A DNA stretch of 64,000 bases from the NCBI GenBank assembly GCA_026182355.1, contig JAPFBL010000001.1, positions 2,353,501 through 2,417,500 on the forward strand. The letters run 5' to 3'. Position numbers and translations under genes: made by a program. Numbering within the stretch: the stretch's first letter is position 1; the number at the start of each line of letters is the position of its first letter. Positions 1 through 64,000 of the stretch are shown in pieces. The stretch is from Hermatobates lingyangjiaoensis. Taxonomy: Eukaryota > Arthropoda > Insecta > Hemiptera > Hermatobatidae. The notes under the pieces were generated by a model. That model did no database searches. It saw only the letters and a program-made list of their open reading frames with translations, and had not been told where the DNA came from.

Positions 1-218
1 AGAAATCAGAAGAACACACTTACAGTCTCTAATTTTCGGTTTGAACCGTCTTCAGGAGAGATAAGAGAGGGAAACCAAGCGCACTGGATCAGAGACGGTT
101 GGAGACGGTTGGGTCTCCAACCGTCTCTGATCCAGTGCGCTTGGTTTCCCTCTCTTATCTCTCCTGAAGACGGTTCAAACCAAAAATTAGAGACTGTAAG
201 TGTGTTCTTCTGATTTCT
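1..218. repeat. Perfect-type inverted repeat of PLE family B ends
   Basis: Two arms of about 106 bp (1-106 and 113-218) are reverse complements, with a 6-bp spacer at 107-112. Each arm is the terminal part of one repeat family (called B here), seen again at 19458, 20940, 21500 and 33150. The left arm read on the minus strand holds an intact hammerhead-like core (26-59). In the right arm the GAAA of that core has become AAAA. The outward ends run into (TA)n. I infer a fold-back copy of a Penelope-like terminal repeat, because the same 3' module follows a GIY-YIG reading frame in families E and F elsewhere in the window. Confidence 0.75.
26..59 (-). ncRNA. Hammerhead ribozyme-like motif, family B
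   Basis: Read on the minus strand: stem I UCUC pairs with GAGA. The core is CUGAAGA, followed by one extra C. Stem II is GGU/ACC with loop UCAA, then GAA. The palindrome AAUU forms stem III (A15.1-U16.1 and A-U), H17 is A, and stem I closes. This is the order of a type I hammerhead with a minimal stem III. GTAAGT follows a few bases after stem I. Activity is inferred; the fold is read directly from the sequence. Confidence 0.6.
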
Positions 219-244
219 CTATGTTTCTTTGTTTATATTGAACT

Positions 245-270
245 ATATATATATATATATATATATATAT
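245..270. repeat. (TA)n microsatellite
   Basis: Uninterrupted TA dinucleotides between the family B fold-back and a family A PLE end. PLE ends in this window nearly always abut such tracts. Confidence 0.95.
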
Positions 271-391
271 GAGTCGGGTTTTTACTCTGACGACAACCGC
301 TTGTTACGGTTGAAAGATATTGGTCTTGTTTTCGTATTTCATAGTGTGGTTTGATCATTGATTGTTAATTTACGTGTTTATGTGAAATCTT

Positions 392-395
<4 letters not shown>
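271..395 (+). repeat. PLE family A terminal fragment
   Basis: A 125-bp copy of a module found about a dozen times in the window. It contains a CUGACGA core at 287-293, a stem-loop, GAAAG, then a tail ending in a TTTCACGTG-type motif and TATGTGAAA before (TA)n. In this copy stem I and the stem III palindrome are degraded (AGATAT instead of AGATCT). The best copy is at 54573-54615. Confidence 0.65.

Positions 396-462
<67 letters not shown>
392..462. repeat. (TA)n microsatellite
   Basis: About 70 bp of nearly pure TA, with one C interruption near its left end, between a family A end and the 466-941 inverted repeat. Confidence 0.95.
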
Positions 463-465
<3 letters not shown>

Positions 466-466
<1 letters not shown>

Positions 467-941
467 AAAAATCTGACCATATCTTGTTGAAACTTGCTTC
501 TTATTAAGTTTTTCAAGTTTTCTAAATAGAGTTCTTGTCACTATATCCACAGTATACAATATTCTTCCGATAGTCGACATGTTACATGAGTCCATGTTTT
601 TGCTGCCCTCAGCCATTATCAAGACATAAATGAGTTTTGAAATAATTTGTTCCTTTATATAAGAAAAGTAAAATTCGTTGAGAAGGTTGGGGGATTAAAG
701 TTAACTTTAATCCCTCAACCTTCTCAACGAATTTTACTTTTCTTATATAAAGGAACAAATTATTTCAAAACTCATTTATGTCTTGATAATGGCTGAGGAC
801 AGCAAAAACATGGACTCATGTAACATGTCGACTATCGGAAGAATATTGTATACTGTGGATATAGTGACAAGAACTCTATTTAGAAAACTTGAAAAACTTA
901 ATAAGAAGCAAGTTTCAGCAAGATATGGTCAGATTTTTAAC
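466..941. repeat. Inverted repeat with about 237-bp arms carrying a PLE-like N-terminal frame
   Basis: The arms 466-702 and 703-941 are near-perfect reverse complements meeting at AAAGTT|AACTTT with no spacer. Both arms encode the same short reading frame, pointing outward. Such a spacerless fold-back cannot be two independent insertions. It suggests either a snap-back reverse-transcription product or an assembly/amplification inversion. The flanks are (TA)n followed by family A PLE ends on both sides. Confidence 0.8.
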
Positions 942-956
942 AATGTATGTTTATAG
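789..956 (+). pseudogene. Short N-terminal ORF, probably from PLE family A
   Basis: From the ATG at 789 the frame reads about 55 residues, beginning MAEDSKNMDSC and including RKLEKLNKKQVSARYGQIF, before a TAG. The mirror copy in the left arm has the same protein with a few substitutions (GSKN for DSKN, STRY for SARY), so the frame has been kept in both arms. The basic RKLEKL stretch resembles the leading part of PLE reverse-transcriptase ORFs. That resemblance is weak and the assignment rests mainly on its position between family A ends. It is truncated before any RT motif, so no activity is expected. It could also be unrelated DNA captured by the fold-back. Confidence 0.35.
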
Positions 957-981
957 GATTGACTGCTACCAAAATTTACAA

Positions 982-1211
982 ATATATATATATATATATA
1001 TATCAATGATCAAACCACAATATGAAATAGGAAAACAAGACCAACATCTTTCAACCGTAACAAGCGGTCTTCGTTAGAGTCAGAAACCCAACTGACTCTG
1101 ACGAAAACCCCTTGTTACGGTTAAAAGATCTTAGTCTTATTTTCCCCTTGTCTTATTGTGGTTTGACCATTGATTGTTATTTCACGTGTTTATGTGAAAC
1201 TTTTTATAGTG
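982..1211. repeat. (TA)n plus inverted pair of PLE family A ends
   Basis: A (TA)n tract (982-1003) leads into a minus-strand family A end (about 1004-1083) and then a plus-strand one (about 1091-1211), head to head. In the plus copy the core reads CUGACGA, but GAAA has become AAAA. In the minus copy the core U4G5 region is also changed. Both ribozyme-like motifs are therefore probably dead. Confidence 0.7.
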
Positions 1212-1349
1212 TATTGAATTCAATTTTATCATATATTAAAGTTTTTTTTATATTTATGTTGTTACTATTTTCTTTTGTTTCTTCTTCTTCTTCAATTATT
1301 CTTAGTACTTTTTTGGTTTTCGTTGTGGTCATAGGGCACATATTTTGAA

Positions 1350-3107
1350 AATCAGCTCAGTTGGCTTTCGCCTTCTCACCCTCCACATCCTTCTTGTTGT
1401 CATTGACTTCTGTCAATGGTCTGACCTGTGTTTTGACTACAAGCGTTATGAGTCAATTACAAGTCATCAATTTTACTATTTATTACAAAACTGATCTTTT
1501 CCTTTATTGAAGAAATCTAATTTTTTCTGTTAATACTGCCATCCGTTTCATAACAGAACCAATATTTCAATACTCCAGAGATAGCCGTTTAGGTAGCCAA
1601 TGTTGTCTGAAAGCACTTTCTGGCTAAAAAAAAGTGACTTTCACATAATGTAATAGATCGAAAATACAATAGAGCATACCAACCCAATGGGGGCCTAATT
1701 TTCGGTAAAATTAGAATTTGACCTTCAAACAGGGTCTTATAGGGGGGTCAAACACACATACATACATACATAGGTAAACAGATATTGTAAAAAACTTCAA
1801 AAATAGTTTTTTAGATCTCGAATATAAAAATCTGTTAAAATCACGAGCAATACATTTTTATATCATGATCACTATTCTTAAAATTTTGTTAGCAACCATT
1901 AAAACTGAATAAATTATATCACTTTTTAAAACCTGCATGAATAGTTCAACTGAATTGTTTCAAATACTCTAATGAAAATAAACGTTTACTTTGTTCAAAA
2001 CAAGTTTTGAATAGCATCACAGCAGAAATATCCTTCGCCATAGACCACATTTCTTCTTTTTTTTAAATATTCATAAAAATGTCCTAAAGATATTATTTGT
2101 GTCTTTACAACCAACATTATTTTGATTTTAGTACAGTCATACATGTGTAAAGCGTGGCTTCTTCGTCAACCAGCACCTATTTTAGTAATACAGATTCTTA
2201 AATATTACTATACACACACATAGGTATGTTAGAGTTTAGATCTTTAATATCTACCTGATATCATACTATTAAAAAGGTTTGGTCATATGCTGAACTATAA
2301 AAACCAAGACTTCATCCTGAGAATTTAAAAAAGGGATTCAGGGGGACTTCAAAAGGTTTAATGCTGTGAAAATCTTATAATCGACATTTCTATCTATTTT
2401 CACTGTCTGAAATAACGGAAAAGCAAACTTTTAATCTCACAAGCAGGACTTTATTCATCGTCATCAAACTGTCTTATACTGCATTACTAGGTCCACCCTA
2501 CCCTAATTCTCCCCACGTCAAACTGATCTATATTAAATGTTAAATTAAAAAATCAAAAGTTTCTCCATAAATCTGATCGAGAAATAATAAGCATAAGAAT
2601 GATCAGGTACAGTTATTAAAATTCATATTAGTTGAAATATAAGATTAAAAAAGGATGCTTTAAATTTTTGAAAGATACAATAAAGTTTAAAACTTGGGAC
2701 TCAAAATACGTTTTTCATAGTATATTCTTCTTAGCCTATTTTAACTAGCCGTAATATGATACAAAAACAATGTAAAAAGAAATGTATACTACTATTATAC
2801 TCGTATTATTGATAAATTTCCAAGGTTTTGGTCAGATTATACAAGTTTAGATATTAGCGTTAACATAATTGAGATGTAATATATTACATAATGTTACTTA
2901 TTTTGCTCAAACCAGTTTTAGATGATTTACACAAAAAGTGTCTAAATATTTAAAATTATGCATACAAAGTAGAAATTATTCTGTGACTGTATAAAATAAT
3001 TATAATTAAGGTAATAAAGACAGAATTGATCATTCTAAATAAGGATATTGGACCAGCAGTTTAGTGGAATATACAATTTTTTATTACTTACTGGAAGTTT
3101 GAATGAC
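1350..3107. other. AT-rich DNA with no recognised feature
   Basis: I see no coding frame, RNA gene or repeat family that I can name here. A short CATA run lies near 1755-1772, and a TACACACACA stretch near 2210. Confidence 0.6.
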
Positions 3108-3540
3108 TTTGATTCGGGGCCATAAAATTTTTTATTCGAAGCGTTTCGTGAGAATTACGAAAGTAATTAACAGTTTCTTGTTTGAAATTAGAGGCGAACA
3201 AGGCGGTTGGCCGAGCGATTGCCGATTAGAGGTCCGACTATCACAAATAGAGGTGGTTAGCACTTAATCGTGATAATAATTTCGTGAAGATAATTACACG
3301 ACTCGAGTTGTTTCAGTGCTGGGTCCGAGTGGGGATATAGTTGTATGACGTCCTGTTAGCCGTAATTATACCAAATTAAGGGCACACAATTACTGTGGGA
3401 GGACACCGGGCGGAGTCACCGTTGAAGCCAACTTCTATCTTGATAAGCACCAGTATGTCTCTCTGACTTAATTACCGCTTGACGGCCTGCCGTCACAGTC
3501 GGCCGATCTCTTGTCGCTTCCTTATGAAGATTTTAGTTCT
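3108..3540. other. GC-richer island with TAATTA motifs and a tRNA-like A-box
   Basis: Roughly 430 bp whose composition is clearly richer in G and C than its flanks. It contains TTGGCCGAGCGATTG (about 3207), close to the A box of class II tRNAs, and GGGTCCGAGTGGG (about 3320), a weak B-box-like match about 110 bp on. That is compatible with a decayed tRNA-derived SINE. It also holds several TAATTA or ATTA sites (about 3165, 3290, 3365, 3390, 3470), as in homeodomain-bound enhancers. No open frame is visible. I cannot choose between SINE relic and regulatory DNA. Confidence 0.35.
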
Positions 3541-4848
3541 CTCAAATTGATAAAACTCCAACAGTTTTATGTCAAAATTATGTTACTACATGCAACAAAG
3601 AACATTTTTTATTTATTTGTCTTAATTTAAGAAATTTAAGCAAATGTGATTCAAAATTTACAAACAAATGTAATTAGTATTGAAGAATATCAAAATAATT
3701 TATAACAAAGGTGATCATAATTATTTTTTATCAAACTAGCATTACTTTGATAAAGTTTCATAAGCACTAGAAAATTATTTGTCCTTAATATTTGAGTAAG
3801 GATATTTTTAACAGTTCCTGATAAACAGTACGATTATGAAAAACGAAACATTAAATTCGAACTAAACATAAAAATTAGTAATATTTAACATAATTTTCAA
3901 CAACAAACTGAAACAGACAACCTGAAAACTTTTTACATTATTGTTATAATATTATAATACTGTTAATAATATCAGCACTACAGTAAACTGCAGATGATTT
4001 CTTTTCTCTTATCTCATGAAAATCAGTATAATATGAGTGCTTTGTCTGATCTTCAAGCCGCTTAAATGTCCTCCGAAAAACAAAGAAACTAAATGCTAAT
4101 ACGAAACTCATATCACCAACCGTGATAATGATCTTATATACCTTGAAAGAGGTTTAATTATTGTTTCTTCTGATAAAAATATAATTTTACATTGTCTTCT
4201 TAAAACTCATTTAAATGTATCGATAACAGAAGCATCCTGAGGATATTATGGTTATGAGTGTCACGAGGTATGACAGTCATTTTTATTTGAGAGCTGAAAA
4301 AAACAAGAAAACTCCTGGAAGAACTTCGGAACTGTTTAAAGTACCTACTAGAACATGACAAAGAGTGAATACAGATATTTCAAATAGCCATCATTAGGTA
4401 ATCTAATTATTTTTTATTCATATAGGTACTTCACACAACTTGAAACTCTTAAAACTTAAAAATTGTTAAATAATCCAATAATAAAATCAGTTTTTTCCAG
4501 ACCCAGAATCTCACAATAAATAGTGTGTAACAATATACCCCCAAAGGAGGGCTACAGAGATGCCTCCGACAGAACCAAATAACAAACCTCATTTCAAAAG
4601 GTGGATAAAAGAAATAGAGTGGCTTAGGGACCAAGGTATAATACAGTATTAGAAAACTAAAAAATCTTAGGGATCGTAACTTAATGTTTGAAGGTATATA
4701 TTCCTCATGTATGAATTACTTTAGATTGGGGAAAGTATTAGGTCTCCATAGAAAAAGTTTATTATAAAAAACTAACAATACGTTTAAAATACTTAATGAT
4801 TTCTTGCTTGCTTAAGTCCTTGCTTGGTCTCACCCACTGAATAACCAC
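3541..4848. other. AT-rich DNA with no recognised feature
   Basis: No convincing gene or repeat. The short minus-strand frame at 4449-4634 has no recognisable motif and is treated as chance. Confidence 0.55.
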
Positions 4849-4990
4849 CCCAGGAGAGGAAATGTAACCTGAAAAAGAACATCGAGTGTTCGAAACGCGT
4901 TGTCAGTTTTTATAACAAACTTTTTGTGTGGTTACATAATACTTTACCCAATGTGAGTAAATACCACACTATAACAGATTTCACAACTAC
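4849..4990 (+). repeat. PLE family L terminal relic
   Basis: Contains a hammerhead-like module at 4864-4905. Its tail (TTTTTATAACA through the TTTACCCAATGTGA region) reappears in degraded form at about 59815-59865. No coding frame is attached, so assignment to PLEs rests on the shared module architecture. Confidence 0.45.
4864..4905 (+). ncRNA. Hammerhead-like motif, family L (core mutated)
   Basis: The core reads CUGAAAA, that is CUGANGA with G8 changed to A, followed by an extra A. Stem II is GAACA/UGUUC with loop UCGAG, then GAA. The palindrome ACGCGU forms stem III and H17 is U. Stem I is only GU/AC plus mismatches. The scaffold is preserved, but G8 is catalytically essential in hammerheads, so this copy is probably inactive. 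Confidence 0.45.
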
Positions 4991-5963
4991 TGAAGTTTAG
5001 ATTAATTACACCCCTGTTAAATTACATCAGAGACAATGTTCAGATTGTTATAGACATTTAGTTTTATTGGGCCATGATTGATGAACTGTTTGCTTTTATG
5101 CTATATGAGAAAACACTAGTATCACCTTTATGAGTGCCGATTATTTCTTTTTAAATGATTATTTATAAATATGATTAGAAGCGTGATAATATTTACATTT
5201 TTTTTGGAAATTTAATGTAATTTCATCAGTTTAACGTTAAGGGATATATTAAATTGTTTAACCTATAAGAAGGTTTTAAACTGTTTACGATTGTATTTAA
5301 TTAGTAAGGTCAGCTACAGATGATCCAAAGTTTCATTTGTAAAGACTAGAATCTGAGACATTAACATTGTTTGAAAAATGCCAATATTTAGATCCATTTA
5401 ATATATATTTGTTGATACATAATGATCACCTTCATTCATTTTCCTTATGATTTGTAGTCGTTTTTATTTGGCGATTTATACAACTGAAATAATAATATTA
5501 TGACTACACATAAAATATCCTTCTGATTTAATGATTATATCAACTGTTAAATTTTTATCAGAATTAATGTTTGAAAGTCCTATTAGAATGAATCATTTTA
5601 TATCTAAAAAAATGTACTCGAATAGAAAACACTTTGAAATTTTAGGAAGGATAATCAAATAAAAAAAATTAATGAACTAATTTTTTATAGAAATTACACT
5701 GATATTACTGATAGTCTACAAAAATAATATGAATTCTTATAAAACTCTATTTTTTTGAATTTTAACAATATAAACATAAATCTCTATATTGTTATTAAAA
5801 TTATGTACTTTCAGATTTTTTATTTGTTAATTTCAAGATATTAAAATAAAACGATTACAATAATATTAGTTTTATAATTTTTTCTAATTAGGCAATACAT
5901 ACGATATATATATAAAATTTAATCAAGGTACTGTTTTCTTGTCCACAATAACTAATAAATCAT
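4991..5963. other. AT-rich DNA with no recognised feature
   Basis: Nothing recognisable on either strand. Confidence 0.55.
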
Positions 5964-6193
5964 TTTCTTCTTCTCAAGATTTGGTCAAGGTTAGTTAGTA
6001 GTAACTACCAACGTTTCGTCGATATTTCAAGACATCTTTAGAGCTAAAAAACAATTATCCATTGTTTTTTAGACAAGACAATTGTCCATTGTATTTGGTT
6101 TTTAGCCCTGATGATGTCTTAAAATAAAAACGAAACGTTGAAAAAGAGGTGATGTTTACTAACCAACTCTGACTAAATCTCGAGAAGAAAAAA
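5964..6193. repeat. Inverted pair of PLE family H ends
   Basis: The outer arms (TTCTTCTCAAGATTTGG... at 5967 and its complement ending near 6193) are imperfect reverse complements. Each carries a module ending in CGAAACGTT. The plus-strand motif at 6104-6141 has CUGAUGA plus an extra U, a weak GU/AC stem II, GAA, palindrome ACGU and H17 U. The minus-strand partner at about 6010-6050 has CUAAAGA (G5 lost) but a good GUC/GAC stem II and the same ACGU. Confidence 0.5.
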
Positions 6194-6361
6194 AAGTTTT
6201 TGTTATATAATTTAATAAAATGTCTTTCAAAGATGGTGTAAAGGATGCTGTTTAACTTGTACGAACTAGAGGTAAATTTTGATTCAAAAATGAATACTCT
6301 TAGAATAAAAACATACCATATACATGTGGGAATGAAATATTGATATAATGTAGTCTAATAT

Positions 6362-6603
6362 ATAATTTTGTTCGTCTGTATGTTTGTATGTCCGTTTGTC
6401 CTCTATGCATTCCTCACAGACTTGACGAATCTTTCTGAAATTTTACATGTGGCCACATGTGGTAATAAGGAAGGTTTTAGGCAAAATTTTGTTCGTCTGT
6501 ATGTTTGTATGTCCGTTTGTCCTCTATGCATTCCTCACAGACTTCACGAATCTTTCTGAAATTTTACATGTGGCCACATGTGGTAATAAGGAAGGTTTTA
6601 GGC
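6362..6603 (+). repeat. 121-bp tandem duplication at the Helitron 5' end
   Basis: Units 6362-6482 and 6483-6603 are almost identical; one visible difference is CTTGACGAATC versus CTTCACGAATC. Each carries the TATGTTTGTATGTCCG run and the palindrome CACATGTGGCCACATGTG. The duplication lies at the left terminus, so the element has two candidate subterminal regions. Confidence 0.85.
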
Positions 6604-7171
6604 CACTTTGCAAAGCACCATCCCCCCACTGGGAGCCCACATCAACCATAGACAAAAACCTTTGCGCATCCCTGGCTTACACTAAGGGCTCCAGTGATTA
6701 GAGGAACAGTAGAGCTGAATCATTCTAAAAAGGCGCCAATTATACTCCTAGTTTAGTTCTCCGCGTCATTCCAAATATCTTTAAACCTTTTTATTGTGTT
6801 AACCATTTAATTTCTTAAATAACACTTCAATTAAAACTTCAATACTTAAATAATACTTCAAACAGTAAGTACAAATTCCTACTTAGCTTTATTTTTATAT
6901 TTTTAATGATTACTTAAATAGTTTTATACTTGTCCGATTTGTTGACATGGATTTACATTGACTTAGAAATGTTTTCAGTTAATCGACTGAAATAAAGTTG
7001 ATATTTAAAGGTTTAATAAATAAAAAATTTGAAATACTTTAATGAAATAATTTGAGTTATAAAAAGAATAAAATTTTTCTGTTTAAAAAACCTTGGAACA
7101 GCATTACACTTTATGTTTTCATCTACATATTCTTGTAAATAGCCAATATTTATTTTCAGTGATTCTTCATT
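6604..7171. other. Helitron 5' untranslated region
   Basis: Includes a moderately GC-rich stretch (6604-6770) typical of the leader after Helitron left ends, then AT-rich DNA up to the first ATG at 7172. No other reading frame of interest is seen. Confidence 0.5.
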
Positions 7172-7935
7172 ATGCCACCTAAGAAAAACACATTGGGCAG
7201 AAAATCCCCAGCTGCCTTGAGAAAACAACTCCAGAGGCAAAAAGAAACTGAGGAGCAAACATCACTTCGTCTTCAAGACCAAAAAGAAAGAAGTGCCCAT
7301 TTGAGAGAAAATGAGTCTCAGTTGCAAAGGGAAGAGAGACTTGAATATGTTAGAAATCGGCACGCCCAAGGAAGACTTCTTGAAACACCATAGAAACAAT
7401 CAGAAAGACTTCAATCCATGAGGACAAGGGCTGCCCAAAGAAGAGAGGATGAATCTGCAGTGCAGCAATCTGTCAGACTTCAGACAGAGAGATCAAGGGC
7501 TGCTGAAAGGAGAGAAAATGAAGCTCCAGAACAGAAGTCAGAAAGACTTCATTCTATGAAAACAAGAGCTATAGCCAGAAGAGAAAATGAATCTGTAGAA
7601 GCTAGGAATCAGAGGCACCAACAAGACCAAGCTAGAATAGCTAATCATCGCAATCAAAAAGTTAAGGACTGGAATTTAATGGCTTTTAATTATGATCCAA
7701 CACATAATTATGCCAATGAGCATTTTGTAAAAATAGGTGGTATGACTGTGAAGTGCAAAGTATGTGGTGCTTTAAAATGGGACCGTGAATCTGAAGGAAT
7801 TTGCTGTTCAAAAGGAAAAATTAGAATAAATCTCCTTAAAGAACCTCCTGAACCGCTTAAAGGACTTTTGATTGGAGAAACTCCAGAGTCCAAACATTTC
7901 TTGAGAAACATTAGAAGTATAATTGTGCCTTTCAA
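7172..7935 (+). pseudogene. Helitron protein N-terminal region, broken
   Basis: The frame opens at the ATG at 7172. Its first part is an Arg/Glu-rich tract with degenerate repeats of about 27-30 residues built on an RAxxRRENE...SxRL pattern, as in animal Helitron ORFs. An in-frame TAG at 7391-7393 interrupts it; the same frame continues at once with the next repeat. A zinc-binding motif CKVCGALKW...GICC follows (Cys at about residues 113, 116, 129 and 130 of the downstream part, counted from 7418), then the PPEPL and HFLRNIRS signatures. One base is missing near 7916-7918: restoring the phase gives the expected NIRSYNCAFQMCSFGS continuation, which runs into the helicase frame at 7936. The frame thus has two lesions. 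The Rep nuclease that should follow the SFG motif is absent. Confidence 0.85.
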
Positions 7936-9267
7936 ATGTGCTCCTTTGGTTCAGTTCAAAAGAATCATGGAGGCATTTTCTTCTTGGATGCTCCAGGTGG
8001 TACTGGGAAAACTTTTGTGACTAAATTGGTACTAGCTAAAGCAAGGCAGAAAGGAAGAATTGCTCTGGCTGTTGCATCTTCAGGAATAGCAGCTACACTT
8101 TTGCCTAATGGAAGAACAGCCCACTCTACATTCAAGCTTCCCATAGATTTGTCCAGTAATGAAAATCCTTTTTGCAATATTACTAAAAGTTCAAATATTG
8201 CTCAAGTTCTCAAAAAATGTAGTCTTATCATCTGGGATGAATGTACTATGGCACACAAGAAAGCTCTGGAAGCTGTTGATAGAACTTTGAAAGATATCAG
8301 AGAAAATGACTTGCCAATGGGAGGAATAACTTTAGTTTTGTCTGGTGATTTTAGACAAACTCTCCCAGTGATCCCAAAAGGTACAAAAGCAGATGAAATA
8401 AAAGCTTGCTTAAAGTCTTCAAGATTGTGGAGGAATGTGAAGAATCTTAAACTCCAAACAAATATGAGAGAATATTTGCAAAGAGACCGATTGTCTAAGC
8501 AATTTGCAGAAGATTTATTGGCCCTTGGAGGAGGAACTGCATCATTGGATAATGATGGTTTATTAGATCCATCAAGAATAAGTACAATAGTGAAAACAGA
8601 AACTGATCTGATTTGTAATGTGTTTCCAAATCTACAAGAAAATTTCAAGTCTGAGAAGTGGTTGTGTGAAAGGGCTATTCTAGCACCTCAAAATTCTACA
8701 GTGAATTCAATCAATTCTCAGCTAATTAATTCCCTGGAGGGAGGCACCATGAATTACAAATCTATTGACACTGTTATTGATCCAAATGAAGCAGTGAATT
8801 ATCCAGTTGAATTTTTGAATTCTTTGGAGATGTCTGGTCTGCCTTCTCATAAATTAGAACTTAAAATTGGTGCCCCAATAATGTTACTTAGAAATTTAGA
8901 TCCACCTAAGCTTTGTAATGGGACTAGATTTGTTATCAAAAAAATGATGCCTCATGTTATTGAAGCAATAATTCTATCTGGATGTGCAGCAGGAGAATCA
9001 GTTTTCATACCCAGGATACCAATATCACCAACTGATTCTGTAATTCAATTCAAGAGGCAGCAATTTCCAATAAAGTTATGTTTTGCCATGACTATTAATA
9101 AGTCTCAAGGTCAGACTCTGAAAGTAGCAGGCTTACACTTGAAAGAACATTGTTTCTCACATGGTCAACTTTATGTTGGCTGCTCAAGAGTTGGAATTAA
9201 ATCAAATCTGTTCATATATGTACCACAAGGCAAAACTAAGAATATAGTTTACAGAGAAGTATTGTAA
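7936..9267 (+). pseudogene. Helitron Pif1-type helicase domain, open frame of 443 residues
   Basis: SF1B DNA helicase, the C-terminal half of a Helitron RepHel protein, which unwinds DNA during rolling-circle-like transposition. Visible motifs: Walker A DAPGGTGKT (residues 18-26), SSGIAATLL (48-56), Walker B IIWDE (98-102), motif III GDFRQTLPV (137-145), motif V/VI region TINKSQGQ (386-393), and HGQLYVGCSRV (409-419). All helicase motifs look intact, which is notable in an otherwise broken element. The ATG at 7936 is internal to the ancestral frame (it is the Met of the CAFQM sequence), so it is not the original start. The residues before Walker A are much shorter than in full-length proteins; the NHGGIFFLD join marks the deletion that removed Rep and the start of the helicase. 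It might be expressed as a helicase fragment, but I see no evidence for that. Confidence 0.85.
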
Positions 9268-9425
9268 AGGATTGTGAAATGAACGATTTGCTTTCAAGAT
9301 AATTGAAAATATGAATGTCTCATACAGTTGTCTTAAATATGATATTGTATATCTTTGTCTAATTATGAAGAAATATATGTTAGAAATAAAAATTACTATT
9401 CTGTCTATCATTTCTTCTCTTTATT

Positions 9426-9453
9426 CCCGAGCAACGTCGGGTACTTCTGCTAG
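9426..9453 (+). other. Helitron 3' terminus: hairpin plus CTAG
   Basis: The stem CCCGA/TCGGG with loop GCAACG (9426-9441) is followed by a short spacer and CTAG (9450-9453), then T. This is the termination signal recognised during Helitron transposition, and insertion between A and T is the family rule. Confidence 0.85.
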
Positions 9454-10060
9454 TTTTAAATATATGCGGTGAGATATTTTTCTCTGTAGAAATGATTTCA
9501 TGTTGGTGCATTTATTGTAACAAATCCCTGTGTTGACAGATTGGCTGTTAGCTGAAGCATATTTTTACGGGATATTGTGTATCCCACGGGTGAGCAGATA
9601 TATATTTACAAGGGTCGACCAGGTACTGCTGGTCTTCCTGTTTACTCTACTAGAGGAAACGAATCTCCTTAAGGACCTTCTCCCTTAGCCATCTCATCTC
9701 TTTATATTGCTTTATCCAATATTTTCATATTTCTTTATACAAACTGCATGTCGATTTGAAGAATATTTCTATCCATTTCTTTGTATATTTTAGGAAAATA
9801 CGCAAATATAAGTAATATTTATAATAAGGTACATCATATCAAAGTGTGCATAATTTATTTTATAAATCATGAACAAATATTTTATTACCTATCAATAACA
9901 ATTTAATGTATTTATAAACCATTAGTATTTTATGTATTAATCAGAAAATTAACACATCATTTCATACATTTTATCCTACTTTAATGAAATTTGTTAAACG
10001 ACTTAAATAAGAAAAACAAAAACATACTTCAGAGATAAATACTTCTGCTTGAACATACTG
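9454..10060. other. Helitron flank, mostly featureless
   Basis: A moderately GC-rich patch at about 9560-9700 (GGGTCGACC... through GACCTTCTCCC) has no identifiable origin. The rest is AT-rich without recognisable features. Confidence 0.5.
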
Positions 10061-10530
10061 TTACTTGTTTGTATTATTATTTTACGAGGGTGGATATAGC
10101 AGTGCGTCTTAAAAAAGTATTGTACTTCCCCCTTCTGTACTAATGTACCTCATCAGTTAGCTTCATCGCCTCCAAGAAGCTTAAAACTTTTGCTGGGTCC
10201 CACGGTAAAAGTTTTTCTATGGCTTTGTCGAGTATCCCGAAGCACCTGCCTCACTACAGCAAACTTGATTGACAGTCAGCTAGCAGGTGCAAGGGTGTTT
10301 CTTCCTCTTCTTTGCAGAATCAGCACAAACCATCTTTAATAATGCCCATTCAGGCTCTCTATGCTTCGGAGGAAAGTGACTTCCTTTCTCCTTCTTCGGG
10401 ACAGTCTTTTCCGGGCCCTTAGGTGTACTTATAGGTGGTTGGCTTCCAGTAGCTAGTGCTTTTGGACCCTCTGAGCTTTCGGAAGGATGGTCTCTGAATT
10501 TTCATCTTCTTAGTATAGTACAGGGGAAAA
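10061..10530 (-). pseudogene. Non-LTR retrotransposon 3' end (RNase H tail/zinc knuckle), copy 1
   Basis: Read on the minus strand, this aligns base by base with the plus-strand copy at 57995-58410. It encodes a degraded LNGHI...LCxFCKEEEETPLHLL...C segment, the C-terminal Cys/His motif that follows RNase H in I/R1/LOA-type ORF2 proteins. The frame is broken by stops and shifts. The 3' UTR ends in GTACATTAGTACAGAA... and an AATAAT-type tail near 10065, so the element points left. Length and frame damage show a 5'-truncated dead copy. Confidence 0.7.
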
Positions 10531-10559
10531 TCCCTGAAGATCTATTGGTGGTATTTTGT

Positions 10560-10866
10560 CAGCTCCGACAGGGCACCGCATACCGGAGTAAGGCTATTTA
10601 CTCAAGGGGGTTGCATAGTACATTTGAGACTCCGTTCGTAATACAGTAACCCCTGTGTTATCCAATCTTCTGTACGGATCGCATAACGCCTTGGATTGGG
10701 GCTGGAATAAGAGGAGAGGATTTGGGAAGTTGGAAGGATTGTGAAACGAAGGCGGTCAGGCCCAACCCCTGGCCACCTTCTTCCCTGTATATTGCATGTT
10801 AACACGGTAACCTCGCGAAGGCCGAAAGTCGAAGTTGAGTGCCAGAGGCTATTAGAGGAGCATAAT
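10560..10866. other. GC-richer island
   Basis: About 300 bp rich in CG and CC/GG, abutting the retrotransposon copy. No continuous frame of recognisable sequence is seen (the 67-residue minus-strand frame has no motif). It may be more of the same retroelement, or one of the dispersed islands listed in the findings. Confidence 0.35.
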
Positions 10867-11225
10867 CACTCCATTGCTACCCCTGAATATGATTATTGAA
10901 CAGAATATATAACTAAATACATAAATTAAGTTTATTTTATGAATCATGTAATTATCACATCCTAAATTCTAGTAAGATACGATATAAACTTTTGGATATT
11001 GTCGTTACTATCTATTTATATGAATATGCACTTAGGATCGTACACATTAACCATTGCAGGCGTTTACGTACAGGTAATTTTGGTTAGGTGTTAATAATTA
11101 ATAATAAATAATCTGATTATTTTTTTAGAAATTTATTAGGTATAGGTATAAGTTAAGTACCCTTATCAGATACTATTATAGTATTTTAAACGTAATACTT
11201 TACTTTACTTTAATCTTAACGAAAA
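10867..11225. other. AT-rich spacer with poly-G run at its right edge
   Basis: Featureless AT-rich DNA. A run of about 12 G lies at 11226-11238. Confidence 0.6.
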
Positions 11226-11239
11226 GGGGGGGGGGGGTA

Positions 11240-11960
11240 AAAAAATTTAGAAAAAAACTGTCTTAATGATAAGCGCTCAACAAAAGAAATTGAAGTGCAA
11301 ATTAAGAGGATTAAATGGTCGGAAGAAATGATATGCCTAAACCTAATTTTCAAGAAATTAGAAATGAAGCTAATTTCTTAGCTTCCAAGATTGTTCGTAT
11401 AAAGCAATCAGAAAAAGAACTGGTATTAGCTAGAGGAGGTATTGGACGCCGACGTACATATTAAAAGATTCGAAGGTTGAGATATACCAGAAAAGAGAGT
11501 ATTAGAAATGTATGTGTCTTCTGCACTGATCTATGATGCTCAAACGTGTACAGCAACAGTGAGGAATATAAGGAAACTCCGGATCACACAAGGAGCAACG
11601 GAGAGAAGTTTCTAGGGATTAAGGAGTAGAACAAAATTAGATGTGAAATAATAAATAGAAAAACAGGAATAAAAAAATATGTTGACTACTATGACTGCAC
11701 TAAAATGGAAGTGGCACTACATGTCATCAGTAGGAAAAACGATAGATGGGATATAACTGAGTGGTGTCCTAGAGAGTTAGAAGAAACATAGGAAGACAAG
11801 GAGGAAGATGGTAAGATGAATTTAAAGAAACGGAGGGACCCAATGTGTCTCGAGAAAGGAGAAAATGGATGGAGTTGGGAGAGGCCTATACCCAGAAGTC
11901 GGCCTAGTTTCACAATCGAAAAAAAAATTATTGCAACATATACATACATAAAATTTCACA
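11240..11960 (+). pseudogene. RTE-like non-LTR retrotransposon, C-terminal ORF relic
   Basis: Broken frames on the plus strand recover the end of an ORF2 in order. First comes a region like VLTYGAETWTL, here read as ALIYDAQTCTATV (about 11510-11560). It is followed by KLRITQGATERS, then LKWKWH with an H.....D.R-type track, and last a KWMELGEAYTQ-type terminus (about 11865-11905, read across a shift). An A-rich tail follows at 11920. This order is typical of the C-terminus of RTE/CR1-type ORF2 proteins, downstream of the RT fingers. Many stops and shifts mean it is a dead 5'-truncated copy. Confidence 0.65.
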
Positions 11961-13500
11961 AGAGATATCTTTTTTTTAACAAGTTTTAATTGTCCCCTTA
12001 TGAAATAAATAGCTACTACTATTATTATAATCCTAACGTGGGTGGGGGTTACTATCGTACTAACATCCTTTCAGACTTTGATATTGTTCATCCGCTCAAT
12101 ACCTCCGTAACACATACTCTATCTCCTCTTCTGTATCCTTTCAAATTCTGTCGTGCAGCCTTACAACGCACATGGCGGTCATTCGCATGTTATGTTTAGT
12201 CCATTCATATTTCCTTTGTTTAATGTCATTAACGGAACTATGGTTGCTATTTACATAATCCTTCATTTGTAATTTTTCCCAGCAAACGGATATCCACAAG
12301 TACCCAACCAGATTTCCTATTATTAAATTCAAGAAAGAGTAGTCTTGGATCATTTTACTTAACTACAAAAAAGAAAGGAAAAGATTTTATTGTCATGTAA
12401 AAATATATAAAAAGAAATGTAAACTTAGCGTTATGGGGTTTTTGTATTTCATTTTTAAATGAAGAATTCGTTAGTTACTTTAATAAGAAATAATTGTTAT
12501 TTCGATATGAACAGTCATTAAAGAAAAAAAAACTAAATGGAATCGAATTTATTTGGTTGGAAGAATCACATTTTTCCATGAAATAAGCATGTCTGCCATT
12601 ATAAATTATTCCTGGTTCAATTATTGTCAAACTGGATTTTTTTCCAGTAAAAGGGTGAAATGGATATTGTTGATAGATTTCAAGGGGTGAGTTGAATAAA
12701 AAAGGGAGTGCTTGAATTAGTATATGAATGGAAGAGGGTTGGTCAGAATTAGGGGCTTTGTGCATCCCTGAACAAACTCAGGCCTCTGGTCAATCCACTG
12801 AAAATATTCCATTATAACCTGCGCTATATAACAATTTTCTCCTCCTACGTATGCTTTCTTCAATACGTCTGCATTTTTTGTTAAAGACCTTTGAAGACAA
12901 TCAAGTCACAACTTTAACTGAAGTAACCAGCAAAGCAAATATTTTGATACAATACAATTGACAGCTAACACCCAATAAACATATTTTTCCACTATATGTC
13001 TAAATAAAAATAATATAACTTTCTACTATATGCTTATAGTGTATCTATGCTTGTTCAACCTGAACAAGGTTAATCAAGTCTCTTGATTAACCTGAGAATT
13101 TTATTTGATATAACAAATTCAATTATTCGAAGTATGATTTTAACATTTTCATAATAGTAACATAAAAGAGAAGTTAAAAGTAAAAATAATTATGAAGTTG
13201 ATAGTATTCGTAAAATATATTACATTACTCTAAAGAAAGGAACAGCTTTGGTTATATGCACAGTACATCAGTTTTAGAAAGTTCACTCTTTTTAAGAACA
13301 ATAACATCAACAATTGATATATATAGTTAAATGCTATCCATATATGGTAGTTTGTTTTTTGATATATCCATTTGTAGTTACATGGCTAACTACTTTGTAG
13401 ATGCAATACAACCTTCTCTACAAACCACAATTTACCTCCTGGTGAATGAATATAGAAGATTTCAAATGACTCTATTTTGAGACTTGGGGACCTTATGCAT
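11961..13500. other. AT-rich DNA with no recognised feature
   Basis: Short frames on both strands (about 69-96 residues) have no motifs. A hairpin GGTTAATCAAG.TCTCTTGATTAACC lies near 13068-13092. Confidence 0.55.
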
Positions 13501-13539
13501 TTACTCTCTTTCTTATTAATAATTATCTGAAATGGCCAA

Positions 13540-13940
13540 AGATGATAGTTGGTTCAGTCGGTAATGCACTTCCAAAGTCATTTGAGTAGATGACCACTCC
13601 AAAACATGTTTATTGTATAGGCTATGTTAGGTTACAGTGACACTTCTACAAGGGGAAACACAAAGGTTGGTCATTGACCCTTTGTTATCACACAAGGAAG
13701 ATTGATTTTTTATTGCGAGTCCTAAATTTTGCCAAACTGAAATATATTTATAGTATGGATCTTTAACGAGTACCGGACATCGTACAGGCTCGGTACCGAT
13801 GACTTAACGTCCTCTCTGAGGGACAACGCGCACAGATTTATTCACTTCTAATGTGAATAAATCGAGTACCACAGTGGGTGTTGAACCCCAAATATACCAG
13901 TTCAGACACTAGGATAACCTGGTACGCTATATTCCTTTTA
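13540..13940 (-). mobile_element. tRNA-derived SINE, copy 1
   Basis: Shares a consensus with 23823-24033, 51190-51475 and 54085-54275. Read on the minus strand it starts with a tRNA-like head: A-box-like, then a B box near GGGTTCAACACCC (about 13882). The body carries AATAAATC/GTGAATAAAT and GTTAAGTCAT, and the end reads ACTCGTTAAAGATCC. At 13545-13575 the plus strand also has TTGGTTCAGTCGGTAATGCAC, resembling another tRNA A-box region. The conserved central segment is like that of the domain-sharing SINE superfamilies of invertebrates; I do not name one. Confidence 0.65.
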
Positions 13941-14605
13941 TAGAATTATACAATGAAACAAAGCAATATTCCCTGCATGCAGTTTACTTAAACATCAGTA
14001 AAAGAAACGATATGGAACAAAAGTAAAGAAGTGGTACATGAGTCTAAAGAAAACCACATTACCAGCATTGGACATTACATCACAGTTGAATATTTTTGTT
14101 TGATTAAGAATGGAAAAAAAATTTTTTCCAATTAGAATAGGGTGAACTTTTAACTTAACCTTACTTTACACTTTGCATCAATTTAACACTTACTAATAGT
14201 AGAATACAAAGAAAAATACTAATTATTTCAATTAATTAACCATTAGTCTAAAGACTTATTTTCAAGGATCAGGCTCTACCATTCTGCAGTCGTGGCATCC
14301 ACCATCTGAGTATGTACAATCATATTATTGATATGTTAAAACATGCGGTTTACATTTTAAAACATATCCAGACGTCTTTAGAAAAATATTGCAAATGGAT
14401 TCTAAGCCTGATAATTTTGCTACTCTTGATAACAAAATCCGTAAACATTTCAAAAATTTTTTTTTGTTTTTTCATGAACGCTGTTCATACAATAAAGAAT
14501 GATAAATCTACGCAGTGGCTAAGACAGTACAAAGAAGTCGAAAACACTAGAAAAACCTCGAGAAGTAATGATTAAAAGTTAGGATGTGTATAGGATTTAT
14601 TAGCA
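13941..14605. other. AT-rich DNA with no recognised feature
   Basis: Includes an 87-residue plus-strand frame (14312-14575) that is hydrophobic then basic, with no recognisable domain. It is regarded as chance. Confidence 0.5.
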
Positions 14606-14825
14606 CTAAATCAGAGAGGAAATATGATTGGAGTGTTGACAGAGAAGGGTATTAGGAGAAGTTGGTACGGAGCAAACAGTCGGTGACTGAGGGACAGCGC
14701 TCTCGTGAATCACCAGATAGGCTTTCATCGTATTTACCTTGAGCGGTGCGCTGCCGCCCAGATATTGCCTCCTGTCACTCAAGCGCCCGCCTGACGTTGC
14801 CAATCAACAACCACCCCTCGCAACA
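14606..14825. other. GC-richer island
   Basis: About 220 bp of mixed sequence. It contains GCCCAGATATTGCCTCCTGTCAC (about 14757), a segment closely echoed at 35757-35783. Both may be copies of one dispersed repeat, but no tRNA or coding signature is clear. Confidence 0.35.
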
Positions 14826-16554
14826 AAAAACATTTACTTATTCCTAAATCTACTTCCAACTTAAATTAACCCTTTTTTTTCTACTATTGGTCTTAACTCA
14901 TGAACATCTCTCACCTATATGATACACCACTCAATGCAGCAGTACTACTATTATATCCAAAAAAATTAAAGTATATATTCATTTCATTACACTTTTTTTG
15001 TCAATTAAGTAACTTGGAAGTATTATTTTTTTTATTAACTTATTATGAGTTAATTCCTTTAATGAGTAATAATATTCAAAGCTATAGCTACTTAACAAGC
15101 TACATCCTTGTCATATGAACTATAGTAATAAAACGACCACAACTAGCCTTTATATGCCAACAATCTTGGCACATCATTTATGTTTTAACATTCATGTATT
15201 CGATTTTTTTAATTTTTTACTCATAGTAGTAAAAAAAAAGGACTAATTTAAGTTGGAATTAAATTAAAGAATAAGAAATTGGTTTTTCTAGAGGGTAATA
15301 TTTGTTTAGAAAAATAATATCCATTTTTATATCCTTTTCAACAAGACGTATCCTGGCGTTAATTTCGCGATAAAAACCTTCTACTCTGAAAAAAAATTAA
15401 ATAAAAAAAACTTGCTTTCGTAGCATTACAAAACAGAATAATATAACTAATTACATTTCTTAGTATTAGTTATATTTTAGAATTTTTTTTGGTATAATTT
15501 TCGACCTCAATTGGTGAATTACAATTTTTATAGTACTCAGTGAAACTAAAACAGAAATGATTTATCAGATATCTACAATGTCTTTATGTGGTTAAAAAAC
15601 AAATTATATAATTCCCATATTGGCATATAGAGGCATGAAAGCCAAGGGAAAGAACCAACATTTCAATGGCATTTCAGAGATTAACAACCAGCTGAGACGT
15701 AGCTGACATTTAAGTGGCTTTTCGAAATTCATTCTGCACAGTATTTCATATTTTCAAAGTTATTTATTAATAGTCAACGTTAAAATCATCTTTTTTTTTT
15801 ACTTTCTATACTTTATTGGACACATATACTTATTGTAATCATTAATATAGTAGTTATTTACAAGCAGTAGAAAATGTAAAGATTGACACATCTTAGTGCA
15901 GAACATTGCTTTTGTTCCCATACCCAGGGTTACATGGATTTCCCAAATTAATATTTGTTACAGGTAACTTGGGAAAGTATGTCTGTAACTTTGATAGCTT
16001 TAGCTCATCCATTTTCTCCTTCAGACAGGTATAAGGACTGTTTTAGGTTGATTGATTCACTGATATTTCTCCTTTTCGCATCCTTTAATAATTTGTGGAC
16101 AGCATGCTGAACATCTGAAAGGCAAGTACCACCAATCAGTACTCCTCTTCTACTAAAGTGTCTTACACATATTCTTGCGTATCCTAACCATGATTATATA
16201 GAGTATTGAGCTGATCATCCACAACTTGGCGTAAGAAAGGATAGAATATAGTAGATAGCCCACCTCCCTAATAACATTTCTAGTGTTAGCAACTGTGGCA
16301 GGTCTAATAATTCCACTAATGATTCTTTAGTAATACTGCTACCAATCATTACTAATAATGAAAAAATAATGAAATTACGAATTATGAAAAGTAATTTTTT
16401 TTTAAGACCTCAATTGCCTCTGTTTTGTCTTTTCAATTTCTACATAAACAAGTTTCCAGGCAAACGATGGTCATCCTCAGATTGAACAATTGAAACAGGT
16501 GCAGACTTAAAAAGAGACTTACTGCCAATATACAGAATATATATATATATATTA
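14826..16554. other. AT-rich DNA with no recognised feature
   Basis: Several short frames lack motifs. Nothing else is seen. Confidence 0.5.
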
Positions 16555-16850
16555 AATGAAAATACTAAACAGTCCAAAAATACTAAATAGTTTAAACCGA
16601 AAAGATAAATAAATAAAAAAGACAACACATAGAAGAAACGAGAAAACTTGCTGAATTGATATTTCGAACTGAAGTTCGTCGTCAGGAAGAGAGTAGAAGG
16701 GAAGAAGAAGAAGAAGAGGTACGTGCGTCACGTTCTTCGTGACGACATGACGACGAACTTCAGTTCGAAATATCAATTCAGTAAGTTTTCTCGTTTCTTC
16801 TATATGTTGTCTTTTTCATTTATATATATTTTAATTGTCGTTAATGTCAT
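16555..16850. repeat. Inverted pair of PLE family J ends
   Basis: The arms around 16595-16690 and 16740-16830 are reverse complements containing the GAACTTCAGTTCGAAATATC module. The minus-strand copy keeps the CUGACGA core; the plus-strand copy reads AUGACGA. The tail (AGTAAGTTTTCTCG, then a T-rich TTGTCTTTTT run) repeats in both arms. Between them lies a GAAGAAGAAG purine tract. Confidence 0.6.
16650..16692 (-). ncRNA. Hammerhead-like motif, family J
   Basis: The core is CUGACGA plus an extra C. Stem II is GAAC/GUUC with loop UUCA, then GAA, palindrome AUAU and H17 C. Stem I pairing is poor in this copy (first pair A-C), so cleavage is doubtful although the core is intact. GCAAGT or GTAAGT follows in the two arms. 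Confidence 0.45.
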
Positions 16851-17764
16851 TGACCTATAAGCCAATTTAATCGTAACTGTAGTTTAAATTTTCTATGCTG
16901 CAGTTTGTTACATAATAATTTTTATTATTTTTAATAAACGTAAACATTATTCTAAAACTGAAGTAATAATTGTTATTACCTATCAATATTAATAAAATAA
17001 AACGACAATTTATTTTATAATTAGATACATGAAAACGAAATAGTTTGAAAAAGTTAAAAAAAGTGAAACAAATCTCTTACAATGATTTGGCCTTAATGAT
17101 AACCTTTTTTTTTTCATTACTCTCTAATGTAAATTTGAAAAATTAAAATGCCTTACAATGCTTGCCAGTTGGACTTCAAACATGCACGGTCTATCTAACA
17201 TGGTGGCTTCTAAAGTCAATGAAATTTTATGAGCCGTAACTAAAGTTTTCTTATTTTACAACTCTTGAATTTTTTTATACTTCCATTCAATTTAATTATC
17301 GCAACATTTTCATACATTAATTATAATTATCATTACGTAATTATAGTTCTTAGTTTTAATTAGAGTAAACTCTATGAAATAATTTCTCCTATCAAAAATT
17401 ACCGCAGCCTTCTTTAGAAATTAAGTACTTTTTCAAACTACCAATTTTATCGAATGACAACTTCAAATCAAAACCAACACGAAGAGACATTTCATTTTTA
17501 AGAAATGCAAAATTGCCCCAAAATGTCTTTTCAAAGGAGGTAAGGTAGACCCTCTTTTACTCTTCCTGTTCAAGCAGATTATTGAGGCTGGTACGAAAAA
17601 ACATCTTGTATGCTAGTAAATTTTGGAAAAAAATTAGTAGAAAGGGATATTAGTAGTTTGGCAAATATATTTGCAGATACATTGCTCTTCACAAATGAAT
17701 ATTCTAAACATTAATGAGTCTTGGGGTTATATTCCGAACCCTCTCACACCCGTTTAGTAGAAGG
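16851..17764. other. AT-rich DNA with no recognised feature
   Basis: Nothing recognisable on either strand. Confidence 0.55.
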
Positions 17765-17784
17765 GCTCTACTAAATTTTACCGT

Positions 17785-17935
17785 ATGCGGCGGTGGCTGA
17801 GTTATTCAAGTGCCTTGTTCTCTGACTTTAGCTAGGTCCCCAAGGGATTACAGTGTCGCCCAGCGCCACAGCATGGACTTTGCAGATGAGCATTTGAGAA
17901 TCAGAGTCTACCTAAAATCGGGTAGTCATGAAGTT
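17785..17935 (+). repeat. tRNA-like (Ser/Leu-type) SINE relic
   Basis: GGCGGTGGCTGAGTTATTCAAG (17787-17808) resembles the 5' half of a class II tRNA with its A box. A TTTGAGAATCAGAGTC segment about 100 bp on is a poor B-box candidate. No intact cloverleaf forms, so this is a diverged SINE head or a tRNA pseudogene rather than a tRNA gene. Confidence 0.35.
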
Positions 17936-18049
17936 TTTGCATCTACGTTTTTCTGCACATGACGAAGAAATAGAAAATAAAGTTGATTACTCAAAAGAAA
18001 TGAGCCTCCCAAACATCACATCGCGGTTATATCTCAGAAAACGGGATAA

Positions 18050-19205
18050 TTTGAATTGAAGATACAAGTATCGTAAAGCAAAAGTACATAATTATAATTA
18101 TCTACTATAAAAATAAAGAAAATTATATAAATATAGTAAGATAAATTATCTATATACTTATAAAAGTATATCTGATGTTTTGTTTGAATATTTGCACACA
18201 TGTAAAAATTGGAACACCTTTTAATTCGAGTTTATGACGAATTATTCAAATAAATATTAAAGCAAACACTGTGTAATATATTTCTTTATAAATAACAGCA
18301 TGCAACAGAAAGGAGACTAAAAAATACATTTTCTCAACATAAGTCAAGTAAAATTAATAACACCAGATATATAATCTATTTATGTTATAGAGTAAACCTG
18401 AAGAGTTTTTCTTCGAACGATCTCAGTCCCAATTTTAGTAATCTCATTGCGTTTAGATGTTTTTTTTTATTTTACATATTTACTGTTAGTTATTGTCATT
18501 CAATATACAAAACAAATTATATTTATCAGGAATCGGTCAGTTTTCCAGGTTCAAATCAAACTTTTAAAACCAACGTATTGGTTTAACAATCGTATTTAGA
18601 ACTTAAGCAATAAAAAGATGTATGAAATCCCGAAAGTATATATAATAAACTATTACATTAGAGGTTTTAAATAAATAATTTTAGGAATATAAACTTGAAC
18701 ACAAATGTCAGCTTAAATGCAAATGTTCGAAGGTAATTTTATAAAAACACATTCCTTTCATTAATGTTATTTTATGCTGGGCAAAATACATGGAAATTTC
18801 AGTTGACAGGTTTTGTTAGTTTTAAATATATATTTTATAATCAAGGTATATAGTTGATTATGTATATACCTTGAATTGATATTTCATTTTTTTATGTAAT
18901 AAAATAAATGTTTTTTTTCTTTAGATGATTTTTCGTTTATTAAGTGTACTTATTGTTTATATATCAATTCATGTTTAGAACACTATATCAAATACTTGGA
19001 CCCTGTCAAGTAACAGTCTTTCAATTGAAGATACGAGTATCATAAAGCAAAAGTACATAATTACAATTATCTACTATAAAAATAAAGAAAATTATACAAA
19101 TATAGTAAGATAAATCATCTATATACTTATAAAAGTATATATATATATATAAAAGTATATGTGATGTTCTTGTTTGATTATTTGAACACATATGAAAATT
19201 GAAAA
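18050..19205. repeat. Direct repeat pair of about 160 bp (18053-18212 and 19022-19200)
   Basis: Both copies begin TTGAAGATAC.AGTATC and share AAAGCAAAAGTACATAATTA and the TAAAAGTATAT...TGATGTT end with about 90% identity. The second carries an expanded TATATA insert. They are probably two relics of one unnamed AT-rich element. Between them lies a minus-strand PLE family K tail (about 18530-18600) and otherwise plain AT-rich DNA. Confidence 0.6.
18530..18600 (-). repeat. PLE family K 3' tail relic
   Basis: Matches, on the minus strand, the tail found at 40025-40130, 32763-32900 and 57100-57185: a GGTTTTAAAA/AACC stem-loop remnant, then an AGTTTGATTTGAACCTGGAAAA-like segment and GACCGATTCC. 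The GAAACGT of the module is degraded. Confidence 0.45.
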
Positions 19206-19316
19206 ACTCACTTCAATGCGATATTTGAGTAATATTTGGACTTTATATCTGAAATGGACTTTATAGATGAAATAGCTATTTCAATATGAAATACCGAGAT
19301 TTCATATTGAAATTTC

Positions 19317-20480
19317 TGGTATTATTCAGAAATTTCAATATGAAAACGTAAGTAGTCTAACATATTTATCTACATTTACTATTATCTTTTCCATATACAT
19401 ATCTTGTTTCAAGATTTTATAAATATCATTTGTTCACTATTTTGCAACTTATTTAGTTAACCGTCTTCAGGAGAGATGAGAGAAGGTTGTTCATCTCTGA
19501 AAGACCATTTAATCAAAAAATTAGAAAATGTAATCCTGTGTTCTTAATTTTTCTATTTATATATCTACATTGAACTTTATTGTCCGTTTCGGATCGTATT
19601 TTCATCGAAAAAGAGTATATATAAATCATAACGAATTATATTATATATATATTATTTCTTGATATTATTAACAAGAAATAGGAGTAACAGTTCTGTCAAT
19701 CACATTCAGTGAGGTATATTATTAACTGTCGTTATAATTTCTTAACACTAAGTAACACAAGGGGTCACTGTAGTCTAGTATAATATAAAAGTGAGTAATT
19801 ACTGTTAATCCAGTTTTCATTAAACAGCTATTTAAACTTCTTATAAAGTACTTGTTTATTAAAATTAACTGAAACTTTAGTCAGCATAAGAAAACTTTTT
19901 AGGCTGACTGGTTTCATCGTATATCAAGATGATATCAACATTGAAGAAACTAATGAAGCGATAATTATTGCAAGACCTTTGCTAATCACGCGAGGCTATG
20001 CTAATCACTTTCAAATATTTCCACCAAAGTCATAATGATACTCAAAGTGAAATAACCAAAGTCGAAGGAAACATACAGGGATATCATTAATCTGGCAGTA
20101 GAGCAGTCACAATACCATTTAGAATATTTTGATAGCTGGCCGACAGCTGCTGGACAGATGTTCTTCTTTCCCAAGGGTTTGTCCTCTCACATAAACCAAT
20201 CACGTAAACCCAAATTTTCCCATATGAATTCTAGTTTCACATTCATTCATACTGCTTCTTGATGCCAAATTGGCACACAAGCGTTCTCACCACATCACTA
20301 ATTACCAAGAGATGTATAAATTAGTTTGATGGAGGTCATTGGTATTATTCAGAAATTTCAATATGAAAACGTAAGTAGTCTAACATATTTATCTACATTT
20401 ACTATTATCTTTTCCATATACATATCTTATTTCAAGATTTTATAAATATCATTTGTTCATTATTTTGCAACTTATTTAGT
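19317..20480. repeat. Pair of near-identical 141-bp direct repeats
   Basis: 19317-19457 and 20340-20480 differ at only about two positions over 141 bp, starting TGGTATTATTCAG and ending CTTATTTAGT. The 880 bp between them hold a PLE family B fragment immediately after the left copy, then unassigned DNA. The repeats lack TG...CA ends and no LTR-retroelement coding lies between, so an LTR element is unlikely. Confidence 0.75.
19458..19625. repeat. PLE family B fragment
   Basis: Begins TAACCGTCTTCAGGAGAGATGAGAG (a minus-strand family B core region) and continues into a tail ending at GTTTCGGATCGTATTTTCATCGAA, shared with 21000-21148 and, inverted, with 33150-33200. Stem III of the ribozyme-like core is missing here because the copy starts inside the stem II loop. 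Confidence 0.55.
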
Positions 20481-20939
20481 AGACGATTTAAAGCATTGTC
20501 ATTATCACTGCCATAATAACAACTAGTCATCCCCTGAAACATTATTATTACATGTAAATTATAAATTTTTATCATATTATCCATTAAGAGACCATATTTT
20601 ATTTTTATAAACAAAATATTGAGTAATATTTATTATAAATGAATAAACTAACATCACAATAAGTATTAATTTATATGTTAACATACAAATAGTTACTATC
20701 AAACCACATATGAAATGGAAAAAAAAGGTTAAGATTTGTTCCCATCTTATATTGTAGTTTGTCATTGAATATTATTTAACGTGTATGTCTGAAATCTGGT
20801 TATCGTTACATATAGTTATGTAACATACATATACATATATTAAATGATGAGTAGCATTTAGTAGTCATTTTTTGTTTATGGTTTTTTTTTACAAGATCAA
20901 TGACCATTGAAAACCTATATATTTACATTAAGCTTAATG

Positions 20940-21148
20940 AAGATAGAGAAACATAGAAAACTAAATACACACACTTACAGTCTCTCATTTACGGTTTGAA
21001 CCGTCTTCAGGAGAGATGAGAGAAGGTTGAGCATCTCCGAAAGACCATTCAATCCAAAAATTAGAACGTGTAATCCTGTGTTCTTAATTTTTCTATTTAT
21101 ATACCTACATTGAACTTTATTGTCCGTTTCGGATCGTATTTTCATCGA
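20940..21148. repeat. PLE family B fragment
   Basis: A minus-strand family B module (TTACAGTCTCTCATTTACGGTTTGAACCG...) is followed by the inverted tail, TTAGAACGTGTAATCCTGTG through CGTATTTTCATCGAAG, and then by (TA)n. It is near-identical to the fragments at 19458 and 21500, so these are related local copies. The short minus-strand frames across it are repeat-derived. Confidence 0.65.
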
Positions 21149-21149
21149 A

Positions 21150-21190
<41 letters not shown>
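21149..21190. repeat. (TA)n microsatellite
   Basis: About 40 bp of pure TA separating the family B and family A ends. Confidence 0.95.
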
Positions 21191-21194
<4 letters not shown>

Positions 21195-21395
21195 AAAACC
21201 ACAATAAGAAATGGGAAAACAAGACTAAGATCTTTCAACCGTAACAAGCGGTCTTCGTCGGAGTCAAAGATTCAGGCGAAGACCGCTTGTTACGGTTGAA
21301 AGATCTTAGTCTTGTTTTCCCATTTCTTATTGTGGTTTTATCATTGATTGTTATTTCACGTGTTTATGTGAAACCTTTTTATATATATATTATGT
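21191..21395. repeat. Hairpin of two PLE family A ends
   Basis: A minus-strand copy (about 21191-21265) and a plus-strand copy (about 21274-21380) face each other across a few bases and are almost perfectly complementary over about 75 bp. The minus copy has CCGACGA and the plus copy CAGGCGA at the core, so both have lost U4 or neighbouring essential bases. Stem II and the AGATCT palindrome are intact in both. Confidence 0.75.
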
Positions 21396-21500
21396 ATATA
21401 TATAAATTAGAATTTTCAAAAGAACACACAGAAAAGAAATCACTGAACTCACTACTATATTTCGATGTCCTCGTCGTCAGGAATAGATGTGAATCGCTCC
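21396..21500 (-). repeat. PLE family E 3' end
   Basis: The minus strand matches the 3' UTR end of the coding copy at 34405-35245, including CGTCCTCGTCTTCAGG-like core sequence (here CCTGACGACGAGGACATCG) and AAATATAGTAGTGAGTTCAG. It is joined directly to a family B fragment at 21500. Confidence 0.65.
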
Positions 21501-21581
21501 AAAGGCGGATAACGACTCATTTACGGTTTGAACCGTCTTCAGGAGAGATGAGAGAAGGTTGAGCATTTCCGAAAGACCATT

Positions 21582-21640
<59 letters not shown>
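21500..21640. repeat. PLE family B fragment plus (TA)n
   Basis: A minus-strand family B core region (21500-21584), closely matching 20985-21055, runs directly into about 55 bp of TA (21585-21640). Confidence 0.7.
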
Positions 21641-21641
<1 letters not shown>

Positions 21642-21644
<3 letters not shown>

Positions 21645-21818
21645 TAAAAGAAACGGTCCAGCGGACTTTTTTAAATAAAATAAATTCAAAATGAAGGAGT
21701 CACCGCCCTGCCTTCCTGCGGGACTCTTCGCTCTTCACACGTCCTGATGACGACGATGGACGAAATATCGATGTGAGTTATGTCTGTGTCTTTCTGTGTG
21801 TTTCCTTCGTTTTGAATT

Positions 21819-21825
<7 letters not shown>
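21642..21825 (+). repeat. PLE family D terminal unit
   Basis: Opens with an inverted piece of its own tail (AAACGGTCCAGCGGACTTTT... ATTCAAAATGAAGG), continues through CTTCCTGCGGGACTCTTCG to the ribozyme-like motif (21738-21775), and ends with the tail GTGAGTTATGTCTGTGTC... CGTTTTGAATTTATTT at (TA)n. Other copies lie at 33975, 39000 and 43655. Confidence 0.7.
21738..21775 (+). ncRNA. Hammerhead ribozyme-like motif, family D
   Basis: Stem I CACGUC pairs with GAUGUG (six pairs including one U-G). The core is CUGAUGA plus an extra C. The stem II region is GACGAUGGAC, with only G-C closed here; the sister copy at 34084-34121 has GAC/GUC. Then come GAA, palindrome AUAU and H17 C (21769), so the predicted cleavage follows a UC. 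GTGAGT starts at 21773. All residues normally needed in the core are present. Confidence 0.6.
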
Positions 21826-21866
<41 letters not shown>

Positions 21867-21970
21867 TGAGTTATTACACCTAGTTCCCAAAGAAATTAAA
21901 GTAAGACTTCGAGATTTGAAAAGAAATCCAAAAAACTAATTAAGACAAAAGTGGGCAGAAAATTTAAATT

Positions 21971-22007
<37 letters not shown>
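21824..22007. repeat. Two (TA)n tracts with an unassigned spacer
   Basis: TA runs at about 21824-21864 and 21975-22006 flank about 110 bp of unassigned DNA. Confidence 0.85.
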
Positions 22008-22044
22008 ATTAATTTACCACAATGGAAACAATTTTTGAAACAAT

Positions 22045-22080
22045 GCTCTAAGGCCTTTCGTTAACACATCGTCAGAGAGC
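22045..22080 (-). ncRNA. Hammerhead ribozyme-like motif, best fold in the window
   Basis: In 36 nt on the minus strand: stem I GCUCU/AGAGC (five perfect pairs), core CUGACGA, an extra U, stem II GU/AC with loop GUUA, GAA, palindrome AGGCCU as stem III, H17 U, then the closing strand of stem I. Every core residue expected of a hammerhead is present. The two-pair stem II is short and the extra residue after A9 is noncanonical. The surrounding unit (about 22010-22092) ends in (TA)n on both sides, as PLE ends do here. Confidence 0.65.
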
Positions 22081-22231
22081 AAGTGAAATATATATATATC
22101 ATAACGAATATATCAAGGGCAGGAATCATAACGCTTTCCTGCCGTTGATTTACAGAATATGCGGTGATGGTAGTGGTGGTGGGAAGAATGCATAGCATTG
22201 TAGCAGTATAACATGGGATTCAATTATTTCA

Positions 22232-22543
22232 ATGGTGCAAAATAAAAAAAATATATATTTCACTTGGAAAAAATATGGTTATCTTTTACAAAAATATGAA
22301 CTATACTATTTTATCTCACAAATTGAGTCAAAATGTGACCACAGTATCTACAATTTCCGTGTATATTGTACCCGGAAAGAAAACAATATAAACATTTATT
22401 TGAACACATTGGGTCACTTAAAGCGTTGTGTCACTTCAGACAAAGCTGATAAGGGTACTGATAATGGTGTTCAGTCTTTTTCAAACTATACCGATGACCG
22501 TTATCGAACCTTGAAAAGATTAGTTTTGGACATTTTTAAATAG
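22232..22543 (+). CDS. Unrecognised ORF of 103 residues
   Basis: Starts at the ATG at 22232 and ends at the TAG at 22541. The product is rich in Tyr, Lys and Asn. It has CDHSIYNFRVYC and HLKRC segments that might be a degenerate zinc-binding C...C...H...C arrangement, as in transposase-associated fingers, but the spacing fits no family I can name. The codons look more varied than in neighbouring chance frames. No promoter or poly(A) signal was identified. It is perhaps a fragment of a DNA-transposon protein; equally it may be chance. Confidence 0.25.
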   Translation: MVQNKKNIYFTWKKYGYLLQKYELYYFISQIESKCDHSIYNFRVYCTRKENNINIYLNTLGHLKRCVTSDKADKGTDNGVQSFSNYTDDRYRTLKRLVLDIFK

Positions 22544-23364
22544 AACTGTATTAAAAGCCCGATTTAAAAAATTGGAATATTCTCAAAGAATTTCAATTAA
22601 CCACACCTTAAGAAAACATGGACATTCTGTGAGATTGACTTAAACACAATACTCTTAGCGTCAAATCGAAAAACATTTAAGACTTATCAAAATGTAATTC
22701 ATATTAACTTTCAGCGGTAAAGTCTAGTGTTAGTTTTAATCTGACCCGTTTTATTTGTGATAACATTGATAAACTGAAGTAAAAACAAGTTTGAATGAAC
22801 TGCTTATGTGTATGCTCATCAACATCTCTTGTGAATTTCATAAAATGTGTACATTATTGAAAATAGAAGAGCAATTAATCTGGCAGGACAAGGATATTGG
22901 AAGATTGGAAGAGAAAAACACAGATTTTTTCATGAGTTTATATGATCATTCAATGGAATATATCAGTGAAATCTAAATACAACCGGGAAAGTCAAATCCG
23001 GGAGAAACCTCCGGAAAAGTAAGTTAAGTGCATAGGGGCATTTACAATATCAAGCCAAACATTTCAAGTAAGGATGAAAACCAGACAAGCTTGAAGATTA
23101 AAACAAAGAAATATAATTTAGAAATTAAAAAAATATGAAAAAGAATTTATATTAAATTAAAAAAATGTATATCTTTTTTACATTACAATTCTTGAAAAAC
23201 AACTAAATATTAGTTCATATAGTCTCTGTCAATAATAATTTAGAATCAACAGTGCCTGTTTTTTTGTGATCTAAACATTAAATCAGACTCTGAAAGACAG
23301 TGACTGTTGGCATTGAGAGAAAGGCAAGTTATTGTGCTGTGCGGCATCTGTGGCTAATCACTGA

Positions 23365-23586
23365 AGTAAAAGTTTAGTAGAGGAATCCTCAATAAAAGCC
23401 AACATCACTCGACTGGGCACATCACGGAGGATGAATGAAGTTACTGCAAGTGTAAAAGCTATGAATAGAGATGGGCTAACTATAGCCAGAGTTGGAGAAG
23501 AAACTGTCAGGATTGAATGTAGGGTAAGAATTGGAGATAACATTGTTAACATTGAGATAACACCAAGCAGTTCTGTGGAAAATTAA
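23365..23586 (+). other. Unrecognised open frame of 73 codons
   Basis: Open from a TGA at 23362 to a TAA at 23584-23586, with the only likely start ATG at 23431. It has an amphipathic, beta-strand-like composition (segments such as GLTIARVGEETVRIECRV) unlike the poly-Ile/Tyr/Lys frames that AT-rich DNA gives by chance. No domain is recognised. It is probably a remnant of an older coding element. Confidence 0.25.
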
Positions 23587-23699
23587 AGTTTGTAATTTGG
23601 GCTGCTTTCCGAAAGAAAGGTCAGGGAGTTTTACAAATTGTAAAAGTTGAGAGGGAAGGGAGAGGAGAAACAGTTATTTCATAATTGTTTTGACTTTAT

Positions 23700-24035
23700 G
23701 TACGCTGGGAATAGGTTATGTTGAAGCGGAGTCCCACAAGAGAACACACATAAGTCGAAGATTGGCTATTTTTGATACCATAAAATTAACATTTTATTTT
23801 AAATTTTGCTCCACTCTAGTGGATTTAGAGTAGGGATCTTTAACGAGTACCCGACACCGTACAGGCTTGGGACTGACGGCTCGCCATCCTTTCTAAAGGA
23901 CAATGTCTTATATTTATTCACGCCCTCAGATTTATCCACCTCTTGCGTGAATAAATAGAGAGTCACAGTGGGTATGGAACTCTGCTGACATATAGTCCAG
24001 AGGCGAGCACATTGCCAATGGGCTAATCTGGCTTC
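23700..24035 (-). mobile_element. tRNA-derived SINE, copy 2
   Basis: The core from about 23823 (GATCTTTAACGAGTACCCGAC) to about 24033 matches the 13.7 kb copy. On the minus strand the head includes GCAATGTGCTCGCCTCTGG and a damaged B box near GTTCCATACCC. The GTGAATAAAT inverted pair of the body is present twice, because a short stretch is duplicated at 23914-23955. Confidence 0.65.
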
Positions 24036-24189
24036 TTATACTGGCAATAATAGTGGTTACAACCAAGCGTTCTATGTGAACAGCTCTGTTCAGAAATAGT
24101 ATATCCGAGACACAGAAAACTGGCACCCCATACCGCTTACTCTTGTCACAAATGAATCACAAAAACCGTCATGGTGGGAAATATACAAG

Positions 24190-24500
24190 TAAATCTTTCA
24201 TATTGTTGTTGTAATTGGTAGCTGGTATCAAACATCTACCGGAAAACATGGAAGAGTAGTCCCGCTCTCCCAACTCTACTTCATAGTTAACTATTTCCTC
24301 TATTACATTATACTTATACTCCTCCTATCATAACGGGTTTTGCTCTGCATGTATGACAGCAGCGCGTAGTAGATATAGAGCACTTACCTATCTTTTCTCC
24401 TGGAAGTACTCATATTAAACAATACCTCTCACCTATATTACTCCCCTCTGTGTTCTCATTTGACTGACCACCTTCTGACGACGATCTGTGATCCATTTGG
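24190..24500. other. Mixed-composition segment
   Basis: Moderately GC-rich and pyrimidine-rich on the plus strand, with no frame. It possibly belongs to the group of dispersed islands. Confidence 0.3.
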
Positions 24501-27500
24501 TATTTTGTAATATTAATTATTCTAATTGTTTTTTTTACTTATTATAAATTCATTCTAATTGCTTCTATTTTCTTTTATTTGTCTCGTCATAAACACATAT
24601 ATTTGACAATAATAAAACGATCAATAACTGGATAATTATAGCCGATCATTAACAATTGTTTTGTTAGAAATATAAGAATTAAATTAAACTCTTACTGAAA
24701 TTGACTAATTTTTAGTTAAATCTCTATAAGGAGATGGCAAATCAACTCGCGCGCCCGGTTGAGTAGTGGCTTGGCCGGAGAAAAAAATAAAATAATGATA
24801 AGTATAAAGAATAACTTTTTAAATTCTATATTTGAACTTCGAATATGATTAGAAAAAGATGAGTGGTTATTGAACAAAAAAATCGAGTAACCAGTAACAA
24901 AGTGAAAAGAAGAACATAAAAAGTTCAATTCTCTATATTTTTTTGTAGTTTCTAACTGGTTTTAGAAACAGCACTAAGTGCATCAGTGCTCTTAGTTTCC
25001 CTCCATTCTTTCTGCTGCTGACGTCTAAAACAAGAAATGATGTTTGTATTTCTAAAAATTATGAACTATACATATGCATTTTTTTTCTTAAGTTCCAGAT
25101 AAACCATAGAAAGGTTTCCTTACTAGGCAACATTTTTTATACACTTCTTGCAATAATGACATATTTATTCAACCACTGTAAGCAAATAGCCTTTTAGAAT
25201 TCTTGAACATAATTATTTCTACTTATGATCAGTTCATTAAACTCAATTATTTTCTTCAAATGACTGTTATGTTTGATAATGATCGCTTCATACATATACT
25301 TCCACTCCACCATCATGCTTGAGTGTCCTTAAAGTCCTTAGTCCTTAAACAAATCATTGATTTTTTTTAAAAGTCTTGTCCAAAGGCTTTAGAGGTGGCA
25401 CATACACCTCTCCTCGGAATAAGATCTGCTGCTAGTTTCAATTTCTATCATTAATTGAATTATATTTATAATTATCATTAATTAATATTATACCTTTATT
25501 ATTATTATTTTCTTTCGAGTGTTATTTAACTTAATAAGTCGTTTGTTGTTTTCCTCCACTTGTTTTTTTACATGTACTGTTATCCTACGACAAATTTGAT
25601 TTTTCCCCCTTCTTTTGCTGACAATGAGGTTTGAATAATAGTTTTCAGTTGCCTTCAGTCCATGTTTTCCTCTTGGGGTTGGGGTTGTACCTCGTAATGA
25701 GACTTTTAAGGTCATCATACTTCTTACTCCTATAGTTTTTACCACCATTATATATTTTAATTCGTCGTTGGATTTATATTTTTCTCAAGAAATTATACTT
25801 CTCAGCATTTTTGTGTATGTAGCCAGTATCTACACGTCTGTTGCATGAAATGATCATAACCATAATTGATATCATAATGGTATTATGATCTTGAATCATG
25901 ATTTCAGTATTATGATATAATACCAAAGTTGTTATTATTGTATATGCTCTAAGATTAATCTTGCCTAGGACGAACATATCTTCCTCAAAATAGGCTATTT
26001 TCTGTACAGTATAATAAAAAAAACTATCCATAGAGGTCACGAAGAAACTGTAAAACTTAATAGTAACTTTAAGCAAATTGTATAAATCACATAATCACTC
26101 CTCTCTAATTACAAACAAAGTTCTAAACTTGCTTTATAACTTCCCGAATATTATTATAGTTAGAACACCAGTTGCTTTATGATTACGAAATGAATCGTAA
26201 ATGACAAGGTCACCCTGATTAAAATCATTCATGAATTAATATGGGAACATTGTAAGTTTTGAATAAGATTAAACATGCAACGGATACAAGGTTAAGTAAA
26301 ATAAACATATTTCTGGTACATGAACAAAATTAATGATCAAAGTAACTCCATAAACGCTAGTTACGTTTTGTAGTATCCTACTAATTGGGAAAAATATCTT
26401 ACTAATTAAAATAATTTATTATAATTCAAAATTAATATAATAATTTGGCATTAATAATTGTATTTGTTTAATAACATTTTTAAACTGCAAAGTCAAAAGA
26501 ACAACCTCCGAAACAGATCAACTATAGGTCTTTTATAATTCTGAAATACTAGAGATGTATCATACTATAACAGAAAGAATATGCCAATGATTTGAATGCC
26601 AAAAAAAAAAGCATTTTACTTAAAGATATTGTTATAATAATAAAATGCATACAATTGGCTAAATTCATCATCTTCATTATAATTTCATTAAATTTTTAAT
26701 TTGAAAATAAAACATATAACACTCCTCCATGCATCCATAAAACACAAAAAAAAACAAACATACACACATATATTCCAGAAAAATTATTATTTCACAGCAA
26801 TAATCCGTGTTCAAAGGTATTTCAGTGTTTAGAAATATATCTCAAGTAAGAGTTCAGATACATTTTGAACCTTTATATAAATTTATAGAATGTAATAAAA
26901 ATTCGTATCATGTACTACTGTAGAGTATGCATCTACCGTATTAGTAATCACTTTATACTCAAATAAAAGTGATGCAACGAAAAATACATGAATTCATAAT
27001 ATTGAAAATATTATTGAATAATTAAAGATATATATTTGTAGAGAAACCAGTCGAACTTTTCTTTTTTACAAACTTGGATAAAACATCCAACATTTTATCA
27101 TTTATATATTATCAATATATATTTATTTCTATAATAGTGAAGAGATTGGTTTTCATTTATTCTGAAACCCAAGTATCCAAAGAAATTTAATATCATAACT
27201 ATCTTTGTTCACAAAGATTCGAGTTATTTTTAAATGGTTTTTAATTCATAAAATGCATATAAGTTTGGTACAGGTTAGTATAAATGTTGACATTCCAACT
27301 TTATTTGAATTTAAATTCTTTGATTTACAATGTTTTTTATGTAATGACTAATAGCTAATATACAATCAGAATTAATGGTTATATGGAAACCTCTGAAATG
27401 GTTGCATAATAATAGTTTATATATTAATAACAAGAGATTTATAATTCACACGGACAGCAGGACATCCATAGATACGATCAACAATAGCAGGGTACATTAT

Positions 27501-27590
27501 CCTTTGGTTTAGTTTAGTAGGAAAATATTAATTGACATGCTGGATATAGGTGAGTGGATCTTCTCAATGCGATGGATCAAAGTTAATCCG
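24501..27590. other. About 3 kb of AT-rich DNA with no recognised feature
   Basis: Frames of 70-100 residues on the minus strand (24716-26076) are low-complexity and motif-free. A palindromic stretch ATAATGGTATTATGATCTTGAATCATGATTTCAG... near 25875-25915 is the only visible structure. Confidence 0.5.
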
Positions 27591-28004
27591 ATGGCACGAA
27601 ACTAAACGATGCTTTGAAGGCACATGATCAAAGGGAACGAAAGAGCAGATGTGCTGGCCCAAATGGCTTCAACAGAGGAATCTCTGCAGATTTCCTACGA
27701 TCAGTTTCCAAAATCATATGCAGAGAAGTTAGCAGATATGGGATCGTTACGGACGTGGGAAGAGCAATGGAGGGCAACTCCAAAAGTATCTCACACCAAG
27801 CAATATTTTCCTACACTACTCCGCAGATTATCAAATAAACACCTTGATTTGAACTACCACCAATTAACTATGTTTTTAACCGGACATGGTAAATTTAAAA
27901 GTTACTTCAATCGTCTAAAATTGATAACACAGCTTTATACAACTGTGATACCCTCAATGTCCAAACCCCCAGATCCACCTACTCTTCCATTGTGCTCTGC
28001 TTAA
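27591..28004 (+). pseudogene. Non-LTR retrotransposon RNase H/C-terminal fragment
   Basis: The frame 27624-28004 begins at KGNERADVLAQMA, the end of an RNase H domain: the GNExAD motif carries its last catalytic Asp. It continues with a linker (WEEQWRATPK), FPTLLRRL and LTMFLTGHGKFKSYFNRL, the conserved TGHGxFxxYL region that follows RNase H in many I/R1/LOA/Jockey ORF2 proteins. It stops at a TAA soon after, before the usual Cys/His motif. Sequence before 27620 is diverged and out of frame, so this is a 5'-truncated relic. The ATG used is internal. Confidence 0.75.
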
Positions 28005-28184
28005 TAACAACAGATATCATCTTCGGAAAACTACAATGTTACAAGGGTTAAACTGGCCACTAAGCAAAATTGAACTTATAACAAATTTATGTCATAGTTT
28101 TTACAAATTCTTAAATAACATAGATTTCATATAACATAGCGTAACAATATTATACATATATAATTTCAATAAGACAATTTCACA

Positions 28185-28355
28185 TAAACACGTGAAATAA
28201 CAATCAATGATCAAACCACAATAAGAAATGGGAAAACAAGACTAAGATCTTTTAACCGTAACAAATGGTCTTCGTCAGAGTCAAAAACTCAACTTTGAAA
28301 GATCTTAGTCTTGTTTTCCCATTTATTATTGTGGTTTGATCATTGAATGTAATAT
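28185..28355. repeat. Hairpin of two PLE family A ends
   Basis: A minus-strand copy (about 28185-28285, from CACATAAACACGTGAAATAAC through GTCTTCGTCAGAGTC) meets a truncated plus-strand copy (about 28293-28350) that lacks the core and stem II but keeps the AAAGATCTTAGTC arm. The minus core reads CUGACGA and its stem II ACCAUUUGUUACGGUU has lost pairing (C-to-A changes). Confidence 0.7.
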
Positions 28356-29079
28356 CAAAAATAGTTCATGTGAAAATATTACAATAAAGTCCCTCCAAGT
28401 ATGGGTACTACTTTGAAGGAAAAAAAAAGAACGATGTTTCTTCTGTACATTATGAATTATTTCAAATTTTAAAATATTTTTCGAAGCAATATTTCGCATG
28501 ATCCAATTTTCTAAATATTTCTACAAGTCGTATACTCTACAAATGTAAAATTACCCTATAACTATTTTTAACTTCAATTTATAACACTCATCAATTTTTT
28601 ATTTCTAAAATTCATTGAACTTCCAACTTATACATCATTTATAATCCTTATAATTCCATTCTTTAAGTATGTATTTCCAGCAGTAACATCTTCATTCATA
28701 TGCATTGTTAGTCGTTTCCCTTCCAACAGTAATCAGCTTTTAAGATCTACAAAGTGAGATTTAGAACAGGTGATCTTCAGATATTTTATATAATTATAAA
28801 ATCCAACCTTGAATACTTCAAAAATGTATAGAAAATAACTATTAAGTCATGAAAATTCGATAAAAGTGTCGAATTTAATAATTAACGTTCTTATTTCCCT
28901 GTAGTAGTATGGTGAAAAGTAGTATATTTAATGTCAGTAAACAGACATGTACCTTAAGGTATTAGAAAAAAAAGGGTTCTTTATAGAACCGTTTTGAAAA
29001 ATAACTTTAACATAATTTACAGGCAATTTCAAATCAGATTGAAAAAGCAAATTCAAGATATTTTAATAACAATAGTATA
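28356..29079. other. AT-rich DNA with no recognised feature
   Basis: Nothing recognisable. Confidence 0.55.
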
Positions 29080-29500
29080 ACAGAGCTGTATTGATTTAGC
29101 CACTATTCGTCCCTGTAATCCATGAATGGCATGAAATGAAATGCTGCCGTCTATGGAAAGCCATAACTGGATATTTGAACTGGGTGGGCCACGCCCCAAT
29201 GTTTGAACATACCGACCAGTTCATTGGAGACAGACCGGAGATTTATTAAAAACAAATATGGCTTGCCCTTCTTGGATGTGCATTGTGACAGAGGGCAGTA
29301 ACACTCCACCCAAAGGTAATCTGCCCTGCTTGGAGACCCTCACGCACAGGCTTTGTCTACCGACACCTTTACCTCCCTTGTTTGTTTAACCCAGATAAAA
29401 AGACTAATAGAACATCTGCTACATCGTTTATCTCGGCGACCGCATTGTGTAGCCATGTCACCAAGTCTTTTAAACACGGCTCACACATTAATTGCGTTTC
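29080..29500 (+). other. GC-richer segment, possibly PLE reverse-transcriptase relic
   Basis: About 420 bp of higher GC. One frame reads GLPFLDVHCDRG near 29260-29297, similar to the LPFLDV motif late in PLE reverse transcriptases. A shifted frame further on gives FKHGSHINC. Stops interrupt all frames, and no other RT motif can be read. The assignment is weak. Confidence 0.3.
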
Positions 29501-30390
29501 TTAAACGACTTCTAACAGTTCTGGATTAATATTTTCATCCCCCCAGAAAATAATAGTCTAGAGATTTTTTACAACTGTTTTTGTTCATTAAAAAAAGAAT
29601 AAACCGACCAAATGATCCCAGAATGAAATCTATATTATCAAAAAGAACATATACAAAAGGTTATTTCTAACCACTGAATAAATAACAAAGTCAAAAATGC
29701 AAAAGTAATAATTTCTTTTATTATAAAGTAGTGGCCTTCAGTGCGTTTAAGTATATAAACAGGTTGAAAAGTTAAAAAATAAAGTAAAATAAAAATAACA
29801 TTAATGACAAAGATAACAAAATCTATATTTCACAATTATAATTATTGCATTCAGGTTTAAACATTTTTGTGCAAGACAAAATAATAATGTTATAACGGAA
29901 ACATTTTATGGCTCACTATTTGACAGATCAATATATAATATTAAATTGTTTAAAAAAAAATTAAAACATAAAGAATCTACATTAAAAATAAAAACAAAAC
30001 AAAAATAAACCTACTTCAGAGAAAGACTATAAATTCTAGTTTTAATAAATTTTAAAACATTAAAAGGCATTTTGGTTTTGAATAAACTGTATTGATATTA
30101 TCCAATAAAAAGTTATATGTTTCAGTAACTTGCAAGAAATGTTCCTAGTGATTCCATCAGAAATGATCCCAAATCTTGGCTTAGATATAGAATATCAACA
30201 TTTAAATAATAGTAAACTAAAAAAAGGTTTTACAACTGAGTGCACCATGTGTGCTCCTAAACCATCATCTAAAAAGAAGAAACTTATTGTTGGAAGATGT
30301 TTATAAGAAGAATCCTCCTTAGGTTATTAGTAAAATTGCTAAAAAAGAAAAAGTGGCTCATAGTTTCAATTGCATCACTTTTTAAATTCA
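29501..30390. other. AT-rich DNA with no recognised feature
   Basis: Long A-rich stretches with no gene or repeat identified. Confidence 0.55.
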
Positions 30391-30401
30391 TTATATATAA
30401 T

Positions 30402-30630
30402 ATGTTAAACTTAATTATATTACATGATTTGATTGTTTCCTTTTATATATAGGTTCAGTATGTAATTTATACATACGTACATTAATGTACATGATAAAGC
30501 TACAGAGTTGGGTTTTTGACTCTGAAGAAGAACGCTTGTTACGATTGAAAGATCTTAGTCTTTTTTCCCCCATTTCATATTGTGGTTTGATTATTGATTG
30601 TTTTCACGTGTTTATGTAAAATCTTGTTGA
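30402..30630 (+). repeat. PLE family A end with duplicated left flank
   Basis: The left part (about 30410-30540) is repeated at about 31612-31740. It is followed here by the full family A module: GACU, CUGAAGA, extra A, GAACG...CGAUU stem II, GAA, AGATCT and AGTC (30518-30560), then the GTTTTCACGTGTTTATGTAAAAT tail. The fold is intact except for weaker stem II pairing. Confidence 0.65.
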
Positions 30631-30739
30631 CATTAATGCATATATTTATTACTTATAATCAAATATTTCATCAATATTTATAGCACAATTTAGAGAAAAA
30701 ATTTAGATTGAGGCCTAAGAATGACAAAGTTAACTGTAT

Positions 30740-31235
30740 CATATGCTGGCTATAGGAAATCGTTAGTCCATGAGAAGTGGTCACTGTGTCTGGGAAACTG
30801 GAATGACGCACGACGTATTTCAGACAGAAGGTCCGATCCGGACAAGAGGTCTAGACCTGACAGGCTCACTGTAAGAACTAATTTTTTCCCAATAGAGCTG
30901 ATCGTTCACAGGAGAATGGAGGACTGGCAGGGGACCCGGCAACCACAGGTGTGGTCCTAGCGTGTGGGGTCGCACAATGGCCCGCTACAACATGCATGAT
31001 GAATGGTCACCACCTAGGTAAACACCGCTCTCCGACGCTACTTAACGGATTTACCAACCTCAGAGAATTTCTTACCCCTTTTCCCACTGCCCTCCTTCTA
31101 ATCTCTTTAGCTGCGCTCATCACAATGCTGCCAGACTCAAAAGCCGCCTAACCCTATTAACCTTTGATAAATCAGGTCACAGCATTGTCCCCCAATGTCC
31201 AACTGAAAGACCAACCAACAACAAAGCATTAAATA
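30740..31235. other. GC-richer island
   Basis: Nearly 500 bp of mixed composition, purine-rich then pyrimidine-rich. Two frames (79 and 66 residues) cross it without recognisable domains. It is one of the dispersed islands. Confidence 0.35.
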
Positions 31236-31604
31236 TCAATTGTTCCTAAACCTTGTCAGATAATACGGCGAATTGCTTACAAAGAACCACCTCCTAAACA
31301 GATCAACCACTAAACGCATACAATGCAGAAATAGTAGGGATGTATAATACTATAACAGATTGAACGTGTCAATGATTTGAACGACAAAACAGAGCGTATT
31401 TTACAAAGACATTGTTATGAAAAATAAAATACATACATTCGGATAACCGTAATAATGTATAGATATCATTAATTTTATTAATACAATAACCCTTACAATT
31501 TAGTAGTCATATTACATTTTCTTGTAAGCTAATATCTTAAACTACAAAGTAATAGAATAATATGGTTCTTATGAACACTAATGGCGTGGTGGATGGAATA
31601 AATT

Positions 31605-31745
31605 TTAAATTTAATTATATTACATGATTTGATTGTTTCCTTTTATATATAGGTTCAGTATGTAATTTATACATACATTAATGTATATGATAAAGCTACA
31701 GAGTTGGGTTTTTGACTCTGACGAAGAACGCTTGTTAAGGTTATC
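31605..31745 (+). repeat. Second copy of the 30.4 kb flank, cut inside the PLE family A core
   Basis: Near-identical to 30404-30540, including TTTCCTTTTATATATAGG, the TACATACATTAATGTA region and GAGTTGGGTTTTTGACTCTG. It breaks off within stem II at CGCTTGTTAAGG. Its core reads CUGACGA, whereas the longer copy reads CUGAAGA. Confidence 0.75.
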
Positions 31746-32580
31746 ATCCCTCTCATATTATATAATTACGATTTAACGCAATTTAAAGCTTGTTCAATAA
31801 TACTTCTTATAGACTATATGTATTTGACTAGAAGCATACAACAAGTGGCATAAAATGAGTCAAAAATATGCTAATGGTTTTTTCGGTACTTGTTAGAACA
31901 AAACTTTTTAAAAATATTGTCTTTATCATTTTACAGTTTCGGTTCAGATTCAATTCTAAGCTATATAAAATCAACAAAAAAACATGTTAAGTTCTTAGTG
32001 CGTTATGAGAAACATTATTTATTAATTTCGATTATAAGAAACATCAATAATCATCTTGCTTGAAGATGTAAAAAAGTGAGATTCATCAGAATGAAGCACT
32101 GTGAATATTATTTAATGATATCAATTTCTCCATTTTTGACAACCAGTATACGATTTTATCGTTTGTAACCTTATTTACTTTGAAATGAAGTAAGGATATC
32201 AACGTTCAAAAATGTGAAACAATATTTTCAGAAAAATTGAAACAAAGCAAATATGAAAACTTGTCAGAAGTAATATTTGCTTCTGAATCTGACCATGATA
32301 CAGCTTTCACATAGTTAACTCCAACATGAAGAAAAATGTTCAAAACAACATTTAACTCTTTCTCCTCGATATTGTATACAACGTTTTTCTTCTACTCACT
32401 GATTTATAATATCAAAGAACTTGATTCCATAGATTTTTAGCCAATAATTTTTCAAATCTACAAAATTTTTTGATTACTTATATCACTTTAGTATAAGTAA
32501 TGTATAATGATCATGAAAAAAAATCATCTTCATATTTTGACGGAATCACATAGTTTGAGACCAAGTTTTTTTGATGACGT
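31746..32580. other. AT-rich DNA with no recognised feature
   Basis: Nothing recognisable. Confidence 0.55.
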
Positions 32581-32584
32581 TTAT

Positions 32585-32586
<2 letters not shown>

Positions 32587-32632
<46 letters not shown>

Positions 32633-32646
32633 TGAGTGAGTGAGTG
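32587..32646. repeat. (GT)n microsatellite
   Basis: About 44 bp of GT, then GTGAGTGAGTGAGTG. The minus-strand frame across it (poly Thr-His) is an artefact. Confidence 0.95.
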
Positions 32647-32762
32647 TAACTCCAAAGGTCCAGAGGACATACTATGGTCCAGAATCTTTGATGGATCAAA
32701 TTGATATTTTACACAAAAATAGGCATCATTGTTTCTTACTTGCTAAAAACCTGTTTTTAGAC

Positions 32763-32900
32763 AACATTCGGTCAATTTTCTAGGTTCAAAAATCAAACTC
32801 TCGTTGCCAACGTTTTGTTTTTCTTTTTAAATCCTTTTTCATAGGCCTACAAACAAAGAGTAGTAAGAAATCACATATCAACATCCAACACATAAACAAT
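32763..32900 (-). repeat. PLE family K 3' end relic
   Basis: Closely matches 40030-40150: GGTCAATTTTCTAGGTTCAAAAATCAAACTC, then CAACGTTTTGTTTTTCTTTTTAAATCC, then TTTTTCATAGGCCTACAAACAAAG. On the minus strand this is the module GGCC-UAUGAAAAA-stem II-GAAACGU in degraded form. Confidence 0.6.
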
Positions 32901-33149
32901 ATGAAAATGGATTGTTTAAACTTATGAATATTACAAGAAGAAGTACTTCAGATAAATAAAATATTACAACTTACAGAAGTAAAAATCATTTGAATTAGAA
33001 AATGAAATTTTCATTATTAAAATGAACGATGTAATCTTTACATCATTGTTTGAATAATGTAAATTTTATTTTATTATCCAAAATTTTCATATTGTTTATA
33101 CTCGTATGTTCGATGTTGATACGTGATTTCTTATCATCCTTATATATAT

Positions 33150-33275
33150 ACACTTTTTTCGTTGAAAATACGATTCGAAACGGACAAATATAGTTCAATG
33201 TAGAAAAAGAAACAAAGAGAAATTAAAAGAACACACTTACAGTCTCTAATTCGGTTTGAACCGCCTTCAGGGTCT
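33150..33275 (-). repeat. PLE family B end
   Basis: Minus-strand copy from CCTGAAGGCGGTTCAAACCG through AATTAGAGACTGTAAGTGTG to the GTCCGTTTCGAATCGTATTTTCAACGAA tail. The core reads CUGAAGG (A9 lost) and the A-rich GAAAATT is shortened, so it is probably inactive. Confidence 0.65.
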
Positions 33276-33950
33276 CTTTGACCAAATATTGTCAAGTACT
33301 AAGTATATCGGTTCTTAACATTAGTTAATTCAGGATTTTTTTTAGACTTATGGTACAAAGCTGATTGGGAGTTTAGATTTGACGCAGGTCAGCCATTATT
33401 TCCCTTGAGAGCTGTTTGGGCAAATAAGACGGAGTGCTTCCCTTGCTTTGTACTATATAATGTTACTTCACAATTCTATTTATATTAGTCTTTTGTATAT
33501 TTGCTACAGGATTTTTTTCAGCATGACAAACATTGATTTAGTTCATATTTGAAATTTCCTTTTTCTCCTTGATATTCTTGTTTGACATGGACTTTCTCTG
33601 GGTGAATTTAGATGCCCTCATCACCATGTTGTAAGTCAGTCTTCAAGAAAAATAACAAGCTATTATAATTTGTTTTAAATATCAAATACAGATACTCTAC
33701 ACAGTTTCATGTAGTGCAAAACATATACCACCAATAAAACCACCCAAACAGAAAAAAAAACCTTTCAGGGTAAACTATAGGTAAAGAGTAAAAAGACAGC
33801 GCACACTTAAGCTTGCTTGTCCAATTATTGCCTTTCTATTACGCTTCTTTCTAAGTCTTCTCTCCAGATAACGTTTATACCATAAAATAGATACTTTAAG
33901 TTTTTATTATATTACCCTATGAGTTTACCTACAGTATACCTGAAACATGT
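33276..33950. other. AT-rich DNA with no recognised feature
   Basis: Nothing recognisable apart from poly-A near 33750. Confidence 0.5.
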
Positions 33951-33964
33951 ATATATTTATTTAT

Positions 33965-34180
33965 TTATTAAAAAAACGGTCCAGAGGACTTTTTTAAATA
34001 AAATAAATTCAAAACGAAGGAAACACACCACCACGAAGGCGGTGAGTCACCACCCTGCTTCTTGCGGGACTCTTCGCTCTTCGCACCTCCTGATGACGAC
34101 GATGGTCAAAATATCGATGTGAGTTATGTCTGTGTCTTTCTGTGTGTTTCCTTCGTTTTGAATTTATTTGTTTATTTATT
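33965..34180 (+). repeat. PLE family D terminal unit
   Basis: Same layout as 21642-21825: an inverted tail piece, TTCTTGCGGGACTCTTCG, a ribozyme-like motif at 34084-34121 and the GTGAGTTATGTCTG tail ending at a TTTA-repeat. Here stem II is a proper GAC/GUC with loop GAUG, but G12 has become A (CAAAATAT), and that loss should abolish cleavage. Confidence 0.7.
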
Positions 34181-34199
34181 TATTTATTTATGTATATAT

Positions 34200-34400
34200 T
34201 TGTAAAAGTTGGGAGCACTCATTCTTCAATACATGCTTTTAAAAACTGGATGTCTGTTTCCACTTGATTCAATTTCGTCTTATATTTTTCCAAATTACGA
34301 AATTTTACAAAAATTTTGTAATTTGGAAAAATATAAGACGAAATTGAATCAAGTGGAAACAGACATCCAGTTATGTATATATATATATATATATATATAA
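34200..34400. repeat. Hairpin of PLE family G ends plus (TA)n
   Basis: The arms 34240-34306 and about 34312-34375 are perfectly complementary (ACTGGATGTCTGTTTCC... TTTTTCCAAATTACGAAATTTT and its reverse). The same arm sequence borders the family G fold-back at 42612-43610. A (TA)n tract follows (34374-34399). Confidence 0.75.
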
Positions 34401-34402
34401 AG

Positions 34403-34971
34403 TTGTGAGGGAGTTTTTCCCTATACTTTCTTCTTCCTCCTGTACTTCTTCAGTCTTTAGTGAGGCACCTTCCATTTCCTATCGCAAACCTGCTAATCTT
34501 CAATCTATCTTCTCTCACATCTCTTCTCCTAAGCCTCCAAAACCTGCTGGTGGTATGGTTCAATCTGGACGTCGTGGATGTCTTACTTGTCCTATCATCA
34601 ATCCTGTTCCTTCCTTTAACTCTGTCCATAGTAAACGTACCTACCCTATCTCTCACAAGACCTCTTGTACCTCTGGTAACTGCGTTTACCGTTTGGATTG
34701 CACCCAGTGTGATTCTTTTTATGTGGGTTTGGCTTCCACCAAGCTAAGCCTGCGTATGAATAATCACAGGTCATCCGTTGGCAAACGCAGTGACCTTCCC
34801 GTGGCTACTCATGCCAGTTCCCACGGACTCAGTTTTAATGACTGTTTCCGTGTACAGGTCCTGAGGCAGATTGATCAGACTAATTCGAAAGTTACTCTGA
34901 GAGCTTCAGAAGAAGCACTTATTAGTCTTCTGGGCGGTAGACCGGCTCCTGGGCTTAACCTCAATCCTTGA
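34403..34971 (+). pseudogene. Penelope-like element C-terminus with GIY-YIG endonuclease, family E
   Basis: Open frame to a TGA at 34969-34971; the 5' side is cut by (TA)n, so no original start exists (the first codon is a GTG). About 188 residues are left of a PLE ORF, the linker plus the endonuclease that nicks target DNA for target-primed reverse transcription. Visible order: YRKPANL and a GRRGCLTC knuckle (Cys 59 and 62), then a Cys-rich start NCVYRLDCTQC (92-102, with the GIY equivalent CVY), YVG (106-108), LSLRMNNHRS carrying the likely catalytic Arg (117), ATHASSHGLSFND, and RASEEALISLL with the candidate catalytic Glu (169 or 170). No internal stop or shift is present, so truncation may be recent. 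The reverse transcriptase is wholly missing. The 3' UTR that follows carries the ribozyme-like motif. Confidence 0.85.
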
Positions 34972-35257
34972 TTTTTTTTTTTAAGTTGTTATCAGCTTTT
35001 AATTTTATTTTAGTTAAATGTTTTCATTTTTTAATTTTTATTTGGCCTTTATCTCTTTATCTTCCCTGTCTACCTTTTCTCCGAAAGTTGGCTACTCTGT
35101 TTGAGTGCTTCAGTTCGAACGCCAAGTCAGTCGTTATCAGCCTTTGGAGCGATTCACTTCTTTTCCTGAAGACGAGGACATCGAAATATAGTAGTGAGTT
35201 CAGTGGTTTCCTTTCTATGTGTTCTTTTTTAAAATCTAGTTTATATATATATATATA
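34972..35257 (+). other. PLE family E 3' UTR and terminus
   Basis: About 270 bp from the stop codon to (TA)n. It starts with a T-rich region, then AGTCAGTCGTTATCAGCCTTTGGAGCGATTCACTTC, the ribozyme-like motif (35152-35198) and a tail GTTCAGTGGTTTCC...TTTAAAATCTAG. The TTCACTTCTTTTCCTGA stretch is nearly the same in family F (39841, 44508), which ties the noncoding module to PLE coding sequence in two families. Confidence 0.75.
35152..35198 (+). ncRNA. Hammerhead ribozyme-like motif, family E
   Basis: Core CUGAAGA (35166-35172) plus an extra C; stem II GA/UC with loop GGACA; GAA; palindrome AUAU; H17 A (35190). Stem I has a G-C pair, an internal loop and then AGUGA/UCACU. GTGAGT overlaps the distal stem. 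It lies about 195 nt after the PLE stop codon. The weak stem II makes activity uncertain. Confidence 0.5.
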
Positions 35258-35628
35258 TGTATAAGGGGAGGGAGGATTGTGCATATGATTGTTTAAAAGT
35301 CTTATAATCATTTGAAGGTGTCAGGATTTAAAATACAAATATTCTATTACAAATATAATGATGTTTGTAATTCTATAATTAATTTATAATGTAGCCAACA
35401 ACTATTCTAATTATGTAAATAAAGTTGTTTCATGAATTGAAGGAAATAGTTTGATAGTTTCTGTTTGAAGACCAGTTCTGTTTAAATGAAAGGAACAGAT
35501 TTGGAAGAGTTGGTCCAAGTATGTAACAACTAGGATACCAGGATGACTTGGCAACTTTCCTATTGATGTTGTTCAGAAAGACGCTTTGATTCGGGTAGGA
35601 AATGTTGTGGCAGGATGGTTGTGTTTTC

Positions 35629-35653
35629 TATTTTTTTTTTTTTTTTTTTTTTT
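35629..35653. repeat. Poly-T tract
   Basis: About 24 consecutive T. With the GC-richer island to its right, it could be the poly-A end of a minus-strand retroposed sequence. Confidence 0.85.
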
Positions 35654-35659
35654 AATATT

Positions 35660-35945
35660 GGTTGTAGCAGGAGAGTGGTGGAATATATTAGGCAGGAGAG
35701 AATGGTTGTAGAGGAGCTGCGATCGGCTGGCGCGGTGCCTGAACAGGCCAGCCTCGGCCCAGATATTAACCTACCAGTCACCTTCTCCGCATTACATTTG
35801 TTATGTCTTCCACTCGTCCCATACAAATTCCCTACATCCCTATAGAAGACTAAAAAAACTTCCATTTTCACGATTTAAACTCTTAAATTATTATCTGAAT
35901 ACCTTAACACTCAACATCCTCTACCTACGTAATTGAAAGCAGCAG
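35660..35945. other. GC-richer island
   Basis: Begins just right of the poly-T tract and contains CGGCCCAGATATTAACCTACCAGTCACC, echoing 14757-14780. If the poly-T is its tail, this is a minus-strand SINE-like copy, which would account for the dispersed islands. No clear A and B boxes are seen. Confidence 0.35.
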
Positions 35946-37254
35946 TGGAATAAAGATTCCTTGTTTCCATTAATGTTTATTTAAATTTACAAATGTCTAG
36001 ACTAATTTCCATTTATAAAATAGTTAACAGATCCTGATAGTTTACATAAGAAACAAGGTACACTGAATTCCAAGTCAAGCTTAAGTGAAAACTCACATTT
36101 GAATGTTAATAAAACCAGTATTCTGGGTAAACCATTATCGCAAAAAGATAGTTGAGTTGCTTGAATATCAGAACAGACTTGTTCACTGTCAATACTCCGA
36201 CTTTTGACAAAACATATTCTGTTACAAAAAAAGATATAACAAGTTCATGGATGTAGAATCAGAACTCAATGTGAGATCTTCCTAAAATGTTCTTTGGATA
36301 AAATAATTATCAGAGAATAACAAAATTAGAAAACAATTAAAAAAAATCAGAGTTTTGTAAAGCAATTTGAATAGTTAACTATTTTATTGTTAATTTGATT
36401 GTAAAAGTTACTTGGCATACTCGTATGTATATCATTTCTTTTTCACATCAATTAAGCTGAAGCTAAAGAAATAGATTGCATTATACCGCTAATATGTGCT
36501 GTTCAATTCAAAGTCAAAATAAACGCTTTATATATAACGTTAAAGACATATAACATGTAAAATGAAAATTAACTATAAATACTCGTCCACAAATCTGTCT
36601 TTACTTGTAAATTTTGGTACGATCTCAAGCAGTTAAAAAGCTAAGTAGACAATGAGAATTCATACATTTATAACACAATATAAGAGCCTCTTACTTATTT
36701 TAATACAAGGTAAAACAATTATATACATTAACTGAACCTGAATAGAGGTACATTTCAGCAACTATATGCGGGTGACTGCAATGCAGGCTTGTGACAATTT
36801 TTTTGCATACCGTTTCAGTTTACTGCGGCTGTTACTGCACTATACAAAGACTTATTATTAGAGCACTTCTATTTATAATGTTCAATTTTGTCAATATTAC
36901 CTTTATAAAAAAAATGTTGTGTAAAGAAAAAAGCTATGCACAGCAGCACCAACAATGCGATTGACTACGAAATAGGAAAACCTTAGGTAAAATTTTCACT
37001 GATTTCGTAAATTTTCAAAAAAATATACCATCAGAAGTTAATTTTATATTTTTTTTTTCAATAATAGAGTGAAAATATTTTTTTTTTAGAAAATGTTCAA
37101 TGTTTAAAAAGCATGAAAAACTACCTTGAAATATTTCAAAGTAGACAATTTGCAAGCAAACGGTATATATAATATGGTAACCTCAATCTGTATTACTTTA
37201 GTATCTAACTACTATAAAAATAATATTAATCACGTCTACTTCAACATGTTTAAT
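35946..37254. other. AT-rich DNA with no recognised feature
   Basis: Nothing recognisable. It ends at the left breakpoint of the segmental duplication. Confidence 0.55.
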
Positions 37255-38454
37255 TAAGTTTGTTTTTAAAACTCAGATGACCAAATAGGAAAAAAATTTT
37301 CATATTCAATGAAATTTCAGTTAATTTTAATAAACATTAATTTTATATAATTTTGTGTTTACACATTTTTTTAAAGCCATTTATTTCTAAATTGTTTAAT
37401 CTGATGATGTTTCAATAAATAGTTTACACTATTCTTTACTTATTTTTTAGTATTGTTTGGCATCTTAATTTTTATAAGGAAAATAATTTTGTTTTAAAGT
37501 AGTACTCAATGAGAGAGCTTTATTATGGGTTATTATTATCTGTAATAGTGATAAAAAATATTGCAAAGTTGGTCTTCCGATCTATAGAATAGATAATTAC
37601 TGCAGTATTGGATATGTAGCTTCTGATTGTAAAAATTAATATCATCCTTTTCTCTACTTCAATTTTTGTATGCTTATATTCTGTATGTATTTTAATTCCA
37701 TTCATGTTCACTAGTAACATAAAGATATACTATGTTGCGAACTTTAATTATTGCATAATTTGTATTTGTATAAACTTTTATTCAAAAATATTGTATTTTT
37801 CGAACATTAATATGTATAACAACCTGGTAATTTAAATAATTCAAAACTGAAGTTTTTTTGTTTTTTTTCGAATATTCAAGTAAATTTTAAGTGAATATTG
37901 GCAAACGAACAGAATGTTAAAATGATTAGAAATTAATCACCAAAAAGGAATTAATTTCTGAAGGAAACGCCTCGATTGCAGGTGAGGAACTAAGTGTGGT
38001 TGTCGCCGAGAGGCTGCTTTAGTACAGGATCCAATAACCAGTAAGTCCTGCCAAAAGAATTTCCCTCGGAATGTCTCCAATCATTCCTCCCTAACTCTGG
38101 AAAAATCCAATATCCTATTCTCTGAGACCCTTATATTTACCTGAATATTTCACTTTTATTGTATGCCATAGAATTCGAAGGTTTAGAAAGGAGAGTTTAG
38201 ATACCACAAGGAGATGGGCTGTCTCATACTTTAAAAAAATTCATGGATAAGTCATTCACTTACTTTTCAGCCTACCATTATTGACAAATATTAGCAAGTA
38301 GTCACTTAATTTTTGTCTATTACTGATTTTTGTAATGATAATTTAACCATAATGTATTACTCATACAAATTTTAATATAGAAATAAATCTCAGTAAACTG
38401 AAGCAAGTATTTCAATATCACATTACTTAATATTTACTGAATTGAAAGTTAAAA

Positions 38455-38457
<3 letters not shown>

Positions 38458-38509
<52 letters not shown>

Positions 38510-38660
38510 CAAACCAAAATATTTTCAACCGTAACAAGCGGTCTTTGTCAGCGTCTAAAATCCAGACTGCTTGTTACGTTTGAAAGATCTTAGTCTTTTT
38601 TTCCTATTTGATATTGTGGTTTGATCTATGATTGTTACTTCAAGTGCTTATGTGTAATTA
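38458..38660. repeat. (TA)n and PLE family A hairpin (copy 1)
   Basis: TA tract 38458-38507, then a minus-strand family A piece (38508-38550) and a plus-strand piece (about 38568-38655). The core region has been lost between the two arms, leaving only the stem II half and the GAAAGATCTTAGTC arm. Confidence 0.7.
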
Positions 38661-38742
38661 TATATATATATTTTCTACTTATATTAGCTATAAGTAGGAA
38701 AATTGTGAATGTAGAATCTGCTATCAAATTCAATATATATAT

Positions 38743-38782
<40 letters not shown>

Positions 38783-38916
38783 TATTATATAACCGAGAAA
38801 CTAACATAAAGGTGACATAAATTGAAAGGCCGCAGAGCATTTATTTCTATTGTTTTCCTTATTCCATTGAGTTAAAAGTTCATTGATTGCATCACGCGTT
38901 TATTATTGTGAATTCT

Positions 38917-38919
<3 letters not shown>

Positions 38920-38955
<36 letters not shown>

Positions 38956-39000
38956 ATATATATATATATATTATATATATATATATATATAATATATATA
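38920..39000. repeat. (CA)n followed by (TA)n
   Basis: About 32 bp of CA, then about 50 bp of TA with small interruptions. Copy 2 has the same start at about 42566, but a family G element has entered its TA part. Confidence 0.9.
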
Positions 39001-39150
39001 ATTCAAAACGAAGGAAACACACCACACAGAAATACACAGACATAACTCACATCGAAATATCGATGTGAGTTATGTCTGTGTCTTTCTGTGTGTTTCCTTC
39101 GTTTTGAATTTATTTTAATTAAAAAAGTCCGCTGGACCGTTTCTTTTAAT
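39000..39150. repeat. PLE family D hairpin (copy 1)
   Basis: The tail of family D is present in both orientations (39001-39056 and 39060-39115), meeting at ATCGAAATATCGAT, so only the part from the stem III palindrome outward remains. The 3' extension AAAAAGTCCGCTGGACCGTTTC is self-complementary (GTCCGCTGGAC). The core CUGAUGA is absent. Confidence 0.75.
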
Positions 39151-39217
39151 TGTATATATATATATATATATTATTATATATTTATTTCACTTAATTAAAC
39201 GAAACACGATCCAAACT

Positions 39218-39432
39218 GGATACAATACAAGTTCAAAATTCAAGAAGAGTAACACACAGAGTAAGGAAACACACTTACAGACTCAAATTTTCGGGTAAAT
39301 CCGTCTTCAAGAGAAAAGAGAAAGGGAGACCAAGCACGTTGTAGACGCAACGGCAAGTAACAGCAAGTAAGTATGTAAGTGTGTTTCCTTACTCTGTGTG
39401 TTACTCTTTTTGAATTTTGAACTCGTATATTA
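39218..39432. repeat. PLE family C inverted pair (copy 1)
   Basis: The minus-strand arm (about 39220-39345) contains the family C core, here CUUGAAGA with an extra base, and the plus-strand arm (about 39370-39432) contains only the AAGTGTGTTTCCTTAC tail. Between them lies GCAACGGCAAGTAACAGCAAGTAAG. Confidence 0.65.
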
Positions 39433-39489
39433 TATATATATAATAATATATATTAGATCACTTGTCCCCAGTGATATCTATTATCACTA

Positions 39490-39612
39490 TAGTGATATCT
39501 ATTATCACTTGTCCCCAGTGATAACAGACAAGTTACTTTAAAAGCTTCTGAGGAAGCCCACATTTGGCTCCTGGGGGCAAGCTCGAAACCTGGCTTGAAT
39601 TTAAATCGTTAA
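39490..39612 (+). pseudogene. PLE family F, last residues of the GIY-YIG ORF (copy 1)
   Basis: A frame ending at a TAA (39610-39612) reads QVTLKASEEAHIWLL, then GASSKPGLNLNR. It aligns with the family E C-terminus (KVTLRASEEALISLL, then GGRPAPGLNLNP), including the Glu-Glu of the endonuclease core. Everything upstream is lost; a short tandem TATCTATTATCAC duplication precedes it. It shows that the following 340 bp is a PLE 3' UTR. Confidence 0.75.
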
Positions 39613-39841
39613 TTTTTTTTAATATTTTTTATTCATTTTTTTTTAAAAAAATATTTTTTTTTAATTGTTTTATATATTTTCTTTATTTTTTCTTTTCTTA
39701 ACCTTTTTCTACCTTTCAAAAACATTTTTTTTATTTTTGTTCTCGACTTCCTAGTTCCTTTTTTATTTGTCTCCTTTGCGGCAGCACTGCTTTAGCCCTC
39801 ACCCAGTGAGTTCTTTAGTTGACTGTCGTCCCTCCGTCAAT

Positions 39842-39895
39842 TCACTTCTTCTCCTGAGGACGACCGCCATTACGGTCGAAATATTGAAAAGTGAG
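39842..39895 (+). ncRNA. Hammerhead ribozyme-like motif, family F (copy 1)
   Basis: Core CUGAGGA (39854-39860) plus an extra C. Stem II is five perfect pairs GACCG/CGGUC with loop CCAUUA; then GAA, palindrome AUAU and H17 U (39885). Stem I has GA/UC, an internal loop, then AAGUGA/UCACUU. Complete core and strong stem II; among the likeliest active copies. GTGAGT overlaps the distal stem I. Confidence 0.6.
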
Positions 39896-40076
39896 TCTTT
39901 GTTGTGTTTCTGTTTATGTGTCACTGCTTATTTTAATTGTATATATATATATATATATATTATATACAATTAATTATTATTATATACAATTATAGTATAT
40001 ATAATATATATATATATAGATGTATAATGTAATCGGGATTCGGTCAATTTTCCAGGATCAAAATCAAACTCTCAAT

Positions 40077-40118
40077 GCCGACGTTTCGGTTTTATTTAAA
40101 ACCTTTTTCATAGGCCTA
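40077..40118 (-). ncRNA. Hammerhead-like scaffold with mutated core, family K
   Basis: Stem I GCC/GGC, stem II GGUUUU/AAAACC with loop AAAU, GAA, palindrome ACGU and H17 C are all in place. The strand that should read CUGANGAN reads UAUGAAAAA. The pairing frame is thus kept without the catalytic core. The same change is seen in the 32.8 kb copy, so it was present before these copies spread. Confidence 0.45.
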
Positions 40119-40456
40119 CAAACAAAGGATGACAAGAAATCATATATAAACATCAACATATAACTAACATCAAAATGGAATATTACAGTTGTGAAAAAAC
40201 AAAAATATATATACAAGTAGAAGTAATAGAAAAGCAATAAACATTTTTATGAACTTACAGAAGTCAGAATTTTTGAATTAGAAAAATGATGAAATTTACA
40301 TTATATAAAATGAAGTAACAATAGATAGTTAGTGAACTAACATCTTAACTGGTCAAAAACTTGGACCAGACTAACTGATTACAATTACATGTAAACCGAA
40401 ACACTGTTCACTCAAAGAACACAAAAAGGAACTAAGGAAATTAAATTTCACTAAAA

Positions 40457-40712
40457 TCAACTTAACACTCCTGAATAAATAGTGTTCAAATTGGTAATGT
40501 CACTTCTATGATTAACTGAACTTAGATCTTTTTTAATATATAGCATTTCGAGGGTCTTTCTTCTTTGCTCATCTTGTTCTTTATCTACTATAATTGCTTC
40601 TTCAAAATCGAACATGTGACCTTCGTTTAAGGCATGGAATGCTAAAGCAGTGGCGTTACTTTTATTAGTTCTTATTGAATAAGAATGTTGATAAAGTCTT
40701 TCTTTTAAAAAA
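40457..40712 (-). pseudogene. PLE family K GIY-YIG C-terminal fragment
   Basis: The minus-strand frame reads from about 40712 to a TGA (plus-strand 40457-40459). It includes LYQHSYSIRTNKSNATALAFH, GHMFDFEEAIIVDKEQ, RRKTLEMLYI and a DITNLNTIYS ending. This is the second half of a PLE endonuclease domain: the H..N.T.L..H....GH.FDF and EM.YIK signatures, with the Glu of LEML as the likely catalytic residue. The N-terminal CxxC and YIG parts are missing beyond the inversion point. No internal stop is seen. Downstream is a 3' UTR of about 400 nt ending in the family K module. Confidence 0.75.
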
Positions 40713-40731
40713 ATTAATAACTCATTTTAAA

Positions 40732-40948
40732 AAATAGATTAAATAACTCATCAAACCGTATGAAAAGACAGAATGCTTGTGTAGAACGTTGCTACAAGAA
40801 AACTTGTAAATTTCTGAAAGAACATAAGGACATTGTGGTTTGCAAAAGTGACAAATCTGGTAATACAGTGATAATGAAAGAAGCAGAGTATAAAGCAAAG
40901 ATGAAAACTCTATTGGAAGATAATGATACATACTCAATCACAAGTTAA
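40732..40948 (+). pseudogene. PLE reverse-transcriptase N-terminal fragment, family K
   Basis: About 70 residues including FLKEHKDIVVCKSDKSGNTVIM, EAEYKAKMKTLLEDNDTYS. This matches the region just before RT motif 1 in PLE proteins (FLK.N.D....ADKGN.TVIM....Y...M...L.D..TY). The Asp of the KSDKSG segment is present where ADKG is usual. The frame stops at 40946-40948 because the duplicated segment starts there. The opposite orientation to the 40457-40712 fragment suggests both came from one rearranged insertion. Confidence 0.75.
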
Positions 40949-42148
40949 GTTTGTTTTTAAAACTCAGATGACCAAATAGGAAAAAAATTTTCATATTCAA
41001 TGAAATTTCAGTTAATTTTAATAAACATTAATTTTAATATAATTTTGTGTTTATACATTTTTTTAAAGCCATTTATTTCTAAATTGTTTAATCTGATGAT
41101 GTTCCAATAAATAGTTTACACTATTCTTTACTTATTTTTTAGTATTGTTTGGCATCTTAATTTTTATAAGGAAAATAATTTTGTTTTAAAATAGTACTCA
41201 ATGAGAGAGCTTTATTATGGGTTATTATTATCTGTAATAGTGATAAAAAATATTGCAAAGTTGGTCTTCCAATCTATAGAATAGATAATTACTGCAGTAT
41301 TGGATATGTAGCTTCTGATTGTAAAAATTAATATCATCCTTTTCTCTACTTCAATTTTTTTATGCTTATATTCTGTATGTATTTTAATTCCATTCATGTT
41401 CACTAGTAACATAAAGATATACTATGTTGCGAACTTTAATTATTGCATAATTTGTATTTGTATAAACTTTTATTCAAAAATATTGTATTTTTCGAACATT
41501 AATATGTATAACAACCTGGTAATTTAAATAATTCAAAACTGAAGTTTTTTTGTTTTTTTTTTCGAATATTCAAGTAAATTTTAAGTGAATATTGGCAAAC
41601 GAACAGAATGTTAAAATGATTAGAAATTAATCACCAAAAAGGAATTAATTTCTGAAGGAAACGCCTCGATTGCAGGTGAGGAACTAAGTGTGGTTGTCGC
41701 CGAGAGGCTGCTTTAGTACAGGATCCAATAACCAGTAAGTCCTGCCAAAAGAATTTCCCTCGGAATGTCTCCAATCATTCCTCCCTAACTCTGGAAAAAT
41801 CCAATATCCTATTCTCTGAGACCCTTATATTTACCTGAATATTTCACTTTTATTGTATGCCATAGAATTCGAAGGTTTAGAAAGGAGAGTTTAGATACCA
41901 CAAGGAGATGGGCTGTCTCATACTTTAAAAAAATTCATGGATAAGTCATTCACTTACTTTTCAGCCTACCATTATTGACAAATATTAGCAAGTAGTCACT
42001 TAATTTTTGTCTATTACTGATTTTTGTAATGATAATTTAACCATAGTGTATTACTCATACAAATTTTAATATAGAAATAAATCTCAGTAAACTGAAGCAA
42101 CTATTTCAATATCACATTACTTAATATTTACTGAATTGAAAGTTAAAA

Positions 42149-42150
<2 letters not shown>

Positions 42151-42183
<33 letters not shown>

Positions 42184-42340
42184 CAAACCAAAATATTTTC
42201 AACCGTAACAAGCGGTCTTTGTCAGCGTCTAAAATCCAGACTGCTTGTTACGTTTGAAAGATCTTAGTCTTTTTTTCCTATTTGATATTGTGGTTTGATC
42301 TATGATTGTTACTTCAAGTGCTTACAAGTATGTGTAATTA
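42151..42340. repeat. (TA)n and PLE family A hairpin (copy 2)
   Basis: Same as 38458-38660, with a shorter TA tract and a small CTTACAAGTATG insertion in the tail. Confidence 0.7.
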
Positions 42341-42565
42341 TATATATATATTTTCTACTTATATTAGCTATAAGTAGGAAAGTTGTGAATGCAGAATCTG
42401 CTATCAAATTCAATATATATATATATATATATATATAACCGAGAAACTAACATAAAGGTGACATAAATTGAAAGGCCGCAGAGCATTTATTTCTATTGTT
42501 TTCCTTTTTCCATTGAGTTAAAAGTTCATTGATTGCATCACGCGTTTATTATTGTGAATTCTCTG

Positions 42566-42615
42566 CACACACACACACACACACACACCACACACACATA
42601 TATATATATATATAT
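42566..42615. repeat. (CA)n and (TA)n
   Basis: Counterpart of 38920-39000, split on the right by the family G element. Confidence 0.9.
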
Positions 42616-42821
42616 TCATATAAAAATATTTGTAAAAGAGTTGGGAAAAGTAGTCCCTTACAATTCAATACATGCTTTTGAAAACTGTATGTCTTTATCC
42701 ATTAGTTTAATATTTGTCTTAGTTTATTTTTTTTTTTTTTTTTTTTCCAAATTACGAAATTTTTTCTTCAACTCAGAACTCAACTTAAAAATTAATTCAC
42801 CATAATTTCTTATTTTATTAT

Positions 42822-42859
42822 TGAACATGTTTCGGTGTACGTTCACCATCTTCAGAAAA
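42822..42859 (-). ncRNA. Hammerhead ribozyme-like motif, family G (left arm)
   Basis: Minus-strand equivalent of 43432-43469. The core is CUGAAGA plus an extra U; stem II GGUG/CACC; GAA; palindrome ACAUGU; H17 U. Stem I is weaker here because the strand before the core is all U. Confidence 0.5.
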
Positions 42860-42931
42860 ACACACAATTAATTACAATTACCTTAACAAATGAATCTAAT
42901 AGTTAAATTACATTGCAAAAACAATAAGTGA

Positions 42932-43342
42932 CTGATTATAAGGAACCAGCATGAGAAGAAACAGCCGCTGAAACAAACGAACCTAGTATATGAGTTTCAA
43001 TGTCCACTGGGAAACTGTGAATTCCAAAAATACTCATATATAGGATCAACAACTACTACCCTTTCTAGGAGGCTGACGATGCATCTGGTTCCAGGAGCCC
43101 CCAAAGAACACTTCCAAAAGATTCATAAAACAAAAATTTCGAGGGAAACTATGGTGAATAATACTAAAATTATAGCAAAAGAAAAGGACGGAAGAAGACT
43201 CAGGATATTAGAAGCGCTGTTCATACTAGAAAAAGCTCCTAGCATGAACGATCAAAAAGGTAATTTTGCCAACCAGTTGCGCTTGTTTGGAAACCTAGGG
43301 CTAGTTATGCCAACACTGACAACCCCTAACCTGTCTGTGTAA
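42932..43342 (+). pseudogene. PLE GIY-YIG endonuclease fragment, family G
   Basis: Frame from CTG at 42932 to the TAA at 43340-43342, about 136 codons. It reads NLVYEFQCPLGNC (GIY equivalent LVY with two Cys), YSYIGSTTTTLSRRLTMHL (YIG plus catalytic Arg region), GAPKEHFQKIH, and ETMVNNTKIIAKE... RRLRILEALFI with the likely catalytic Glu, then KAPSMNDQ. This order is highly conserved in one PLE lineage, distinct from families E and F (TTTTLSRRL versus STKLSLRM). There is no internal stop. Upstream RT sequence is missing; the left side passes straight into the inverted arm. Any ATG, such as 43079, is internal. Confidence 0.85.
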
Positions 43343-43431
43343 CCTTCAGTTAACTTGTTCACTTATTGTTTTTGCAATGTAATTTAACTATTAGATTCAT
43401 TTGTTAAGGTAATTGTAATTAATTGTGTGTT

Positions 43432-43469
43432 TTGCTGAAGATGGTGAACGTACACCGAAACATGTTCAA
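43432..43469 (+). ncRNA. Hammerhead ribozyme-like motif, family G (right arm)
   Basis: Stem I UUG/CAA (three pairs, then a mismatch and one more A-U). Core CUGAAGA (43435-43441), extra U; stem II GGUG/CACC with loop AACGUA; GAA; palindrome ACAUGU (43460-43465); H17 U. It lies about 90 nt after the stop codon of the GIY-YIG frame. The core is complete. Confidence 0.6.
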
Positions 43470-43599
43470 TAATAAAATAAGAAATTATGGTGAATTAATT
43501 TTTAAGTTGAGTTCTGAGTTGAAGAAAAAAATTTCGTAATTTGGAAAAAAATATAAGACAAAATTAAATCAAGTGGAAACAGACATCCAGTTTTTAAAA

Positions 43600-43603
<4 letters not shown>

Positions 43604-43652
<49 letters not shown>
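43604..43652. repeat. (TA)n microsatellite
   Basis: About 48 bp of TA between the family G and family D ends. Confidence 0.95.
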
Positions 43653-43654
<2 letters not shown>

Positions 43655-43658
<4 letters not shown>

Positions 43659-43801
43659 ATTCAAAACGAAGGAAACACACAGAAATACACAGACATAACT
43701 CACATCGAAATATCGATGTGAGTTATGTCTGTGTCTTTCTGTGTGTTTCCTTCGTTTTGAATTTATTTTAATAAAAAAAGTCCGCTGGACCGTTTCTTTT
43801 A

Positions 43802-43832
<31 letters not shown>

Positions 43833-43858
43833 ACTGGCTATATATATATATATTTCAC
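43655..43858. repeat. PLE family D hairpin and (TA)n (copy 2)
   Basis: Same structure as 39000-39150, followed by TA runs with a central ACTGGC interruption. Confidence 0.75.
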
Positions 43859-43879
43859 TTAATTAAACGAAACACGATC

Positions 43880-44125
43880 CAAACTGGACACAATACAAGT
43901 TCAAAATTCAAGAAGAGTAACACACAGAGTAAGGAAACACACTTACAGACTCAAATTTTCGGGTAATCCGTCTTCAGGAGAAAAGAGAAAGGGAGACCAA
44001 GCACGTTGTAGACGCAACGGCAAGTAACAGCAAGTAAGTATGTAAGTGTGTTTCCTTACTCTGTGTGTTACTCTTTTTGAATTTTGAACTCGTATATATA
44101 TATATATATTATATATATATATATA
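43880..44125. repeat. PLE family C inverted pair and (TA)n (copy 2)
   Basis: Equivalent to 39218-39432. The minus-strand motif here is better preserved than in copy 1 (see 43950-43982). Confidence 0.65.
43950..43982 (-). ncRNA. Hammerhead ribozyme-like motif, family C
   Basis: Stem I CUC/GAG, core CUGAAGA, extra C, stem II GG/CC with loop AUUAC, GAA, palindrome AAUU, H17 U. GTAAGT follows after GTCT. Stem II is only two pairs, so stability is doubtful. Copy 1 has extra bases at the core. Confidence 0.5.
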
Positions 44126-44139
44126 AATATCACTTGTCC

Positions 44140-44283
44140 CCAGTGATATCTATTATCACTATAGTGATATCTATTATCAATTGTCCCCAGTGATAACAGA
44201 CAAGTTACTTTAAAAGCTTCTGAGGAAGCCCACATTTGGCTCCTGGGGGCAAGCTCGAAACCTGGCTTGAATTTAAATCGTTA
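44140..44283 (+). pseudogene. PLE family F, last residues of the GIY-YIG ORF (copy 2)
   Basis: Identical in reading to 39490-39612, ending at the TAA at about 44281. It is a duplicate made by the segmental duplication, not an independent insertion. Confidence 0.75.
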
Positions 44284-44507
44284 ATTTTTTTTTTAATATT
44301 TTTTATTTTTTTTTAAAAATATTTTTTTTAATTGTTTTATATATTTTCTTTATTTTTTCTTTTCTTAACCTTTTTCTACCTTTCAAAAACATTTTTTTTA
44401 TTTTTGCTCTCGACTTCCTAGTTCCTTTTTTATTTGTCTCCTTTGCGGCAGCACTGCTTTAGCCCTCACCCAGTGAGTTCTTTAGTTGACTGTCGTCCCT
44501 CCGTCAA

Positions 44508-44562
44508 TTCACTTCTTCTCCTGAGGACGACCGCCATTACGGTCGAAATATTGAAAAGTGAG
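44508..44562 (+). ncRNA. Hammerhead ribozyme-like motif, family F (copy 2)
   Basis: Same sequence as the motif at 39842-39895, with C3 at 44521: intact core, five-pair stem II, AUAU, H17 U. Confidence 0.6.
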
Positions 44563-44622
44563 TCTTTGTTGTGTTTCTGTTTATGTGTCACTGCTTATTT
44601 TAATTGTATATATATATATATA

Positions 44623-44940
44623 TAAGTATAAATTGCCTGCAAATTTTCTTTCAAACATATTTTATTGAAGTATACGGCAGCTTCCGCATTCACTACCTTT
44701 ATACTGGATTGCTCTAGTCTCCTGGCTATTTTTCATTGCGTTGAGGGAAGTTTCCAAAGAAGTTGTCCTAAAGATATATTAAAAACACTTTTGTCACAAT
44801 AACTTGCTTAAGTAAACCTTACTCTCTATATATTTTTTTAAATATTTTTTTAGTTTTTTTTTTAACTTTCACTGCAACTACTGTATATTATCTTATTGTG
44901 TTATCATTACCTATTTTCTTTGTCAATGTTAATAAAAAGA
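44623..44940. other. AT-rich DNA with no recognised feature
   Basis: Lies right of the duplication breakpoint. Nothing recognisable. Confidence 0.5.
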
Positions 44941-45060
44941 AGTCTCGAGAGATATATAATAAACAGACAACAAGGAAATACACAATAGAATACAGAAATA
45001 CTCACAACGATAATTTGACGGTCAGCATCATCAGAAACTGAAGTGAACAGATAGATAAGA
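44940..45060 (-). repeat. PLE family I terminal relic
   Basis: On the minus strand: TTCACTTCAGTTTCTGATGATGCTGACCGTCAAATTATCGTTGTGAGTATTTC. The CUGAUGA core and the GTGAGT downstream hexamer are recognisable, but stem II and the GAAA are eroded (GUCAAAUUAU). The tail ends in a TATATATC sequence. Confidence 0.45.
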
Positions 45061-45548
45061 AGATAAGTTCAAGTTATAGTCCTCTTCTCAGATACACTAT
45101 ATCAATGTTACTGAGTTATGGATGGATAGGAAATATTAAGCTTAACTTTAAAATAGTTTTGGCATTAATGTTAATAATTATAAATATTGTTATTATTCAG
45201 AGTTTGGAATAAAAATAGTATCACTTAAACCTATTAATATAATGTGTAACATATAAGTACAATAATGGTACTTTGTAACGTAGGATATTGGAATCATATT
45301 TTAAGGCCTTGAAGTACCCTCTACTACTGTGTAGAAAACAGATGAGACAGACTGAAAAGTATATCTCATGGTACATTGTTACTTCCTTAATAATAATAAA
45401 TGAGTCACATATCTAAATACCCATACTGTTAAACTAAATTTCATTTTGAGCTTAACTAAATTACAAAACAACTGCTTTAAAAAATGGAACAAATTAAAAA
45501 AAGACTCAGTGTCGTATCTTGATTGTAAATGAGGTAGCCATTAATTTG
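45061..45548. other. AT-rich DNA with no recognised feature
   Basis: Nothing recognisable. Confidence 0.5.
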
Positions 45549-45960
45549 TCATAACAAATAGAAGGGCGACGTTGGCCCTAATGGGGCAATGAAGCTCAAG
45601 TTGTGGCTGTGGTCCGGTGCAGAACCCGAAACAAAGGTGGCCTGCAGTGATTTATGTGGTGAGACACGTGTATCAGTGTCAGTGCAAGACACGGCTCTCT
45701 TCTCATCCGCTGATATTTTTATAAGGGTCGGGTATAAATCGGAGAGCTTGTCACTGCCAGGTCCACTTGACTCCATGCAAATCCGCCCTTCCTTTAATTA
45801 TCTTAACAGTCTCTTCCAACACCCACATCTTCCCAACCCTGCCTCTCAAAAAGACCATAACTTTTTGCCAGACTCTAATAATACTAAAACCGAATACCAA
45901 CCATATACCTCGTTCAAATTTAACATCGTCCCTTTAATTTCAATCCAACTTTTATGAAAA
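45549..45960. other. GC-richer island
   Basis: Mixed-composition segment with two overlapping frames on opposite strands (75 and 122 residues), neither with a recognisable domain. The right part is C-rich and A-poor on the plus strand, like other islands here. Confidence 0.35.
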
Positions 45961-48240
45961 TCAGCCAGTTTAATGCAAATGCATTGTTCCTAAAAACCAT
46001 TCTAACGCCCATGAAATAAATCACCTCTCAGCTCACAATTTCCACGGATACTCTAACACTGAAGTTATACTTTAACCTCTATTTATAATATACTGTAATT
46101 GTGAAGATCTTATAATATTACAAAGATTTGGTGTTACTTTCTAAACTCGAGAGAAATAGTTTCTAATAGTTTATTCCTGACTTACTTCTCTCAGTTCTGT
46201 GATGGTAGTTTTTTTAAATTATAGGAAAGAAAAAAAAGCACGGACTAGACATATAATGGAATAACTGAAACATTAATTGTTATGACACTCCACCCAAATA
46301 CTATAATTTATGGACGCGCTTACAATCAAAAACGATTCCTTCTATGTTTCTAATGAAGGTATAATTGAAAACATTGACTGATGGTAGACTAGATTTTCTT
46401 TATTCTAATGAACTAAAACATTGGTTGAATTTAAATCATTCCTATTATTAATGTCTGTTGATATGAATCACAAATGTTTAGTTGGCCGATTATGAATTCC
46501 ATTGTCAAAATAGTTGTTTTATTATGTTAATTACTTTTCTCTAAGTAAACTAAAGTAAAGATGAAAGAAATCTGGTCTCAAAAGGTTCATACATTTACTC
46601 GTCATAAGATTTTAAAGTCAATTTTTGACACTTTTTGATGATATCTACAAGTGTGCTTGGGTGAGTTTCAAAACATTTTGGATACACTACAGACAACAAA
46701 GTGCCATCAATAAAATTTCTGTTTTATACAAAAACAAGAACTTATGATACAGATGTGCCCTGTAAGGGCAAAACTCGATTATGAAGAAGTCAGATTATTT
46801 CACTTTTGATAAGAGTCACTTTTATGGTTACAATCAAAATGTAGCCAACATTTCCTTTAATAAACTACTAGTTCTAGTGTTCAAAATTTGAAAGTATAAT
46901 GATCCTGATAGCAGCATTTAACCCAAAAAGCATATTAATAGTTATAAAGTTTCTTTTCCAGTGAAATCTAAAAATTGATTCTGAATGCTTATACAATGAT
47001 AAAATTCACACTATTTGATTGATTAAATAAATTTACCACTGAAATATAATAAAAAATATCACATATTAAAATTATGAAATGGATACTTTTTTGACGAAAA
47101 TACATTGTTAAATAATAGTGTTATGTCACAATTCATGATTTCAAAACATGTTTTTTTAATGTTGAACAGCTGATTATTAGATAAGACAATTTTGAAAAAA
47201 AAACTCTACTCAAAATGAGTTTTTAACAAAAAAATTAAGAAATTCCTATTACTGCAAACGGCAATATGATTTTAAAAAATAAAGTCAAGTTGGCTCTTTG
47301 GATAACCTGCTGTAATTTTTGAATTTGTTGGCATTAACTTAGAAGTATTTTATCAACAGTGATATATATGATGACAATTGAAATGGAGCAAAACAGAATT
47401 TTCATTTCGAATGTTTCCTAAAAAAAAAGTGAAAATATTGATAAAAGTTATGACAATATTAGAACCATAAAATTCTTAAAAATATAAAAGAAAAGCAAAT
47501 ATTATATAATGTTTCTTCAGTATATGATGCATGGATCTAAAATTACTAAATGACTATAATAAACTATAATAAATAACTAATATAACTAAATATTGTCAGG
47601 TATACAGTTCTTAGTGCCTTACGAATGCTATTGTTTTTGGGGTTTTGTGAAAAATACTTCTTCGTTCTTTATGACCAAACTTGCTGCTAATCTTAAGCAA
47701 CCTTCTGTGTTAAACTCCTTAAGTTAACTTAAAATGTTGTATTAAGTCATTTTGTTTTACTATGAATATTTCTTTAGAATAGAATATTTTGAGAGAAATA
47801 GAACAATATAAATTGCCACTCTATTACATTCAATCTGTAATCAGTAATAAAAGAAGTTTCAGAGAAGCGTCTTTGTAAGGGTTATTAGAATCAACTCCAA
47901 ATAATTTTGATAACGAAATGGAAACTCTTGAAGTCTTTAAAGGTATAACTGGGCTGGGTGTGACACCATCACACACATTTATGTGGATCTCTACTACCAA
48001 TTTTACAATAGTTTTGTAAGTATTGACCTAAGTTACGATATAGAGAAGTGATATGTGGATGACGATCATTCGATGGCAGGTCATCAAAACTACAAACAAG
48101 TGAATAAAATACTTCAAAGACAGAAATGTACTTTAAAAGATTCTAAAAGAAACTTCATGAAATTTTTTAAAAAAAATACTTTGAGGAGGTTCTTAAAAAC
48201 ATCTCTATGGAAATAGTAAGGAGCAAAACTTTGAAGACAT
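45961..48240. other. AT-rich DNA with no recognised feature
   Basis: Over 2 kb with nothing I can name. Its right end may contain more of the Jockey-like relic that becomes readable at 48250. Confidence 0.5.
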
Positions 48241-48249
48241 GGGCAAAAG

Positions 48250-49900
48250 ACTTTCACAGTGATTAAGGGAATGCTACAGAAGGAACTGTTTACTGTTAGT
48301 GAGTAGTAAACCTCATGGTGAAATTAAAAGACCCGAAAAGTAAACGTCAAGCCATAAGGAAACTTTTTGAGGTTGCTAAATGTGCAGGAGAGTTGCATAT
48401 CCATAAAAGTGGACTTCGTGAATACATTAATGCTGTTTACACAGCAAAAAGACAATTAAACATATCATAGTATCATAGAGAAGGTTGCATAGCACTGAAA
48501 ATAACACGGCTCATCTGACGAAGATCTATAGCAATTTTAGGAAGTAAATCTATCTTTATGGGAACTCTTAAAAGAAATCGTGGTGAAATAATTAAAAATT
48601 GATTCAGAAACTTAGAAAAACTGATGACAACACATTTTTCTAATGTGAATATAGACTGATTTATCTCTGGGGAGGGCTCCTTAAGAGGTGAAGAATAACC
48701 AGTGTAATCAGTCATCAATAAAGAGAAAATATTATAGGCAATTAATAGGCTTGAACCATATAAATCTACAAGACCTAATGGGATTATTCCGATTATGCTG
48801 CAAAAGTCGGTTGATATTGTCACATTTATAGAGCCAGTTTGACTCAAGGACACCTACAAGCTGAATTCACGTACAAGGAGACATTGCGTGAACACACAGA
48901 TGAATCTATGAAAAACAACATGACTGAATCAGGGAATGTTCTGGCAGACCAAAGTTAAAGTTATATCGTAAATTAGGGAAAAACACAATGGTTTTTCAAG
49001 TGAAACTGCTTGATATAATATAGTATGTTTGTGAATGCATCAGGGCATCGTTTAAAATAAAAGGATGATAACTTCTAGTGATGGTCGACAGTGCTTAGAG
49101 CAATTGGTTTTCACAAGTTTAATTTAAAATTAGTGTGGGAGTGTAAAAACCTCTAAGAGGCAATGTCGACTCACAATTGCGACATTGTTATGTGAATAGG
49201 AGGTCACTGTAGAATATAATGTAATGAGATAATATTACAAGAAGTAAATTATCAAGTATTATAAGAAGTAGAGGTTTTACCTCTAGGCCCTGAACTCTTT
49301 TAGTGTATCTGGCCCCAAAGTTATGGAGGTTATTAAGGACTGGATGGTCAAAAACATAAAAAAGGAAGACTGAAATTTAACAACAGACTCCAAACATTCA
49401 AGGCTAATGATGAGAAACGTTCTTTGCAAATCACAAATGACTTGAAAAACCTAGGGGAACATCAGATCACGGTAACAATTGAAGATTTAACAGAATAAAT
49501 TACTTTAAGGGACACATGCATAGAATATGGATGACTGTGGAAGAATTATGTTGTATGTAATAAATGGAGTATGATACTGGAAACAGTGCATCTTACTCTA
49601 TTTGAACGTAAAGCTCTCACTCAAAGTTGATATGCAAATTTAAGTCCCGGACATGAAAATGATACCAAAAGAACCTATAAAGCCACTTTCGAGTTTCTTG
49701 GGGCTTTGAGAACTTAATTCACTGAGGTAAGGAAAGGGCAATATACCATCGAGGAATTGACATTAAAGTTGATGCACCTTTGGAATCATTCCGAACTGCT
49801 TATTGGAAGTTATGAAACTTTTAATAACATGCCTTCGAACCTAATGAATTACATTTAATATGCAGATGCTTTTACCGATTTGTATTGAGGCTGATACAAA
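48250..49900 (+). pseudogene. Jockey-like non-LTR retrotransposon ORF2 relic
   Basis: Broken plus-strand frames follow the order of a Jockey-type ORF2. First comes the linker after the endonuclease (RQAIRKLFEVAKCAGE... LREYINAVYTAKRQL, about 48340-48462). Then LEKLMTTHFSN (about 48615-48650). Next is the entry to the reverse transcriptase, AINRLEPYKSTRPNGIIPIMLQ (about 48738-48805), matching the AI..L.PYKS.GPDGI.P.LLQ pattern with D changed to N. A further SALRAIGFH segment lies near 49090-49125. Stops and shifts occur every few dozen codons; no catalytic YADD-type motif can be read. The 126-residue frame on the minus strand (48473-48853) is its shadow. It is an old, dead copy. Confidence 0.6.
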
Positions 49901-50480
49901 TTGAAGTACTTCAATAAAAGTTAAATTTTGAAAAATTTAAGAGAACATAATATTCTCATGAATGATCAATTTGGTTAAAAACTTTTTGATTTCAAATAAG
50001 ATTATATTTAATAAAACCAGTACCGAAGAGTTTGATGAGATTTAGGTTCTCAGTTTAATAATTATAATAGGAACATGTTAGATTGTTCTGGATAAAGATT
50101 TTAAGTTGTCTGTAAGTGATAAAATGGCTATAGCCAAATTATAACTAATTAATATTATTATCACGGCGCTACGGTCCATGTACGGCCCCGGCCTCCAAAA
50201 CAACACTCCATCATTCAAATTAGAACAAACGAAATCATTAAAAGGATTGACTATTATTCAGATATTTTACCAAAGGGTATTATTAAGGCTAAAATTAAGG
50301 CACGTGATAGCCACATTAAAATAATTCCAAAACTCGATATCTAACGAGTGTGATATTATGTTTACTTACAGTAAAGTTGAGTGTAAGCCCATCTAGGATT
50401 TTTTTTATAATTATGATTTTTCTATAGAGATTGATAAGTTAGTTGATATACAATGATTACAACAAGAACGTTGATGAAAT
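49901..50480. other. AT-rich DNA with no recognised feature
   Basis: A short CG-rich patch near 50160-50205 is the only compositional oddity. Confidence 0.5.
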
Positions 50481-50494
50481 GCAGTGTCAATATT

Positions 50495-50830
50495 TATATA
50501 TTATATGCCGACAGACACATGTGAGAAATGAGCGCCTTTACGACGGTGGTCGGCTATTGACGCAGGTCCTTAACACAGATTAAAGGAGCGCCAGAGCACC
50601 TTTTACGGCCATCCCGCTCTCTATTTATGGGGCTCTGTTACTTATCCCTGGGTCCTAACAACTCCTATCACCCATAAAACAGTAAACAAAGCCAATAAAT
50701 ATTTCAATTAGAACTCCAAACATAGCCGCCATCATTCGCTATATGAGCTAGATGTATAATAGTGCCTCTCCAGCAGACACCCTTGACGTCATTCTTAGTA
50801 ATTTGACAATTTCTTTAAATTTATTACTTT
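50495..50830. other. GC-richer island
   Basis: Mixed-composition segment without a frame, pyrimidine-rich on the right side. One of the dispersed islands. Confidence 0.35.
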
Positions 50831-51189
50831 ATTTCTACTCTCCCTTATACATTATGTACAAATGATTATTGGATTTGTTTATGCATCAATTCTGTTTCTG
50901 CTGAAACTTATTTACACATACATTCCGCACACGAGTATGGTTTGAAGTATGGTTTGGTTTAAGCATTTACTTTCATCTTACGTTTCAACATGACATATAA
51001 ATTGATAGTCTCAATAATTTACTACATCATCAAAGATTGCATTGAGTTTGATGCATTCAATAGTGTTGAAATAAAATACAGGCATTGAATTATTCATTAT
51101 CAACAATAGAAGGTAATCAATAAGACCTTTCAGTTTTCAGTGAAATATAACATTCAATTTCATCATATGAGTTACAACCAGAATAGGTT

Positions 51190-51475
51190 AGGTTAAGCTA
51201 TGTTAGAATGACATTCTAACAAGTTAACAAAATTTAGACCAAGCATCAGTGATACCACACAATGAAGATTGATTCTACATTGGGGGTCTTAAATTTTATC
51301 TAACTAAAGTATATTTAGAGTAGGGATGTTTAACGAGTACTTGACATCGTACAAATGAATTTATTCATCTCCTTCGTAAAAAATCCGAGTACCAGAGGGG
51401 TATTGAACCACGGACCTATCAGTCCTGAGGAAAGCACATTGCCACTGGATTAACCTGGTCCCCTACCACCAGAAT
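51190..51475 (-). mobile_element. tRNA-derived SINE, copy 3
   Basis: The minus-strand head is well preserved: GACCAGGTTAATCCAGTGG (A-box region, about 51452) and, about 40 nt on, GTGGTTCAATACCC (B box, about 51402). The body then shows TACTCGG, AATAAATTC, ACTCGTTAAACATCC and a tail through AATCAATCTTCATTG. A deletion has removed the middle GACGTTAAGTCAT part present in copies 1 and 4. Spacing of A and B boxes fits an RNA polymerase III internal promoter. Confidence 0.7.
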
Positions 51476-51660
51476 ATATAATATGTATATATATTACAGA
51501 AAATGAAAGCCTATCAATATTTTAATTACCCATCTGCTATTGAGCAAGTAAATATTGCTTCAAAGTACCTTGATAAATTAATTATTAATTTAATAAATAC
51601 AGACTTACAATGAATACATCATTACTTTTCTATATATAATATATATTAATTATTTATATA
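51476..51660. other. AT-rich DNA with no recognised feature
   Basis: Nothing recognisable. Confidence 0.5.
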
Positions 51661-51828
51661 TATATGTATATATATAAACGGTGTCGGTTACTAGCCGTTG
51701 CGTCTACAACGTGCATAGTCTCCCTTTCTCTTTTCTCCTGAAGACTGATTGCAAGAGAATTTGAGTTTGTAAGTGTGTTTCTTTACTTTGTGTACTATCT
51801 ATATCTATCTATCCTCAATTTTGAACTG

Positions 51829-51874
<46 letters not shown>

Positions 51875-51892
51875 TTGTGTGTGTGTTTTTCA
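51661..51892 (+). repeat. PLE family C end followed by (TA)n and (TG)n
   Basis: Plus-strand family C module from CGGTTACTAGCCGTTGCGTCTAC through CTCCTGAAGAC and GAATTTGAGTTTGTAAGTGTG, with a tail ending at TTTTGAACTGTTA. The stem II and GAAA part is eroded (TGATTGCAAGAGAATTT). A TA tract (51830-51857) and a TG tract (51857-51890) follow. Confidence 0.65.
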
Positions 51893-53255
51893 TGTGTGTA
51901 TTGAACGTGCTTGTTCATTGTTTAGTATGTTCCACGTGTGGAAGTGGCTGGAAAGTACACAAAAAGTACACAAAAATTGCAAGCCATTTTACGCCACTAT
52001 CTGACTTATTTAGGTTGCAATCATAAGAGGTACAAAGACTTTATCAAGGTTTCAACATAAGTTCAAGGCATTTGTGCAACGTGCGCTGCCCGCAAGGAGA
52101 AATGTTAATAGACTCTACTATCTTCTAGAGTCCAGACGTTTCTTATATTGACACAAAAGTCTATGTATGCCGTTATGTATTTCATGAATAACTAAACATT
52201 TTGCATTACCCAATTATTGTAGCTGATATTGGTCACAATCATACTTTTTGTTATTATTTGTACTGTGTAAAAGATATTTGTTTCCTACTTTGAAATGTTT
52301 ACTTTATATTGGTATAGATTGGTTTCACTTTTCATTTAAATATGTCAGTCACTTCAGATAAATTCATTAATAATTAATAATTAATTCTTCTCAAGTTTGT
52401 ACTAACTACGTGTTAAAAATTACAAAAACGCTGTATCCGGAATTTCTGGGTTATTATGTGTTTTATTCAAATATACATGATAGAAAACGGTAATATTTTG
52501 AAAGCATTAAGTACCAGAAAGATCCTACAATTTTGTTTCTCTGATTCCTTGAACCAAATTTTCCAATTATATAACTGATTTCTTCATGTTTAAAAACAAC
52601 TTAAACAAGCACGTAGTACTTTGTATAAAGGCTATTATTACAATTTTTTAATCATAACACTTTAGTTTCTAAAAATATAAGGATTATTTTTTTGTTTTAG
52701 AATTTAAATTGCAAGAAATGGATAGTAAAAATATTTTTTAAGTATTACTTCTGATTATATTCAAATATATTTGAATAAATAAGGTTAACTTTAAAGAAAA
52801 GAATACTGTTGGATTTTTTTGTACGATTACGATGTAGCGCATTAAACTTAAATGAATCTAAAGAGAGTTTGGAAGTCCATCATAAAACAATTTTAAATTT
52901 TGGATAATTGCAGAAATTCTTATTAGTATTTGATACAGGATACTATTCTGCAAATAATTACGTAAAAAATTAAACTTTCTTCTAAATTGTTGTTAATATA
53001 ATGTATATTACACTAAACTTTATATTACTGGCGAATTTAATAAATGCTACACCCACCATCGTAGTAAAGAAAATGTAAAACGCTGAAATAGGGATAAGGT
53101 ATAATATTTTTGCTCTGTAAACAGCGGAGTGAAATATAGTAGAATTGAAGAAATAGTGAGAGTGAGAATAAGAAAGGTCATATTTGAGATGGAGGCGGTA
53201 AAACAGATCATGAATAATAGAATAGCGGTAGGGCATGATGGAAAGACATTTGGGC
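51893..53255. other. AT-rich DNA with no recognised feature
   Basis: Short frames only; the cysteine-rich frame at 51775 is a microsatellite artefact. A mildly GC-rich patch lies near 52070-52110. Confidence 0.5.
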
Positions 53256-53650
53256 CTGGGGATGATTGCGGTGTCATGTGGGAGGGTCGGGGGTTAATGT
53301 AGTCGACACGGGCTCCCTGTTCGACCTGGCAGTGGCCATTAACCCTTACGCAGTCTGCTCAAAAACTGTCAAATACCAGGCCGCGACTTAAGCCCCGCAT
53401 AATTCAACAGAAAAAAAAACCTAACTCGCATTAATAAATCACTCTTTTCTTCCTTATAAAGGCACACCTCTGTTTCCTGGCGTCATCCATCCCAGGCTCG
53501 ACACCAACCACCTGTAAACTACATCTCAACCCCTGTACCGTCCAACAGCCACAACGCAAATTCAAATAAAGAAATATAAACATCGCGAAATAGACATCTC
53601 TCTTTGACGTTGACTTCGAAACCACCAAATCCCTAAATGGACACTTCAAA
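53256..53650. other. GC-richer island
   Basis: About 390 bp with CG-rich left part (GTCGACACGGGCTCCCTG) and C-rich right part. Frames on the minus strand have no recognisable domain. Confidence 0.35.
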
Positions 53651-54039
53651 CATTTCAGGTTTTTTATTACCGATTTAAAATAGTTATAGTAAATGAGTCA
53701 CGACATTCACTAGATTCCAATGAGTTGTCAAACACATGAGTTGTTAAAATATAAAATGCATAATGTCATTTATATTTTGGAGTTCATTATAAGGTTTTTT
53801 GTTATAAAAGCGATAGATTCAACTACTCCACCAAAAACAATTCACTTAAATAATATAAAATTGGTAAACGTTCCGGCCAACATTATTAATTCAAACATGT
53901 GTGCAATTAAGAACAACAGTATTTGTAGTCATAAATAGGAACATAAGGTTCTTTGTTTTTTTTTTATATATTGTTTAAACCGATCACCTAGTGGGTGATA
54001 ACATCAGTCGTATACCGGCTTTTTGTTTGATCGGTGATT

Positions 54040-54280
54040 CTACATTGGGCAACTACAATTTTGCGTAACTCAAGTGCATTTCGAAAAATGATCTTTAACG
54101 AGAACCTGACATACCGGCACGAGACCGATGACTTAACGTTCTCTCTGATGGACGACGTACTCAGATTTATTCACAACCTGCGTGAATACATCGAGGACCA
54201 TTTGGGAATCAAACCCCGGACTACTAGCCCAGAGGTGAGTACGTTAAACATTGAGGTAACCTGGTCCCCGTTTGTGTTTC
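54040..54280 (-). mobile_element. tRNA-derived SINE, copy 4
   Basis: From AACGAGAACCTGACATACCGG (about 54098) to CCTGGTCCCC (about 54268), matching copy 1 base for base over long stretches, including GATGACTTAACGTTCTCTCTG. On the minus strand the B box reads GGGTTTGATTCCC (about 54205) and the A-box region reads GGTTACCTCAATG. The 119-residue plus-strand frame across it is a by-product. Confidence 0.65.
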
Positions 54281-54522
54281 TTAAAAATCGGCTGAAACAA
54301 AAACGATATTATATAATAAAGATTAAAAAATTATATGGCATAGATGAATTGTCATTTATGTCAGCAATATATGGCTTCTGGGACCATTTGTGATTTCTTG
54401 ATCTCTCTATTTCATCACCACTCCAGACCTTTTTATTGTACTATCTTCTGTAGATGGCAAAACAAGGACAGATATTCATGGATGATTAATGGTGATTTTT
54501 ATATTTCATAAATACAACTTCA

Positions 54523-54552
54523 ATATATATATATATATATTATATATATAAA
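54523..54552. repeat. (TA)n microsatellite
   Basis: TA tract abutting a family A PLE end. Confidence 0.9.
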
Positions 54553-54710
54553 ACCAACTCACTTGGGTTTTTGACTCTGACGAAGACCGCTTGTTACGGT
54601 TGAAAGATCTTAGTCTTGTTTTCCCATTTCTTATTGTGGTTTGATCATTGATTGTTATTTCACGTGTTTATGTGAAATCTTTTTATATTATATATATATA
54701 CTATTTTTCT
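54553..54710 (+). repeat. PLE family A terminal unit, best copy
   Basis: Full-length module in single orientation: an AACTCACTTGGGTTTTTGACT lead, the ribozyme-like motif, then the tail TTTTCCCATTTCTTATTGTGG, TTTGATCATTGATTG and TTTCACGTGTTTATGTGAAA, ending at TA repeats. It is the reference for about a dozen copies in the window. No coding sequence is attached. Confidence 0.75.
54573..54615 (+). ncRNA. Hammerhead ribozyme-like motif, family A (best copy)
   Basis: Stem I GACU/AGUC (four perfect pairs). Core CUGACGA (54577-54583), extra A. Stem II is GACCG pairing with CGGUU (first pair G-U) around loop CUUGUUA. Then GAA, palindrome AGAUCU (54605-54610) and H17 U (54611). All core residues are intact. 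A G-U at the first stem II pair is less stable than the usual G-C. Confidence 0.6.
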
Positions 54711-55570
54711 TTATCGAATCTTGGTGCAGTGACAAATAATTCTAAAAAAGAAAATCTTAGACCGCTGGCTTATCATTCTTATTTCTAGACATCTTCAGAG
54801 CTACATCAATACTAGATTAATTACAATAACATCATAAGTAGCCTTGAAAATATAGACAAAACATTGGCTTAAGGTGTTTCTTTTGAGAATTGTTTGACAC
54901 TGGACAAACCTCGAACAAGAAAAATCGTGTATATTATATACGGTGAAGTATGAAAAGTTTGCTGTATACATATATTTCATTAAATATCTTGGTTATTTTC
55001 ATCCTGATTATACTCTTTCCAATGTTCTTGCACAGGTTCTTCATTCCTCTGATATAATATAAATCAACTAATTAAAATATCACTTCCATTTTTTATTGTT
55101 ATGAATGATTCTTTGCCGTTTTTCAGTGATCTTAAGAATCATATTTGATATTTGATATAAAACACTTTTGTCATCTGTTTATAGATTGATAATGTAATTT
55201 TCTTTGTCTTAATGTCACATTACGTATTTGTTAGAGCAGGACTATTGTTTTACTTTCCAGAGTGTTAGTAGATCTGTGCTGCTGTTATTATTGCTATCTT
55301 TAAAAACGCGTATGCAACAGTGAGTCTGATTAGTAAAAGCACTAGAATAGAATTAAACATTCAAAAAGTGAAAATAATAAACATGATATATACTTCATTT
55401 CAGAAAAGTAATATACTAAAACACTAAAGCTTTTATGACAAGAAAAAGACTTTATCGAATGTCTCTTTGTATAAACAGTTTATAATGAAGCCTTATATAT
55501 TTTTCTTGGTTTGAGTAAATTATCGTGTGCTTTAGTAATGCAGGGCAGGTCCAGGAATATAACATAGTCA
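54711..55570. other. AT-rich DNA with no recognised feature
   Basis: A degraded module-like piece (ATTTCTAGACATCTTCAGAGC, about 54782) recalls PLE ends but cannot be folded. Otherwise nothing. Confidence 0.45.
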
Positions 55571-55975
55571 GAGAGATGACTTTAAAATATCGTTGGTGCT
55601 TGCTTAGTCGAAGGGTGGCTGGAGGAGACGAGAAGTGAAGTGAGTGGAATAACGGAATGTGGGATTGAAAGACAGTGGGAGGCGACTTGGGCGGAGTTAA
55701 TGGTACGAGTCAGTGCTGGTTTTAATATAACTGTCGCAAGAGTTGTACGAGGACCTAATTCAGTGTTGAGCAAACAACGCCACATCTCCTTTATTCATAA
55801 GACCCTCATTTCTGTTTGGACTCCTTCAATATCGCCCACTCTCGATTAGGCCTCTCTTTTCATATATAACCTGCCTCTCCATTCTCCCCATTTCTAATTC
55901 CCCTTTTTCCCGATTTATGAAAATCCTTTGTTTATTCAGTCAACCTTCTAACGCTCTAAGGACAGACCTAAAGAC
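55571..55975. other. GC-richer island
   Basis: The left half is purine-rich, the right half pyrimidine-rich (CTCTCCATTCTCCCC). Two opposing frames of about 68 residues carry no motif. One of the dispersed islands. Confidence 0.35.
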
Positions 55976-56995
55976 AACATGCTTTAAGTGTCTTTGCTTT
56001 AACAAACTAATTCTTAATATCAGTCTCATTTAATATATATTAACAGTGATGACTTCTGAAGCTGAACTAATTCAGCATAACTATTCCATATCTACAATTT
56101 CTTTAACATCATAAAAGAAGAGTATTTTTTGATAGATCTCGTGTCATTAAAATTGCTCAAAAATTAATATAACCAATGCGCTAACAACAACAACAACAAC
56201 AACAAATTATGAACTAGAAGTAATTAATTTAAGAAAGTTAATTTCCATAGAACTATAACTCCATTTAAGTTTCGATCATTACTGTAATGATTAATGTTAG
56301 GAATATAGCAACTGTCAAAGCATAGATACTGATGGGGGTTGGAAGGTTTGGAGCTGATTGACATCCTCAGGTCATCATTTTTAAGAATAATTTGGTTAAA
56401 AGGGAATAGATGTGCTGTATCTATTACGAGGAAAAAAGACAAAAATCAGAAAGTTTTAAAAGTTTAATCCATTTGGATGAAATTTCTTTGTTATTTCTTT
56501 CCACAAAATTGTAAAACTTCCTATTCTTTTATTTCGTTTTCTCCTAATATATCCAGTATTTCTACTTCTATAATACATCCATATTATTTTTAACACTAAC
56601 CACTGACTTCAGCTCGCTCTAAACTCTCCAATACCCACCAGTTTTCAGCTACCAATCAGTAACCTATACAGTTTTACAATTACAAGATTTAAAAATAATC
56701 ACCACACATTTATTACCTTAAAATATTTTCCTGTACAAAATAGTTACCCTTTTATCATATTTAAAAGAAGAATTATTCCTCCGTAAAAAAAAATATATAT
56801 TCGAATTTTATTTACACATTCTTTCTTGGTAAAATTACCTACCTATCCAGTACCTTCTATCCAGATATCTAAAACCTTAAAAATAACCTAAATGAACCTT
56901 TCCTAATTTATCTTCTGTTCCCTAGCTTACAGGAAATTTCTCAATTTGTTGTTTCTTATCTACTTTTAACCAAAGATGTGAGTCTTTGACTCTTT
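55976..56995. other. AT-rich DNA with a (CAA)n tract
   Basis: (CAA)n at about 56186-56205. No gene seen. Confidence 0.55.
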
Positions 56996-57185
56996 GTCAT
57001 AATCCAAAGATATGAAGGATTATGACGGCTCACATTAGCCATCATCAGGTAAAAAACGAAAATATTAAACAAGGCAAAAAGGTACAGTACAAAGGGCAGT
57101 TAACAAAAACCGAAACATTGGCATTAAGAGTTTAATTTGAACCTGAGGAACTGACCAAGTCTCGATAAACTGTAGTTTTGTTTCT
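56975..57185. repeat. PLE-end relics: degraded module (-) and family K tail (+)
   Basis: On the minus strand near 57002-57052, CUGAUGA plus an extra U is followed by a good stem II GGCU/AGCC, but then GUCA instead of GAAA. A hairpin GTCATAATCC/GGATTATGAC lies beside it at 56997-57025. On the plus strand, 57100-57170 matches the family K end: AACCGAAACATTGGCATTAAGAG through GAGGAACTGACCAAGTCTCG. Confidence 0.45.
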
Positions 57186-57990
57186 ATCCCACGGTCGAAA
57201 CAAATATATAACATATATGAGTAGTACTTACTTGAAAGAATAAAATAAGCATACTCATTTCTACAAGTTCTTTATTGCATTGTAATAGAATCAAAAGTAG
57301 AATTGAAATTTTAGAGATCTTAATATATATGAATGTATTATACCGCCTACCTGTTTTAAAACTATACAAGTGTAAAGGAATTCAAAACATTTTCTTGAGA
57401 GGATTCCTACTAAGCTGTAGGGAGCTACAAACGGATTCCTACTAACCGTTACATACTTCAGAGGGAGAAAAATATTTATATGATTTCTTGTTAAGTGATA
57501 ATTTAAATGCCGCAGAAAGAGGAGTTCTTGAATGTATCATGCACACTTTTTCTGTGCAGAAAGGTCCAAAACCTCTCAGGTCTGGCTAAATGTGTGTTCA
57601 GTTACCAAAAAAATTCCTTTCTTTCTTTCTTTGAAGGACATTTTGGATTAAATTTAAAAAATATTACTAAAACGCTAGGTGTTAAAGAAATCAAATATAT
57701 TGTTAATATTCAATCATAATTCATTATTAATCATTAGAAAGATATTAATAAGAATAATAGAAACAAAGCAGAAAAACTAATTTTGATGGAATTGTTACCA
57801 GTTTTAGTGATATCTTACCTCTTGAAATTCCTGAGAAAATTTGATATTGTTTTTGTGTTATACGGTTATAACTTCGAAGACAAATAAAGAAACTTTCAAA
57901 TCTCTAAAATAACTACTAATGGAAAAATTATGTATTTGTTTCAATGTAAAGAATATACTATGTCGCAATGTTGTCTATGTTACCCAGTTT
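57186..57990. other. AT-rich DNA with no recognised feature
   Basis: A 70-residue plus-strand frame at 57507 has no domain. Nothing else is seen. Confidence 0.5.
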
Positions 57991-58410
57991 TATATCCTAG
58001 TAAATATGGTGACAGAGGGTTCAAAAGCGCTAACTACTGGGAGTCAACCTCCCACAAGTGTAGCTAAGGACCCGAAGAAGAATCGCCCAAAGAAGGATGA
58101 AGGAAGTCACTTTCTACCGAAACGTAGGGAACCTGAATGGGCATATCAATAATGGTTTGTGCAAATTCTGCAAAGAAGAGGAAGAAACACCGTTGCACCT
58201 GCTGACTGACTGTCAAGCAGTCAAGAGGTAGGCGCTTCGGGCCACTCAACTAAACTATAGAACAACTTTGACCAAAAGTGCTGAGCTTCTTGGAGACGTT
58301 GAAGCTAACTGTTTGGGGGGGGGTACTTTAGTACAGAATAGGGAAGTACAATGTTTTTAGGACGCAGTGCTACAGTCACCCTCAAATAATAATAATAATA
58401 ATAATAAATC
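57991..58410 (+). pseudogene. Non-LTR retrotransposon 3' end, copy 2
   Basis: Plus-strand counterpart of 10061-10530. Readable pieces: EVTFYRNVGNLNGHINNGLCKFCKEEEETPLHLLTDC (in sections, about 58105-58220), the Cys/His motif after RNase H, with CxxC...H...C spacing. The frame shifts before and after it. The 3' UTR includes GAGCTTCTTGGAGACGTTGAAGC and a run of eight or nine G, then GAATAGGGAAGTACAATG, and ends with an (ATA)n tail at 58386-58408. An (AAT)-type tail is usual for I/R1-like and related elements. Dead 5'-truncated copy. Confidence 0.7.
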
Positions 58411-59150
58411 TGGTGACAGAAACGTTTGACGCAAAAAATCTATTGTCTAGGTTTCTGGCTAGATTTCTTAGAGATGTGGTTTGTAATGTCATCGCATTTG
58501 AAAAAGTATTTACCACATTGAAGGAAGTGGAAATCAATATCCACATCCATCAATAATGAATATTACCCAGCTGTTTTATTGGCTACAATATTGGTCAAAC
58601 AAAAGATCTCCATCACCTTAACAAAATACTAGATCATATTTGATTGAATTCTTCCACCCAATATGACCAATTGTTAAACAGTCGCACATTCATACTGTCA
58701 CACACACAGACGCACACATAAACATACAAATACAAAATGAATCAATAAGTAATTAAATATTGATTTAAAACTGCAATCTTGGAATTATTGAAAGTAAAAA
58801 ACTTTGTATCTAGTTTAATTTAACTTAGAGATCATTACCGAAATGCCTCCTTCTTCAGATTAGATAGGTGAAATTTTAGATCCTTCAAGGCACTTTGGAT
58901 CAATACTTGTATGAAAAGTTATAAGATTATGAGAGATTAGTGAAAGTCGATTCAGCATAATAAGTAAATATATATTGGAATAAACTACAGTGATGACAAA
59001 ATGAATTTTCTATCATTGAATTCTTGGTACAAAATGTAGAAAATAACAACAACAAAGGTATTGAGAGACTAATTAAAGGTAAACACTAAGACAGTTGTGT
59101 CAAATAGCTAATAGGTGAAGAAATACGAGAAGTCAAAAGTTGACTATAAT
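58411..59150. other. AT-rich DNA with no recognised feature
   Basis: A CA-rich stretch (ACACACACAGACGCACACATA, about 58700) is the only visible feature. Confidence 0.5.
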
Positions 59151-59154
59151 GATA

Positions 59155-59450
59155 TTTGCAGGTGGATGTTTGATGGAAGGAGGTAGAGTTGAATGTTTAT
59201 GTTCGAGTGAGTCTGGTTATTTGAGCCGTACGTCAGAAATGAAGGAGCAGAGGATCGGCCGTTTGTCACGTAGGCCATTAGTCCAAGAAGGGTCCATGTG
59301 TTGACTGTTTCTAATTCCAACAAGGTTCTACAGGCTAGACTCGAGCTCTCCCGTTTATGAGAAATAATTCCGCTTTAAGTCACGTCCAGGCCATCCAGTG
59401 GACTATAACAATGGTTTTCACAATGCGTCTCGTCGTTTACCCTGCAGATT
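59155..59450. other. GC-richer island
   Basis: Mixed-composition segment (CGGCCGTTTGTCACGTAGGCC region) with no frame. One of the dispersed islands. Confidence 0.35.
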
Positions 59451-59769
59451 TCAATTCATAGTCATTTCTTCGATCTATTGTTTTTTTACTTCTATTTTTA
59501 ACATTATTCATATATTAAATGGATATACTTTTAATTTTAACGATTAAAATCATTTTCATTGTAGAAATGCATCCAAACAGAGGATTATTGTTTCGAAAGT
59601 TGTGCAATCAGTTATTATGTAATATTTAGTCATGCTGGAAAACTCAAGTCTCCTCACACAAATATTTTATACAAATATCGCGTTTCAAACATACGGTGTT
59701 CTTCTAAAAGTTACATTAACTGTTTCAATGTTCGAAAATGATTATTCCTGTCCTTCCATCACAACAGTT

Positions 59770-59880
59770 GTATTATAACTAAAGGAAGAGTACTACGCGT
59801 TCGAAACGCTACTTTTGTATATAACATTTTATGTAGATAGTTAAATTACTTTCCCAATATGATTATTATTTCTTTATAAG
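59770..59880 (+). repeat. PLE family L end, degraded
   Basis: CTACGCGTTCGAAACGCTACTTTTG and the following tail resemble 4885-4975. Stem II and the core can no longer be folded. Confidence 0.35.
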
Positions 59881-61925
59881 CTTTACGAGAGGATGTTCTC
59901 GTCAGTTAAAACAAACGAAAATATTCGCACACCTGTAACACTTACCTAAAAATGTCACTTTAAAATTGCCACTACTGTTATCCTCAGGTAAAAAGTATTG
60001 ATTATGATATCAATAATAATGCGCTTGCCAAGTGTTGATTTTTCGTTTCCACACACACTGTTTCACAATACAATATAACTAGCTTCTGTATGACGTCAAT
60101 CATATGTTAATTATTGACGTCAATGTCTAAAATCAATAGTGTAAAACAAAGAGATTAGGCTATTCTTTTTACACAAAAAGTCTTATGTGTTATAAGAGTT
60201 AAATATTGTTAGATAAAATAAACGGATATGTTTGAACTCCCTTATTACCTTGTTTGTATGATTAGCAGAGTAAGGTTGTAGCCACTCCACAAAAAAACCG
60301 TGGATCTTTATAACTCTTAAATTATCATATCCTCAATTTTGAGACATACACAAGTTTTTTAAGTAGAAGTCTGTAAATTTCTGCATGTAATAAAGAATAT
60401 TCTGCACGACTACTTTACGTTAGAAACTCACATACAAACAACACATCAACCATTTTCACCCTTTATCTTCAGCTATAATAACATAAAATCGTTTCTTTTT
60501 GTTTTATTATAAATTAGAAATATTTACACCTGCTATATTTCAAGTCACATAAATTAAATACCAAACCATTTCAAAGAAAGAATTTCTCATTGTACTGCAT
60601 CTGAATGAATTATAATTTTATAATTCATAATCATCACAACAGCATGATTGCTGTTTTAGATTCATCATAAATTCATGGAACAATACAAGTATATAAAGCA
60701 ATTTTCTGTTACTAACAGTATAATGAACTTTAGCTTCAGTGAAAAGCAAACAAATTTCCAGAGAAGTGCTAATAAAAACCTGGTGAATATTTAAAGAACT
60801 AACTTTGAATACGAAGTGTTAACTTAATGTTAATTTGAATCTTTTAAGATAGATCTTTGACTTTTTGCTTTTGTGATTTGACTGGTTTAATAGACTCCCA
60901 GTGTACTATATAGGTCGCAAAAACTCACATCTCCGACTAATTAAGAAAAACCAAGTTGAGAATAAATCAAATATGAATTATAATTCATAACGTATTTAAT
61001 GATGCGATAATTAATAAAGCGTCAGCAATAGTATAATAAGAACAAAAATAATAATTACCAAAAAAATTGCTAAAAAAATGATAACATTAACATGTATTGA
61101 AAAAGTCACAAAAAACTAAACAAATTATTAAAAAAAAATCAATGCATTTCTGCGCAACGTACATACAGTTTATTCCAACATAACTTAACATTTTAAATAA
61201 AAGAACATTGTTAAATATTTAAATAATTTTTCAATGCTTAAAAAAGTTTGAATAATTATATATAATTCAATTCCAAATTTAAATGATTTAAATAAATTTC
61301 GAGAATTCAATCAAATGTATAATATAAATTAAAGAAAAGAGTGAAAGTCCTGTGTAAAATGCCATACTGGATAACAGTCTTTCAGATCACGATAGTTGTT
61401 CTGAATATAATCAATATATATTCTGACTTTTAAACACAATAAAAGTCAACCTTTCCATTGTTTAATGACACTAACCAGTCCTTAAAACCTTATATTTAGA
61501 ATCTTATTAATTTTCCGTAATCTAAGCCAACAACCACTGGATTGAAATCAAAATGAAACTACGTAATCATTTTTCATTAATAAAAAGTATATTGATTTAA
61601 TCATTTTGATCAACTGATTATTATGTGATTATTTAAAGTAGCTAAATGATGATTCTAAGATACGACCATAGACATAAGGTTCTCACGTTATGTACGTTGC
61701 AAAGAAATGCATTGATTTTTTTACAAATAATTTGTTTAGTTTTTTGTGACTTTGTCAATATATGTTAATGTTATCGTTTTTTAAAACGTGATTTGTTGGT
61801 TAGTATTACTTTTTATTCTTAGTATACTATTGGTAACGTTCTCACAGTGTGTGGCAATTCATTTGGAAATGATGTATAGGAAATAATATTGGCATTTCAT
61901 GTATATATGTCGAGGTATGAATGGG
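59881..61925. other. About 2 kb of AT-rich DNA with no recognised feature
   Basis: Contains a short CAATCATATGTTAATTATTGACGTCAATG region (about 60096-60124) with a repeated TGACGTCAAT, a CRE-like site. No gene is seen. Confidence 0.5.
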
Positions 61926-61929
61926 TTTG

Positions 61930-62265
61930 TTATTAAAGGAGTGTTAGCCATGCTGTTAGCAGAGCTAAGAGGGTGTGATGGAGAGATGCTGTGAGATGCG
62001 GGAAGGCTGTCTGGGAATGTGGGTGCATTACGCCTCGTAAATACGCATTAGAGGACAGCGGGCGTAAGAGAAGAAGCGGACGTGACTAATGGGAGGCCGG
62101 CAGTCACCTGGACTGGACAAGCACGCGTCGCGGCCCTTGTCTCCTTTGCTTCGTCACGCTCCTCCGCAGTCTTCTTAACCACTCCGCCTTCCTCACTCCA
62201 ATAAGTCGCTACTGGTTTCCGCTAATCCCCTTGACAATACTGCTTTCCAACAAAGACCACTATAA
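61930..62265. other. GC-richer island
   Basis: The most GC-rich stretch in the window (GGGAGGCCGGCAGTCACC, ACGCGTCGCGGCCC), purine-rich then pyrimidine-rich. No reading frame of note. It shares the GGCAGTCACC motif type with other islands. Confidence 0.35.
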
Positions 62266-63035
62266 AGTTGCTTACGAGGGAATCATCATTGAAGTCGTAT
62301 ATGTAAAATATAACATCCCCTTACCTTTAAGGTCTTTCATTGCTTTGACGTCTCCTTTGTTACACTAACTTCAGTATTTCGAAATTTGTCACTGATCCGT
62401 CTCAATGTTTTAAACTTCTAACATTGACTGCAAAACAGTATTTGCTAATGCCATTGTAGTAGTTTTAATACCAGCTGCTTTCTAAAAAGAGTGATAAAAC
62501 CGCTATTCAGCATAAAATAATCACACTCATACCAACATTTGCATCACCTTCTCTTCCAAAGTACGTCATAGTACTAAAAACACACGTCAACCAAATTTTT
62601 TTTTAAATTTATACTTATGAGAAGACTCATCACTTTAATAATGATTAAAAGAATAGTAAAATGAATTATCTGAAGATCAAAGGCAGATGACTGCCTTGAC
62701 TTACAAATTATCTCAAATCAAACCGGCTTATTTGGTTCATCAATAAATATTTATCCACCATTACAGGTAGAGAGTCGGTCAATAAGATAAGGAATGTACT
62801 GCACCTTTTAATAGATTCTTGGACGCTGAAAATTTCTGATAGCAGTTTTATGCATAGAAATTCTACGTAATTTTAAAAATGTTTTATGTTTATTGAACTA
62901 AATGTTTCATTAGTTTATATATAGGGGTACCAATTAGAAAACATGAAAGGAATTAATACTCAGATTCATAAAAGGTTATTCTTTAAAGCTGATTTTCAGC
63001 TCAACTTTTACTAACTACAAATAATGAATTGTATT
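62266..63035. other. AT-rich DNA with no recognised feature
   Basis: Nothing recognisable. Confidence 0.5.
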
Positions 63036-63039
63036 TAGG

Positions 63040-63663
63040 CGAGGTTTTTCTGTCATAACCACCAAGATCAAATAAGGCCGACTAGTTTAACGTGCTGCCT
63101 TTAGCTACTCTGGATCACTCCAAAGTGACCGAGGTGACCTCGAGGAGGCGAGCCCGCACGATACTACGTCGCGCATCAAGACATATCACGCATCAGTACC
63201 AGGTCAGCGTACTCAAATCGGGTATCAATAAACAAGTAGCCTGACACTTTAACTTATTACCTTACTAGCAGGAGGGGGGGGGAGCTCTATGGCACCGGAC
63301 GCTCGTGGCCCTCTGCCGGGAGAGCAAGCACTCCTACCATTCTTCCTATATCGTACACGTACTCCAGGAATGCGTATCTGTACTTATAATTGAAGGCCTT
63401 TTTGTATGCGCTTGCTACAATCGTTCCCGTCTCGAGTATAAACTTCCACCGTAGCAAGGCAACCGCTTACATTCCTCGAGCATGTGCTTTACTGTCTCAG
63501 GGGTTGCTACACATGGACACATCGGATTTTCAGCTTTCTTAAACCTATGGAGAACTTGCTCATTATTGTAGAGTAGTAATTCGTTTTCCTGATTTTCTAT
63601 GAACGTTTTGTTTTTGTTTTGTTTTATCATGTATAAACATTTTAATTCAAACTGGAACTGCAC
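63040..63663 (-). pseudogene. Non-LTR retrotransposon C-terminal fragment
   Basis: Minus-strand frame 63663-63415 includes VLHRFKKAENPMCPCV, ATPETVKHMLEECKRLPCYGG: the Cys-Cys-His-Cys motif that ends many ORF2 proteins with RNase H. After a stop, the next frame continues with SAYKKAFNYKYRYAFLEYVYDIGRMVGVLALP and a TAG at about 63284. So one frameshift separates two coherent halves. It differs in sequence from the 10.1 and 58.1 kb elements. A GC-richer 3' UTR of about 200 bp runs left to about 63040. 5'-truncated and dead. Confidence 0.6.
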
Positions 63664-63723
63664 ACTGAATAAAATATGACACAGGACAGGAGATAATCAC
63701 TTGCAAAATATAATATATTCCAA

Positions 63724-63724
<1 letters not shown>

Positions 63725-63754
<30 letters not shown>
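63725..63754. repeat. (TA)n microsatellite
   Basis: About 28 bp of TA. Remaining sequence to the window end has no recognised feature. Confidence 0.9.
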
Positions 63755-64000
63755 CTTTATATTCTAAAAAATAAGAAAACAGATTCGAAAGTTTCCTTTC
63801 TTTACAACACCTAATTCAGAGAGTCGATGTGAAATATATTCTAAAACATGTTTCATTGATAGGCATTAACTAGGTCAAGGGAGTTTTATCTTAGATTTCC
63901 GTTAAACTGTAAAATTGGGGCAAAACACACTTGCTAAGTTACTTATATGTACTCTCAACAAAGTGTTGCAATTTTAATAACAGCATTTCTAAAAAAAACA

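Follow-up and report, generated by a model that had tools for sequence, protein, structure and literature searches.

The window, the whole 64,000-nucleotide stretch of the Hermatobates lingyangjiaoensis genome analysed here, carries short motifs with the core of a hammerhead ribozyme, sorted below into families F1 to F11, together with C-terminal coding fragments of Penelope-like retroelements:

26-59 (-), F1 hammerhead; extra C after A9, predicted cut after A17
156-195 (+), F1, the other arm of the head-to-head palindrome at 1-218; A in place of G12
280-326 (+), F8 copy; extra nucleotide C
6009-6140, F11, two decayed copies lying head-to-head, with a core at 6108 (+)
16652-16693 (-), F9; core intact, stem II 5 bp, stem I unpaired
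16748-16774 (+), truncated F9 copy, head-to-head with 16652-16693
21449-21488 (-), second F4 copy
21736-21776 (+), F2 hammerhead; one mismatch in stem II
22045-22080 (-), F3 hammerhead; six pairs in stem I and two in stem II, AGGCCU as stem III, U as extra nucleotide
34082-34122 (+), second F2 copy; G12 is A
34348-34971 (+), Penelope-like ORF fragment, C-terminal, GIY-YIG (below the Pfam cut-off), ending about 195 nt upstream of C3 of F4
35152-35198 (+), F4 hammerhead downstream of ORF 34348-34971; internal loop in stem I
39279-39318 (-), F6, a duplicate of 43947-43985 in which the core is mutated
39520-39612 (+), relic of the C-terminal part of a Penelope-like ORF, reading DNRQVTLKASEEAHIWLLGASSKPGLNLNR before its stop codon and lying upstream of F5; a further copy starts at 44192
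39842-39895 (+), F5 hammerhead with five stem II pairs; duplicated at 44513-44559 (+)
42601-43613 (+), F7 element, a 1,013-bp insertion; inverted hammerhead end, GIY-YIG fragment, hammerhead end, tail
42819-42863 (-), F7 hammerhead at the inverted 5' end of the insertion
42932-43342 (+), coding fragment of the F7 element, GIY-YIG below the Pfam cut-off; 46% identical to the L055 fragment
43427-43471 (+), F7 hammerhead; extra U, A9-U-G10.1 reads AUG, predicted cut 26 nt from its A
43947-43985 (-), F6 hammerhead
45002-45042 (-), F10, decayed
51730-51768 (+), F6 copy with decayed stem II
54573-54615 (+), F8 hammerhead; five pairs in stem II, AGAUCU as stem III, A as extra nucleotide

The order of elements described in an earlier note on this DNA is present at all eight sites that it listed as best members, where CUGANGA is followed by stem II, by GAAA and by the returning strand of stem I, although several of these sites are weak in stems I or II. 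Stem II has an A-A mismatch in F2 and two contiguous pairs in F3, F4 and F6, and stem I has three contiguous pairs in F6 and F7 and is nearly absent from F9. C3 U4 G5 A6 N7 G8 A9, G12 A13 A14, A15.1-U16.1 and H17 were found in 9/9 family representatives, which had been picked by these motifs. The order, while correct, missed one extra nucleotide that lies between A9 and G10.1 in all nine readable window families (C in 6/9, U in 2/9 and A in 1/9), a position that is empty in the canonical consensus. Using a structural descriptor that requires four or more pairs in stem I, two or more in stem II and a single extra nucleotide following A9, we identified 12 sites from seven families in the whole window, whereas 300 dinucleotide shuffles averaged 0.10 sites and never gave more than 2. 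The same descriptor without the extra nucleotide gave four window sites, two of which are the F8 sites again with only two stem II pairs, and a stricter descriptor gave two sites with the extra nucleotide and none without it. Many copies have lesions in the core.

With one representative from each of nine families, 29/36 stem I pairs and 30/36 stem II pairs were formed, as opposed to 20.1 and 21.4, respectively, when each strand was combined with one from another family (P = 0.00035 and 0.0002). Thus, the covariation-like evidence put forward previously holds, in that strands of one family match each other better than strands of different families do (P about 0.0003), and it recurs elsewhere in the genome: across 64 distinct cores among 100 genome places listed, stem II pairs 10.2-11.2 and 10.3-11.3 were present in 107/128 cases, compared to 62.9 (sd 4.3). 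A 24-row alignment, which includes likely chance matches and was fitted to the model, had 76.8% of its pairs, compared to 62.1% when shuffled and at most 46.5% when slid. A diminished stem III, self-complementary over A15.1 to U16.1, is found in 9/9 families and would allow dimers to form. Minimum-energy folds of the monomers contain both stems I and II in only two of the nine families (F1 and F8).

The core pattern with the extra nucleotide matched 143,250 places in the window's own 910-Mb genome, compared to 615 for the reversed control, whereas the pattern lacking it matched 2,470 places (reversed control, 572). About 140,000 core matches in a single 910-Mb animal genome thus deviate from the canonical consensus in the same way, by one nucleotide. 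So large a natural alignment could be used to ask what role this nucleotide plays, why C is tolerated there, and how cleavage is related to the start codon. Among the 100 genome places listed, C was the commonest extra base (54/100), followed by U and then A. The suggestion that this locus is unusual, a natural ribozyme library, does not survive this comparison, since its 12 exact core matches stand against a genome mean of 10.1 per 64 kb; the window is ordinary for its genome. Similarly, a count of at least ten families is reached only when F9, with almost no stem I, and the decayed F10 and F11 are included, and their description as unrelated is overstated, since F1, F2, F4, F5, F6, F9 and F10 are linked through their 55-nt tails (pairwise z scores of 3 to 6). 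The tails would give about five lineages, although these moderate scores may reflect composition because the tails are U/G-rich and the shuffles were mononucleotide.

The covariance-model search proposed in the earlier note gave no support from stock Rfam models, which yielded no hammerhead match in the window at the gathering cut-off or at E up to 10 and so miss all of its hammerhead motifs; on this part of the refutation that the note had set, the claim fails. This silence can be attributed in part to the extra nucleotide. No match to RF00163 was found in the genome among the 73 of 122,588 candidates that were scored, and control genomes were equally silent. A purpose-built model of eight sequences found 16 sites at E < 0.01, every one from its own source families, recovered held-out F8, F10 and F7 only at E 0.07 to 0.73, and did not list held-out F3 and F11 at E up to 5, a poor recovery of families outside its training set. 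The strongest Rfam rows in the window were microRNA models on long palindromes.

Three families, F4, F5 and F7, lie behind GIY-YIG-type C-termini of Penelope-like coding ends. The Pfam GIY-YIG scores of these fragments are below the cut-off (E 0.0035 to 0.032, with no score for the genome copy L055), and identities within two pairs of fragments are 65% and 46%. None of the window's four ORFs of 150 aa or more encodes a telomerase-like reverse transcriptase, and ORF 34348-34971 had no relatives at E 0.001 in the protein collection, by a search requiring shared 5-residue words, and none in IMG/VR. The pseudo-LTRs with an inverted copy, tail and AT-rich target resemble those of Penelope-like elements (PMC3846280). 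For the 1,013-bp F7 insertion, an empty site is present in a paralogous copy near 38953, within a duplicate that is 97.1% identical (2,624/2,701 aligned positions); its exact borders are blurred by CA/TA repeats, and the empty site could in principle represent a loss rather than the pre-insertion state. In 30 fetched genome loci, some overlapping, 52 cores were found, one of them too near a locus end, and (TA)5 occurs within 225 nt downstream of 39/51, compared to 11.2% of random window stretches. Neighbouring cores are head-to-head in 19/25 pairs less than 2 kb apart and in 17/20 pairs less than 1.2 kb apart (overlapping loci counted twice), and on the same strand in 2/25 and 2/20, respectively. 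The link to GIY-YIG-like coding ends, the insertion beside (TA)n and the empty site are, like the fold and the extra nucleotide, direct observations.

Together, the pairing of core and stems, the extra nucleotide, the Penelope-like coding ends and the empty site strongly suggest that the window motifs are minimal type I hammerhead ribozymes, located in the terminal repeats of several Penelope-like lineages and their short, mostly head-to-head derivatives, with one extra core nucleotide between A9 and G10.1. The hammerhead fold in Penelope-like elements proposed earlier is therefore borne out by the descriptor sites, the strand-swap test, the GIY-YIG-type coding ends and the empty site. Such ribozymes are an already known kind, reportedly described by Cervera and De la Pena in 2014 and Lunse et al. 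in 2017. Beyond what is observed, we infer cleavage, dimer pairing, help from a protein and priming as parts of the explanation. In the element RNA, stems I and II would fold in each copy and, since stem III appears too short alone, two copies would pair through its self-complementary sequence and be cleaved 3' of H17, with probable assistance from the protein that the element encodes. This protein may nick the (TA)n tract and begin reverse transcription at a point past the cut site, leaving tails of 44-135 nt, and head-to-head copies could arise by self-priming or template switching.

A less likely explanation, though one to be taken seriously, is that the motif is retained only as a transposon end, for protein binding or priming as DNA or RNA, and has ceased to act as a ribozyme. 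Decay of cores and stems in several copies and the insertion in vitro of PAc cleavage mutants (PMC11167929) are consistent with this. Against it, conservation falls on the residues of the hammerhead core, and the stems vary from family to family with their pairing maintained. We consider it improbable that the copies represent non-autonomous retrozymes that move through circular RNA and contain canonical type I hammerheads: many copies are short and lack an ORF, and retrozymes and Penelope-like elements coexist in animals according to PMC7229834, but metazoan retrozymes are there tandem repeats of 150-450 bp, unlike the rare same-strand neighbours found here, and F4, F5 and F7 adjoin coding ends. 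Finally, a chance origin of CUGANGA and GAA with short stems in repeat-rich, AT-rich sequence, with which the silence of Rfam would agree, is refuted by the shuffles (12 descriptor sites versus 0.1) and the reversed-pattern genome controls (0, 2, 615 and 572 matches), leaving it a negligible probability.

Minimal type I hammerheads of Penelope-like elements, as described in citing papers, share with the window motifs the core, the lack of a proper stem III, the pseudo-LTR position, possible dimer cleavage and many families per genome. The fixed extra nucleotide may set the window motifs apart from these hammerheads. The axolotl genome is far larger than 0.91 Gb. Nevertheless, matches in the 0.91 Gb examined here exceed the axolotl's 126,247 motifs, the largest count compared here, taken from PMC7229834, which also gives over 6000 motifs in 16 families for Acropora millepora. 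An extra A10 occupies the same point in the CChMVd (+) hammerhead, where, according to PMC3705267, U raised the rate of trans-cleavage and C or G harmed the ribozyme. The base reported as harmful there, C, is the commonest one here, followed by U and then A, and this counts against the ribozyme reading.

In two families, F7 and L055, A9-U-G10.1 reads AUG with the predicted cut 26 nt downstream, as in PAc, the Poseidon element of Anolis carolinensis (PMC11167929), in which, likewise, C3 and G8 precede a start codon that borders stem II, the insertion site is AT-rich and tails are present, and for which protein help in cleavage has been demonstrated. It is conceivable, although we think it doubtful, that the extra nucleotide is fixed in Penelope-type hammerheads because A9-U-G10.1 is the ORF start codon in coding copies, with a protein-assisted cut 26 nt downstream severing the start codon from its message, and that the C and A families are non-coding descendants that kept the core and lost the AUG. 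If so, severing the start codon would switch the RNA from translation to packaging or insertion. As a general rule, however, the equation of extra nucleotide and start codon fails for most copies read. Among genome rows, reduced to one for each different 20-residue start, a long frame opens at an A9 AUG in L055 alone. The U-type copies L048, L064, L066 and L075 terminate within 2 to 6 codons, and no AUG stands at A9 in the C-type copies; in the window, the F7 frame reads on and the third codon of F3 is a stop. Unlike in PAc, the arrangement is thus confined to two families, the C and A families being without AUG and the other U families stopping early.

In IMG/VR viral contigs, 15/19 pattern matches with the extra nucleotide, all with U, and 14/24 without it fold as complete hammerheads, indicating that it is optional there. 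These viral hammerheads differ from the window families in having a full stem III; allowing for it, 29/43 matches were complete ribozymes by fold, compared to 1/43 when only a short stem III was permitted.

The motif order that the earlier note described for eight hammerhead segments was found in all eight, and on the evidence of conserved core and predicted pairing they are real hammerhead folds of a known kind, correctly recognised there. The Rfam search proposed in the same note gave no hammerhead match in the window, whether the models' own cut-offs were applied or E values as high as 10 were allowed, likely because of a nucleotide inserted between A9 and stem II. A strict descriptor (canonical core, at least three stem II and at least four stem I pairs) found no site in the window, and two when one nucleotide was allowed at this place. 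A looser descriptor with one extra nucleotide found 12 window sites, where 300 shuffled sequences averaged 0.10 and never exceeded 2; with none, two or three extra nucleotides it found 4, 1 and 3. The 12 sites represent seven of the 11 families of ends (F1, F3, F4, F5, F7, F8 and F11); in F2, F6 and F9 the core is readable but has a mismatch or weak stem, and the F10 copy is decayed. What is worth keeping is the fixed extra nucleotide, its genome-wide number and an overlap with a start codon in F7 and L055, a locus elsewhere in this genome.

Nine family representatives have a complete core, numbered here by the hammerhead scheme. Since position 10.1 is G in 9/9 and 11.1 is C in eight and U in one, the extra base is genuinely inserted before the usual first pair; six families have C there, two U and one A, and the decayed F10 and F11 have U. 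Stem I pairs at 29/36 positions and stem II at 30/36, falling to 20.1 (P 0.00035) and 21.4 (P 0.0002) when strands are swapped between families (20,000 permutations). All 16 matches of a purpose-built model at E < 0.01 came from its training families; held-out F8, F10 and F7 scored E 0.074, 0.61 and 0.68-0.73, and held-out F3 and F11 were absent from matches at E up to 5. Over the 24 model matches at E no higher than 0.8 (23 of them distinct, likely including chance rows), pairing was 76.8% versus 62.1% shuffled and at most 46.5% slid. Minimum-energy monomer folds formed both stems in 2/9 families, as would be expected, though it is no proof, if a partner or protein were needed.

Lunse et al. 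reportedly counted about 150,000 variants across many genomes. The 909,949,117-base genome, in which the window is G000:C1:2353501-2417500, was searched by pattern with the reversed pattern as control. With the extra place, CTGANGANGN{6,16}CGAAA gave 143,250 matches (control 615); without it, CTGANGAGN{6,16}CGAAA gave 2,470 (control 572), and some of the matches listed clearly belong to these families, as G-type copies. Restricting stem II to GAC/GTC left 28,299 matches with the extra place (control 0) and 23 without it (control 2). Among 100 listed matches of the first pattern, a non-random sample (the first ones, all on contig 1, six inside the window), the extra base was C in 54, U in 36, A in 10 and G in none; it was G in 2/100 listed GAC/GTC matches. 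The 64 distinct cores among those 100, which form 27 groups by extra base, stem II start and length, have 107/128 pairs at 10.2-11.2 and 10.3-11.3, versus 62.9 (sd 4.3, maximum 80 of 5000) in the swapped control. The window holds 12 exact matches of the first pattern, which are not the same 12 sites as those of the looser descriptor (with U at 11.1, F8 does not fit the pattern), versus 10.1 predicted from the genome mean, indicating that the locus, called unusual in the earlier note, is typical of its genome.

Penelope-like elements are described as carrying minimal type I hammerheads without helix III, in thousands per animal genome, that may cleave as dimers (PMC6155905, PMC7761336, PMC7229834). 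The passages searched made no mention of the extra nucleotide in these hammerheads, although it may still be in print. In the plus ribozyme of the viroid CChMVd, an additional A at the same place is reported to make trans cleavage moderately weaker, U to make it 3-4-fold higher, and C or G to be harmful (PMC3705267). Among IMG/VR viral-contig matches, 15/19 with the extra base fold as complete hammerheads, with U in all (L001, L004, L006, L008, L010 and others), as do 14/24 without it, so the insertion also occurs naturally elsewhere; in viral contigs it is optional.

In F7, A9, the extra U and G10.1 form an AUG, with the predicted cut 26 nt from its A; the frame in the inverted copy continues to SSELKKKFRNLEKK, and L055 has the same layout, its frame with MTGSQSKHVGYNLINILQRLDEGKKKVFRNLEK. 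Early stops in the frames of other U families indicate that this overlap is not general. In PAc, the Poseidon element of Anolis carolinensis, the ORF is described as starting where stem II starts, its start codon preceded by C3 and G8 and followed 26 bp on by the cut; the ribozyme required protein in vitro, and insertion did not require ribozyme cleavage (PMC11167929).

F7 lies downstream of a GIY-YIG-like fragment (46% identity over 134 aa to that of L055), and F4 about 195 nt 3' of an ORF fragment whose GIY-YIG match is below threshold. F5 lies downstream of a C-terminal ORF remnant; in a genomic F5 copy (L068), the ORF, 65% identical to that of F4 over 138 aa, ends 256 nt upstream of the ribozyme motif.

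A local duplication (37254-39957 / 40945-44624; 97.1% identity, 2,624 of 2,701 aligned positions) covers a 2.7-kb stretch, and only one of its copies has 1,013 bp inserted at a TA tract (42601-43613). The inserted DNA is the F7 element, which bears a ribozyme at each end, one inverted and the other direct. Tails, measured from predicted cut to next TA tract, were as follows.

Tail lengths by family
F3: 44 nt
F4: 51 nt, two copies
F2, F5: 54 nt
F6: 67 and 99 nt
F8: 77 nt
F9: 105 nt
F7: 135 nt

The F1 tail runs beyond the window edge, one F2 copy meets no TA tract until 260 nt past its predicted cut, and no closing TA tract was seen in the window for F10 and F11. Inverted repeats occur at many ends. 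Neighbours less than 2 kb apart among the 100 listed GAC/GTC matches (n=25) were head-to-head in 19 pairs, tail-to-tail in 4 and same-strand in 2; those less than 1.2 kb apart in 30 fetched loci, some overlapping, were so in 17, 1 and 2. Upstream of its GIY-YIG-like ORF, L055 has a second, same-strand tail copy with an altered ribozyme start, showing that direct pseudo-LTRs also occur. This arrangement fits published accounts of the Penelope elements of Adineta, which have pseudo-LTRs, inverted copies, junction palindromes and tails (PMC3846280), and of PAc, with its internal priming and AT-rich targets (PMC11167929).

GTRAGT, the 5' splice-site consensus, lies 3 to 6 nt past the predicted cut in 6/11 families (about 0.05 expected), on the 3' sides of these cores:

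21744, F2
35166, F4
39854, F5
43977 (-), F6
55 (-), F1
45034 (-), F10

All six carriers come from a single group with related tails and so may owe the motif to one inherited event; GTAAGT was also read in the plus arm of F9.

A near-perfect palindrome at 450-955 (253-nt arms, 98%, no spacer) held no listed match of the purpose-built model. Another, of 129 bp at 34244-34372, is two F7 tails head-to-head without ribozyme and accounts for the strongest Rfam microRNA-model matches. An ORF at 7394-9267 (+), preceded by STPR repeats, encodes a Helitron-like PIF1-type helicase (Pfam PF05970, E 1.6e-64); its named relatives among the 120 listed come from animals.
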